Source of the DNA: Bacteroidales bacterium
GTDB lineage: Bacteria > Bacteroidota > Bacteroidia > Bacteroidales > FEN-979
Direction: 5' to 3'
DNA: 40,669 nucleotides
Assembly (NCBI GenBank): GCA_030681475.1
Contig: JAUXWT010000063.1
Location: 1 to 40,669, forward strand
The translations under genes were made by a program, and so were the position numbers. This document shows, in pieces, positions 1-40,669 of this stretch (the stretch's first letter is position 1; each line of letters opens with the position of its first letter). The notes under the pieces are model-generated. The model made no database searches, had not been told where the DNA came from, and worked only from the letters and a program-made list of their open reading frames with translations.

Positions 1-97
1 AATGCCGAAGGCATGGCATTATAATGTCACCACTTCGTGGTTTATGATGTTTGGCAAGGCCTAATTCTATAAAAATGTCAACCCTTCGGGTTTTAAA
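1..97. repeat. Array of short hairpins with GAA/TTC loops
   Basis: Three small inverted repeats with a GAA or TTC loop lie within 100 bases: ATGCCGAAGGCAT (2-14), CCACTTCGTGG (30-40) and AACCCTTCGGGTT (80-92). The last two are each preceded by AATGTCA and followed by a T-rich stretch, so they are diverged copies of one unit about 50 bases long. This is a REP-like intergenic repeat of a type common in Bacteroidota. The array may extend left of the window. No function is assigned. Confidence 0.6.
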
Positions 98-139
98 ATT
101 CAACACTTGATTCGCATTAATAAGTTATTATTATATGAT

Positions 140-231
140 CTCTGTGGCACTCTGTGTCTTCTCTGTGGTTCTCTGTGTGATAAATCATTGTTACACAGAG
201 GATCACAGAGAAGACACAGAGGATCACAGAG
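140..231. repeat. Long inverted repeat with 39-nt arms built from CTCTGTG units
   Basis: The left arm (140-178) and right arm (193-231) are near-perfect reverse complements around a 14-nt loop. The differences are confined to two 3-nt spacers between CTCTGTG units. Each arm is made of four CTCTGTG-like words, so it is repetitive internally as well. The predicted open frames crossing it are artefacts of this low-complexity palindrome. Similar CACAGAG palindromes are scattered through many Bacteroidota genomes. Their role is unknown. Confidence 0.75.
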
Positions 232-342
232 TAATATCTGACCGTTGGATATTCTATGCATCAAGAGGAAAACCTGGGGAAAAGAGGCTCCGAACCGCAA
301 TTGATTCCAGAAAAACGATCGGTATTTTTTGCTCATTTGGTT

Positions 343-508
343 GAATTGAATTGCCCCTGGCTGAAGCCAGGGGGCTGGGATTGCGCTCTACAACCGGGCT
401 TCAGCCCAAAATCCCGCATAAGAATCAATACTGACCTTTAAATTTTGGACTAAAGTCCATATTATGTGTGCATTACGGACCCCGGCCTAAAGGCCGGGGC
501 AATTCAAT
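343..508. repeat. Composite of four hairpins sharing CTGAAG/CTAAAG cores, bounded by inverted ends
   Basis: Four palindromes follow one another: CCCCTGGCTGAAGCCAGGGG (353-372), GGGCTTCAGCCC (about 395-406), TGGACTAAAGTCCA (about 446-459) and CCCCGGCCTAAAGGCCGGGG (480-499). All have a core of the form CTRAAG or its complement. The outer edges are also inverted, GAATTGCCCC on the left and GGGGCAATTC on the right, so the whole block is one symmetrical element. It resembles REP/BIME elements mobilised by RAYT transposases, but no RAYT gene is in the window. Confidence 0.65.
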
Positions 509-621
509 GATTACCTAGCAAACCGATGACTTTTGTTAGTCTTTGTAAAAATTATTAACCTTCCCCCAGATTTTCCTCTTGATCCCATTTTATCAATACG
601 AATAACTAAAAATTAAACGAC

Positions 622-834
622 ATGAAAAAAACCGGAATCATCATTATCCTGATTGGATTAGGACTCACCATTTTTACGGCCTTTACATTTTTCACCAGGG
701 AAAAAGTAGTTGATCTCGGGGCAATTGAGATTACCAGGGACAAACCACACAATCTCAATTGGTCGCCTTTGGTCGGCATTGCCGTAATGGCGGTTGGCGG
801 GGCTTTTTTATGGCAGGGTTCTAAAAGGCGGTGA
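622..834 (+). CDS. Small two-helix membrane protein
   Basis: A 70-residue protein with a membrane segment at about residues 4-24, a short exported or cytoplasmic loop of about 25 residues, a second hydrophobic segment at about 47-63 and a basic end (GSKRR). No family is recognised with certainty; small proteins of this shape are frequent in Bacteroidota stress clusters. It starts at the first ATG after an A-rich leader. No copy of the ten-fold promoter module precedes it. A -7-like GACTTTTG at 528-535 is the only weak promoter candidate. It stands alone, with about 150 bases before the next gene. Confidence 0.6.
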   Translation: MKKTGIIIILIGLGLTIFTAFTFFTREKVVDLGAIEITRDKPHNLNWSPLVGIAVMAVGGAFLWQGSKRR

Positions 835-868
835 ACAGATTGAGACGCATAAAGCATGCTTTTCTTAA

Positions 869-936
869 ATGTGTGAATCATGCAAATCTTAACCTGAATT
901 ATATAACAGATCTCCGGGCTGTGAAATCTATCTTTG
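869..936 (+). promoter_or_regulatory. Stress-box promoter module, copy 1
   Basis: ATGTGTGAAT begins at 869, ATGCAA fills the first half-site, ATATAAC the second half-site 21 bp on, and the -7 box TATCTTTG occupies 929-936. The predicted start of transcription is about 943, leaving a leader of about 40 bases before the gene at 983. It heads the long operon that contains the first AraC regulator and the hybrid kinase. Confidence 0.8.
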
Positions 937-982
937 TTATTAAATAACAACCATTTAAACAATTAACCAAATCTAATAAGTC

Positions 983-1138
983 ATGGGAAGTTTACTTTAC
1001 ATCATCGCGGTCATCCTGGTCATCGGTTGGGCAATCGGATTTTTTGCTTACAGCGCCGGTGGCATCATTCATATACTGCTGATAATTGCAATTATTGCGA
1101 TAATCTTTAGAGTTATTCAGGGAAGAAAGGTCCTGTAA
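983..1138 (+). CDS. DUF5670 / lmo0937-family small membrane protein
   Basis: A 51-residue hydrophobic peptide beginning MGSLLYIIAVILVIGWAIGF, with two membrane segments (about 4-22 and 28-44) and a short basic tail (IQGRKVL). The pattern matches the DUF5670 (lmo0937) family of about 50-residue proteins, which are often induced by envelope or general stress. The molecular role is unknown. It lies about 46 bases downstream of the -7 box of promoter copy 1 and 5 bases upstream of the AI-2E gene, so it is the first gene of that operon. A diverged relative lies at 11084. Confidence 0.75.
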   Translation: MGSLLYIIAVILVIGWAIGFFAYSAGGIIHILLIIAIIAIIFRVIQGRKVL

Positions 1139-1143
1139 ATACA

Positions 1144-2253
1144 GTGACAGATACCAAACTACAATTACCATTTTATGCCAGGGTAACAATTTTTCTGGTC
1201 GGCTCATTTGTCCTGGTGGCGATGTTATTCATTGCCCGTGGTATTATTCTTCCTATCGTTTTCGCAATCATTATCGCAACCCTGCTCCAACCTGTCGTTG
1301 ATTTTTTTGTACGGAGAAGAATCAACAGGCTGGTAGCCATCTCAATTACTTTAACGCTGGCCTTTTTAGTCATTGCTTTATTGGGCGCACTGTTATTTTC
1401 GCAGGTAAGGCGGTTTAGCGAAACATGGCCGATACTCATGGATAAATTCACCCTGATGGTCAACCAAGCCACCCTCTGGGTATCAGAGTATTTCGATATA
1501 AAGCCACGAAACATCCACAACTGGATCATAAAAACCAAAGGTGAGCTTATCAATACCAGCGGCGCTTCAATCGGGCAAACTCTGGTCACCCTTGGCAACG
1601 GGGTAATGGTCTTGGTTTTAGTACCGGTGTACACCTTTATGATATTGTACTACCGGCCCATTTTACTTGATTTTATTCGCAGGCTTTTTTCCGAAAGCCA
1701 TCAAAGTAAGGTGAGTGAAATTATTATCCAGATCAAAACGGTCATTCAACGCTACCTGGTTGGACTTGTCATCGAGGTAGTTATTGTCGCGGTATTAAAT
1801 GCCGCTGCGCTGCTGGCGCTTGGCATTCAATATGCGATCCTCCTGGGTATCATTGGGGGCGTGCTTAATATGATCCCTTACATCGGCGGTATCGTGGCCG
1901 TGGCATTGCCCATGATGGTCGCAATCGCCACCAAATCAACAGCATGGTACGCATTGTATGTTCTGGTAGCCTATTATTTCATTCAATTGATCGACAACAA
2001 CTATATTGTTCCCAAAATAGTTGCCTCAAAAGTAAAGATCAATGCCCTGTTCTCCATCATCGCGGTAATAGCCGGGAATGCATTATGGGGCATACCGGGC
2101 ATGTTTCTTTCCATACCACTCCTGGCCATTGTAAAACTAATTTTCGACCACATTGAATCCTTAAAACCATGGGGGTTTTTATTTGGCGACACCATGCCGC
2201 CAATATTGAAAATCGCACCAATTTTAGAAAAAATTATTAAAAAAACAAAATGA
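1144..2253 (+). CDS. AI-2E family transporter (permease)
   Basis: A 369-residue integral membrane protein of the AI-2E (YdiK/PerM/TqsA) family. An N-terminal pair of helices (about 12-60) is followed by a soluble stretch (about 85-145) and a C-terminal cluster of helices with glycine-rich turns such as LGIIGGVLNMIPYIGGIVA, which is the family hallmark. Length is normal. Members export small solutes or exchange Na/H; the substrate here cannot be told. The start is a GTG at 1144, which fits the tight spacing to the previous stop at 1138. Its stop overlaps the start of the GH130 gene by four bases, implying one mRNA. Confidence 0.85.
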   Translation: MTDTKLQLPFYARVTIFLVGSFVLVAMLFIARGIILPIVFAIIIATLLQPVVDFFVRRRINRLVAISITLTLAFLVIALLGALLFSQVRRFSETWPILMDKFTLMVNQATLWVSEYFDIKPRNIHNWIIKTKGELINTSGASIGQTLVTLGNGVMVLVLVPVYTFMILYYRPILLDFIRRLFSESHQSKVSEIIIQIKTVIQRYLVGLVIEVVIVAVLNAAALLALGIQYAILLGIIGGVLNMIPYIGGIVAVALPMMVAIATKSTAWYALYVLVAYYFIQLIDNNYIVPKIVASKVKINALFSIIAVIAGNALWGIPGMFLSIPLLAIVKLIFDHIESLKPWGFLFGDTMPPILKIAPILEKIIKKTK

Positions 2254-3296
2254 TAGCAGTTACAAAAACGGGAATTTTATTAACTCCCCGGGTCCTGGAT
2301 TTCGAACGCGAAGGAGTACTTAATCCTGCCATAATGCGCGAAGGCGACAGCGTTCATATTTATTACCGGGCTGTGAGGAAGGGAAATTTCTCGACCATTG
2401 GTTATTGCAGGCTGGATGGTCCGCTTACGGTAGCCGAGCGATGGGACAAGCCTTTCATGGTACCGGAGTTCGAATATGAATCACAGGGTGTTGAAGATGC
2501 ACGGATCGTAAAGATAGAAGATTTGTATTATCTGACCTATACAGGGTACGATGGCACAAATGCACGCGGAGCATTAGCCACTTCAAAGGATTTAATGCAT
2601 TTTAAAAAGCATGGGATCATCGTTCCTCCCATTACCTATGCAGAATTTGTGGACTTGGCTGAATCATCCGGGAAAGTGAATGAAAATTACTATCGCAATC
2701 ATAAATTCTATTACCAGAATGCAGATCCTGATAAAAAAATTATGTTGTGGGATAAAAATGTCATGTTCTTTCCACGGAAGATCAGAGATAAATTAGTGTT
2801 TCTTCACCGTATCAGGCCTGGCATTCAAATTGTTTTTGTAAATAGCCTGAAGGAAATCACCAGGGAATTTTGGGACAATTACTTTCTCAACATGGAGAAA
2901 AATATCATTATGGATCCTGTTTTTCCGCATGAGTCAAATTATATTGGCGGCGGTTGTCCCCCGATCGAAACAGAACACGGTTGGTTGCTCATTTATCATG
3001 GCGTGCAGGAAACCAAAAAAGGACGTGTGTATTCTGCCTGCGCCGCCTTGCTCGATTTAAATGATCCTGCATTAGAGATCGCACGGTTGCCCTATGCGTT
3101 GTTCTCGCCTGAATATGAGTGGGAACTGACAGGCGAAGTCAATAACGTATGTTTCCCGACAGGAACCGCATTGTTTGGAGATACGCTGTTTATCTATTAT
3201 GGGGCTGCCGACAGCCTCATCGCCTGTGCTTCGGTGAAATTAACGGAGTTGCTGGCAGAATTGTTGACTTATACTAAGAAAAATGATAAAAAATAA
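2250..3296 (+). CDS. GH130 family beta-mannoside phosphorylase/mannosidase-like protein
   Basis: A 348-residue protein of glycoside hydrolase family 130 (five-bladed propeller). Seen: IYYRAVRKG (37-45), GVEDAR (80-85) with the expected catalytic Asp83, LTYTGYDG, GGCPPIE followed by WLLIYHGV, and a late FPTGTALFGDTLFIYYGAAD. Family members phosphorolyse or hydrolyse beta-mannosides, usually beta-1,4 or beta-1,2 linkages, in the cytoplasm. No signal peptide is seen. It overlaps the permease gene upstream and the glycosyltransferase gene downstream by 14 bases. Such pairing of GH130 with a GT4 enzyme suggests making and recycling of a mannose-containing oligosaccharide; the exact sugar is inference. 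Confidence 0.85.
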   Translation: MIAVTKTGILLTPRVLDFEREGVLNPAIMREGDSVHIYYRAVRKGNFSTIGYCRLDGPLTVAERWDKPFMVPEFEYESQGVEDARIVKIEDLYYLTYTGYDGTNARGALATSKDLMHFKKHGIIVPPITYAEFVDLAESSGKVNENYYRNHKFYYQNADPDKKIMLWDKNVMFFPRKIRDKLVFLHRIRPGIQIVFVNSLKEITREFWDNYFLNMEKNIIMDPVFPHESNYIGGGCPPIETEHGWLLIYHGVQETKKGRVYSACAALLDLNDPALEIARLPYALFSPEYEWELTGEVNNVCFPTGTALFGDTLFIYYGAADSLIACASVKLTELLAELLTYTKKNDKK

Positions 3297-5610
3297 TGTT
3301 TCCGGTAAACCGGCCGAAGTCTTGTTTATTACTTCATATCCTCCAAGGGAATGCGGTATTGCAACCTATTCCCAGGATTTGATCACCGCGATAAATAATA
3401 AATTCAGCAATTCATTTTCCATTCAGGTTTGCGCCCTGGAATCAAATGGTACTACATTTCCTTATCCGGGCGAAGTAAAATATAAACTAAAGACTTCATT
3501 GGCAAGGGACTATGAAATATTGGCCACCAGCATCAACAAAGACGATGACATTGAAATCGTTCTGATCCAGCATGAGTTCGGCTTCTTTCATAATCAGGAA
3601 CTTGCATTCCTGAAATTTTTATATTCACTTTCAAAGCCGGTGGCCATTGTTTTTCACACGGTACTGCCTCATCCCGATGAACACTTAAAGTCCAAAATAC
3701 AGATTATTGAGGCAATTTGCGAATCAGTCATTGTAATGACCCGGAACTCAGCCGAGATTTTAAAGAATGATTACGGTCTGTCGTGTCAAAAAATATCCGT
3801 GATCGCACATGGTACCCACCTGGTTCCCCATTTAAGTGCAACGTTGTTAAAAACCAAATATGGCCTTAAAAACCGGAAAGTCCTCACAACTTTTGGCCTC
3901 CTTAGTTCGGGAAAGAGCATTGAAACCACATTGAATGCGTTGCCGGCCATAATCAAGACCAACCCTGACGTTGTATTTCTGGCCATTGGTAAAACCCATC
4001 CCGAGGTGGTGAAATCAGACGGCGAAAAATACAGAGAAATGCTCATTGAGAAGGTGAAACAGTATGCACTGGAAGAGCATGTGATATTTATCAACAACTA
4101 TCTGTCATTACCGGATCTGCTTGAATATTTGCAGTTGACGGATATATACCTGTTTACTGCCAGCGATCCGAACCAGGCTGTGAGCGGTACATTTGTCTAT
4201 GCCATGAGCTGCGCCTGTCCCATCATTTCCACCCCTATTCCACACGCTAAAGAATTATTGACTGAAGATACCGGAATTATTTTTGATTTTCGGAATTCAC
4301 AGCAACTGGCCGATGGAGTCATCAGGCTACTCAATGATAAACCATTGCGGCAGAATCTCAGCTCAAATACCCTGGAAAAAATTGTTTCCTCGGCCTGGGA
4401 AAATTCTGCCGTGGCACATGCCATGGTATTCAAAAAAATTGCCGGCGATAAAATCACCCTAAAATATGATCTCCCGGCAATCAACCTGGACCACATGAAA
4501 CATATGACAACCGGTGCCGGTATCATTCAGTTTTCAAAGATCAATCAACCGGACATAAGGTCCGGTTATACCCTGGATGATAATGCCCGGGCCCTGGTCA
4601 CCTCATGCATGTATTTTAAAATGACCGGTGATACAACATGTATCAGTGAAATAGAGAAATATTTCCGTTTCATTAAATACTGTATGCAGCCTGAAGGCCA
4701 CTTTTTAAATTATGTCGATAAGGAAAACAACTTTACTTCCCAAAACGAGACCACCAACCTGGATGATGCCAATGGAAGGGCGGTTTGGGCATTGGGATAC
4801 TTGATATCAATGAAGAGTATGTTGCCATTGGAAATCATTTCAGAGGCAGAAGTACTCATCGGGAAATCCCTGCTACGGATCGGAACTGTGCATTCCACAC
4901 GTGCCATGGCATTCGCGATAAAAGGATTGTACTACTATCAAAGCGCAATAAAGTCTCCTGAAAATCTTGTACTTATAAGAACATTCGCTGATCGCCTGGT
5001 TCAGATGTACAGGCATGAATCGGGCGAAGGCTGGAATTGGTTCGAAGGATACCTTACCTATGCCAACAGCATATTGCCCGAGAGCATGTTATATGCCTGG
5101 TTGCTGACCAGGGAACTAATTTATAAAGACATTGCCATTGCCTCTTTGGCCTTTTTGTTATCGCAAATTTTTAATGAAAACGGGATCGAAGTAATCTCCA
5201 ATAAAAACTGGCTTCAAAAGGGACAGGTAGCAGGTCGTTTTGGAGAACAACCCATTGATGTGGCATATACCATCATGACATTAAGTAAATTTTATGCTGT
5301 CCTGTTGAACGAAAATTACCGCTTGAAAATGGAAATTGCATTCAACTGGTTTCTTGGGAAAAACCGTCTGCATCAAATCATTTACAATCCATGCACCGGC
5401 GGATGTTACGACGGGCTCGAGGAGACACATGTAAACCTCAACCAGGGAGCAGAGTCAACGTTAAGTTACCTGATGGCAAGATTAACCCTGGAGAAGTACC
5501 ATCGGTCAGAAAATCCGGTCATGGGTCATTCGCGACATCATTTCAGGGTGCATACGAAAGAACGGCAATTTATCTATTCATCAAATATTAAAAAACAACC
5601 GGCTGTTTGA
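3283..5610 (+). CDS. GT4-type glycosyltransferase fused to a C-terminal alpha-toroid-like domain
   Basis: A 775-residue two-part protein. Residues about 10-390 look like a GT-B glycosyltransferase of family 4: an N-terminal YPPRECGIATYSQDL motif, HEFGFF, and the donor-binding region ASDPNQAVSGTFVYAMSCA followed by PIIST. Residues about 400-750 are a helical domain with LDDNARAL, a long run of paired helices, WNWFEGYLTYANSILPESM and AEST, resembling the (alpha/alpha)6 folds of glycan-acting enzymes. Such fusions next to GH130 are recurrent. The likely role is building a mannose- or glucose-containing glycan under stress; the product is unknown. Its stop overlaps the AraC gene start (TTGA). Confidence 0.8.
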   Translation: MIKNNVSGKPAEVLFITSYPPRECGIATYSQDLITAINNKFSNSFSIQVCALESNGTTFPYPGEVKYKLKTSLARDYEILATSINKDDDIEIVLIQHEFGFFHNQELAFLKFLYSLSKPVAIVFHTVLPHPDEHLKSKIQIIEAICESVIVMTRNSAEILKNDYGLSCQKISVIAHGTHLVPHLSATLLKTKYGLKNRKVLTTFGLLSSGKSIETTLNALPAIIKTNPDVVFLAIGKTHPEVVKSDGEKYREMLIEKVKQYALEEHVIFINNYLSLPDLLEYLQLTDIYLFTASDPNQAVSGTFVYAMSCACPIISTPIPHAKELLTEDTGIIFDFRNSQQLADGVIRLLNDKPLRQNLSSNTLEKIVSSAWENSAVAHAMVFKKIAGDKITLKYDLPAINLDHMKHMTTGAGIIQFSKINQPDIRSGYTLDDNARALVTSCMYFKMTGDTTCISEIEKYFRFIKYCMQPEGHFLNYVDKENNFTSQNETTNLDDANGRAVWALGYLISMKSMLPLEIISEAEVLIGKSLLRIGTVHSTRAMAFAIKGLYYYQSAIKSPENLVLIRTFADRLVQMYRHESGEGWNWFEGYLTYANSILPESMLYAWLLTRELIYKDIAIASLAFLLSQIFNENGIEVISNKNWLQKGQVAGRFGEQPIDVAYTIMTLSKFYAVLLNENYRLKMEIAFNWFLGKNRLHQIIYNPCTGGCYDGLEETHVNLNQGAESTLSYLMARLTLEKYHRSENPVMGHSRHHFRVHTKERQFIYSSNIKKQPAV

Positions 5611-6167
5611 AAATTTTTATCAAATACATGGTAAGCGCACGTTGCAAAGCAGAGGTAAAGGCAGCATTGAAGGAACTTGGCCTGCATTACATTGTTGTTG
5701 ACCTGGGTGAGGTTGAAATCATGGAAACTTTATCTCAGGAGCAACGGGATCGGCTGAAGATGGCCCTGCATACTTCCGGCCTCGAATTAATGGATGACAA
5801 ACGGGCTGTTTTGATTGAAAAAATAAAGAATGCCATCATTGAAATGGTTCATTATTCAGAAGAAATGATCAAGGTCAACTTCTCTGATTATTTAAGTGAA
5901 AAATTAAATCACGATTATACATACCTGTCCAACCTGTTTTCAGAAGTGCAGGGAACCACCATCGAACATTTCATGATCGCTCATAAAGTTGAACGGATCA
6001 AAGAACTGATCATTTATGATGAATTAAACATTTCGCAAATTGCCTGGAAATTGAATTACAGCAGTGTAGCGCATTTGTCGAATCAATTTAAAAAGGCCAC
6101 CGGATTGGCCCCTTCGAAATTCAGGCAATTGAAGGAAAAAAGGCGTCAACCGATCGAAGAAATATGA
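5607..6167 (+). CDS. AraC-family transcriptional regulator, copy 1 (candidate activator of the module)
   Basis: A 186-residue protein with an N-terminal helical/mixed region (1-95) and a C-terminal AraC/XylS DNA-binding domain (about 95-175). The second helix-turn-helix contains ELNISQIAWKLNYSSVAHLS followed by QFKKATGLAPSKFR, the AraC signature. There is no cupin sensor domain, so the signal probably arrives through a partner. The start is a TTG overlapping the previous stop. It is chosen because the paralogue at 33846 has exactly the same length from an ATG at the aligned position; ATG at 5628 is the alternative. Being inside the operon driven by promoter copy 1, it may activate itself. The hybrid kinase follows 34 bases downstream. 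Confidence 0.9.
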   Translation: MKIFIKYMVSARCKAEVKAALKELGLHYIVVDLGEVEIMETLSQEQRDRLKMALHTSGLELMDDKRAVLIEKIKNAIIEMVHYSEEMIKVNFSDYLSEKLNHDYTYLSNLFSEVQGTTIEHFMIAHKVERIKELIIYDELNISQIAWKLNYSSVAHLSNQFKKATGLAPSKFRQLKEKRRQPIEEI

Positions 6168-6201
6168 AAATAAATTTATTAACAGGGGAAATAAACAGGA
6201 T

Positions 6202-8481
6202 ATGGCCAGAATAATAGCACCGGATGAATTGATCTCAGCCCGCAAAGAAGCTGCCTTTCAGATGAAAGAGAACAGGAGACTCGAAAAAGAATTGTTCCAG
6301 GCCCATAAAGAACTTGCCTTTCAGAAGAAGGAGAAAGGTAAACGGGCTGATGAATTGGGTATTGCCAATATTGAACTTGCCTTTCAGAAGAAGGAGAAAG
6401 GTAAAAGGGCTGCTGAATTGGGTATTGCCAATATTGAACTTGCTTTCCAGGATATCGAGAAAGGGAAACGGGCTGCCGAATTAATCATTGCCAACTATGC
6501 CCGCAGCCTGATAGAAGCCAGCCTTGACCCGTTGGTAACCATCAATACGGAAGGCAAGATCACCGATATGAATGAAGCATCGGAAACCATTACCGGATTG
6601 ACACGGCAGGAACTCACTGGTACTGACTTCTTCGATTATTTTACGGAACAGCAGCTTGCCCGGGAAGTTTACCAGGAAGTGTTTGCAAAAGGATCGGTTG
6701 CCGACTCGCCGCTGACGCTTCGCCACAAGGGTGGCAAACTTACCGATGTGTTGTTCAATGGCTCTGTGTATAAGGATGACCTGGGGCAGGTATTGGGCGT
6801 AGTGATCGTTGCCCGGGATGTTACAGCTCAAAAGCGGATTGAAACGGAATTGAAAGAGGCCACCATACTTGCCAAACTGGCAACCGGCATTGCTGAAGAG
6901 GCACAGATTAAAGCTGAAGATTCCGCACGAATAGCAGTGAACGCAGTGAAAGCAAAACAGCAGTTTTTATCAAACATGAGCCACGAAATCCGCACCCCGA
7001 TGAATGCAATTATCGGGTTTACAAAAGTGCTAATGAAGACAGATATGTCATCGAGGCAAAGAGAATATCTTACCGCCATAAAATTGAGCGGTGATGCTTT
7101 GATCGTGCTCATTAACGACATACTTGACCTTGCCAAGGTGGATGCCGGCAAAATGATATTCGAGCAAACCCCTTTTAAAATGGCACAATCAATTTCTGCC
7201 ATGCTTCATTTGTTTGCGACTAAAATCCAGGAAAAGAATTTAGCGCTGGTTAAAGACTATGACAAAAGAATCCCTGAGGTGCTGGTTGGGGACCCGGTGC
7301 GTTTGCACCAGGTCATATTAAACCTGGTAAGCAATGCGGTCAAATTTACGACAAAAGGAAAAATTACGGTAAGAGTCCGTTTACTATCTGAAGATGAGGA
7401 AAAAGTCTCCATTGAATTTGCCGTATCGGATACCGGCATCGGGATACCGGAAAATAAAATAGAAAAGATATTTGAAAATTTCCAGCAGGCCACCAGCGGA
7501 ACTTCAAGGCTGTACGGGGGAACGGGCTTAGGGCTTTCCATCGTTAAACAACTGATTGAACCACAAGGCGGCACCATACATGTATTGAGTAAAGTTGACG
7601 AGGGATCTACTTTCAGTTTTATTTTGAGTTTTCTGAAAACGAATGTGGTAGTTGAATCAGACGAAGACCCGAAAATAGTGGCGCTGGATACGGAAATTAA
7701 AAACATCAAGATACTGGTTGTCGAAGACATTCCACTCAATCAATTGCTCATGAAAACACTCCTTGATGATTTCGGATTTGAGCGGGATATTGCTTCAAAC
7801 GGGAAAATAGCCATTGAATTTCTGCAGAACAAATCTTATGATATTATTCTGATGGACTTGCAAATGCCAGAAATGAACGGGTTTGAAGCGACTGATTACA
7901 TACGCAACACGATGAACTCCAAAATCCCGATCATCGCATTAACTGCTGACGTTACCACAGTCGATCTGGCAAAATGCAGAGCTGTGGGTATGAACGACTA
8001 TCTTGCAAAACCGGTTGACGAAAGATTATTGTTCAGTAAAATAGTCGGCCTGGTTAAAAAGCCGACACGTTCAAAATACAATGAACAGGATGGGAATGCG
8101 GACAACGGAGGAAAAAAGTCAAAATGCACTGACCTTGATTATCTGATGCAGCGTACAAAATCCAATCCGGCGCTGATGATGGAAATGATCTCACTTTACC
8201 TCGAACAAACACCGCCTTTGATCAGTACCATGAAACGGAGTTTTCACGATAAGGATTGGAATTCACTACACTCGGCAGTACATAAAATGATTCCGTCATT
8301 TTCAATCATGGGTATAAGCCCGGATTTTGAAAACATGGCAAAAAAAATTCAGGAATACGCTGTCTCACAGCAACAAACAGTTGGAATACAAAACCTGGTA
8401 TTGCAGATTGAAAATGTTTGTACCCAGGCATGCATGGAATTAGAGGCAGAGTTTGCCAAAATAAAAAGCGCCAACAAATGA
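6202..8481 (+). CDS. Hybrid sensor histidine kinase (coiled coil-PAS-HisKA-HATPase-REC-HPt)
   Basis: A 759-residue cytoplasmic kinase with no membrane segment. Order: a charged coiled coil with three 21-residue repeats (about 37-99), a PAS domain (about 100-215), HisKA with phosphoacceptor His261 in SHEIRTPMNAIIGF, HATPase with NLVSNAVKF, DTGIGIP and GGTGLGLSI, a receiver with Asp552 in LMDLQMPEMNGFEA and Lys603, and an HPt domain with His694 in SAVHKMIPSFSIMG. All phosphotransfer residues are present, so a full phosphorelay is possible. Its stop overlaps the start of a single-domain response regulator (ATGA). The signal is unknown. Position beside the AraC gene suggests it feeds the same stress response. 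Confidence 0.92.
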   Translation: MARIIAPDELISARKEAAFQMKENRRLEKELFQAHKELAFQKKEKGKRADELGIANIELAFQKKEKGKRAAELGIANIELAFQDIEKGKRAAELIIANYARSLIEASLDPLVTINTEGKITDMNEASETITGLTRQELTGTDFFDYFTEQQLAREVYQEVFAKGSVADSPLTLRHKGGKLTDVLFNGSVYKDDLGQVLGVVIVARDVTAQKRIETELKEATILAKLATGIAEEAQIKAEDSARIAVNAVKAKQQFLSNMSHEIRTPMNAIIGFTKVLMKTDMSSRQREYLTAIKLSGDALIVLINDILDLAKVDAGKMIFEQTPFKMAQSISAMLHLFATKIQEKNLALVKDYDKRIPEVLVGDPVRLHQVILNLVSNAVKFTTKGKITVRVRLLSEDEEKVSIEFAVSDTGIGIPENKIEKIFENFQQATSGTSRLYGGTGLGLSIVKQLIEPQGGTIHVLSKVDEGSTFSFILSFLKTNVVVESDEDPKIVALDTEIKNIKILVVEDIPLNQLLMKTLLDDFGFERDIASNGKIAIEFLQNKSYDIILMDLQMPEMNGFEATDYIRNTMNSKIPIIALTADVTTVDLAKCRAVGMNDYLAKPVDERLLFSKIVGLVKKPTRSKYNEQDGNADNGGKKSKCTDLDYLMQRTKSNPALMMEMISLYLEQTPPLISTMKRSFHDKDWNSLHSAVHKMIPSFSIMGISPDFENMAKKIQEYAVSQQQTVGIQNLVLQIENVCTQACMELEAEFAKIKSANK
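6310..6498 (+). repeat. Three tandem 63-bp repeats inside the kinase gene
   Basis: Copies start at 6310, 6373 and 6436, each beginning GAACTTGCCTTTCAG or a near match. The first two are almost identical in DNA; the third has diverged. They encode 21-residue coiled-coil units of the form ELAFQKKEKGKRA plus ELGIANI. Being in frame and a multiple of three, they can expand or shrink without breaking the gene and would change the length of the coiled coil ahead of the PAS domain. Confidence 0.9.
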
Positions 8482-8912
8482 AAAATAACAATAAAATAAA
8501 ACTGTTCATGGTCGATGATGATGCATTATTTTTAAAATCAATGGAAATTGAATTTCTCCTGCATGCAGATTTTGCGATTGAGACCTATGCGACAGGTGAA
8601 CTTTGCATGGCCAGTCTGTCGCACAGCCCGGATGTGATCATCCTGGATTATCGTTTGGACAGCATTGAAAAAGATGCGATGAACGGCATTGATACACTGG
8701 ATAAAATTAAAGCCTACAATCCTGATATTCCTGTTGTAATGTTATCTGCACAGGATAACATAGATGTTGCCATTAACTGCATGCATCACAGGGCATTTGA
8801 TTATGTCGTGAAAAGCGAAACCGCCTTCATCCGTTTGAAAAAGATCATCACGACCATTTTCCGCTACAAAAAAATGGAGAAGGAATTGAATTGGTATATG
8901 GAGAGGATGTAA
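8478..8912 (+). CDS. Single-domain response regulator
   Basis: A 144-residue receiver domain. KIKLFMVDDDALFL gives the acidic pocket, Asp57 in IILDYRLDS is the phosphorylation site, and Lys112 lies in DYVVKSE. There is no output domain, so it likely shuttles phosphate or binds a target protein. The ATG at 8478 is preferred to an upstream in-frame ATG at 8418 because the latter adds 20 residues overlapping the kinase and not found in receivers. The start overlaps the kinase stop by four bases. It is the last gene of the operon and ends 13 bases from the convergent outer-membrane gene. Confidence 0.9.
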   Translation: MKNNNKIKLFMVDDDALFLKSMEIEFLLHADFAIETYATGELCMASLSHSPDVIILDYRLDSIEKDAMNGIDTLDKIKAYNPDIPVVMLSAQDNIDVAINCMHHRAFDYVVKSETAFIRLKKIITTIFRYKKMEKELNWYMERM

Positions 8913-8925
8913 GGATAAGGACGGT

Positions 8926-10863
8926 TCAGTCTTGATGGTATTCTGCATCGATAGGCTTTACATTGAAATCAGGTATATTCAGATAAGAGGACTTATCAAC
9001 GTTAAAGAAAAACATGGGACTTCCCGGTGGACGATTTGGATAATAAACCACAGAAAAGACCATGGTCGGAAAAATTAGATTATCATTTTTAATAAGGAAA
9101 CCAGTTTTAATACTCGAATAAAACGGCTGAGTGAAGATCGGTTCCCTTTTTTGGGCAATAAGTCCGCCCTGGAATCGTGCCATGATGGCAAATTTAAATC
9201 CATAGAATTGCCAGGGAGTGAACATAATGGTCATTATTGATGCTGAAAAAGAGTGATCCCCTTCTGTGTTCCTGATATCATTTCCTTTCCATATATCAAA
9301 GATTGAGGTAAAGCTAACATGATCATTATTGTTTTTCAAATAATTAAAACCAAGCCTGTAATCCGCCCATAAATAAGTACGGAATTTATATTTTTTATTG
9401 GGGGCCATCAATAAAGTCGATAACCAGATACACCGAATATTCAGAAAAGCATCTTCAAATGAAGAATGATAGAAATAGCCACTCAGGGATACTCTTCCAT
9501 AAAAGTAACCGGCATTTCCCAGAAAATCTCCGGCTGAAATCGATATTCCGCTGAATAACCTGGAATAAAAGTCATTGAACTCAGGGCCGGTAGTCCCCTG
9601 CAAAAGATACCCGTATGGAACGTTTTCAGTCTTCCCGAACTCTGTCACATAATGTGTCAGATAATATCTATTGTTCGAAATTGCCACCCCGGTCAAAAGC
9701 CGCGATACATTATAGTACCTCTTATTGGAATCCGGTGTAATTCCAGGACGGGATGAAAAATATTGCGTATAAGCTGATCCCAGGATGACTAAACGGATTT
9801 TCTGTATCGAATTTTTAAGTAAAAATGCCCTCCCTGCCCACAAATAGCCGGTATTATAATTGGAAATGATTTTAAGTGAATCATTAATGATATTTGCATC
9901 CCGGAAATAATTAAATCCTGTTCCCCCTGCCCATTTGGTTGTATTGGAATAAAATTCCCTGTGAAGGAGTGAATAAAAGTTCTGATTCCCGTTATCATCA
10001 TGGAATGCCCCGATCGAGTAATCGAAAAAGAATCCGCCAATATTTTTAAAGACATAGGAAAGTCCATCCAATCTAAAAAAAGGCGTTCTCTTTTGTTCAA
10101 TTGACACCTGGGTCGAGAATAGATTTGTAAATCCAAGGAAATTTGCATCATATAACCTGATGACTGCCTTATTGATATTGATGGCGCCAAAACCAATACC
10201 AATTGACCAGACATCTTTTGTAATCACGATAATATCGACGGAGTCAGCAGAGGACTCAATAGGAGCAACTATGATATTGGCATCATCGAACGCATTGATT
10301 TGACGCAGAAGTTTTTCATTTTCCGAAAGTGACCGGGCATCAATAGCCTGACCCGTTTTAAAAAAAAGATTTTTCCTAATTACGGATCGTTTTGTTTCCA
10401 GATGGATATTATTAATGAATCTTGCTGCTCTGCTCTTTGTCCTGTTTACCGTATCCGTCATAGATGTACCGAGAGGATCAAGCGGATAAATGTGTATTTT
10501 CCGGATTATTTTTCCCTGGTATTTTTTGAAAAGTATTTCACTTTTTATTTGATGTACCGGAACCGGAACCCCGGCAGAACCCTGAGGAACAAACGTCATA
10601 TCATAAAGGGCCTGCGAGAATTTATTCCTGGCGAATTTATGATATATTGAATCATAAAAGACCTGGCTTTTCTTGATCCGATTCTTTTGCTTTCGTGAAA
10701 CAGAGATTGTATCTTTTTTCTGGCTGGGACCGGTCTGTGTATTTTTAATACTCTGGTGTCCTTGCGGATAGGATTCAAGGCCAGTGGAAATGAATAGAAG
10801 AATCATCAGAAATGCTGCTCCATATCCAAGCTTGCAGAATACCCGATTGCCGAATGTAGTCAT
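8926..10863 (-). CDS. BamA/TamA-like outer-membrane beta-barrel protein with POTRA-like domain
   Basis: A 645-residue protein. It has a hydrophobic N-terminal signal (about 12-28), then a region at about 115-205 that resembles one POTRA repeat (KIIRKIHIYPLDP through FDDANIIVAP). From about 215 to the end there are many alternating aromatic/glycine strands typical of an outer-membrane barrel. Members of the Omp85-like surface-antigen group insert or translocate proteins or lipids. This one is shorter than BamA and has fewer POTRA domains. The start ATG touches the stop of a small upstream gene (TAAATG), suggesting translational coupling. It is transcribed towards the kinase operon. Confidence 0.75.
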   Translation of the reverse strand: MTTFGNRVFCKLGYGAAFLMILLFISTGLESYPQGHQSIKNTQTGPSQKKDTISVSRKQKNRIKKSQVFYDSIYHKFARNKFSQALYDMTFVPQGSAGVPVPVHQIKSEILFKKYQGKIIRKIHIYPLDPLGTSMTDTVNRTKSRAARFINNIHLETKRSVIRKNLFFKTGQAIDARSLSENEKLLRQINAFDDANIIVAPIESSADSVDIIVITKDVWSIGIGFGAININKAVIRLYDANFLGFTNLFSTQVSIEQKRTPFFRLDGLSYVFKNIGGFFFDYSIGAFHDDNGNQNFYSLLHREFYSNTTKWAGGTGFNYFRDANIINDSLKIISNYNTGYLWAGRAFLLKNSIQKIRLVILGSAYTQYFSSRPGITPDSNKRYYNVSRLLTGVAISNNRYYLTHYVTEFGKTENVPYGYLLQGTTGPEFNDFYSRLFSGISISAGDFLGNAGYFYGRVSLSGYFYHSSFEDAFLNIRCIWLSTLLMAPNKKYKFRTYLWADYRLGFNYLKNNNDHVSFTSIFDIWKGNDIRNTEGDHSFSASIMTIMFTPWQFYGFKFAIMARFQGGLIAQKREPIFTQPFYSSIKTGFLIKNDNLIFPTMVFSVVYYPNRPPGSPMFFFNVDKSSYLNIPDFNVKPIDAEYHQD

Positions 10864-11066
10864 TTATTTCAGATTTAAAGAGTCGATGATGTCAACGATC
10901 TTCATATTCAACTTGTTCTCTACATCATTATAACCTGATGTTTCATGAAAATCTTTTTCTCTTCATCACCTGCCTGCTGGCCAGCCATGCTCGTGTTTTC
11001 TCCTTTTTTTTCATGTCCTTTAAATTTTGAAATAACAAAGTTAATCCCTCTTCCAAGAATATTCAT
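10864..11066 (-). pseudogene. Small gene with a one-base frameshift, upstream of the BamA-like gene
   Basis: Reading from an ATG at 11066 gives MNILGRGINFVISKFKGHEK and then KGENTSMAGQQAGDEEKK. A second frame then continues with DFHETSGYNDVENKLNMKIV to a stop at 10864, directly abutting the next gene's ATG. The span is 203 nt, one short of whole codons. The break falls in an A5 run near 10955, where a sixth A would restore about 67 codons. The two parts look like one small soluble protein. It could be a real frameshift or a homopolymer error. The function is unknown. Confidence 0.5.
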
Positions 11067-11083
11067 GTTAAAAATTTAAAGCT

Positions 11084-11362
11084 ATGAGATTATTACTGAT
11101 AATTGGGTTAGTCTTTGTGGTACTTTGGTTACTTGGATTTTTTGCGTTTCATTTAACCACACCAGTTCTCCATGCACTGATTATTATTGGTGTTATTCTG
11201 ATCATTGTAGATTTATTTAGGAGTCGCCGAAGCGATTGCACCGGCCTGAAGAAACAATCTGCCAATCCAAGTTGCGAATGGTCGACAAACGGATTGGGGT
11301 GGCGCGTCTTGATTTGCCTGATTCATTGCCAATGGGAAAAGGCAGTGACCCGCCGGATGTAA
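11084..11362 (+). CDS. DUF5670-like small membrane protein with an unusual C-terminal tail
   Basis: The first 50 residues (MRLLLIIGLVFVVLWLLGFF, then a second hydrophobic segment and the basic LFRSRR) match the layout of the DUF5670/lmo0937 peptide at 983. The remaining 42 residues (CTGLKKQSANPSCEWSTNG and on) have no counterpart in that family, whose members are about 50 residues. The tail probably arose by loss of the normal stop or by a small indel. Promoter copy 2 begins 20 bases after its stop, reading onward. The gene itself has no copy of the module. Confidence 0.5.
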   Translation: MRLLLIIGLVFVVLWLLGFFAFHLTTPVLHALIIIGVILIIVDLFRSRRSDCTGLKKQSANPSCEWSTNGLGWRVLICLIHCQWEKAVTRRM

Positions 11363-11381
11363 AAGTGTGATGCGATGGAAA

Positions 11382-11449
11382 ATGTGTGAATGATGTAACA
11401 TAATTTCAGAAATATGTAACGTTGTTGGCTTTAACTAAACTTAATTTTG
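11382..11449 (+). promoter_or_regulatory. Stress-box promoter module, copy 2
   Basis: ATGTGTGAATGATGTAAC begins at 11382, TATGTAAC completes the second half-site, and the -7 box TAATTTTG lies at 11442-11449. It points into a strip of damaged genes (11470-12371), so it may be an intact promoter whose target has decayed. Confidence 0.8.
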
Positions 11450-11469
11450 TTATACAGTTAATAACGAAT

Positions 11470-11653
11470 ATGAATAAAGGTAACTGAAGGTTCTCCGGAA
11501 TATAAATTGTCTCTTGATGCCAAAATGTCCACGCTGCTGCCTAACCCTCTGGGCGATGCAAGAGACTGGGGTAAATATCCGACTGAATTGAAACGGGTGA
11601 TTGAAGCATTTGTAGCTTGTTTGCGCGGTGTTTACGAGACTATTGTGGAATAA
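11470..11653 (+). pseudogene. Short gene broken by one extra A near its start
   Basis: An ATG at 11470, 20 bases after the -7 box of promoter copy 2, reads MNKGN and stops. Removing one A from the AAA at 11476-11478 joins it to an open frame VTEGSPEYKLSLDAKM, then STLLPNPLGDARDWGKYPTE and LKRVIEAFVACLRGVYETIV, ending at TAA 11651-11653. The result is a compact protein of about 60 residues with no recognised family. Its position at the promoter argues that it was a genuine target gene. A homopolymer sequencing error is possible. Confidence 0.5.
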
Positions 11654-11698
11654 CGCGATGCGCCGCCTTATGGAAATCTAAAACAATAAATAAAAAAT

Positions 11699-11916
11699 AT
11701 GAAACCATTTGATAAACTTTCTTCTGAGGAAAATAAGGAGCTTCTTAAATTTCCGGCTTTTATTTCCCTGCTTGCTGCAAATAATGATGGAACCCTGGAT
11801 GATGTTCAAAAAAAGTCAGCAATAAAATCGCGCATACCAAAACCTTCTCCTGTGATCCGCTGCTTGATGAATTTTACAGGGAGGCAGATAAAGTCTTTGA
11901 AAGTAATCTAGAATAA
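11699..11916 (+). pseudogene. Frameshifted start of a conserved hypothetical gene
   Basis: It begins well: MKPFDKLSSEENKELLKFPA, then FISLLAANNDGTLDDVQKKS. After about residue 42 the frame is lost. A different frame then carries NKIAHTKTFSCDPLLDEFYR and EADKVFESNLE before stopping at 11914-11916. The two parts read as one acidic soluble protein; the family is typical of Bacteroidota and should continue well beyond this stop. The gene therefore has both an internal frameshift (near 11820) and a missing C-terminus. It is probably dead. Confidence 0.6.
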
Positions 11917-11997
11917 ATCAATAACTTGAAAAACAAGAAAAAATATTGCACGAACTCTTAATAGAGTTGGTTAAGTTGTAAAAGGAAATAATACCTT

Positions 11998-12150
11998 GTG
12001 GAATTATCTGAGAAGATGCTCGTGGATGCAGGTTTTGTCATTGTTAGGAGTGAAAAAGCAGCATACTTGATCATCGATCCTAAAGTAATACAAAATCCAT
12101 ACCTGGGAAGTAAAATGCCAACTTGTGGTGAAGTCAAAGAAGAATTATAA
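11998..12150 (+). pseudogene. Remnant of the C-terminus of a metal-efflux periplasmic protein (CusB/DUF3347-like)
   Basis: An open stretch without a good start reads KMLVDAGFVIVRSEKAAYLI and then NPYLGSKMPTCGEVKEEL, ending at TAA 12148. The NPY-G-KM--CG ending is typical of the C-terminus of Bacteroidota CusB-like or DUF3347 proteins involved in copper/silver efflux. Everything upstream of this end is gone. The next remnant, from a heavy-metal ATPase, is in the same frame immediately after the stop, so both are scraps of one former metal-resistance cluster. Confidence 0.5.
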
Positions 12151-12371
12151 TTCAATATACAAATATGGAACAAAATTTTTGCATTGCCCCTGGCCGCCGG
12201 CGTGCTTTATGCCTGGCACATACTGCCACGCCTGCCATTGGTGCAGCATTGATGTCCGTCAGCACGATAATCGTGGCTGTCAACGCAAGTATGTTGCGAC
12301 TGAAAGACGGGCCTAAACCGGATTCCAAAGCGAACGGTTGCAGGAGTTTTCGAATAACAATCGGAATTTGA
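12151..12371 (+). pseudogene. Remnant of the C-terminus of a heavy-metal P-type ATPase
   Basis: Two overlapping frames share the homology. One reads IWNKIFALPLAAGVLYAW (about 12163-12216). A second, from 12165, reads PAIGAALMSVSTIIVAVNAS and MLRLKDG. Together they form the last two membrane helices of a CopA-like ATPase, with a frameshift between them near 12220. The ATP-binding, phosphorylation and CPC regions are absent. It is non-functional. It lies just upstream of promoter copy 3. Confidence 0.65.
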
Positions 12372-12417
12372 CGACCAAAATCAAAAAGTAATATTATCAA
12401 TTAAAAAACATCTGGGA

Positions 12418-12485
12418 ATGTGTGAATGATGTAACTCTTTTAAAGAATTATATAACGCGTTCTCCCGTTTTTTTAAAGACTTTTG
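12418..12485 (+). promoter_or_regulatory. Stress-box promoter module, copy 3
   Basis: ATGTGTGAATGATGTAAC starts at 12418, ATATAAC forms the second half-site and GACTTTTG the -7 box (12478-12485). The predicted transcript start is near 12492. This rules out the long in-frame extension of the OmpA gene to 12422 and supports the ATG at 12515. Confidence 0.85.
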
Positions 12486-12514
12486 TGTATAATAACCAAT
12501 TAAAAAAACAGACC

Positions 12515-13975
12515 ATGAAAAAACTTGTACTATTATGTATCTGCTTGGCATTTACATTAATCACCAGAGCACAAACAGAGGATAAAAAATGGAACATCGG
12601 TTTGCACGGAGGAATAACCCAGTACGCCGGTGATCTGGGGAGTGATTTCTATAAATTCGACCAGGCATGGTATGGCTTTGGCGGTTTGTCAGTATCAAGA
12701 TATATCGTTAATCATTTCGATATAAATCTGATGATTACCAAAGGAACGGTTGGCTATACCCGCACCGGCTCCTATTTTAACAGCGGTTTTACCTTTGCGT
12801 TCCTCAATTTCAAGTTTAATCTGTTAAATTCCCGAAATGCTGTAAATCCTTTTGTATTTGTCGGTGGCGGCATCATGGTGTTTGATAAGGACCTGGAAAT
12901 TAATCCTCATAAACTGGATTGGGCAGCCCCTTCATTCGGGGGTGGAATAAACTTCAGATTAAGTAAATCCCTTAATCTGAATTTACAGGAGACCTTTATT
13001 TATTCAACATCAGATAAAAGAGATGGAAATGACGTTTTAACAAAAGAAAACGACTTTTACCTCCTTCACACAGTCGGTATCACTTTTAATTTCGGCAAGA
13101 AAAAAGATGCTGATAATGACGGTGTGTCCGATCGTAACGACAAATGTCCCAATACTCCTGTCAATGTCGCCGTTGATAAAGATGGATGTCCGTTTGATGG
13201 TGATAAAGACGGAGTAGCTGATTATCTGGATGCATGCCCTGATATTGCAGGCATCATATTATTAAATGGCTGCCCGGATAAAGATGGTGATGGTATTACT
13301 GATAAAGATGACCGTTGTCCTGATGCAGTCGGTCCTTTGAGCCTGAAAGGTTGTCCTGATACGGATGGTGATGGAGTCCCTGACATAGATGATCTGTGTC
13401 CAGATACACAGGCAGGATATAAGGTGAATTCAACCGGATGCCCGATGGATAATGATAATGACGGACTAATTAATGAAAATGACCGTTGCCCGGATGCCGC
13501 CGGTCCGGAAAGCCTGAAAGGTTGTCCTGATACGGATGGCGATGGTGTGGCTGATATTGATGATCGTTGCCCGGCTGTAGTGGGAACCATTGCCAATAAA
13601 GGTTGTCCGGAAATCGCAAAAGAAGATCTGGTAAAAATTACGAATATAGCGAGTAAAATTTTCTTCGAATTCGATAGCGACAAACTAAAAGTCGCATCTC
13701 TGGCACAATTAGACGAACTGGTGGTCATACTCAAAAAATATGAAACAGCGAACTTAACCATTGAAGGACATGCTGACAGCAAGGGCTCGGATGATTACAA
13801 TCTTACCTTATCTCAACAGCGTACCGATGCTGTAAAAACCTATTTAATGGGCAAAGGCATCATGGAATCGCGGTTGACAGCCATTGGATTTGGCGAAACC
13901 AGACCCATTGCCGACAACAATACTGATGCTGGTCGTGCGAAAAACCGCAGGGTTGAATTAAAAACATCGTATTAA
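12515..13975 (+). CDS. OmpA-family outer-membrane protein with thrombospondin type-3 repeats
   Basis: A 486-residue protein. A signal peptide (MKKLVLLCICLAFTLITRAQ) precedes an eight-strand-like beta barrel (about 25-195). A calcium-binding stalk of DxDxDGxxD repeats (about 200-365, each with a paired Cys-Pro) follows, and then an OmpA peptidoglycan-binding domain (about 375-486) with FEFDSDKL, IEGHADSKGSDDYN and NRRVELK. It tethers the outer membrane to peptidoglycan. A longer in-frame start exists but would begin inside the promoter, so the ATG just before the signal peptide is used. It is a single-gene unit under promoter copy 3. Confidence 0.93.
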   Translation: MKKLVLLCICLAFTLITRAQTEDKKWNIGLHGGITQYAGDLGSDFYKFDQAWYGFGGLSVSRYIVNHFDINLMITKGTVGYTRTGSYFNSGFTFAFLNFKFNLLNSRNAVNPFVFVGGGIMVFDKDLEINPHKLDWAAPSFGGGINFRLSKSLNLNLQETFIYSTSDKRDGNDVLTKENDFYLLHTVGITFNFGKKKDADNDGVSDRNDKCPNTPVNVAVDKDGCPFDGDKDGVADYLDACPDIAGIILLNGCPDKDGDGITDKDDRCPDAVGPLSLKGCPDTDGDGVPDIDDLCPDTQAGYKVNSTGCPMDNDNDGLINENDRCPDAAGPESLKGCPDTDGDGVADIDDRCPAVVGTIANKGCPEIAKEDLVKITNIASKIFFEFDSDKLKVASLAQLDELVVILKKYETANLTIEGHADSKGSDDYNLTLSQQRTDAVKTYLMGKGIMESRLTAIGFGETRPIADNNTDAGRAKNRRVELKTSY

Positions 13976-14064
13976 TTGCGATTTTTCAGGTTTCAACCCT
14001 TGATTCACATTATTAATAAATATAAAAAAAAATTGATTGATCACAATTATACCAGAAACAAAAT

Positions 14065-14150
14065 TTAACCACAAAGTCGCACTAAGTACACACAAAGGCG
14101 CCGAAGAGGTTTCCCTTGCCATCATACGCTTAGTGCGACTTAGTGGTTAA
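14065..14150. repeat. Inverted repeat with 22-nt arms (TTAACCACAAAGTCGC type)
   Basis: The arms at 14065-14086 and 14129-14150 are reverse complements with one mismatch, around a 42-nt loop. The element fills most of the gap (13976-14236) between the OmpA and SDR genes. It resembles the CTCTGTG palindrome at 140-231 in style but not in sequence. It could form a long hairpin in RNA and help to separate the two units. No gene is seen in the gap. Confidence 0.7.
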
Positions 14151-14236
14151 ACAACTAAAATACAACTTATTACAATTTAAAAGAGGTTAAAAATTAATTC
14201 GCTGGTATAATAGAGCTCAATCATTTAAAAAAAATC

Positions 14237-14995
14237 ATGAAAAGAATAGAAAATAAAGTTGTTATTGTCACAGGTGGGGCACTGGGTATCGGTCGTGAAA
14301 CGTGCCTTTTGTTAGCAAAAGAAGGTGCGAAAGTCGCCGTAACTGATGTTCTGGACAAGGAAGGCCGGGAATTAGTTGAAGAAATTACACAATCAGGTGG
14401 AGTAGCCAAATTCTGGCATCTCGATGTAGCAAACGAAAAAGAAGTTGAAAATGTCTATGCCGAAGTAGTCAAAAAATTTGGGAAACTTCACGCAACCGTA
14501 AATAATGCAGGAATTGCAGGCGCTGACAAGCCAACTCATGAATTAACTGAAACAGAATGGGATGCTGTTATGAATGTGAACGTAAAAGGAGTCTTCTTCT
14601 GTACCAAACATGCAATTCCTCACATGCAAAAATCAGGCAGCGGAAGCATCATAAACCTCTCATCAATTTATGGGTTAGTCGGAGCAGGAGATATACCACC
14701 TTATCATGCTTCAAAAGGAGCCGTCAGATTAATGTCTAAAAATGATGCATTGATCTATGCCAAAGATAATATAAGAGTGAACTCTGTTCATCCGGGCTTT
14801 ATCTGGACACCCCTGGTTGAAGAATTAGGTAAAAAAGATCCGGGATTCAGAAAGCATCTTGATAGTCTGCATCCGTTAGGACATGTCGGCGAATCACTGG
14901 ATATTGCTTATGGAATACTTTATCTTGTATCTGACGAATCAAAATTTGTTACAGGAAGTGAATTAGTTATTGATGGCGGTTATACCTGTAAATAA
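14237..14995 (+). CDS. SDR-family NAD(P)-dependent oxidoreductase
   Basis: A 252-residue classical short-chain dehydrogenase. The cofactor motif TGGALGIG is at 12-19, NNAG at about 89-92, the catalytic Ser in NLSSIYGL, and Tyr156/Lys160 in YHASK. An Asp after the second strand (VTDVLD) favours NAD over NADP. The substrate cannot be told; relatives are often called glucose or cyclopentanol dehydrogenases. It is the first gene of an operon (14237-20177) with PPK2, a membrane protein, a baeRF3-like protein and a Ca-type ATPase. That operon has no copy of the stress-box promoter. Confidence 0.9.
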
Positions 14996-15017
14996 TGAGT
15001 CTGTTCAGACCAATCGG

Positions 15018-15886
15018 ATGAAAATGAAAATCGATTTAAAGGATTTCCGGGTCCGGCCCGGAGAAAAGGTCAGTCTCAAAGAGTGGCCAACAACCATAAA
15101 ACCTTTTTACAATTCGAAAAAAAAGTATAAAAAACATTTGGAAGAACACGTCGAGGAATTGAGCTCATTACAACGCCTTCACTATGCTTCCAGCCGCTAT
15201 GCGTTGCTCCTGATTTTTCAGGGTATGGATGCGGCAGGCAAAGATGGCACTGTCCGGCACGTAATGTCCGGAGTCAATCCGCAAGGGTGTGAGGTTTTCA
15301 GTTTTAAGGAGCCAAGTGCAGAAGAATTGGAACACGATTTTCTCTGGCGAACGACTCGCCGACTTCCTGAACGCGGGCGGATCGGCATCTTCAATCGTTC
15401 CTACTATGAGGAGGTCCTCGTCGTTCACGTACATCCGAAGATTCTTCGCGGCCAGGGACTTCCGAAAGAGCTGCTCGATAAGAAGACCATTTGGGAGGAT
15501 CGGTATCGTTCCATTATTGACCTGGAGGAACATCTCCACCGCAATGCACCCGGATCATGAAGATTTTTCTTAACCTGTCGAAAAAGGAACAGCGGAAACG
15601 ATTTCTTGAACGTATCGATGACCCGGAAAAGAACTGGAAATTCGGGTCCTCAGATATTCACGAAAGAAAATACTGGAAACATTATATGAAAGCATATGAG
15701 GATTGCCTGAGTGCGACAAGCACCCGTCATGCGCACTGGTACGTCGTTCCTGCCGACGACAAAGAGAACGCCAGGTTGATTGTCTCCCAAATTGTGCTGG
15801 ATGCACTTAATGATCTCAAGATGAAATACCCTGAAACTACCGCGAAACGCCGGAAGGAATTGAATGCTATCCGCAAACAGCTATGA
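15018..15886 (+). pseudogene. ppk2: Polyphosphate kinase 2 family protein, split by a one-base deletion
   Basis: The first frame (15018-15560) carries the PPK2 core: [19 protein letters not shown] (Walker A), FSFKEPS, HDFLWR and [19 protein letters not shown]. It ends with HLHRNAPGS and a stop. The second frame (15557-15886) continues exactly where PPK2 should: [28 protein letters not shown], and a normal C-terminus. Restoring one G near 15543 (aat-ggc-acc) joins them into about 289 residues, the normal length. PPK2 phosphorylates nucleotides from polyphosphate or the reverse. Both halves are well conserved, so the break is recent or a sequencing error. The start is set at 15018, just after the SDR stop. 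Confidence 0.85.
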
Positions 15887-15918
15887 AAGACTGACAATGA
15901 CCAATAAACAAATAGAAA

Positions 15919-16347
15919 ATGAAAACAGACTCAAACTCAGCAACTCCAAAAGGTTCAAAAAGTTCAGGAATAAAACGAAAGATTAAAAAAGTAGTTTTTT
16001 TGTTCCTTACACTGATTTTTATTATGGCAGGTATTTTTATCTATTGGAAGTATTTTTATACCTATAGTGAGGGCTATCGTGCCGGATTATTGCAGAAATT
16101 CTCTCACAAAGGCAATATTTTCAAAACCTATGAAGGCGAAATGATATTAAGCAGTGTTACCAGTAATACAAATGTTGCTCTTGCCTCAGAAAAATTCTAT
16201 TTTTCGGTTTCCGAAGAAAACCTGGCACAACACCTTGATACTATTCAGGGACAAATGGTGATTGTGCATTATATGCAAAAAAATGGCACGTTATTCTGGC
16301 GCGGTGAATCGGAATATTTGGTTGACAGCGTAAAACGTATAAGATAG
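15919..16347 (+). CDS. Single-pass membrane protein of unknown function
   Basis: A 142-residue protein: a basic, serine-rich N-terminus (1-28), one membrane helix (about 29-46), then a soluble domain beginning YSEGYRAGLLQKFSHKGNIF and KTYEGEM and ending with an aromatic strand. The YSEG-RAG-LQKFS-KG-IFKTYEG pattern recurs in a small Bacteroidota family whose function I do not know. It lies 33 bases after the PPK2 gene and 66 bases before the baeRF3-like gene, in one operon. The soluble part probably faces the periplasm, from the positive-inside rule. Confidence 0.75.
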   Translation: MKTDSNSATPKGSKSSGIKRKIKKVVFLFLTLIFIMAGIFIYWKYFYTYSEGYRAGLLQKFSHKGNIFKTYEGEMILSSVTSNTNVALASEKFYFSVSEENLAQHLDTIQGQMVIVHYMQKNGTLFWRGESEYLVDSVKRIR

Positions 16348-16413
16348 TTTTCCTGATGAAATAGTTGTCCTCTTCATCATTCCAGTCAAAAACCACAATT
16401 AAATATAAATAAA

Positions 16414-17490
16414 ATGAAGAAAATAAAATTAGAAAAACTTGCTTCTGAGAAAAGCAGCCCGTGTGTTACTATTTCAATGAACACACACAAAACATCCCCC
16501 GATAACCTGGAAGACATTATCGGGCTGAAAAACCTTTTAAAAGAGTCACATGAACGCGTGAAGAATGAATTTGGCAAACGGCCTCTCAGTGATTTGCTTG
16601 AAAAAATCGATAGCCTGGATAAGGAAATAGATGTTTCCTTTAATTTGGAAAGTCTGCATATATTTCTTTCTGATTCAACAAAAGAAATTGTGAGATCATC
16701 CTGGCCAGTGAGGCAAAATACTGTTCATGTAGCAGAAAACTTTGCTGTTAAACCATTGATTAAAGACTTAAACAGGACAGAAGAGTATCTTATCCTTGTA
16801 CTGTCTCAGTCTGGTGTTCGCTTGTTTCGTGCCATCAATGATCGCATAGCTGACGAACTAAAAAGCGATGGTTTCCCTTTTGCTCAAAACCCTCATATGT
16901 TAACTGATCATGACAAATTAAGCGATGGTAAGCAGGTTGATAATATGGTGCGTGAGTTTTTCAACACAGTTGATAAAGCAGTGGTGAAAGTGTTTAATAA
17001 AACTGATATGAAATGTGTTGTGATCTGCACCGAAGACAATTACAGCCGTCTGATGCAGGTTGCAGATAAACCTTTTATTTATCTTGGATACGCTAGTATA
17101 AACTACAATAACACCGCAAATCATACCATAGCTGCTGATGCATGGAAAATAGCAAGTGTATTACAAAAACAATACGTTGCCGGGGCCATCAATGAAATGC
17201 AGGAAGCTGTCGGACAAGGCAAGGTTCTTACCGACTTATCAGAGATTTTTCGGGCAGCAAAAGAGGGTAGGGGAGATTTGTTGATTGTTCACGGTGAATT
17301 CCGTCAGGCAGTAAGAATGACGGGGGAATTTTCTTTCGATTTAGTAAATGATGTAACATTGCCAGGTGTAATAGACGACATCACCAGCGATATTGCCTGG
17401 GAAGTAATTTCTAAAAAAGGGCGGGCAATTTTTACAGATCAGGAAGAAATTAAATCTTTAGGAGATGTTGTTTTGAAAGTCCGGTATTAG
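16414..17490 (+). CDS. baeRF3-like (archaeo-eukaryotic release-factor-related) protein
   Basis: A 358-residue protein that fits the bacterial eRF1-like family baeRF3. The N-terminal part (1-120) opens with SSPCVTISMNTHKTSPDN. A middle domain (about 125-245) follows, with YLILVLSQSGVRLFRA. The C-terminal RNase-H/eL30-like part carries VGQGKVLTDLSEIFRAAKEG and GRGDLLIVHGEF. No GGQ tripeptide is seen, so peptide release in the classical way is not supported. The family is thought to act on ribosomes under stress, but this is inference. It lies between a membrane protein and a Ca-type ATPase in one operon. Confidence 0.75.
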   Translation: MKKIKLEKLASEKSSPCVTISMNTHKTSPDNLEDIIGLKNLLKESHERVKNEFGKRPLSDLLEKIDSLDKEIDVSFNLESLHIFLSDSTKEIVRSSWPVRQNTVHVAENFAVKPLIKDLNRTEEYLILVLSQSGVRLFRAINDRIADELKSDGFPFAQNPHMLTDHDKLSDGKQVDNMVREFFNTVDKAVVKVFNKTDMKCVVICTEDNYSRLMQVADKPFIYLGYASINYNNTANHTIAADAWKIASVLQKQYVAGAINEMQEAVGQGKVLTDLSEIFRAAKEGRGDLLIVHGEFRQAVRMTGEFSFDLVNDVTLPGVIDDITSDIAWEVISKKGRAIFTDQEEIKSLGDVVLKVRY

Positions 17491-17513
17491 AATCGTCTCC
17501 AGTATCTGATAAA

Positions 17514-20177
17514 ATGTGGTTTTCCAAATCATTCGAAGAGGTTCTTACAGAACTTAAGGTCGATCCGTCACAGGGCCTTTCTGAAGAAGAAGCCAAAGCC
17601 AGGTTAATAAAATACGATCTCAACAAACTGAAGGGGAAAAAGAAGAAGAGCATTTTCCAAATGTTCATTGGGCAACTTCACGATTGGCTCATTTATGTTT
17701 TAATTGTTGCCGTTATTATTACAGGGCTCCTGGGGGAGTATATCGATGCAACGATCATCATCCTTGTAATCATCACCAACGCCATGCTGGGCGTCGTTCA
17801 GCAAATCAAAGCAGGAAAAGCGATCGAAGCGCTCCGCAACATGTCGAATCCCATGGCGCTTGTCCGCAGAAATGGTGTAGTGAAGGAGGTTGATTCCCGG
17901 AAGGTTGTACCCGGCGATATTCTTATCCTTAATGTTGGACGGTATATTGCTGCCGATGTCCGTTTAATTGAATCGGCAGATCTGCAGATTGAGGAATCGG
18001 CGCTGACTGGTGAATCTGTTCCTTCCGGAAAAGATGCATCACTGATTCACGACGATCTGAAAACACCTTTGGGCGACCGTGGCAACTGTGCCTTCATGTC
18101 AACCCTGGTCACCGGTGGACGGGGAGTAGGCGTTGTAGTTGAAACCGGGATGAATACTGAAATCGGTAAAATTGCCAAAATCATCAATACGGAAAAAGAA
18201 GACAAAACCCCTTTGGAAGTCCGTCTTGATCAATTAGGCAAAACTATCGGGAAGGCCGCCATTGGAATCTGTCTCCTCATTTTCATTATTGCATCGTTCC
18301 AGGGAAGAGGCCTGGCAGATATGTTCCTTATGTCGGTATCGCTGGCTGTTGCCGCCATCCCCGAAGGCCTTGCGGCCATCGTCGCGGTGGTCCTTTCGAT
18401 CGGGGTAACCAAAATGTCAGGGAAAAACGCAATCATCAGGAAATTGACGGCAGTTGAAACGCTCGGCTCTGTCAATATCATCTGTTCCGACAAAACGGGG
18501 ACTTTGACGCAAAACAAGATGACCGTTACAACCTGTTTCAACCTGGAGGGTAAAATAGCGGTTCACCGGGATAAACAAAACAATGCCACAAAAGACATGC
18601 AATTGCTTGCAAAAGCCATGATTCTATGCTCGGATGCAACCTCTGAGGCGGGACATGGCACGGGAGATCCGACAGAAATTGCTCTACTGATTTTCGCAGA
18701 TGTACTTGGTATTAACAGAAAAATCATACAAGCCGGGAACAAGCGTGCCGGTGAGTTTTCCTTTGATTCTGATCGGAAATTGATGTCAACGCTTAACGAA
18801 GAAAATGGAAAGTACACCGTTTACACCAAAGGCGCTATCGGCAACCTGCTAAAAATTTCAACGCACGTTTTGGAAAAAGGGAATGTGGTACCCATTACAG
18901 ATAGTTACAAAGCACAATACCTGAACGCTGCAGAAGAAATGTCGGACGATGCGCTTCGTACGCTGGGCGTGGCATACAAGCCGGCAGACTCCCTCATTGA
19001 ACCATCTGAAATGGAAAAAAATCTCATCCTCCTGGGAATAGTGGGAATGATGGATCCACCAAGATCTGAAGTAAAGTCTTCAATTGAAATAGCAAAAAAT
19101 GCAGGTATCACAACCATCATGATTACCGGTGACCATAAAAACACAGCATTCGCGATAGCATATGAATTGGGAATTGCGGCAAGCATGGATCAGGTCATTA
19201 CAGGTGAGGACATCGATGACTTAACAGAAAAAGAATTTACCGGCAGGATCACCGGGTATCGGGTATTTGCACGTGTCTCCCCCGAACATAAAGTCAGGAT
19301 AGTCCGTGCCCTGAAAGCCGGAGGGAATGTTGTATCCATGACAGGCGACGGGGTTAATGATGCACCCTCCCTGAATGCCGCTGATATCGGTATTGCTATG
19401 GGCATGACGGGTACCGATGTTGCCAAAGGGGCTTCGGACATGATCCTGACGGATGACAACTTTTCAACCATCGTCACGGCCATTGAACAGGGCAGGAACA
19501 TATACAACAACATTAAGAAGGCGGTTGTCTTTCTCCTGACCTGCAATCTTGGGGAGGTGGTCGCTGTCGTGGTTGTCATTCTTCTTGGGTGGAAAGCCCC
19601 GTTAATTGCCACCCAAATCCTGTGGATAAACCTCCTCACAGATTCCCTCCCTGCAATTGCCCTGGGTATGGATCCCGGAAACCCTGATGTGATGAAAGAA
19701 AAACCGCGGGATTCAAAAGAGAGTTTCTTTGCGGGCGGAGCTGGCCGGCAAATTATTTTTGGCGGGCTCCTTATCGGAACATTGACGATTTTTGCTTTCT
19801 GGTTCGGATACTACGAACATGGTTACAGCCCGTTTAACCCTTCAGTTCCGGCAAATATAGTTGAATATGCCCGAACAATGGCCTTTATGACACTGGTTGC
19901 CTGTCAGTTGTTCTACTCGCTGGCTATCAGGAATAGTTTAAAATCTATTTTTCAGATTGGAGTTTTCACAAATAAATACTTGACCTGGGCTATTTTACTG
20001 GGAGCGCTTCTTCAGTTGATCGTCATTGGTATTCCGGTCATGAAGCGGGCATTCCATCTGCAAATGCCCGATATCCGAAGCTGGATCATGATTATTTCCC
20101 TGGGATTGGTTCCGCTGGTTGCAAATGAACTTATTAAAATATTCATTCGCACCCATCTGAGAAGGAGTGCGCTTTAA
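17514..20177 (+). CDS. Cation-transporting P-type ATPase (P2, Ca2+-ATPase-like)
   Basis: An 887-residue full-length P2 ATPase. The N-terminal cation-ATPase domain is at about 1-70. LTGESVPSGK marks the actuator region. The M4 ion-binding motif is AAIPEGLAAIVAVVLSIG, and the phosphorylated Asp326 is in CSDKTGTLTQNKM. KGA marks nucleotide binding, MTGDGVNDAPSLNAADIGIA the hinge, and a C-terminal cation ATPase domain has about four helices. PEGL with downstream NLGEV and NLLTDSLPA fits the SERCA/PMCA Ca2+ group. It exports Ca2+, or possibly Mn2+, from the cytoplasm. It starts 24 bases after the baeRF3-like gene and ends the operon. Confidence 0.9.
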   Translation: MWFSKSFEEVLTELKVDPSQGLSEEEAKARLIKYDLNKLKGKKKKSIFQMFIGQLHDWLIYVLIVAVIITGLLGEYIDATIIILVIITNAMLGVVQQIKAGKAIEALRNMSNPMALVRRNGVVKEVDSRKVVPGDILILNVGRYIAADVRLIESADLQIEESALTGESVPSGKDASLIHDDLKTPLGDRGNCAFMSTLVTGGRGVGVVVETGMNTEIGKIAKIINTEKEDKTPLEVRLDQLGKTIGKAAIGICLLIFIIASFQGRGLADMFLMSVSLAVAAIPEGLAAIVAVVLSIGVTKMSGKNAIIRKLTAVETLGSVNIICSDKTGTLTQNKMTVTTCFNLEGKIAVHRDKQNNATKDMQLLAKAMILCSDATSEAGHGTGDPTEIALLIFADVLGINRKIIQAGNKRAGEFSFDSDRKLMSTLNEENGKYTVYTKGAIGNLLKISTHVLEKGNVVPITDSYKAQYLNAAEEMSDDALRTLGVAYKPADSLIEPSEMEKNLILLGIVGMMDPPRSEVKSSIEIAKNAGITTIMITGDHKNTAFAIAYELGIAASMDQVITGEDIDDLTEKEFTGRITGYRVFARVSPEHKVRIVRALKAGGNVVSMTGDGVNDAPSLNAADIGIAMGMTGTDVAKGASDMILTDDNFSTIVTAIEQGRNIYNNIKKAVVFLLTCNLGEVVAVVVVILLGWKAPLIATQILWINLLTDSLPAIALGMDPGNPDVMKEKPRDSKESFFAGGAGRQIIFGGLLIGTLTIFAFWFGYYEHGYSPFNPSVPANIVEYARTMAFMTLVACQLFYSLAIRNSLKSIFQIGVFTNKYLTWAILLGALLQLIVIGIPVMKRAFHLQMPDIRSWIMIISLGLVPLVANELIKIFIRTHLRRSAL

Positions 20178-20225
20178 AGTATGAAACGAAGATCTTTGTG
20201 AAAAAATCGTAAGACAACATAATCC

Positions 20226-20260
20226 TTTGGTGAAATATTGACATTTTCTTATTAAATTTG
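20226..20260 (+). promoter_or_regulatory. Candidate constitutive promoter of the CheB-CheR-PAS gene
   Basis: TAAATTTG at 20253-20260 matches the Bacteroidota -7 element TAnnTTTG. A TTTG at 20226-20229 could be the -33 element, though the gap of 23 is slightly long. No ATGTGTGAAT box is present, so this unit seems to lie outside the regulon. The gene starts at 20320. Confidence 0.4.
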
Positions 20261-20319
20261 TGTTGGCATGTGTTCGGATAGGAGGCATGTCAATTAACCA
20301 CAAACAATAAAAACCATTC

Positions 20320-23229
20320 ATGAAACCCAGGGAACCAAACCCGACTATATCCTCCAGGGAGAAAACTCCTGATTCACAATTCCCAATCGTCGCCATTGGC
20401 GCATCGGCTGGCGGACTGGAGGCGTTGGAGCAATTCCTGGGGAATGTCCCGGAAAACAGCGGAATGGCTTATGTTGTGATCCAGCATCTGGATCCGACTC
20501 AGAAAGGTATGTTGCCGGAGTTGCTGCAGCGGGTCGCGAAAATGAAAGTTTTCCAGGTTAAAGACCACATGACTATCAAGCCAAACTGTGTTTATGTCAT
20601 TCCGCCCAACACAACCATGTCTGTTTTAAAAGGGGTGCTTCACCTGTTCTTACCGATCGAAGCCAGAGGTCTGCGCCTTCCGATTGATTTTTTCATGCGT
20701 TCACTTGCCGAGGACCGTCATGGACTTGCCATCGGTGTCATTCTGTCGGGTATGGGCTCTGACGGCAGCATCGGGATTTGTGCCATCAAAGAAAAGAACG
20801 GAATCGTGATGGTGCAGGATCCCGACACAGCAAAATTTGAAAGCATGCCACGCAATGCCATCGATTCGGTTTTGGCTGATATTGTGGCGCCAGCCAACGA
20901 ACTGCCTGCAAGGCTCCATGATTTACTGAAACATATTCCGGTCGTCAAATCAAACCTGGATACTGAGATTAAGGACCAAAGTTCCCTTGAAAAAATAATT
21001 ATCCTTTTGCGAATCCACACCGGCAATGATTTTTCATTGTATAAAAAACACACAGTATATCGACGCATTGAACGACGAATGGGCATACACAAAATTGACA
21101 GGATCACTTCGTATGTTCGTTTTTTACATGAAAATCCAAAGGAGGTCAATATTCTTTTCAAGGAATTGCTGATCGGCGTAACCAATTTTTTTCGCGATAC
21201 ATTGGTATGGGAAAAACTGAAAACAAAGGTAATCCCGGATATACTTGCCAAACAGCAGGAAGGTACGGTAATACGGGCATGGGCGCCTGGTTGTTCCACT
21301 GGAGAAGAGGCCTATTCACTGGCCATCGTGTTTAAAGAAGCTCTGGCAAAAACAATTCCGCACGGAGGTATTTTACTGCAGATTTTTGCGACCGATCTCG
21401 CCAGCGAAGCTATTGAAATAGCCAGGAAAGGCATTTATCCGGCAAATATTGCCGGCGATGTCTCACCTGATCGCCTTCATCGCTTTTTTGTCAAAACCGA
21501 TGAAGGTTATAGAGTCAATGCTGAAATAAGGGAAATGGTTGTGTTTGCGCAGCACAATATCATCATGCATCCTCCTTTTACCAAGATTGATATCCTTTCA
21601 TGCCGTAACCTGCTCATATACATGGATACCGATCTGCAAAAAAAAATACTCGGGCTGTTTTACTACAGCATTAACCCTGAAGGAATTATGGTGCTGGGCA
21701 GTTCGGAAACCCTTGGAATTCAGGGTCCTCTTTTTACAGTTGTTGATTCCAAATTGAAGATTTACAAACGTTCCGTTACGACACTCATCCCTGAATTATT
21801 CGATTTCCCTTCTTCATTTTCCCGAACCAAACTGCCCAATATCGAAAAACAGATAACTCCCGGTGCGATCACAAATATTCAAACGCTTGCCGATCAGTTG
21901 CTCCTGGAGCAGTTTTCACCTGCCGGTGTTTTGGTGAACGAAAATGGTGATATTCTTTACATCAGCGGACATACGGGAAAATATCTTGAGCCGGCAGTTG
22001 GGAAGGCAAACCTGAATATTTTTGCCATGTTACGCGAAGGATTGCGCAACGATTTTCCCAGGGCATTCCGCAAAGCCATCATAAAAAAAGAAGCAGTTGT
22101 TTTACACAATATCAAAGTAGGTATCAACGGGGGTAAACAATCCCTAAGTGTCAAAATTCAATGGATTGACAAACCGGAACCTCTGAATGGGACGGTCATG
22201 ATCATCTTTACGGATATACCCGAGACAGCTGAAATCAAACTGCGGAATAAAAAAGAAAAGGATACATTACAAAATACACGACTGTCGGAATTGGAAAAGG
22301 AGTTGCAGGCATCACATACTGAGATGCAGAACATACTCGAAGAAATGCAGACTTCGCAGGAAGAGCTGAAATCGACCAACGAGGAATTACAATCAACCAA
22401 CGAAGAACTGCAATCGACCAATGAAGAACTCACCACCTCAAAAGAAGAAATGCAAAGCCTGAATGAGGAACTTCAAACTGTCAACGCTGAATTGCAGACG
22501 AAGGTAGATGAATATTCAAGGGTTAACAACGACATGAAGAATCTGCTCAACAGCACGGATATTGCCACCTTGTTTCTCGACAAAGAATTGAATATCCGTC
22601 GCTTTACCCACCAGGCAACCAAGATTTTTAAATTAATAAAAAGCGACATAGGACGACCTTTTACCGATCAGGTTTCTAACCTTATTTACCCTGAATTGGC
22701 TGCCGATGCGCTTGAAGTAATAAGAACACTTATATTTATAGAAAAACAAATTCCCACCAGGGACGGGCGATGGTTTACGATCCGCATTATGCCTTACCGC
22801 ACCTTCGATGACAGAATCGACGGCTTGGTTATCACATTTATCAACCAATCCAATCTCAGGCAGATGGAAGAAAAACTGCTCGAAACAACGCAGATAAACC
22901 GGTTGCTCATGAATACATCCACGGATGTAATCGTTATTTTATCAACTGAATTGACCATACTGGGATTTAATCCCGCAGCTGAATTATTTTTCGGAAAAAA
23001 ACATGATGTAGCAGTGAACCAGAATTATATTCATTTGTTTGTTCCTCCACCATCACAGAAAAAGACTGAAAAAGAGATGCAAAAGCTGTTGGACAATGCG
23101 AAGGATGGCAAAATCAGGATGCAGTTAACAAGGGCCGGTGGTGAAATGTCCCGTGCTGAGTGGTGCGTAAATATTCCGCTCAATAACTTAAAAATAGCAT
23201 CAGCAATGATTTTATCAATTAAAACATAA
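20320..23229 (+). CDS. CheB-CheR fusion with coiled coil and two PAS domains
   Basis: A 969-residue protein. The CheB methylesterase part (about 22-205) has Ser29 in IGASAGGLEAL, His56 in QHLDPTQKG and Asp148 in GMGSDGSIG. The CheR methyltransferase part (about 220-480) has RRMGI, APGCSTGEEAYSLAI and CRNLLIYM. A regular coiled coil (about 665-725) repeats the words STNEEL and QSTNEEL. Two PAS domains follow (about 730-850 and 860-965). No receiver or kinase domain follows, unlike many relatives. Neither CheA nor a chemoreceptor is encoded in the window, so it probably modifies a non-chemotaxis partner. The small PAS gene follows eight bases later. Confidence 0.88.
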   Translation: MKPREPNPTISSREKTPDSQFPIVAIGASAGGLEALEQFLGNVPENSGMAYVVIQHLDPTQKGMLPELLQRVAKMKVFQVKDHMTIKPNCVYVIPPNTTMSVLKGVLHLFLPIEARGLRLPIDFFMRSLAEDRHGLAIGVILSGMGSDGSIGICAIKEKNGIVMVQDPDTAKFESMPRNAIDSVLADIVAPANELPARLHDLLKHIPVVKSNLDTEIKDQSSLEKIIILLRIHTGNDFSLYKKHTVYRRIERRMGIHKIDRITSYVRFLHENPKEVNILFKELLIGVTNFFRDTLVWEKLKTKVIPDILAKQQEGTVIRAWAPGCSTGEEAYSLAIVFKEALAKTIPHGGILLQIFATDLASEAIEIARKGIYPANIAGDVSPDRLHRFFVKTDEGYRVNAEIREMVVFAQHNIIMHPPFTKIDILSCRNLLIYMDTDLQKKILGLFYYSINPEGIMVLGSSETLGIQGPLFTVVDSKLKIYKRSVTTLIPELFDFPSSFSRTKLPNIEKQITPGAITNIQTLADQLLLEQFSPAGVLVNENGDILYISGHTGKYLEPAVGKANLNIFAMLREGLRNDFPRAFRKAIIKKEAVVLHNIKVGINGGKQSLSVKIQWIDKPEPLNGTVMIIFTDIPETAEIKLRNKKEKDTLQNTRLSELEKELQASHTEMQNILEEMQTSQEELKSTNEELQSTNEELQSTNEELTTSKEEMQSLNEELQTVNAELQTKVDEYSRVNNDMKNLLNSTDIATLFLDKELNIRRFTHQATKIFKLIKSDIGRPFTDQVSNLIYPELAADALEVIRTLIFIEKQIPTRDGRWFTIRIMPYRTFDDRIDGLVITFINQSNLRQMEEKLLETTQINRLLMNTSTDVIVILSTELTILGFNPAAELFFGKKHDVAVNQNYIHLFVPPPSQKKTEKEMQKLLDNAKDGKIRMQLTRAGGEMSRAEWCVNIPLNNLKIASAMILSIKT

Positions 23230-23236
23230 CCAACCT

Positions 23237-23788
23237 ATGAATAACGAAGATCAGAATCTGACTGATGCCCAAATGCTGCGCATGAAGGCCGAGAAACAAC
23301 TGAAAGAGAAACAGGTAAAAATGGATAAACCTGTCACTGAAACTGAGGGAAAAAGGATACTGCACGAACTTCAGGTACACCAGATAGAACTGGAGATGCA
23401 GAATGAAGAATTACGCCAGGCAAATGAAACCGCAGAAACAGCGCTGAAAAAGTACACCATGTTGTACGATTTTGCCCCGATGGGCTACTTTACACTCGAT
23501 GCAGACGGAGGCATCTGCGAGTTAAACTTCACTGCCGCCGAAATGCTTGGCGATAAGCGTTTTGCATTGATAAACAGCAACTTCAAACTGTTCGTTGCAG
23601 AAGAATCGAAACCGGTGTTTAACGATTTTTTCAAAAAAGTTCATGCAGGCCTTGGCAAAGAATCGTGCAAGGTGATGCTTGGTTATGACAATAATCCTTT
23701 GTGCCATGTGTATATGGAAGGGATTGTTACCGGCGATGACCAAAGATGCCTTTTATCGGTCGTTGATATTTCAGGCTTCAAAAACTGA
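23237..23788 (+). CDS. PAS-domain protein without output domain
   Basis: A 183-residue soluble protein. The N-terminal half (1-75) is a charged coiled coil with ELQVHQIELEMQNEELRQAN, a segment often found before PAS domains in Bacteroidota kinases. The second half (about 76-180) is a PAS domain with YDFAPMGYFTLDADGGICEL. There is no kinase or DNA-binding part, so it likely supplies a sensor or docking module to a partner, perhaps the CheB-CheR-PAS protein eight bases upstream. It is co-transcribed with that gene. Confidence 0.85.
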   Translation: MNNEDQNLTDAQMLRMKAEKQLKEKQVKMDKPVTETEGKRILHELQVHQIELEMQNEELRQANETAETALKKYTMLYDFAPMGYFTLDADGGICELNFTAAEMLGDKRFALINSNFKLFVAEESKPVFNDFFKKVHAGLGKESCKVMLGYDNNPLCHVYMEGIVTGDDQRCLLSVVDISGFKN

Positions 23789-23826
23789 AACAAATTGCGG
23801 CCATCCTCTTTTAAGCCCCAATGAAA

Positions 23827-23894
23827 ATGTGTGAATTTTGCAAATTTTTTCAAAAAAGATGTAATACTTTTTTGGTTGCAAGCGCTTATTTTTA
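23827..23894 (+). promoter_or_regulatory. Stress-box promoter module, copy 4
   Basis: ATGTGTGAAT at 23827 is followed by TTTGCAA, ATGTAAT as the second half-site 21 bp on, and TATTTTTA (23887-23894) as a -7 box with one departure from consensus. Transcription should begin near 23901, 18 bases before the ATG at 23919. It controls the small protein, CbpA and CbpM. Confidence 0.75.
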
Positions 23895-23918
23895 TGTTTT
23901 CAAAATTCTTTCACCCAT

Positions 23919-24152
23919 ATGAAAACACAAAATGAAAATTCCTTTATAACTGATTGGCAAATATGCAGTTATGATGGATCAGAAATGGATCAACAGCGGG
24001 AGACCAATGGAATTGAAGAGGAAATCGAAAATGGCTTTTTCAATTTTGGACATGATGTTATTTCCGACAAAGTCAATTATCAACCGGCAGGTGATCGCAA
24101 CGAAATGGCTGAAGCCATTGTGAGATGGGAATCATCCAGGTATGTGATTTGA
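23919..24152 (+). CDS. Small acidic protein of unknown function
   Basis: A 77-residue soluble, acidic protein (MKTQNENSFITDWQICSYDG and on) with no membrane segment and no family that I recognise. It is accepted as a gene because it begins 18 bases after the predicted transcription start of promoter copy 4 and precedes the CbpA gene by 34 bases in the same direction. A role tied to the DnaJ-like chaperone is possible but unproven. Confidence 0.55.
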   Translation: MKTQNENSFITDWQICSYDGSEMDQQRETNGIEEEIENGFFNFGHDVISDKVNYQPAGDRNEMAEAIVRWESSRYVI

Positions 24153-24186
24153 TCTGATAAAGCAAACCTGGAGCGTCTGTACATCC

Positions 24187-25080
24187 ATGATATTCGTTGA
24201 CTATTATAAAATATTAGGGATCAAAAAATCTGCAACGCCCGGGGAAATTAAAAGCGCCTACCGGAAACTGGCCAGGAGGCTTCATCCCGATCTGAATCCC
24301 AATGACAAGGATTCAAAAAGAAAATTTCAAGAGATCAATGAAGCCAATGAGGTGTTGAGTGATCCTGAAAAACGTAGAAAATACGATCAGCATGGAGAGC
24401 ATTGGCAGCATGCTGATGAATTTAAAAATGCCCAACAATCCCGCCAGCAATCACCAGGTTCCCGTGGGACAAGGTATTCGGAGGCATCCTCTGGCGGAGA
24501 TTTTTCTGATTTCTTTGAATCCATGTTTGGTGGCGCTGCCAGCTCCGGCAGAGGCAGGCAGGTGAAATACAGGGGAGAAGATTACACTGCGGCGTTGCAT
24601 CTCGATCTAATAGATGCCTTTAAAACCCACAGGCAAACATTAACGGTTAACGATAAAAAAATCAGGATTACAATTCCCGCCGGGGTGGAGAATGGGCAGA
24701 CAATTAAAATAACAGGGCATGGCGGCCCTGGAATGAATGGTGGTCCGAATGGCGATCTTTTCATTTCGTTTTCCATTGCCAATCATCAGGGAATTAAGCG
24801 TTTGGGTGATCATTTATATACCACGGTCGACCTGGATTTATACACTGCCGTATTGGGCGGTGAAATCACCTTGGATACGCTTGACGGGAAAGTTAAATTA
24901 AAGGTAAAACCCGAAACTCAAAATGGGAGCAAAGTAAAGTTAAGTGGCAAAGGATTTCCTGTTTATAAAAATGAGGGACATTTTGGTGACCTGTATGTAA
25001 CCTATCACATTAAAATCCCAACAAATCTGACCGAAAAACAAACGGCCCTCTTTACAGAATTGTCTAAATTGAAATCTTAA
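24187..25080 (+). CDS. cbpA: CbpA-like DnaJ co-chaperone
   Basis: A 297-residue type-II J protein. The J domain (about 5-70) has DYYKILGIKKSAT, the HPD triad at 33-35 and KFQEINEANEVLSDPEKR. A Gly/Ser-rich linker (about 80-118) follows, with no zinc-finger cysteines, and then two C-terminal beta domains (about 130-290) with GQTIKITGHGGPG and KVKLSGKGFP. It delivers clients to DnaK and may bind DNA as E. coli CbpA does. The CbpM-like modulator follows ten bases downstream, which supports the name. It is under promoter copy 4. Confidence 0.9.
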   Translation: MIFVDYYKILGIKKSATPGEIKSAYRKLARRLHPDLNPNDKDSKRKFQEINEANEVLSDPEKRRKYDQHGEHWQHADEFKNAQQSRQQSPGSRGTRYSEASSGGDFSDFFESMFGGAASSGRGRQVKYRGEDYTAALHLDLIDAFKTHRQTLTVNDKKIRITIPAGVENGQTIKITGHGGPGMNGGPNGDLFISFSIANHQGIKRLGDHLYTTVDLDLYTAVLGGEITLDTLDGKVKLKVKPETQNGSKVKLSGKGFPVYKNEGHFGDLYVTYHIKIPTNLTEKQTALFTELSKLKS

Positions 25081-25090
25081 CATTTGAGCC

Positions 25091-25390
25091 ATGCAAAGAG
25101 AGAATTTAATCGCCCTTGATGAGTTCTGCAGCCGCCACAACATAGCGATTTCATTTATCAGTTCGTTGCAGCAAACCGGGTTGATCGAAATTTCGACCAA
25201 AGAAAACCCGGGGTTTATTCATGTAAGTCAACTGGAACAACTGGAGAAATTCCTTCGCTTCTATTACGATCTCGATATTAACATCGAAGGAATTGAGACC
25301 ATTACCCATTTACTGCAACGAATTGACTCCATGCAGGAAGAGATTATTTCGCTCCGGAACAGACTTCGGCTGTATGAACCAATTGAATAA
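25091..25390 (+). CDS. cbpM: CbpM-like chaperone modulator (MerR-fold)
   Basis: A 99-residue protein with the layout of CbpM: a short MerR-like winged helix (ALDEFCSRHNIAISFISSLQ, then TGLIEI), a middle segment with LEQLEKFLRFYYDLDINIEG, and a C-terminal coiled coil (about 68-95). CbpM binds the J domain of CbpA and inhibits it. Its place ten bases after a CbpA gene is the classical arrangement. No promoter lies between them. Confidence 0.85.
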   Translation: MQRENLIALDEFCSRHNIAISFISSLQQTGLIEISTKENPGFIHVSQLEQLEKFLRFYYDLDINIEGIETITHLLQRIDSMQEEIISLRNRLRLYEPIE

Positions 25391-25477
25391 CCGGCTTCTG
25401 TTACTGATTGTGGAGATTGATATCATTGCTGCATAAACAACCAAAACCAATTTTCCGGAAGGTTAGTTTTGAGCTGG

Positions 25478-25545
25478 ATGTGTGAATGATGTAAATCTTT
25501 CCGGAAATTGTGTAATGCTTTCCGGAACTGTTAGCCCCACCTTTG
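25478..25545 (+). promoter_or_regulatory. Stress-box promoter module, copy 5
   Basis: ATGTGTGAATGATGTAAA at 25478, TGTGTAAT at the second half-site and CACCTTTG as the -7 box (25538-25545). The word CTTTCCGGAA occurs twice inside the module 21 bp apart, so here the repeat extends beyond the TGTAA cores. The transcript would start near 25552, directly at the edge of a gene that has lost its beginning. Confidence 0.85.
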
Positions 25546-25553
25546 TAGTGTGA

Positions 25554-25781
25554 TTTTTTTTTTTAATTTCATCAGTTGCTCCGGCAGCAAATGGTTATGT
25601 AAAAGTAAGACAAGACAATAATAACAATTTCGTTATTAAAATAGATGTTTCAGATTTAGCCGAAATCGATAGAATTAAACCAGCGAAACAAACCTATGTG
25701 GTTTGGATGGTTACAGACCGGGATATAACGAAAAATATCGGTGGGAATAATCATCTCAATTACCTAATCCGGTATAAATGA
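25554..25781 (+). pseudogene. Secreted-protein gene that has lost its start and signal peptide
   Basis: An open frame without a start codon reads SSVAPAANGYVKVRQDNNNN, then FVIKIDVSDLAEIDRIKPAK and QTYVVWMVTDRD. The VAPAA-G-VKV and YVVWM patterns belong to a family of small Bacteroidota lipoproteins or exported proteins. The N-terminus is missing and an eleven-T run sits where it should be, immediately after the -7 box of promoter copy 5. A deletion between promoter and gene body is the simplest reading. The stop overlaps the ATG of the DUF3943 gene (ATGA), so the two were once translationally coupled. Confidence 0.6.
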
Positions 25782-27349
25782 AAGTAATATGCATTTTCAC
25801 TTTTTTCCTTTTGTCAGCCTTTATACTTCATGGTCAAAATGTAAAGCGCCAGAATCCCAAAAAAGTGGCGCCCAATGATACGATAGTGCCTGGTAAAGGT
25901 AACAGGGAAGACCAGATCAGGAAAATCGATGAAGTAAAAGTAAAATTGCTTTCCGATTCCTTGGGCAACGAACCCAGAAAAAGCGCCCTCATTGATACCA
26001 CAATGCAAAATAAATACGGGAACCTGCTCGATGATGACCCGGAGTACAATAAAAGATATCCTCTTTGGATTCCTGCTCTTGAAACTTTTAGCGCTGTCAC
26101 CTTGACATGGGCATTCGATAGATTCATTTTAAATGCAGATTATGCTCGTATCGGACTTAATTCATGGAATACAAATCTGACACAAGGATGGGAATGGGAT
26201 ACAGACCGGTTCGGCGTAAATTTTATTGGTCATCCCTATTCGGGAACACTTTCTTATAATGCCGGGCGAGCGAACGGTTATAATTACTATCAATCTTTTT
26301 GTTTTGCAGTTGGAGGCAGTTTATTGTGGGAATACTTCGGGGAAAATTCACGTCCGTCCTATAATGATATCATATATACACCGATCAATGGATCATTTAT
26401 TGGAGAAATACTCTACCGCTTAAGTTCTAATATCCTCGATGACCGCACGCGTGGCGGAAACAGGGTTTTCCGTGAAATAGCAGCTGGCCTGATTGATCCC
26501 ATGAGAGGCTTTAACAGGCTGATCCAGGGAAAGTCATTCCGGAGAACCAACAAAGAGGTGTATGAAAAAGAACCGACCAATATCACCTTATATGCAGGGC
26601 TCCGCACGATAAATGATGTGCCTTACAGCGCCTTTGGAAAAGGGACTTTCAGTGGAATGATCAACGCACAGTTTGATTATGGCAATCCGTTTGAACTCCG
26701 TAAACGAAAACCATTTGATTTTTTCAAATTTCGTGTGGCTATGAATTTTGGCGTAGGCCGTAAATATCTTGATAATATCCTCGGTTATGGAATTTTGTTT
26801 GGGAAAAACCAGCAATTGGGAAAACTGGCGCTCCTTATCGGCGGATTTCAATACATGGATTACTGGGATAACAAAAAATTCGAGCTGGGCACCATTGGTT
26901 TCGGAGCCGGTGTAATTTCCAAACTGCCATTAACTAAAACGAGCAATCTATATTCCAGTATCCATCTGGGGTTGGTGCCTTTTGGCGGCAACAGCACAAA
27001 GTTTGTCATTGATACCACCCAGGTCAGAGATTATAATTTTGTTGGCGGATTGGAGACAAAGTTTGAAACAACAGCAAACCTTGGTAAATATGCGACCGCA
27101 ACCCTGAGGTATTATTTCTACTGGATGCGCAGCTATGTTGGAACAACCGGGAGTAACTTCATCCATATTTTACAACCAAGAGTCACCGTTCGCCTTTATA
27201 AAAGCCTGAGCATAGGATGCGAAGCTCAACTCTATTACAATGACTTGTACCAGCGGGGTCTTCCTGCCGGCCATTCGATCCAGACAGAACAGAAAGTATT
27301 CCTGCTGCTCTATTTAGAAGATTCCCAGAGAAGAGGGAAGTATAATTGA
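25778..27349 (+). CDS. DUF3943-domain outer-membrane-associated protein
   Basis: A 523-residue exported protein. The signal peptide is at 1-19 (MKVICIFTFFLLSAFILHGQ). A polar, probably disordered stretch (20-85) precedes the DUF3943 domain (about 88-240), which contains FIGHPYSGTLSYNAGRANGY and IGEILYRLSSNILDD. After it, alternating aromatic strands to the end suggest an outer-membrane barrel. The family has no known function. It overlaps the beheaded small gene upstream and is the main surviving gene under promoter copy 5. Confidence 0.85.
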   Translation: MKVICIFTFFLLSAFILHGQNVKRQNPKKVAPNDTIVPGKGNREDQIRKIDEVKVKLLSDSLGNEPRKSALIDTTMQNKYGNLLDDDPEYNKRYPLWIPALETFSAVTLTWAFDRFILNADYARIGLNSWNTNLTQGWEWDTDRFGVNFIGHPYSGTLSYNAGRANGYNYYQSFCFAVGGSLLWEYFGENSRPSYNDIIYTPINGSFIGEILYRLSSNILDDRTRGGNRVFREIAAGLIDPMRGFNRLIQGKSFRRTNKEVYEKEPTNITLYAGLRTINDVPYSAFGKGTFSGMINAQFDYGNPFELRKRKPFDFFKFRVAMNFGVGRKYLDNILGYGILFGKNQQLGKLALLIGGFQYMDYWDNKKFELGTIGFGAGVISKLPLTKTSNLYSSIHLGLVPFGGNSTKFVIDTTQVRDYNFVGGLETKFETTANLGKYATATLRYYFYWMRSYVGTTGSNFIHILQPRVTVRLYKSLSIGCEAQLYYNDLYQRGLPAGHSIQTEQKVFLLLYLEDSQRRGKYN

Positions 27350-27440
27350 ATGAACCCAAAGCACCTTTCCCATGATGCTTATTATCATTGTGTCGTTAGG
27401 CACTTAATATGGGTAGCCTTGTGGCGATCGCATTCAATCT

Positions 27441-27510
27441 CGTCCCGTACGGGACGAAATAATCATCCTTCCAATCATTCCCTACCCAGATTAAATCCCT
27501 AACGGGATTT
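27441..27510. repeat. Two short perfect palindromes in a convergent gap
   Basis: CGTCCCGTACGGGACG (27441-27456) is a perfect 16-base palindrome, and AAATCCCTAACGGGATTT (27493-27510) has seven-base arms with a four-base loop. Both share a CCCGT/ACGGG theme. They lie in the gap (27350-27606) between convergent genes, as is usual for REP-like elements. The rest of the gap holds the terminator at 27561 and no gene. Confidence 0.6.
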
Positions 27511-27560
27511 GACGGCAATCATCGTTAGCAAAGCCGCCCGGCCTGAGGGCAAAAACTAAG

Positions 27561-27589
27561 AAAAGAGGCTGCCCTTTTGGGACGCCCTC
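27561..27589 (-). terminator. Rho-independent terminator of the PAP2 gene
   Basis: Read on the minus strand, GAGGGCGTCCC, loop AAAA and GGGCAGCCTC (27589 to 27565, one or two mismatches) are followed at once by TTTTCTT. It lies 18 bases beyond the stop of the PAP2 gene, the last gene of the 30360-27607 unit. Confidence 0.65.
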
Positions 27590-27606
27590 TATAGGGGGTG
27601 CGGTAA

Positions 27607-28545
27607 TTAAAAATGATAAACGAGGGTGGCGCCGATTCCGGTTGAACTCACCGGAATGATATGAAGTTTTTTGTTGGCATTAAAATATACCATACTCCCG
27701 ACCGCAAATCCAAGCGCAGAGCCGAATAAAACATCCGATGCCCAGTGATCATTTACCGCAAGCCGGTAAAGCGCCGTAAAACCTGCCAGGCCAAAGGTGA
27801 CGATGGGTACCCATTTCGTATCCCAATATTCCAGGCCGATTACCGTTGCGACTGCAAAAACCGTCGAAGAATGGCCTGAAGGAAATGAATTATACCCAAA
27901 CATTCCATATTCCCCACCCCAGCTTAATGGCCCGTCCCATGCATGGGGATCGGGAGGCGTATTCATATACGGACGGTGCCGGTGTGATACCTGTTTGATT
28001 GCCTGGGTAAGAACAGCCGTAATCACATATGCTTCCAGGCCTTTTAATCCAGTTTCCTTTGCTTTTTTGTTCTTCCAGATCACCCCGCAGGCATAAAAAA
28101 TACCCAATGCGGGAATATCATACAGGCCGCTTCCCAGTGGACTAAAAAAGTAATAGGAGGTTCTACTGATGAATACGGAACTGTTTCGGTAATAAAATTG
28201 TTGTATCGGTTTATCTCCCCATACGATCAACCCGATCGTTCCAGCGACAATAACTGCTGTAGTGATGATCTTGCCCTTTTTCCAGCGGAACGGATTGGTA
28301 AAGATCGACTTGGTATCCTTCCAGTAGGAATTTACATAGGCGCGCCCGAAAGAACTTGCAGGAGTGATATTCTGGGGCTCCTTCGTGATAATCACGGTGT
28401 CCATTTTTTTAATAAGGGTATCAACCTGCTGGGGCGACAGGCTGTCAACTTTCTGAGAGGTAAGTGTATCCTTCTTTTCCTGGGCATGCAATTGACCATC
28501 CATGCATAAAGAAAAAAAAATGAAAATTAATATCCGGTGAATCAT
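27607..28545 (-). CDS. PAP2-family phosphatase, exported
   Basis: A 312-residue protein. The signal peptide is MIHRILIFIFFSLCMDGQ with cleavage after QLHAQ. A polar linker follows, and then a membrane PAP2 core with the three motifs: KQVSHRHRP, FPSGHSSTVFAV and YRLAVNDHWASDV. Members dephosphorylate undecaprenyl pyrophosphate, phosphatidic acid or lipid A. The start is placed at 28545, just before the signal peptide; an in-frame start at 28671 adds 42 unlikely residues. It is the last gene of the unit under promoter copy 6 and has its own terminator. A second PAP2 gene is at 32853. Confidence 0.88.
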   Translation of the reverse strand: MIHRILIFIFFSLCMDGQLHAQEKKDTLTSQKVDSLSPQQVDTLIKKMDTVIITKEPQNITPASSFGRAYVNSYWKDTKSIFTNPFRWKKGKIITTAVIVAGTIGLIVWGDKPIQQFYYRNSSVFISRTSYYFFSPLGSGLYDIPALGIFYACGVIWKNKKAKETGLKGLEAYVITAVLTQAIKQVSHRHRPYMNTPPDPHAWDGPLSWGGEYGMFGYNSFPSGHSSTVFAVATVIGLEYWDTKWVPIVTFGLAGFTALYRLAVNDHWASDVLFGSALGFAVGSMVYFNANKKLHIIPVSSTGIGATLVYHF

Positions 28546-28695
28546 GAACGATTGTTGATTGCATTCATGCCAGCCCTCGTTTCCCGTTCCATTTCCCATG
28601 ACCCATACGTCCGGGGCCAGCGAATACACAAGAAGAAAGGAGTAAGAACCATCACAATGCAAAGATGACAAGAAAAATTTAAACTTTTCATTTTT

Positions 28696-29760
28696 TCAAT
28701 TTTCATTGTATCGGGTACCCGATTTTTTTTTCTTCGTTTTGAATATGGCAAACCGCGTTCCTCCCCAAAGACGGAATTGCGCAACATCATAACTGAACAA
28801 AGCATTATTGAGTTTGTCTGGTACTTCTTTGAAGCCTGTATGAACGGAACAACCCAGAAACCATTTATCCGAATTATATCCGAGAGCGAAACGGCCATTG
28901 AGCTGAAACGCAAATTCAAAATCAGAGTATTGGTTAAACTCACTGGTATATGAAGAAAACTGGGCCGCCACACCCGGAAAAAGAGCTGCCGTTATGTAAA
29001 TATTTTTCAGGAATATCAATGTATATACATATCCCGGAGACAGACCAAGCGAATAAAACTTGCCACCAGTGATGAGATTTGCAGCAGGTATCTGGTATGC
29101 ATCAGCGATTTCCGTAGGAATGATCCCATGGCCGGACGATATCCGGTAATACGTAAATGCAGGCCTGACGACAAGGCTGCCGGCACTCTTTTTCTGACCT
29201 TCATTCTGAATGAATGCGGCCCGGATCGAAAATTTTTCAGCATTGTAAATCCAGTACCCGGCTAAACCAAGTGAAAATGTGCGCATGTCGGAAATAATGA
29301 AATGTGTTCCATCCTGCCGTGCCGGGGAGGCAATGTAATACCCTTTATATCGCTGAAGAAACATTTCACCTGCTATCGCCCGACCGAAGGCGTTGACCCT
29401 GAGATCAAGGGTAGTTGTTTTCCCATAAACATTCCGGTCAGTTTTATAGATCGGATTTACAACAGATAACCCCAGGCCGAACCATTTCCAGAACCCGGCT
29501 ATCCCAATCCTCAGATTGACATTCGGACGATAAACGATCTTCGATATTTTTTCGTCGGCCGGATTGATAAGCATCGAAGCGTTCTGAAAGAGCAGAAAAG
29601 CACGGGTTGTCAACAAATTGGTATAACCTGACAGGTAGTTACTGTCAAATGGCGCAAGAGATGAATCACTTGCGGTTGTGTCATTCTGGGCGCCAGACTC
29701 TATGAAAGTTGAAGTTAAAAACAGTATAAGTGCACCTGTGATCATGGATTTAAAAGACAT
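28696..29760 (-). CDS. DUF4421-domain putative outer-membrane protein
   Basis: A 354-residue exported protein with a signal peptide at 1-24 (MSFKSMITGALILFLTSTFI) and then the DUF4421 domain for most of its length. Typical words are IVYRPNVNLRIGIAGFWKWF, LQRYKGYYI and FSLGLAGYWIYN. Repeated amphipathic strands suggest a beta barrel. The last residues are basic (KTKKKKSGTRYNEN). The family is found chiefly in Bacteroidota and has no assigned function. It reads from the two small membrane-protein genes upstream towards the PAP2 gene. Confidence 0.82.
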   Translation of the reverse strand: MSFKSMITGALILFLTSTFIESGAQNDTTASDSSLAPFDSNYLSGYTNLLTTRAFLLFQNASMLINPADEKISKIVYRPNVNLRIGIAGFWKWFGLGLSVVNPIYKTDRNVYGKTTTLDLRVNAFGRAIAGEMFLQRYKGYYIASPARQDGTHFIISDMRTFSLGLAGYWIYNAEKFSIRAAFIQNEGQKKSAGSLVVRPAFTYYRISSGHGIIPTEIADAYQIPAANLITGGKFYSLGLSPGYVYTLIFLKNIYITAALFPGVAAQFSSYTSEFNQYSDFEFAFQLNGRFALGYNSDKWFLGCSVHTGFKEVPDKLNNALFSYDVAQFRLWGGTRFAIFKTKKKKSGTRYNEN

Positions 29761-29825
29761 ATTGGTTTGACGGTTGGTGACGACCGGAACAGGATGACCA
29801 TTTGGCCGACTACTTCATTCAAAAA

Positions 29826-30020
29826 TTACGATTCGTCTTTTGTAGTCCGTATCAGACCAATGCCGGCGATGAAAAATATAATGCCGAGTATGCCGTAAAT
29901 CACGAGCGCTCTAATGTCATGGTTACCACCGGAAGTACCGACAAATAATATCGCCGTATAAATAAGGCCTCCTATTCCGAGCAGGGTCAGCATTGCCCCG
30001 AAAATTCTTTTAAGATTCAT
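29826..30020 (-). CDS. Two-helix small membrane protein
   Basis: A 64-residue protein, MNLKRIFGAMLTLLGIGGLI, then a polar loop with GTSGGNHDIR, a second hydrophobic segment (about 39-57) and a charged tail TTKDES. No family name is certain. It resembles the 70-residue protein at 622 in size and topology. It lies 50 bases after the first gene of the copy-6 unit, in the same direction. Confidence 0.65.
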   Translation of the reverse strand: MNLKRIFGAMLTLLGIGGLIYTAILFVGTSGGNHDIRALVIYGILGIIFFIAGIGLIRTTKDES

Positions 30021-30070
30021 AGTATTGTATTTTATAGCGTGGTCAATTCAACTTTGGGTTTCTTGGTCCT

Positions 30071-30256
30071 TTAGACGGTGATACTCGTCAGATAAGCAAA
30101 GATACCAAATACCTTGAGAAGCCAGACGATAACAACAAGTACAACCACAATATTGAAGATGTTTTTAATTTTCCCATCCATGGGGATGATAGAGTTGACA
30201 AGCCATAAAAGGACACCTGCAACAATCAATACGATTAAGATAGTGAATAGTGGCAT
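30071..30256 (-). CDS. Thivi_2564-like small membrane protein
   Basis: A 61-residue protein MPLFTILIVLIVAGVLLWLV, then NSIIPMDGKIKNIFNIVVVL and a second helix. The pattern of two helices with a short IPMD-KIK turn matches the Thivi_2564 family of small proteins. An in-frame ATG at 30295 would overlap the -7 box of promoter copy 6 and precede the expected transcript start, so the ATG at 30256 is chosen. It is the first gene of a minus-strand unit that continues to the PAP2 gene at 27607. Confidence 0.75.
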   Translation of the reverse strand: MPLFTILIVLIVAGVLLWLVNSIIPMDGKIKNIFNIVVVLVVIVWLLKVFGIFAYLTSITV

Positions 30257-30292
30257 AATAAATGATTTAAGATTGGTTATGATTTTATTTGT

Positions 30293-30360
30293 CAAAGGTA
30301 ATCCCTGACATTCCTCTTTTTATTACATAACTTTTGAAAAAAGTTATATCATTCACACAT
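30293..30360 (-). promoter_or_regulatory. Stress-box promoter module, copy 6
   Basis: On the minus strand ATGTGTGAATGATATAAC starts at 30360, TATGTAAT forms the second half-site and TACCTTTG (30300-30293) is a perfect TAnnTTTG. It directs the unit 30256-27607. It lies 35 bases from the 3' end of the DUF748 gene, read in the same direction. Confidence 0.85.
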
Positions 30361-30394
30361 CCTGTGAATTTTGCTGCAGATTAGAATATTGTGA

Positions 30395-32782
30395 TTATCC
30401 TTTTGACATGGTCTTGTTTTTCTTGCGTTCCTTTTTATATTTATTCCTGGGAGCTTCATCGTTTACTTCATTCATTTTCCTGTATGCCTTTAGCAAGTGT
30501 ACCGGAAGTTCCCCTATGTAATCTATCTTGAAATAGGAAAACCCGTTGTATGGAATATCATTTTCGCCGGAATGGATTTTTACACGTTTTTCTACGGATT
30601 TTTCCTTAAAATATAAGATGAAGGCGTTTTCTCTTTCTCTGATTAGCCGTATGAACATGGCATTTATTGCCACTGTACCGATAAGATTTCTGCATTTATC
30701 CTGGACAGTAAACAGCATCGTATCGCTGACCTGGTTGTTTAAATAATTAATAAACAAAGAATCCTTAACCGACATTTTATCAACTTGTATTGAATCTTCT
30801 TCATTGAAACCCTGTTTATCACTGGTATTTGTTGCCAGGAAATATTTTTTTTTGGCTTCAAAAAAACTGATGTATTCTATTTCCTTTTCAGCATACTGTA
30901 TGGGATAAACAGCAAGAGACGCTTTCGGATAATCTACTAAATAATCCACCAGCCTTTTTATAAACTTTTCCTGGCTGTGCAATATTGAATTCTGTCGCAT
31001 TACCCACTTCAGTGTAAGCGCTTTCTCAATTTCAGTTTCTAAATTTTTCACCTCCAGCCTGTAAGGCGCTGTTGAAGGTTTAACGAATATATTTTCCACC
31101 ACATCCATAAGAACATCATGCAAGTGAAATTTCGGATCCTTCAAATCACCGGTAATCGGTATTTCGTAGTCAATTACATTGCCACGCTCCCGGATTAATG
31201 ACATGATCAATGGCAGGGGGAGCCATTTCGAATCTTTTCTTCTCACACGGTTGGTTCTGCGCGGATCGATGATCACCACGTGATTATCGCTTTGTATCAT
31301 TGCGTTTCGAACCCTCCATGTGCCATTTATTTCTATTGTCCCCCTGTCCAAGGGGTAGGAAGTATAGGTGATCAGATAAGGGTTAAAGAGGGTAACAGGA
31401 ACTTTTTGAAGATGATATTGGATATCAAAATCCAAACTGTCCTTGGGATTTATACTCAGGGTCACTGTAACATCCCCAAAGGGTTTTATACCGGATTTCA
31501 AAGATGCTTGAACCCGGTTCTGACTTTTGTAGATAGAATCAGCAAAGAAATTCAGCGGATTTAAATCCGCAGTGAATTTCTCAGAGATTGAAAAGTCATT
31601 GAATTTCAAGTCCCCTTTGTAAATTGCAAACCGGTTGACCTTGTAGTCACTGTAAAAAAAATTCCTCACCAATAGTTTCACATAGCGGGCAATTTCGATA
31701 ACGAGGTTAAATTTTGAAGGATCGGAAGCCGCGGAAGTAATTTTGGATCCGTTTTTTCCAAACATGGCCTGGAAGTTATCCATATGATCGTAAAGCTCAT
31801 ATTTTAAAAAAGGATGATTAAGCGATATTGAATCGAAAAGATACTTATGATTTTTCGGGCTTATCTCGGTTATTTCCAGCGCTAATTTGTCAAAGGCTGC
31901 ATAATCATCCTCCGGATTTTTTCCAAAATGGAAATCATTAACAGCCAGGCGCCCTGAGGCGGTAATATTTTCTCCGTCGGTAAAGCTGCCTTTTGCTTTG
32001 ATGTCTGCATCAATGTTGGCCTTGAAGTTACTGTTGTTTGATATATCCTTCAGGTATTGTTCTATCAGGTTTAAATCGAATTTATGAACGATGACGGCAA
32101 GGCGATAACCCCTGGTTTTGAAATTGATCGTAAAATTTCCTTTCATATCACCGCTTCCCTTTCCCTGGAAAAATGAAAAATTAGTCGTAATGGAATCTGC
32201 ATTCCAGCGTTTCCCGTCACTTTCCAGGTTGACTTTTTCAATAAAGTAGTTTATCGGAGTCATTCTTTCACGGTAATGGAATTCCCCGTCCATAATTTTT
32301 ATACCAAGAAGATTAACATGAACCGATGAAGGAGTTTTATCACGTTGTTCAGGTGTAAATAATTGTATCAGATCGCTGAAATTCAACTCCTTTTTTTCCT
32401 GTATAATTATGCCTTTTGGCTGATCTAAAGTGATTTTAGTTATTTCAATCGTTTTCGATAACAGTTTAAGCATGGCGAAATTTGCGCTTATTCCTTTGGC
32501 TGAAAAGAAAATGCTGTCATCTGCCTTAAAAAAGGGCAGACTTTTTGATTCATAAATTTTCAGATTGCTGATATGGACATAACCGGTAAAAGGATTCACG
32601 TAAACCCAGCCCATAGTAATTTGCCTTCCGGTGTACTTCTCATCGTACCTTTCAACCAGGTATTTTGCGACAGGCGAAATCAAAATTATAACCGCCAATA
32701 TTGTAATGAAAATGGAACCGATTACAATAAATATTGTTTTCTTTAATCTGGCGCTGGCAGTTTTTATTTTTTTTAAAATCAT
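30395..32782 (-). CDS. DUF748 / AsmA-like protein
   Basis: A 795-residue protein with one N-terminal membrane helix (about 16-36) and a long exported body. The start of the body, ISPVAKYLVERYDEKYTGRQ then VNPFTGYVHISNLKIYE, and the later GTIEINGTWRVRN and VIDYEIPITGDLKDPKFHL are characteristic of DUF748, a relative of AsmA/TamB proteins thought to bridge the periplasm for lipid transport. A lysine-rich tail (KKERKKNKTMSKG) closes it. It follows the PAP2 gene at 33755 by 70 bases in the same direction and probably shares promoter copy 7. Confidence 0.82.
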   Translation of the reverse strand: MILKKIKTASARLKKTIFIVIGSIFITILAVIILISPVAKYLVERYDEKYTGRQITMGWVYVNPFTGYVHISNLKIYESKSLPFFKADDSIFFSAKGISANFAMLKLLSKTIEITKITLDQPKGIIIQEKKELNFSDLIQLFTPEQRDKTPSSVHVNLLGIKIMDGEFHYRERMTPINYFIEKVNLESDGKRWNADSITTNFSFFQGKGSGDMKGNFTINFKTRGYRLAVIVHKFDLNLIEQYLKDISNNSNFKANIDADIKAKGSFTDGENITASGRLAVNDFHFGKNPEDDYAAFDKLALEITEISPKNHKYLFDSISLNHPFLKYELYDHMDNFQAMFGKNGSKITSAASDPSKFNLVIEIARYVKLLVRNFFYSDYKVNRFAIYKGDLKFNDFSISEKFTADLNPLNFFADSIYKSQNRVQASLKSGIKPFGDVTVTLSINPKDSLDFDIQYHLQKVPVTLFNPYLITYTSYPLDRGTIEINGTWRVRNAMIQSDNHVVIIDPRRTNRVRRKDSKWLPLPLIMSLIRERGNVIDYEIPITGDLKDPKFHLHDVLMDVVENIFVKPSTAPYRLEVKNLETEIEKALTLKWVMRQNSILHSQEKFIKRLVDYLVDYPKASLAVYPIQYAEKEIEYISFFEAKKKYFLATNTSDKQGFNEEDSIQVDKMSVKDSLFINYLNNQVSDTMLFTVQDKCRNLIGTVAINAMFIRLIRERENAFILYFKEKSVEKRVKIHSGENDIPYNGFSYFKIDYIGELPVHLLKAYRKMNEVNDEAPRNKYKKERKKNKTMSKG

Positions 32783-32852
32783 ATAAAACTCCTTCGTATT
32801 TGGAGAAATTGTCAGCTAATTTGACAGAAATAGTTTAGGCGTATTTTGTGGT

Positions 32853-33755
32853 TTACTTATTCACAGCAGAAAGCCTTTTAGCGTCCATTTTCCAACAGAC
32901 ACTCAGTCCCACTTCTTCGGAAGATGTTGACATGCTGAGGGAAAGATGTTTGGTGCATGGCGACTTATGCAAGGCAGGGACAACAATGCCAATGAGAGCG
33001 CCAAGCCCGAAACCGACGGCAACATCCGAAGGGAAATGATCCAATGATCTGATACGCGCATATGCGATCGTCAGGGGAGGAACTGCTGCGGCTAAATAAA
33101 GCAGGTATTTTAGCCCGCCAAGGTTGGGATGATAATCACTATATACCTTGGCCATAAAAAAAGTACTGTAAGCGCAGGAACCCACATGTCCGCTGAAAAA
33201 TGCATTGCGGGTGTTGTTGTTGTTCATGCGGAATTCAGGTGTAAGTTCATCAGTATTATAGTAAGCGAATGGCCGGTAACGGTTCACAAAAGTAGGTCCG
33301 AGAGGACTGTAGTTATAAAAGCTGAAAGTTATGGTGTGCCCCTCGACATACATTAACAGCAGGTCAAGCCAGTCTTTGCGCATATCCTTGTCAATGATAA
33401 GCAGGCTGGGCAATAAAAAGATGCCAATCTCACCATAATCTGATATTTTTTTGAACAGGTCCCGGTCAGCGGGATTTTGTTTCAATGCCCATCTGTCAAT
33501 CGTGTTGATCAGGTTTTTCTGCTGATCCGTATTGATAAACTCCAGTTCATCACTGGTAAGCTTTGGCTTGCTCTTCAAACGGCTGATGGCAAAATAATCT
33601 CCGATCATGCCGACACCGATGATACTGCCCGTAACATAATAGTTGACGTGATATCGTTTTACATGCGTCTTTGCTTTTACGGTAGAATCGGATGACTGAC
33701 AAAAACCTGTGAACGAAAATACCAAGGCAATTGCCATGCAGAAAATGTTTCTCAT
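32853..33755 (-). CDS. PAP2-family phosphatase-like protein, exported
   Basis: A 300-residue protein with a signal peptide (MRNIFCMAIALVFSFTGFCQ), a helix-rich middle and the PAP2 core. RYRPFAYYN stands for motif 1, NAFFSGHVGSCAYSTFF for motif 2 (SGH kept, Pro replaced by Phe-Ser) and RIRSLDHFPSDVAVG for motif 3. All catalytic Arg and His residues are present. It differs from the PAP2 gene at 27607, so the two are not recent duplicates. It is the first gene under promoter copy 7; its ATG lies about 30 bases past the -7 box. Confidence 0.85.
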   Translation of the reverse strand: MRNIFCMAIALVFSFTGFCQSSDSTVKAKTHVKRYHVNYYVTGSIIGVGMIGDYFAISRLKSKPKLTSDELEFINTDQQKNLINTIDRWALKQNPADRDLFKKISDYGEIGIFLLPSLLIIDKDMRKDWLDLLLMYVEGHTITFSFYNYSPLGPTFVNRYRPFAYYNTDELTPEFRMNNNNTRNAFFSGHVGSCAYSTFFMAKVYSDYHPNLGGLKYLLYLAAAVPPLTIAYARIRSLDHFPSDVAVGFGLGALIGIVVPALHKSPCTKHLSLSMSTSSEEVGLSVCWKMDAKRLSAVNK

Positions 33756-33785
33756 GATGAAAAATGTAACGTATTTATCAAAATG

Positions 33786-33853
33786 TAAAAGTGTGAACTT
33801 TACATCTGAAAAGTGTTACACAACTTTGGTATAAAGTTGCATCATTCACACAT
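33786..33853 (-). promoter_or_regulatory. Stress-box promoter module, copy 7
   Basis: On the minus strand ATGTGTGAATGATGCAAC starts at 33853, TGTGTAAC forms the second half-site and CACTTTTA (33793-33786) sits at the -7 position, the poorest -7 match. The first eight bases overlap the last codons of the second AraC gene. It drives the PAP2 and DUF748 genes. Confidence 0.75.
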
Positions 33854-34406
33854 TTTCAAGCGTACTGCGTTTTTTGGATTTGAGGGATTTAAAGAATGAG
33901 GGAGTCAGCCCGGTCACCTTTTTAAATTGATGGGAAAGATGGGCTACACTGCTGTAATGCAGTTTCCAGGCAATCTCGGAAAGGTTGAGTTCATCATAGA
34001 TAATAAGCTCTTTCACCCGTTCTATTTTATGCAGGATAATAAAATGCTCAATCGTGATCCCTTTGGTTTCTGAAAAGATATTGGCCAGGTAAGTATAATC
34101 GTAATCCAGTTTTTCTGAGAGGTAATCTGAAAAGTTTGTCTTAGGTACCTCATCCATATAATGAACCATCTCAATAATAACATTCTGTATCTTTTCAATC
34201 AGGATGGCTTTCTTGTCCTCCATCAGTTCAAGTCCTGATCGGTGCAGAGCCATTTTGAGCTGATCCCGCACCTCCTGGTTAATGGTTTCCATAATCTCGA
34301 CTGTTCCCAGGTCAACATTGACAAAATGGAGTCCAAGCTTCTTTAACTCTTCCCTGACCAGCATTTTACAGCGGTTACTTACCATGTATTTAATATAGAG
34401 CGTCAT
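33846..34406 (-). CDS. AraC-family transcriptional regulator, copy 2
   Basis: A 186-residue paralogue of the regulator at 5607, the same length and alike along the whole chain, for example GLELMEDKKAILIEKIQN, NFSDYLSEKLDYDYTYL and ELNLSEIAWKLHYSSVAHLS in the recognition region, then QFKKVTGLTPSFFK. The DNA-binding helices of the two proteins are nearly the same, so they may read the same site. The start is ATG 34406, aligned with copy 1, rather than an upstream in-frame ATG at 34457. It has no stress box of its own but lies between copies 7 and 8. Upstream, TTGACA and TATAAT sit 16 bp apart. Confidence 0.9.
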   Translation of the reverse strand: MTLYIKYMVSNRCKMLVREELKKLGLHFVNVDLGTVEIMETINQEVRDQLKMALHRSGLELMEDKKAILIEKIQNVIIEMVHYMDEVPKTNFSDYLSEKLDYDYTYLANIFSETKGITIEHFIILHKIERVKELIIYDELNLSEIAWKLHYSSVAHLSHQFKKVTGLTPSFFKSLKSKKRSTLENV

Positions 34407-34446
34407 GCAATAGCTGATTTTCCCATCAAAATTATAAATTTTTTCG

Positions 34447-34474
34447 ATTATAAGCAACGATATGAAACTGTCAA
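34447..34474 (-). promoter_or_regulatory. Candidate sigma70-like promoter of the second AraC gene
   Basis: On the minus strand TTGACA (34474-34469) and TATAAT (34452-34447) are separated by 16 bp, and the ATG follows at 34406. This is an E. coli-type promoter, unusual for Bacteroidota, whose primary sigma prefers TAnnTTTG. In AT-rich DNA it may be chance. Confidence 0.25.
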
Positions 34475-34575
34475 AACTTTACTTATGCTGTTTGGTTGTC
34501 GTAAAATTAGTCCAAATTTTCATCCTTATGAATAATTGCATTTAAACAAAAATCATCCCACTCAATATTCATTGA

Positions 34576-34643
34576 ATGTGTGAATTATATAAAATATTTC
34601 AGGAATTGTATAACACGATTCTTAGAAGAATGCTGAATTTTTG
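34576..34643 (+). promoter_or_regulatory. Stress-box promoter module, copy 8
   Basis: ATGTGTGAAT at 34576, TATATAA in the first half-site, TGTATAAC in the second, and AATTTTTG as the -7 box (34636-34643). The first gene begins 67 bases later at 34711. It faces away from the second AraC gene, 170 bases from that gene's start. Confidence 0.8.
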
Positions 34644-34710
34644 TCAAACTTTAATCATAAGATTTCATTAACCCTGGCGATACAAATAAACTAATCCAAA
34701 GAAATAATAT

Positions 34711-35046
34711 ATGGCAACATTAGATGAAATGAATCAGGCAGTTCTTCATGGAAAGACTAAAATATTGACTTTAGACAGGATCAAAGAATTAACCGGAAAG
34801 AGAATCGCAACAATTTATTTTAATTTCCGGCCACCATTCATGCATGAAGTTGACGAATTTATTGTTGGTGAAATTAAGAGTGCCTTTGATCTTCACCCGG
34901 ATCAGAAGTCGGTGGTTAAAGAACTTAAAAGCAGCCCACATTTATTAAAACGAATGAAATCCACTTTGGAGGTCCTTACTGAAGAGGGCAGAAGAACCTC
35001 CATACGGGTTGAATCCTATAAAAAGCAGAATATTCACAGGTCCTGA
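34711..35046 (+). CDS. Soluble protein of unknown function under the stress box
   Basis: A 111-residue protein, MATLDEMNQAVLHGKTKILT, then LDRIKELTGKRIATIYFNFR and a C-terminal helical, basic half. No membrane segment, no signal peptide, no recognised family. It is accepted because it is the first gene after promoter copy 8, has coding-like composition and is followed in the same direction by a second small gene. KILTLDRIKELTGK-IATIYFN reads as a short alpha/beta unit that could bind nucleic acid or a small ligand, but this is a guess. Confidence 0.65.
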   Translation: MATLDEMNQAVLHGKTKILTLDRIKELTGKRIATIYFNFRPPFMHEVDEFIVGEIKSAFDLHPDQKSVVKELKSSPHLLKRMKSTLEVLTEEGRRTSIRVESYKKQNIHRS

Positions 35047-35091
35047 CAATGCTTATGAAGTATGGTTCAAGGAATTTTAATGCTATAGCGC

Positions 35092-35271
35092 ATGGTTCTC
35101 AAGTCAAAGCTTTCATCAGGTTCAGTGGCAGACAAATACCCGGTGACTTTTGATGATGGTAAAACGATAATTTTTATTTCAGATAAAAGTAAAGAGCCCG
35201 AAACAAGGCAATGGTATGAACAACGGGTAGCCAACAGGTTTAAGAAGTATGTTAAAAAGCCTAAAAAATAA
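35092..35271 (+). CDS. Small basic protein of unknown function
   Basis: A 59-residue reading frame from ATG 35092 to TAA 35269-35271: MVLKSKLSSGSVADKYPVTF, then DDGKTIIFISDKSKEPETRQ and a strongly basic end (RFKKYVKKPKK). It has no recognised family. It is retained because it fits between the 34711 gene and the hydrolase, in their direction, with an amino-acid make-up typical of real proteins. A longer ancestral gene reduced to this end is possible. The 160 bases that follow (35272-35430) hold no convincing gene. Confidence 0.45.
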   Translation: MVLKSKLSSGSVADKYPVTFDDGKTIIFISDKSKEPETRQWYEQRVANRFKKYVKKPKK

Positions 35272-35430
35272 ATGTATTAACAGCTTACTTTAATTCAGTA
35301 CGCATATCCAATGAGTTCCAACCGGTTCGAATATTGAAGGACTACTATTGGTCACAGGAAGATTATCGTATCCACCTTATTATATAATTGAAGCAAAGAA
35401 AAAGCACCAAACAGTTAACAGAAATTCAAA

Positions 35431-36291
35431 TTGAAAATAATGAAGAAATTACAGGATAAAAAGAAAAAAGGAATGACCCGGGAAGAATATATTAAAGTTG
35501 AATCCAATGTGTACCTGCATGTTACAGATGCAGGTATGGGGAGGCCGGTTGTCCTTATCCACGGCTGGCCCCTGAGTGATGAAATGTATGAATACCAGTA
35601 CAACGATCTGATAAACAATGATTTTCGGGTAATTGGCATAACATTACGGGGCTTTGGGAAATCGAGTAAACCATATGGACTTTATAATTATAATGTACAT
35701 GCAAGGGATATCAAAAAAATCCTTGACCACCTGGATATAAAAAAAGCTGTTTTAGGCGGCTTTTCCATGGGCGGCTCCGTTGTAATCCGGTATGTCTCGT
35801 TATATAAGAGTGCCCATGTCTCAAAGCTGGCCTTATTCAGTGCTGCAGCACCGATCTGGACACAACGCAAGGATTTTCCATACAATTTGCAAAAAAGTGC
35901 GGTGGATGCCCTGGTTGAACTGAACTACAGGGACAGGCCGAAACTTCTGTCCGATTTTGCAAAAATATTCTCTGCCACGGAAACCTCGTTAAATGAAGGG
36001 ATAGGCAATTGGCTGAATGGGATTTGCCTAAGTGCGTCTTCTTATGCAACGGCAAAATGTTTAATTGCTTTACGGGATACTGACCTTAGAAAGGATTTAA
36101 CGAAAATTAAAATCCCGACACTCATTATGCATGGCAAACAGGATAAAATCTGTTCTTTTGATCTGGCTGAACAGATGAAAGCCGGAATCTCCGATTCGCA
36201 ACTCATTCCTTTTGAGAATAGCGGCCACAGCTTGTTTCTGGAGGAAACTGAGAAGTTTAATACAGCGCTTATCAAATTTGCAGGTAAGTGA
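35431..36291 (+). CDS. Alpha/beta hydrolase (non-haem chloroperoxidase-like)
   Basis: A 286-residue alpha/beta hydrolase. HGWPLSDEMY carries the oxyanion-hole region, Ser112 in GGFSMGGSVVIRY is the nucleophile, Asp238 in MHGKQDKI the acid and His266 in NSGHSLFLEE the base. FRVIGITLRGFGKSSKPYG is typical of esterase/non-haem haloperoxidase relatives. No signal peptide. The natural substrate is unknown. The first 14 residues are basic and may be untranslated; ATG 35440 or 35473 are alternatives. It probably belongs to the unit under promoter copy 8. Confidence 0.85.
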   Translation: MKIMKKLQDKKKKGMTREEYIKVESNVYLHVTDAGMGRPVVLIHGWPLSDEMYEYQYNDLINNDFRVIGITLRGFGKSSKPYGLYNYNVHARDIKKILDHLDIKKAVLGGFSMGGSVVIRYVSLYKSAHVSKLALFSAAAPIWTQRKDFPYNLQKSAVDALVELNYRDRPKLLSDFAKIFSATETSLNEGIGNWLNGICLSASSYATAKCLIALRDTDLRKDLTKIKIPTLIMHGKQDKICSFDLAEQMKAGISDSQLIPFENSGHSLFLEETEKFNTALIKFAGK

Positions 36292-36311
36292 GTCAGGATA
36301 AAGAAACTTCC

Positions 36312-36944
36312 TTATGAATGATCCACTCCATCCGTTTGTGTAAATCGTAAAATTTTCCGGGCTATATCCTCTGGTGAAAGAATAAAATCTATACAACCGG
36401 TTGCTATTGCGCTCTCCGGCATATCCGGCTGGATAGCTGTATCGGGCTTCTGCGCTATGGTAATACCGCCCACTTCTTTTATACCGCAAAGTGCTTCCGC
36501 ACCATCCCCGTCATATCCTGAGACAATGACAGCGATAAGTTTGCCATCCCAGTGTTTTGTCAAAGAACGAAGGAAAACAGTAATAACATCAGGCCAACCC
36601 CGTGGCTTTGATATTGGTTTTAGTCGAAATTCCTCATCCAGAACATGCAAGTCGCATTTTTCTGGTATGATATATACATGGTTGGGCCGGATGTCTAGTT
36701 TCTCGGTTATAAGTGTAACTGGCATCTCCGTATAGCGCGGAAGAATCTCATGAAGTTGGGTGGCTACCGTTCTCAAGTGATTTACGATGACGATAGCAAC
36801 ACCCATATCTGCCGGAAGATTTCGCAGTAACCGGATATAGGAGTCGAGTCCTCCGGCAGAACCGCCAACACAAATAACAGGAAAGTCTTTTGCAGCATTC
36901 TTATTCTTCAGTGGTTTCATAACGCTCAAGGAAATGTATGCCAT
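36312..36944 (-). CDS. Stand-alone CheB methylesterase domain protein
   Basis: A 210-residue protein that is only the CheB catalytic domain: Ser29 in VGGSAGGLDSY, His56 in VIVNHLRTVATQL and Asp147 in SGYDGDGAEAL. The receiver domain of chemotaxis CheB is absent, so it is not controlled by direct phosphorylation. It resembles the CheB part of the fusion at 20320, and catalytic positions fall at the same residue numbers. It starts 47 bases after the HPF-like gene in the unit under promoter copy 9. ATG at residue 9 is an alternative start. Confidence 0.88.
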   Translation of the reverse strand: MAYISLSVMKPLKNKNAAKDFPVICVGGSAGGLDSYIRLLRNLPADMGVAIVIVNHLRTVATQLHEILPRYTEMPVTLITEKLDIRPNHVYIIPEKCDLHVLDEEFRLKPISKPRGWPDVITVFLRSLTKHWDGKLIAVIVSGYDGDGAEALCGIKEVGGITIAQKPDTAIQPDMPESAIATGCIDFILSPEDIARKILRFTQTDGVDHS

Positions 36945-36991
36945 TGTGGATGTCCCATAGTCATTTTTCGTTTTTTGACATAATCTTATTT

Positions 36992-37306
36992 TTAGTGATT
37001 TGAAGTGCGTTCAAGAATGGTTTCTAAAGCAGTTTGTAGTTTATCAATAGCACCTGATACAGCTAGTTCAACTGTATCATCCTGACATGAAACAGCAATT
37101 GGTTGCCTGCCTTCAAGTCTGGCTTCCAGCAAACATCGTATATCATTCATGCCTTCTTTTTTTCCATTTTCGTCTGATAGATGAACTTCTATTCTTGTAA
37201 TATGAGATTGGTATCTTTTTAGCTCTTCAGCAATTTGAGAAGTAAAAACAGTTTGATGCTTTTCATCTCCATTAATTGTTTTGTCGGTATTAAATTGAAT
37301 TTTCAT
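36992..37306 (-). CDS. HPF/RaiA-like ribosome-associated protein
   Basis: A 104-residue protein with the beta-alpha-beta-beta-beta-alpha order of ribosome hibernation factors: MKIQFNTDKTINGDE at the start, RIEVHLSDENGKKEG for the strand and turn, LLEARLEGRQPIAVSC and AIDKLQTALETILERTSNH for the last helix. Length suits short HPF-like proteins. Such proteins sit in the mRNA channel of idle ribosomes and stabilise them. Its neighbours are a very acidic protein (21 bases upstream) and a CheB domain protein. It is under promoter copy 9, in keeping with a stationary-phase role. Confidence 0.75.
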   Translation of the reverse strand: MKIQFNTDKTINGDEKHQTVFTSQIAEELKRYQSHITRIEVHLSDENGKKEGMNDIRCLLEARLEGRQPIAVSCQDDTVELAVSGAIDKLQTALETILERTSNH

Positions 37307-37327
37307 AGCTGTATTTTTGTTTAATTG

Positions 37328-37645
37328 TTATCCTTTATCCTCATCTAAATCATTATGATTATCCCCACCCAAACTATAATAATTGTTTTCTTCATCCTCA
37401 CTGCCAACTTTTTCTTGTTGATCATCTAATTCTGATCCTGGAACATCCAGGTCATCGCCAGACATATCATCCTCAAAATTCTTTTCGTTTAATGTCCCTT
37501 CCTCTTCGTTTGGTGCTTTTTTTTTAGAAATATCTTCTGGATTTAAATCCATTTCTTTTTCCGCCTGTTTGTATATGTCTTCTGAAGGCGGATAGAGCGG
37601 AATAATTTCTAGATCCGTTTTGCTTTTAATTTCTGTAGTTTTCAT
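37328..37645 (-). CDS. Very acidic, probably disordered protein
   Basis: A 105-residue protein rich in Asp, Glu, Asn and Lys without hydrophobic core: MKTTEIKSKTDLEIIPLYPP, then a middle of the type NEEEGTLNEKNFEDDMSGDD and a C-terminal DNHNDLDEDKG. No domain is recognised and it is probably unfolded. It is the first gene after promoter copy 9 (its ATG is 40 bases past the -7 box) and lies 21 bases from the HPF-like gene, so a partner role on ribosomes or as a water-binding stress protein is possible. Confidence 0.65.
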   Translation of the reverse strand: MKTTEIKSKTDLEIIPLYPPSEDIYKQAEKEMDLNPEDISKKKAPNEEEGTLNEKNFEDDMSGDDLDVPGSELDDQQEKVGSEDEENNYYSLGGDNHNDLDEDKG

Positions 37646-37685
37646 TTGGTATTTGTTTTATTGTAATGAATATTTCACTATGATA

Positions 37686-37753
37686 CAAAGGTGAGACTTA
37701 TTGCTATCAAATGTCTTACATAACTATCGAAAAGAGTTACATGATTCACACAT
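37686..37753 (-). promoter_or_regulatory. Stress-box promoter module, copy 9
   Basis: On the minus strand ATGTGTGAATCATGTAAC starts at 37753, TATGTAAG forms the second half-site and CACCTTTG (37693-37686) the -7 box. It stands back to back with copy 10, with 111 bases between their first boxes. Confidence 0.85.
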
Positions 37754-37864
37754 TACAAGCAATCAGAATATTTTACATAAAAAATCTGTCGCTTCTAAGA
37801 CACAACAGGTTACAACTAACTTAGAACAGTCAACCTGCAAGCCAAATTGTCCAGGTAATTGAGA

Positions 37865-37932
37865 ATCTGTGAATGATGTAAAATATTTCCAGAAATGTGT
37901 AACGGTTTCCGGAATGAATGGTTACACCTTTG
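37865..37932 (+). promoter_or_regulatory. Stress-box promoter module, copy 10
   Basis: ATCTGTGAATGATGTAAA at 37865 (one change in the first box), TGTGTAAC at the second half-site and CACCTTTG (37925-37932) as the -7 box. The CsbD gene begins 41 bases later. As in copy 5, a TTTCC-GGAA word follows each half-site. Confidence 0.85.
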
Positions 37933-37973
37933 TATAGTTGTGAAAATGCATTCACAATTTAAAATTCAAAAAA

Positions 37974-38216
37974 ATGAATACAACTGAAGTAAAAGGAAAC
38001 TGGAATGAGCAGAAAGGTAAGCTCAAACAGCAATTTGCAAATTTAACGGACGATGATCTGATGTTTGCCGAAGGGAAAAAAGATGAAATGCTTGGAAAAC
38101 TTCAAATCAAACTCGGAAAAACCAAAGAAGAATTGCACAAGGTTATGTCGAAACAAAAGCCATCTGCTTTAAAAAAAAGATGCCGTTGCAAACGATTATC
38201 TCTCAATAAAAATTAA
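37974..38216 (+). CDS. CsbD-family stress protein
   Basis: An 80-residue protein. Residues 1-60 match CsbD well: MNTTEVKGNWNEQKGKLKQQ, then FANLTDDDLMFAEGKKDEML and GKLQIKLGKTKEEL. CsbD proteins are small, charged and induced by general stress in many bacteria; the biochemical role is not known. The last 20 residues (SALKKRCRCKRLSLNKN) are unlike the family, which normally ends near residue 60, so a small indel near 38140 may have extended the frame. First gene under promoter copy 10. Confidence 0.85.
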   Translation: MNTTEVKGNWNEQKGKLKQQFANLTDDDLMFAEGKKDEMLGKLQIKLGKTKEELHKVMSKQKPSALKKRCRCKRLSLNKN

Positions 38217-38238
38217 TAAAAATTAAAAAATTAAAATC

Positions 38239-38688
38239 ATGAAAAAAATTATTGTATTAATGTCAGCATGCTTGTTGTTCGCCTTTTTCGGTTATACCCA
38301 AACCATCCCGGCTGAAAAGGTTCCGGCACCGGTAAAAGAAACTTTTGCAAAAAAGTTCCCTGCTGCAACCTCGGTCGCATATAAAATGGAAAAGACGGAT
38401 TATAAAGTCACCTTTAAAGATAAAGCAGTCGGGATGTCTGCCAATTTCAATTCCAAGGGGCAATGGCTGGAAACCCAAACCATCATGATCGAATCAGATC
38501 TCCCAAAAGAGGTGTTAACCTCAGTGGCTACTAACTTTGTAGGTTTTGTAATTACAGACATAACAAAAATAGATGGTCCGGGAGATGTATTAAATTATGA
38601 GATGCATTTAAAGAAGGGAACAGTTGCTGAAAAGGTTAAGTTCTCGCCGAATGGTGAAATCCTGAAAAAGACACCTTTAAAGAAATAG
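38239..38688 (+). CDS. PepSY-like periplasmic protein
   Basis: A 149-residue exported protein. The signal peptide is MKKIIVLMSACLLFAFFGYT with cleavage after TQ. Two PepSY-like repeats follow: PAPVKETFAKKFPAATSVAY with YKVTFKD, and LPKEVLTSVATNFVGFVITD with NYEMHLKKG. This is the DUF2874/PepSY-like family of Bacteroidota, periplasmic proteins of uncertain role. It starts 22 bases after the CsbD gene and is probably co-transcribed. A candidate terminator follows at 38742. Confidence 0.85.
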   Translation: MKKIIVLMSACLLFAFFGYTQTIPAEKVPAPVKETFAKKFPAATSVAYKMEKTDYKVTFKDKAVGMSANFNSKGQWLETQTIMIESDLPKEVLTSVATNFVGFVITDITKIDGPGDVLNYEMHLKKGTVAEKVKFSPNGEILKKTPLKK

Positions 38689-38741
38689 CGGAAAGGAAAG
38701 GAAATTACTGATCATCGTATGATTGACTATTATTGTGAAAG

Positions 38742-38773
38742 CACCTATCCGGAATTTCGGGCAGGTGTTTTCT
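38742..38773 (+). terminator. Candidate terminator after the PepSY-like gene
   Basis: CACCT (38742-38746) pairs with AGGTG (38763-38767), with an inner CCG/CGG pair, and TTTTCTTT follows. It lies 54 bases past the stop and before the YihY gene. This would separate that gene from the CsbD unit, at least in part. Confidence 0.5.
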
Positions 38774-38824
38774 TTACTTTGTACAATTTCGCCATTCATT
38801 GATTATTTATTCTCACCGAAAAAA

Positions 38825-39715
38825 ATGAAAAAATGTTTGAAAAATAATTTATCCCTTTTGAAAATCGCGTTTAAAGGATGGTGGTCAAAAGATCCGTTTC
38901 GCGAAAGTGCAGTGATAGCACATTACTCGATTTTTTCTTTACCAGGATTGCTGGTAGTCATCGTAACATTCGCCGGATATTTTTTTGGACGCGATGCGGT
39001 GAATAAGCATATTACAGATCAAATCACTTCCATGTTAGGGGCAGAAACAGCCATTCAAATTCAGAACATGATTGTGCAGGCAAGCAGGATCCGGAATTCT
39101 GTCTGGTTAACTGTAATCGGATTGGTTATCATTATCATTGGTGCAACGGGAGTGTTCGCTCAATTTCAGCAATCATTAAATGTCATTTGGGAAGTTAAGG
39201 CTGACATAACAAAATCGGGTATTTGGAACGTGATCAAGGTTCGGCTGTTTTCCTTCGGGCTGATCGTGGCTATAGCGTTTCTGCTCATCGTTTCGCTGGT
39301 AGTCTCTGCCATGTTATCGGCATTTGGTAATTGGATTTCAAATCATTTTTCTGATTCGTTTCTTGTTGTTTTACAGGTGGTTAATTTCATTTTTTCCTTT
39401 ATAATCATTGCTGTACTATTTGCCCTGATGTTTAAAATATTTCCGGATGCCAAAATTAAATGGAAGGATGTATGGATCGGCTCATTTCTTACTGCCTTTC
39501 TATTTGAGATTGGCAAAGTTGGTCTGGGTTTGTATTTCTCAAAAGCAGACCCTGGTGTAGGATATGGTGCCGCAGGTTCGGTCATATTAATTTTGCTTTG
39601 GGTTTCTTATTCCTCCATGCTGGTTTTGTACGGTGCAGAATTTACACACGCTTATGCCGTCAGGAATTCAGGCAAGGTAATTCCTTCAGAAATTGCTAAA
39701 AAAGAGATTCAATGA
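38825..39715 (+). CDS. YihY/BrkB-family inner-membrane protein
   Basis: A 296-residue membrane protein with about six helices. The family hallmarks are AFKGWWSKDPFRESAVIAHY near the N-terminus, GVFAQFQQSLNVIWEV, FKIFPDAKIKWKDVWIGSFL and YGAAGSVILILLWVSYSSML, followed by YGAEFTHAYA. The family includes YihY and was once misnamed RNase BN; function is unknown. The ATG at 38825 is preferred; an earlier in-frame start at 38723 would add 34 residues spanning a terminator-like hairpin. A TACTTTG at about 38774 could be its own -7 box. Confidence 0.88.
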   Translation: MKKCLKNNLSLLKIAFKGWWSKDPFRESAVIAHYSIFSLPGLLVVIVTFAGYFFGRDAVNKHITDQITSMLGAETAIQIQNMIVQASRIRNSVWLTVIGLVIIIIGATGVFAQFQQSLNVIWEVKADITKSGIWNVIKVRLFSFGLIVAIAFLLIVSLVVSAMLSAFGNWISNHFSDSFLVVLQVVNFIFSFIIIAVLFALMFKIFPDAKIKWKDVWIGSFLTAFLFEIGKVGLGLYFSKADPGVGYGAAGSVILILLWVSYSSMLVLYGAEFTHAYAVRNSGKVIPSEIAKKEIQ

Positions 39716-39807
39716 ACAACAAAATCATATGAATACACAAACAGAAATCGCAAAATCAGATATTCATTTTAACTCCAATTAGTTGTGTTCTTATCAAAAG
39801 TCTAATC

Positions 39808-39834
39808 TTTCAAATTTTCTTAGAAAATTTGAAA
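39808..39834. terminator. Perfect 12-bp AT-rich hairpin between YihY and the transposase
   Basis: TTTCAAATTTTC and GAAAATTTGAAA are perfect reverse complements around a TTA loop, in the gap (39716-39894) between convergent genes. It is AT-rich and lacks a GC core, so it may be a weak two-way terminator or part of the insertion sequence end. Two copies of GTTATAGTTA lie between it and the transposase stop. No gene is seen in the gap. Confidence 0.4.
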
Positions 39835-39894
39835 CTTCTTGTTCTGTTAATGCTGTTATAGTTATCACTGCCTTTCACTAGCGTTGCGTTATAG

Positions 39895-40569
39895 TTACAA
39901 CAATATCAACTGATTACAATCTTGTTCTTTGACATCTTGAATGTTCTCGTTCAAAAAGAGCGTTTTTAATGATGTTCTGTCAAATGCTGAAAGGCTTATC
40001 AGTTGCAGGATTTCATACAATTTCTGTGGTAGTTTGAGCTTCTTTTTTGTAATAACTACAAGCACATAAGTTGAAATAGCAATCCAAACCTGCGTCCTTA
40101 CTGCGTTTTCACTGTGTCCCCAAAATGTTTGAATTTTGAGGTGCTGCTTGATCCATTTGAAAAATATCTCAATACCCCAACGATTCCTATATAAAGCAGC
40201 GATTGTGAGAGCAGATAATTTGAAATTATTTGTAAGAAAAATAAGGGTGTTCCCAGTTTCTGCATCAAAATACCGTATTCTTCTCAAACATCCTGGATAC
40301 TTTTTTGATGTCGCTGAACCAGTAAGGACAATGGTTTGATCGCAAATTACCCCTGTCTCTTTTTTTGTTGTTTTTCGTTTAATCACCCGATACTTCATAT
40401 TATCTTTTGCGGTCACAACAAAGTTGGTTCTTTCCCCTGCAAGCCGCCACAGTCGTGCAAAATCAATATATGCTTTATCCATTACCAAATAGCTGCCAGC
40501 AGGGAAGGAAATATAGTCCAATGTATTTACTTTTGACCCCGGTCTAAACTGGTACCAGTAGACAGGTCA
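39895..40569 (-). pseudogene. IS4-type transposase, N-terminal part missing
   Basis: The C-terminal 208 residues of a DDE transposase are present. VMDKAYIDFARLWRL carries one catalytic Asp, TNFVVTAKDNMKYRVI follows, and YRNRWGIEIFFKWIKQHLKI is the YREK signature of the IS4 family with the catalytic Glu. The open frame continues upstream as WYQFRPGSKVNTLDYISF only to a stop near 40569, with no start codon and without the roughly 170 N-terminal residues and first Asp expected. The element is therefore truncated or frameshifted. The last 100 bases of the window show no gene. Confidence 0.75.
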
Positions 40570-40669
40570 AAATGATACCACCCCAAGGCGATGGCGTACA
40601 CTTCATGGTTTTAACATATATCGTTAATGTGTGTATCGGGGAACAGTTTGATGTTTCATTATGACATGT

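Follow-up and report, generated by a model that had tools for sequence, protein, structure and literature searches.

A candidate stress-like regulon of Bacteroidota marked by a spaced promoter module and AraC-family genes

The ten promoter-like modules of the window (the whole 40,669-nucleotide stretch of DNA analyzed here) are probably promoters of one AraC-run, stress-like regulon present across the Bacteroidota, with a regulator kin to the AraC proteins of copper-ATPase loci. The evidence is computational, comprising the sites, their spacing, their place at araC genes, co-occurrence, a tree and a fold comparison. No such regulon was found in the open-licence literature, covered mostly at the level of titles and abstracts, which agrees with the earlier description of the regulon as undescribed; neither “AraC” nor “CsbD” occurs in the searchable main text of PMC9723704.

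The module in the window and beyond

A sequence-only reading of the window had described a 68-base layout without any variation in spacing, and all ten modules were recovered at their places with identical spacing. Positions 1–10 read ATGTGTGAAT exactly in nine of the ten, with a single change in the copy at 37865+. TGTAA-like blocks occur in every copy at positions 13–17 (TGTAA, TGCAA or TATAA) and 34–38 (TGTAA or TATAA). The -7 box had been given as close to TAnnTTTG; A62 and TTT65-67 are indeed present in 10/10 sites, but the full TAnnTTTG is found only in three (869, 11382 and 30360), and the final base is A at 23827 and 33853. The copies had also been called intergenic, but 33853- is only partly so: its first 8 bases are the 3′ end of araC2, whose stop codon TGA forms positions 6–8 of the site. 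The copy at 11382+ points to a stretch where no intact gene could be seen, which the earlier mention of a gene remnant had allowed for. A boxes-only matrix, built partly from these ten sites, gave 10 matches of at least 12 bits in the window against one (12.5 bits) in 200 order-1 Markov simulations of it. The features are as follows.

Site 1, 869..936, +: upstream of a run of DUF5670, AI-2E transporter, GH130, glycosyltransferase, araC1, hybrid kinase and response regulator
Site 2, 11382..11449, +: upstream of a region where no intact gene is evident
Site 3, 12418..12485, +: upstream of an OmpA-family gene (start 12515)
Site 4, 23827..23894, +: upstream of a small ORF (23919), then a DnaJ-domain protein (24187)
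Site 5, 25478..25545, +: upstream of a DUF3943 protein (25778)
Site 6, 30293..30360, -: upstream of a 61-aa hydrophobic peptide (30071-30256), then DUF4421 and PAP2 genes
Site 7, 33786..33853, -: overlaps the araC2 stop codon; upstream of a PAP2-family gene (32853-33755)
Site 8, 34576..34643, +: upstream of a 111-aa protein (34711); divergent from araC2
Site 9, 37686..37753, -: upstream of a small acidic protein (37328-37645), then S30AE-like and CheB-domain proteins
Site 10, 37865..37932, +: upstream of CsbD (37974), the sole CsbD match in the genome
araC1, 5607..6167, +: candidate activator behind site 1; HMA/Atx1-like N-terminal domain (MVSARC) and AraC DNA-binding domain
PAS hybrid histidine kinase, 6202..8481, +: in the araC1 gene run; a possible signal input
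Response regulator, 8481..8912, +: in the araC1 gene run; receiver domain only (Pfam)
araC2, 33846..34406, -: second candidate activator (MVSNRC); 70% identity to araC1

No Rfam family reached its gathering score in the window and no tRNA was found there.

In the 4.24-Mb genome the profile gives 19 sites at E <= 1.4e-6, the next best match having an E of 0.68. Ten of the 19 lie on this 40.7-kb contig, in agreement with the proposal of a regulon island. A pattern search with up to 3 mismatches returned 18 genome sites, and the reversed pattern none. Across relatives, 80 phylum loci and the stretches of this genome that hold sites, ungapped scans yielded 278 sites, with no match of at least 12 bits in reversed controls. 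Of 277 sites, 4 fall within an ORF of at least 200 aa, and the median distance from -7 box to start codon is 43 nt (269 sites with a downstream ORF called). Carrier genomes in the window's genus hold 8 to 35 sites each. The relative stretches L192-L211 were picked for holding sites and were therefore used for spacing and content, not for co-occurrence.

The core of the module is a pair of direct repeats, AATKATGTAAC and ARTTRTGTAAC, 21 bp apart, the proximal one ending next to the -33 region. Box 2 was over threshold in 217 of 278 box-1 matches, at a spacing of exactly 21 bp in 215 of these. Of the 217, 178 have the -7 box at its exact place and 16 have it nearer by one base. Among the symmetries of the 277-site matrix, the 21-bp direct repeat scores highest (10.7, versus 6.8 for the next and 6.4 for the best palindrome). 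Within the -7 box, A62 is found at 91%, TTT65-67 at 86-99% and G68 at 73%. T61 stands at only 22% in the modules and was counted as a point against reading the box as sigma-A-type; in the available part of PMC6847099, T at this position is nearly invariant among Flavobacterium johnsoniae -7 boxes. Transcription had been expected to start about 7 bases past position 68; because many F. johnsoniae -7 boxes lie 4-5 nt ahead of the start site in that same partial text (PMC6847099), the predicted offset is corrected to about 5.

Targets of the sites

What would such a regulon do? A scan of 114 of the 226 available targets found ice-binding proteins (16), response regulators (8), OmpA (8), CsbD (7) and ferritin-like proteins (3), as raw counts with no background rate. 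Other targets encode MlaE, PAP2, glycosyltransferase, glycine-zipper, secreted or envelope, DnaJ and S30AE-like proteins. General stress regulons typically include CsbD, ferritin-like, DnaJ and S30AE-like proteins. Gene content suggests a general or envelope stress programme. CsbD, ferritin-like, OmpA and glycine-zipper target types are shared with the sigma-B, RpoS and EcfG stress responses. Those systems are run by alternative sigma factors, whereas here that role would fall to an AraC activator working with the housekeeping sigma factor.

The most serious competing account, which we consider possible but clearly the lesser prospect, accepts that AraC binds the sites but takes the regulon for an envelope, adhesion or biofilm programme, or for the response to a single cue, for example cold or osmolarity. 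Ice-binding-like and OmpA proteins rank among the commonest targets, which also include MlaE, PAP2, glycosyltransferase and secreted proteins; the presence of CsbD, ferritin-like, DnaJ and S30AE-like proteins, however, is what a general stress regulon would be expected to show.

AraC genes and the sites

Among 80 loci chosen by AraC protein alone, a site is present in 73 and points at araC within 600 bp in 61, 45 of which have 18-32 bp between the -7 box and the start of the protein match. The other 19 loci have no site directed at araC within 600 bp, and in the window no site points at araC2 within that same 600 bp. The cultured environmental strain Flavobacterium fluvii DSM 19978 (L178) has a site ahead of araC. 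The overlap seen at araC2 recurs: the site begins exactly 5 bases ahead of the araC stop codon in 13 of 22 distinct araC genes from the window and relatives (14 of 23 rows, one gene being listed twice).

Presence of the protein and of the motif go together. At least five sites were found in 19 of 26 genomes with a close AraC (E <= 1e-50) versus 1 of 35 without (61 genomes), and in the window's genus (g1) in 11/11 genomes with AraC versus 0/8 without. In a phylum sample, searched by scoring 16 candidates per genome under strict filters (which recovered 16 of the 19 window-genome sites), AraC at E <= 1e-20 was present in 61 of 62 motif genomes versus 142 of 296 overall. The co-occurrence is confounded because target genes come and go with AraC: in the window's genus CsbD tracks it at 11/11 versus 1/8 and ice-binding proteins at 10/11 versus 0/8.

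Exceptions occur in both directions. Ten of the 35 relatives with no close AraC have sites nonetheless: G036 has nine (genome 85% complete), G020 four, G003, G013, G040 and G049 three each, and G002, G032, G041 and G058 two each. G252 has three sites and no AraC even at 1e-5, and G071 and G076 have eight each, several of them variant, with only distant AraC proteins. Conversely, G043 has an AraC at E 3e-57 and zero sites, and 4 of 23 phylum genomes with AraC at E <= 1e-80 (G183, G203, G326 and G334) show no site in the strictly filtered search of 16 candidates per genome. An AraC gene near the G071 sites (L215, 298 aa) gave no clue. A distant AraC paralogue was rejected as the regulator, being found in 18 of 19 genomes of the window's genus regardless of the motif (P = 1); its association with the motif over all 61 genomes has P = 0.06.

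Copper-ATPase paralogues and the predicted mechanism

Both window AraC proteins contain the AraC/XylS C-terminal HTH_18/HTH_AraC domain (PF12833, E 3e-16 and 6e-14, above the Pfam cut-off), and no NCBIfam model reached its cut-off with either. AraC-type DNA-binding domains head the Foldseek list (6swi, E 9e-4; 2k9s), and the N-terminus is Atx1-like (2xmv, target TM 0.68, at a weak E of 0.06). The MxCxxC metal motif is absent from both window proteins, MVSxRC taking its place (MVSARC and MVSNRC). The first metal-binding cysteine is missing in most rows of a 120-row tree, and all 105 MVS rows lie on one side of a branch (98/92).

In 27 of 40 chosen genomes, a distant AraC relative has a copper-type ATPase within 5 kb on its own strand. 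A paralogue test drew on 11 loci. The five with MVCxRC were followed, and all five have the repeat core before the neighboring ATPase gene (12-27 of at most 44.5 bits); one other, L250, pairs MVSxRC with an unextended core, and a motif search found neither N-terminus in the remaining five. The MVCxRC paralogues share the domain layout, the 21-bp repeat core and the -7 box offset with the window AraC, but they keep MxCxxC; none of their five followed sites has the TGTG extension, and each of these sites lies before one ATPase gene. TGTG in the distal repeat marks window-type sites versus the paralogue core. The ORFs next to araC1 and araC2 include no copper-type P-ATPase; the ATPase encoded at 17514 in the window shows cation-ATPase domains but lacks an HMA domain. 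CueR, CopY and CsoR control copA-type ATPases, as is supposed for the MVCxRC paralogues, but belong to protein families other than these HMA-AraC proteins.

The window-type regulator is most probably related to, and perhaps derived from, AraC proteins that putatively regulate copper-type ATPase genes via this repeat core, a direction of evolution that we infer. We give roughly even chances to the full account, in which Bacteroidota have a general-stress-type regulon whose master is no alternative sigma factor: an AraC activator of copper-sensor ancestry would have kept the Atx1-like sensor domain and lost one metal cysteine, while the old copper-ATPase site would have gained the TGTG extension and spread to many promoters.

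Might a different regulator, such as the hybrid kinase/response regulator pathway beside araC1, read the motif, with araC a mere target? The araC genes are targets, response regulators are frequent among targets (8/114), and some site-bearing genomes have no close AraC. The response regulator at 8481, however, matches a receiver domain only in Pfam, and the same repeat core adjoins AraC paralogues from other clades whose target gene differs, which ties the core to the AraC family itself; we regard this alternative as improbable. Less plausible still is that the module is an alternative sigma factor promoter with box 2 and the -7 box as its two elements. Nearly fixed spacing and the loss of the first T of the -7 box would suit it, but the box retains A and TTTG as in the sigma-A consensus, the upstream boxes are mutual copies at 21 bp that a two-element sigma promoter does not need, and the paralogous AraC loci bear the same core. 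That the copies are a spreading MITE-like repeat which happens to hold a promoter is scarcely credible, for although many near-identical boxes lie at short distance and site 1 and a C54 site are alike beyond the boxes, the sites stand upstream of genes at the median distance given above, and flank and most of the spacer hold little information (277 sites).

The preferred reading is of AraC-activated promoters. The proposal of one activator is supported by the 21-bp repeats that run up to a sigma-A-like -7 box, by the presence of two AraC-family genes within the island and by the araC-facing sites, and the layout of repeat plus -7 box fits an AraC-family activator, as judged from sequence. Half-sites spaced by 21 bp, about two helix turns, are an AraC-family habit. 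A small AraC-family protein (~186 aa) is predicted to bind the two direct repeats, which with the G of the -7 box at -5 would lie at about -65 to -55 and -44 to -34 (-7 position from the available parts of PMC9723704 and PMC6847099). The proximal repeat would stand in for a weak -33 element, and AraC would recruit the ordinary Bacteroidota sigma-A holoenzyme to the -7 box YACCTTTG. Since many araC genes are targets, positive feedback would follow. The DNA-binding domain and direct repeats at the -35/-33 region are shared with the AraC/XylS family (PF12833), and sites ahead of araC suggest a further likeness in self-activation. The window proteins differ from that family in the Atx1/HMA-like N-terminal domain, the length of ~186 aa and the phylum-wide, many-operon regulon.

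The Bacteroidota are prominent in soil, water and the gut as a major phylum, and, to our knowledge, their general stress response without classical sigma factors is an open question. We propose jointly a regulator, the exact site it would bind, a list of its targets and where it may have originated. In the accessible text on Bizionia argentinensis (PMC11213822), MerR- and CopY-family proteins are without known copper sites, ArsR- and CusR-type candidates were weighed and “AraC” has no match; the paralogues would offer a candidate regulator for the copA-type genes of the phylum, a point which that text leaves open. These proposals are testable in cultured environmental Flavobacterium strains that have the gene.

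Extent and anatomy of the module

All ten copies of the 68-base promoter module proposed in the sequence-only reading stand where it had placed them (10/10). ATGTGTGAAT is exact in nine and carries a single change in the remaining copy, and both TGTAA-like blocks and the -7 box hold fixed positions in all ten. A pattern scan of the 4.24-Mb genome, allowing up to three mismatches, found 18 sites and no match to the reversed pattern, and a profile built from the ten window sites recovered 19 at E ≤ 1.4e-6, the next best hit having E = 0.68. Simulation of the window (200 order-1 Markov sequences) produced one match, barely at threshold. The site set is sharply bounded and far exceeds chance.

The 19 profile sites are distributed over the window contig (10) and contigs C54 (four), C109 (two), C30, C74 and C7 (one each). 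Of the nine sites outside the window, five are no more than about 5 kb from a contig end (three on C54, one each on C74 and C7), with a sixth, on C30, at 5.1 kb; since these sites crowd contig ends, the islands may adjoin in the real chromosome. Window positions 606-936 and C54 positions ~1086-1415, holding site 1 and a C54 site respectively, share similarity that extends past the boxes and form a duplicated stretch; an antisense ORF upstream of site 1 resembles one upstream of the C54 site. A DDE transposase gene (PF01609; 39895-40521) close to the end of the window may explain the assembly break there.

Scans at ≥ 12 bits of six site-holding stretches of the same genome, 20 stretches of relatives and 80 phylum loci gave 19, 83 and 176 sites, respectively (278 in total), and the reversed sequences of the three sets gave 0, 0 and 0. 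The matrix, made from 277 sites after one too close to a stretch end was dropped, has the consensus AATGTGTGAATKATGTAACTTWTTTCNAAARTTRTGTAACAC, followed by 19 low-information bases and YACCTTTG. Boxes 1 and 2 are direct repeats, the strongest symmetry of the matrix being a 21-bp direct repeat. A separate scan yielded 278 box-1 matches, with box 2 below threshold in 61; the boxes are 21 bp apart in 215 of the 217 sites having both, and the -7 box of these 217 is exactly in register in 178, shifted one base nearer in 16, and elsewhere or unrecognised in 23. The claim that no spacing varies is therefore true of the ten window copies and nearly true across the phylum.

The Flavobacterium -7 box is TAnnTTTG at -12 to -5 (PMC9723704, PMC6847099). 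On that scale the repeats span approximately -65 to -55 and -44 to -34, a position that would suit an activator touching RNA polymerase at -35. The median distance from -7 box to start codon is 43 nt (269 sites with a downstream ORF, simple calling rule), and 4/277 sites lie inside an ORF of at least 200 aa.

An AraC-family candidate activator

The window holds two candidate activator genes:
5607-6167: araC1, AraC-family, part of the gene run that follows site 1
33846-34406: araC2, AraC-family, its stop codon forming part of site 7

When loci were chosen by this AraC protein alone (the 80 best among at least 540, all titled as Bacteroidota except one, Ignavibacteria), the site was present in 73 of these 80 and aimed at araC within 600 bp in 61; in 45 of the 61, the -7 box and the beginning of the protein match are 18-32 bp apart. 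Among 22 distinct araC genes examined in this genome and its relatives, 13 have a site starting exactly 5 bases before their stop codon.

In a structure model of the AraC protein (mean pLDDT 82.7), an N-terminus of beta-alpha-beta-beta-alpha-beta topology is joined to an AraC DNA-binding domain. In Foldseek the DNA-binding domain matched AraC-type domains, with E 9e-4 at best, whereas the N-terminus matched Atx1-type copper chaperones (2xmv, target TM 0.68, probability 1.0, weak E of 0.06). Atx1-type domains carry MxCxxC, whereas the window-type protein has MVSxRC at that place.

Across 61 genomes, at least five sites occurred in 19/26 with a close AraC (E ≤ 1e-50) but in 1/35 without; within the window's genus the figures are 11/11 and 0/8, and a more distant AraC paralogue showed no such link there. 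At E ≤ 1e-20 an AraC was present in 61/62 motif-bearing genomes of the phylum sample versus 142/296 overall. CsbD genes occur in 11/11 genomes of the genus with the AraC and 1/8 without, and ice-binding genes in 10/11 and 0/8. Because AraC, sites and target genes travel together, this correlation shows a unit and not, by itself, binding.

The association has exceptions. Sites are present in 10/35 relatives without a close AraC: nine in G036 (85% completeness), four in G020, three each in G003, G013, G040 and G049, and two each in G002, G032, G041 and G058. An internal deletion in one G003 araC copy removes most of the DNA-binding domain, and that genome still has its three sites. Among phylum genomes without a close AraC, G252 has three sites and G071 and G076 eight each, several variant; loci L213-L216 of the latter two hold a family of variant sites (e.g., TGTGGGATAAATGTAAC) that may answer to another regulator or to a diverged one. 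Conversely, the site search found none in G043, which has a good AraC, and 4/23 phylum genomes with an AraC at E ≤ 1e-80 had no site among the 16 candidates scored per genome; with 16 scored, phylum site counts are lower bounds. Direct activation by an HMA-AraC protein is the most likely predicted mechanism.

Copper-ATPase paralogues and possible descent

Eleven loci were fetched for a weak site near an AraC in the phylum search. Five have an MVCxRC N-terminus and one (L250) MVSxRC; the motif search found neither in the other five. At all five MVCxRC loci a gene for an HMA-domain P-ATPase adjoins araC or lies one ORF away, and all three ATPases scanned with NCBIfam exceeded the TIGR01511 (copper-type) cut-off. 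At or before the ATPase ORF start, each locus has a site that shares the 21-bp core (scoring 12 to 27 bits out of at most 44.5) and the -7 offset of the window modules but lacks the TGTG extension of the distal repeat. From the 142 AraC-bearing genomes of the phylum sample, 40 were picked whose best AraC match lay roughly between 1e-50 and 1e-65; 27 of them carry, no more than 5 kb from that AraC and always on its strand, a match to TIGR01511.

In a 120-row tree, limited to rows with an MVS or MVC motif of the sort seen here, a single branch (98/92) has all 105 MVS rows on the same side. A small MVCIRC clade adjoins the MVS side, and its four members that were read have an extended site at the stop codon. 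The bootstrap is unsettled and long branches make the deep branching order uncertain. Most economically, the stress regulator would have arisen from a copper-type regulator, acquiring many promoters before losing the cysteine. Extension and cysteine loss are not always coupled, since the MVSLRC AraC of L250 (G345) has as its nearest strong repeat a core without TGTG. A third AraC of the family in this genome (C40, 76663-77217; L258) has MVCSCC, and no P-ATPase-like ORF was seen in the stretch around it.

Predicted targets and wider meaning

Predicted targets in this genome include OmpA, CsbD (with no second match genome-wide), both of the genome's ice-binding genes, an MlaE-type permease, DUF5670, DUF3943, PAP2, and small membrane and lipoprotein-like genes. 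Farther back in the gene runs are DnaJ, an S30AE-like protein, an AI-2E transporter, GH130, a glycosyltransferase, araC1, a hybrid kinase and a response regulator. A target scan covered 114 first genes of 226 (19 here, 95 at phylum loci; araC excluded); by raw count, its most frequent Pfam families are ice-binding (16), response regulator (8), OmpA (8) and CsbD (7), with ferritin-like, DUF5670 and glycine zipper among those found three times and MlaE twice. Judged by gene content, the set resembles a regulon for general or envelope stress.

At L028 (5067-12302), two long ice-binding-like (PF11999) proteins lie in similar gene units, each with its own site ahead. A polyphosphate kinase 2 gene (window 14970-15886) is split across two reading frames, its pieces (15006-15557 and 15557-15883) matching successive parts of PF03976; the split reflects either a frameshift in the gene or a fault of the assembly. 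The island also encodes a CheB-CheR-PAS fusion (20320-23229) and a lone CheB methylesterase-domain protein (36312-36944), which may point to sensory use outside chemotaxis.

The original proposal of a stress regulon under one activator stands as to its sites and largely as to their meaning. AraC-type activation is an already known kind of mechanism; as far as the searches of open-licence papers show, the role of this AraC subfamily, its site, the phylum-wide regulon and the link to copper-type regulators are new.
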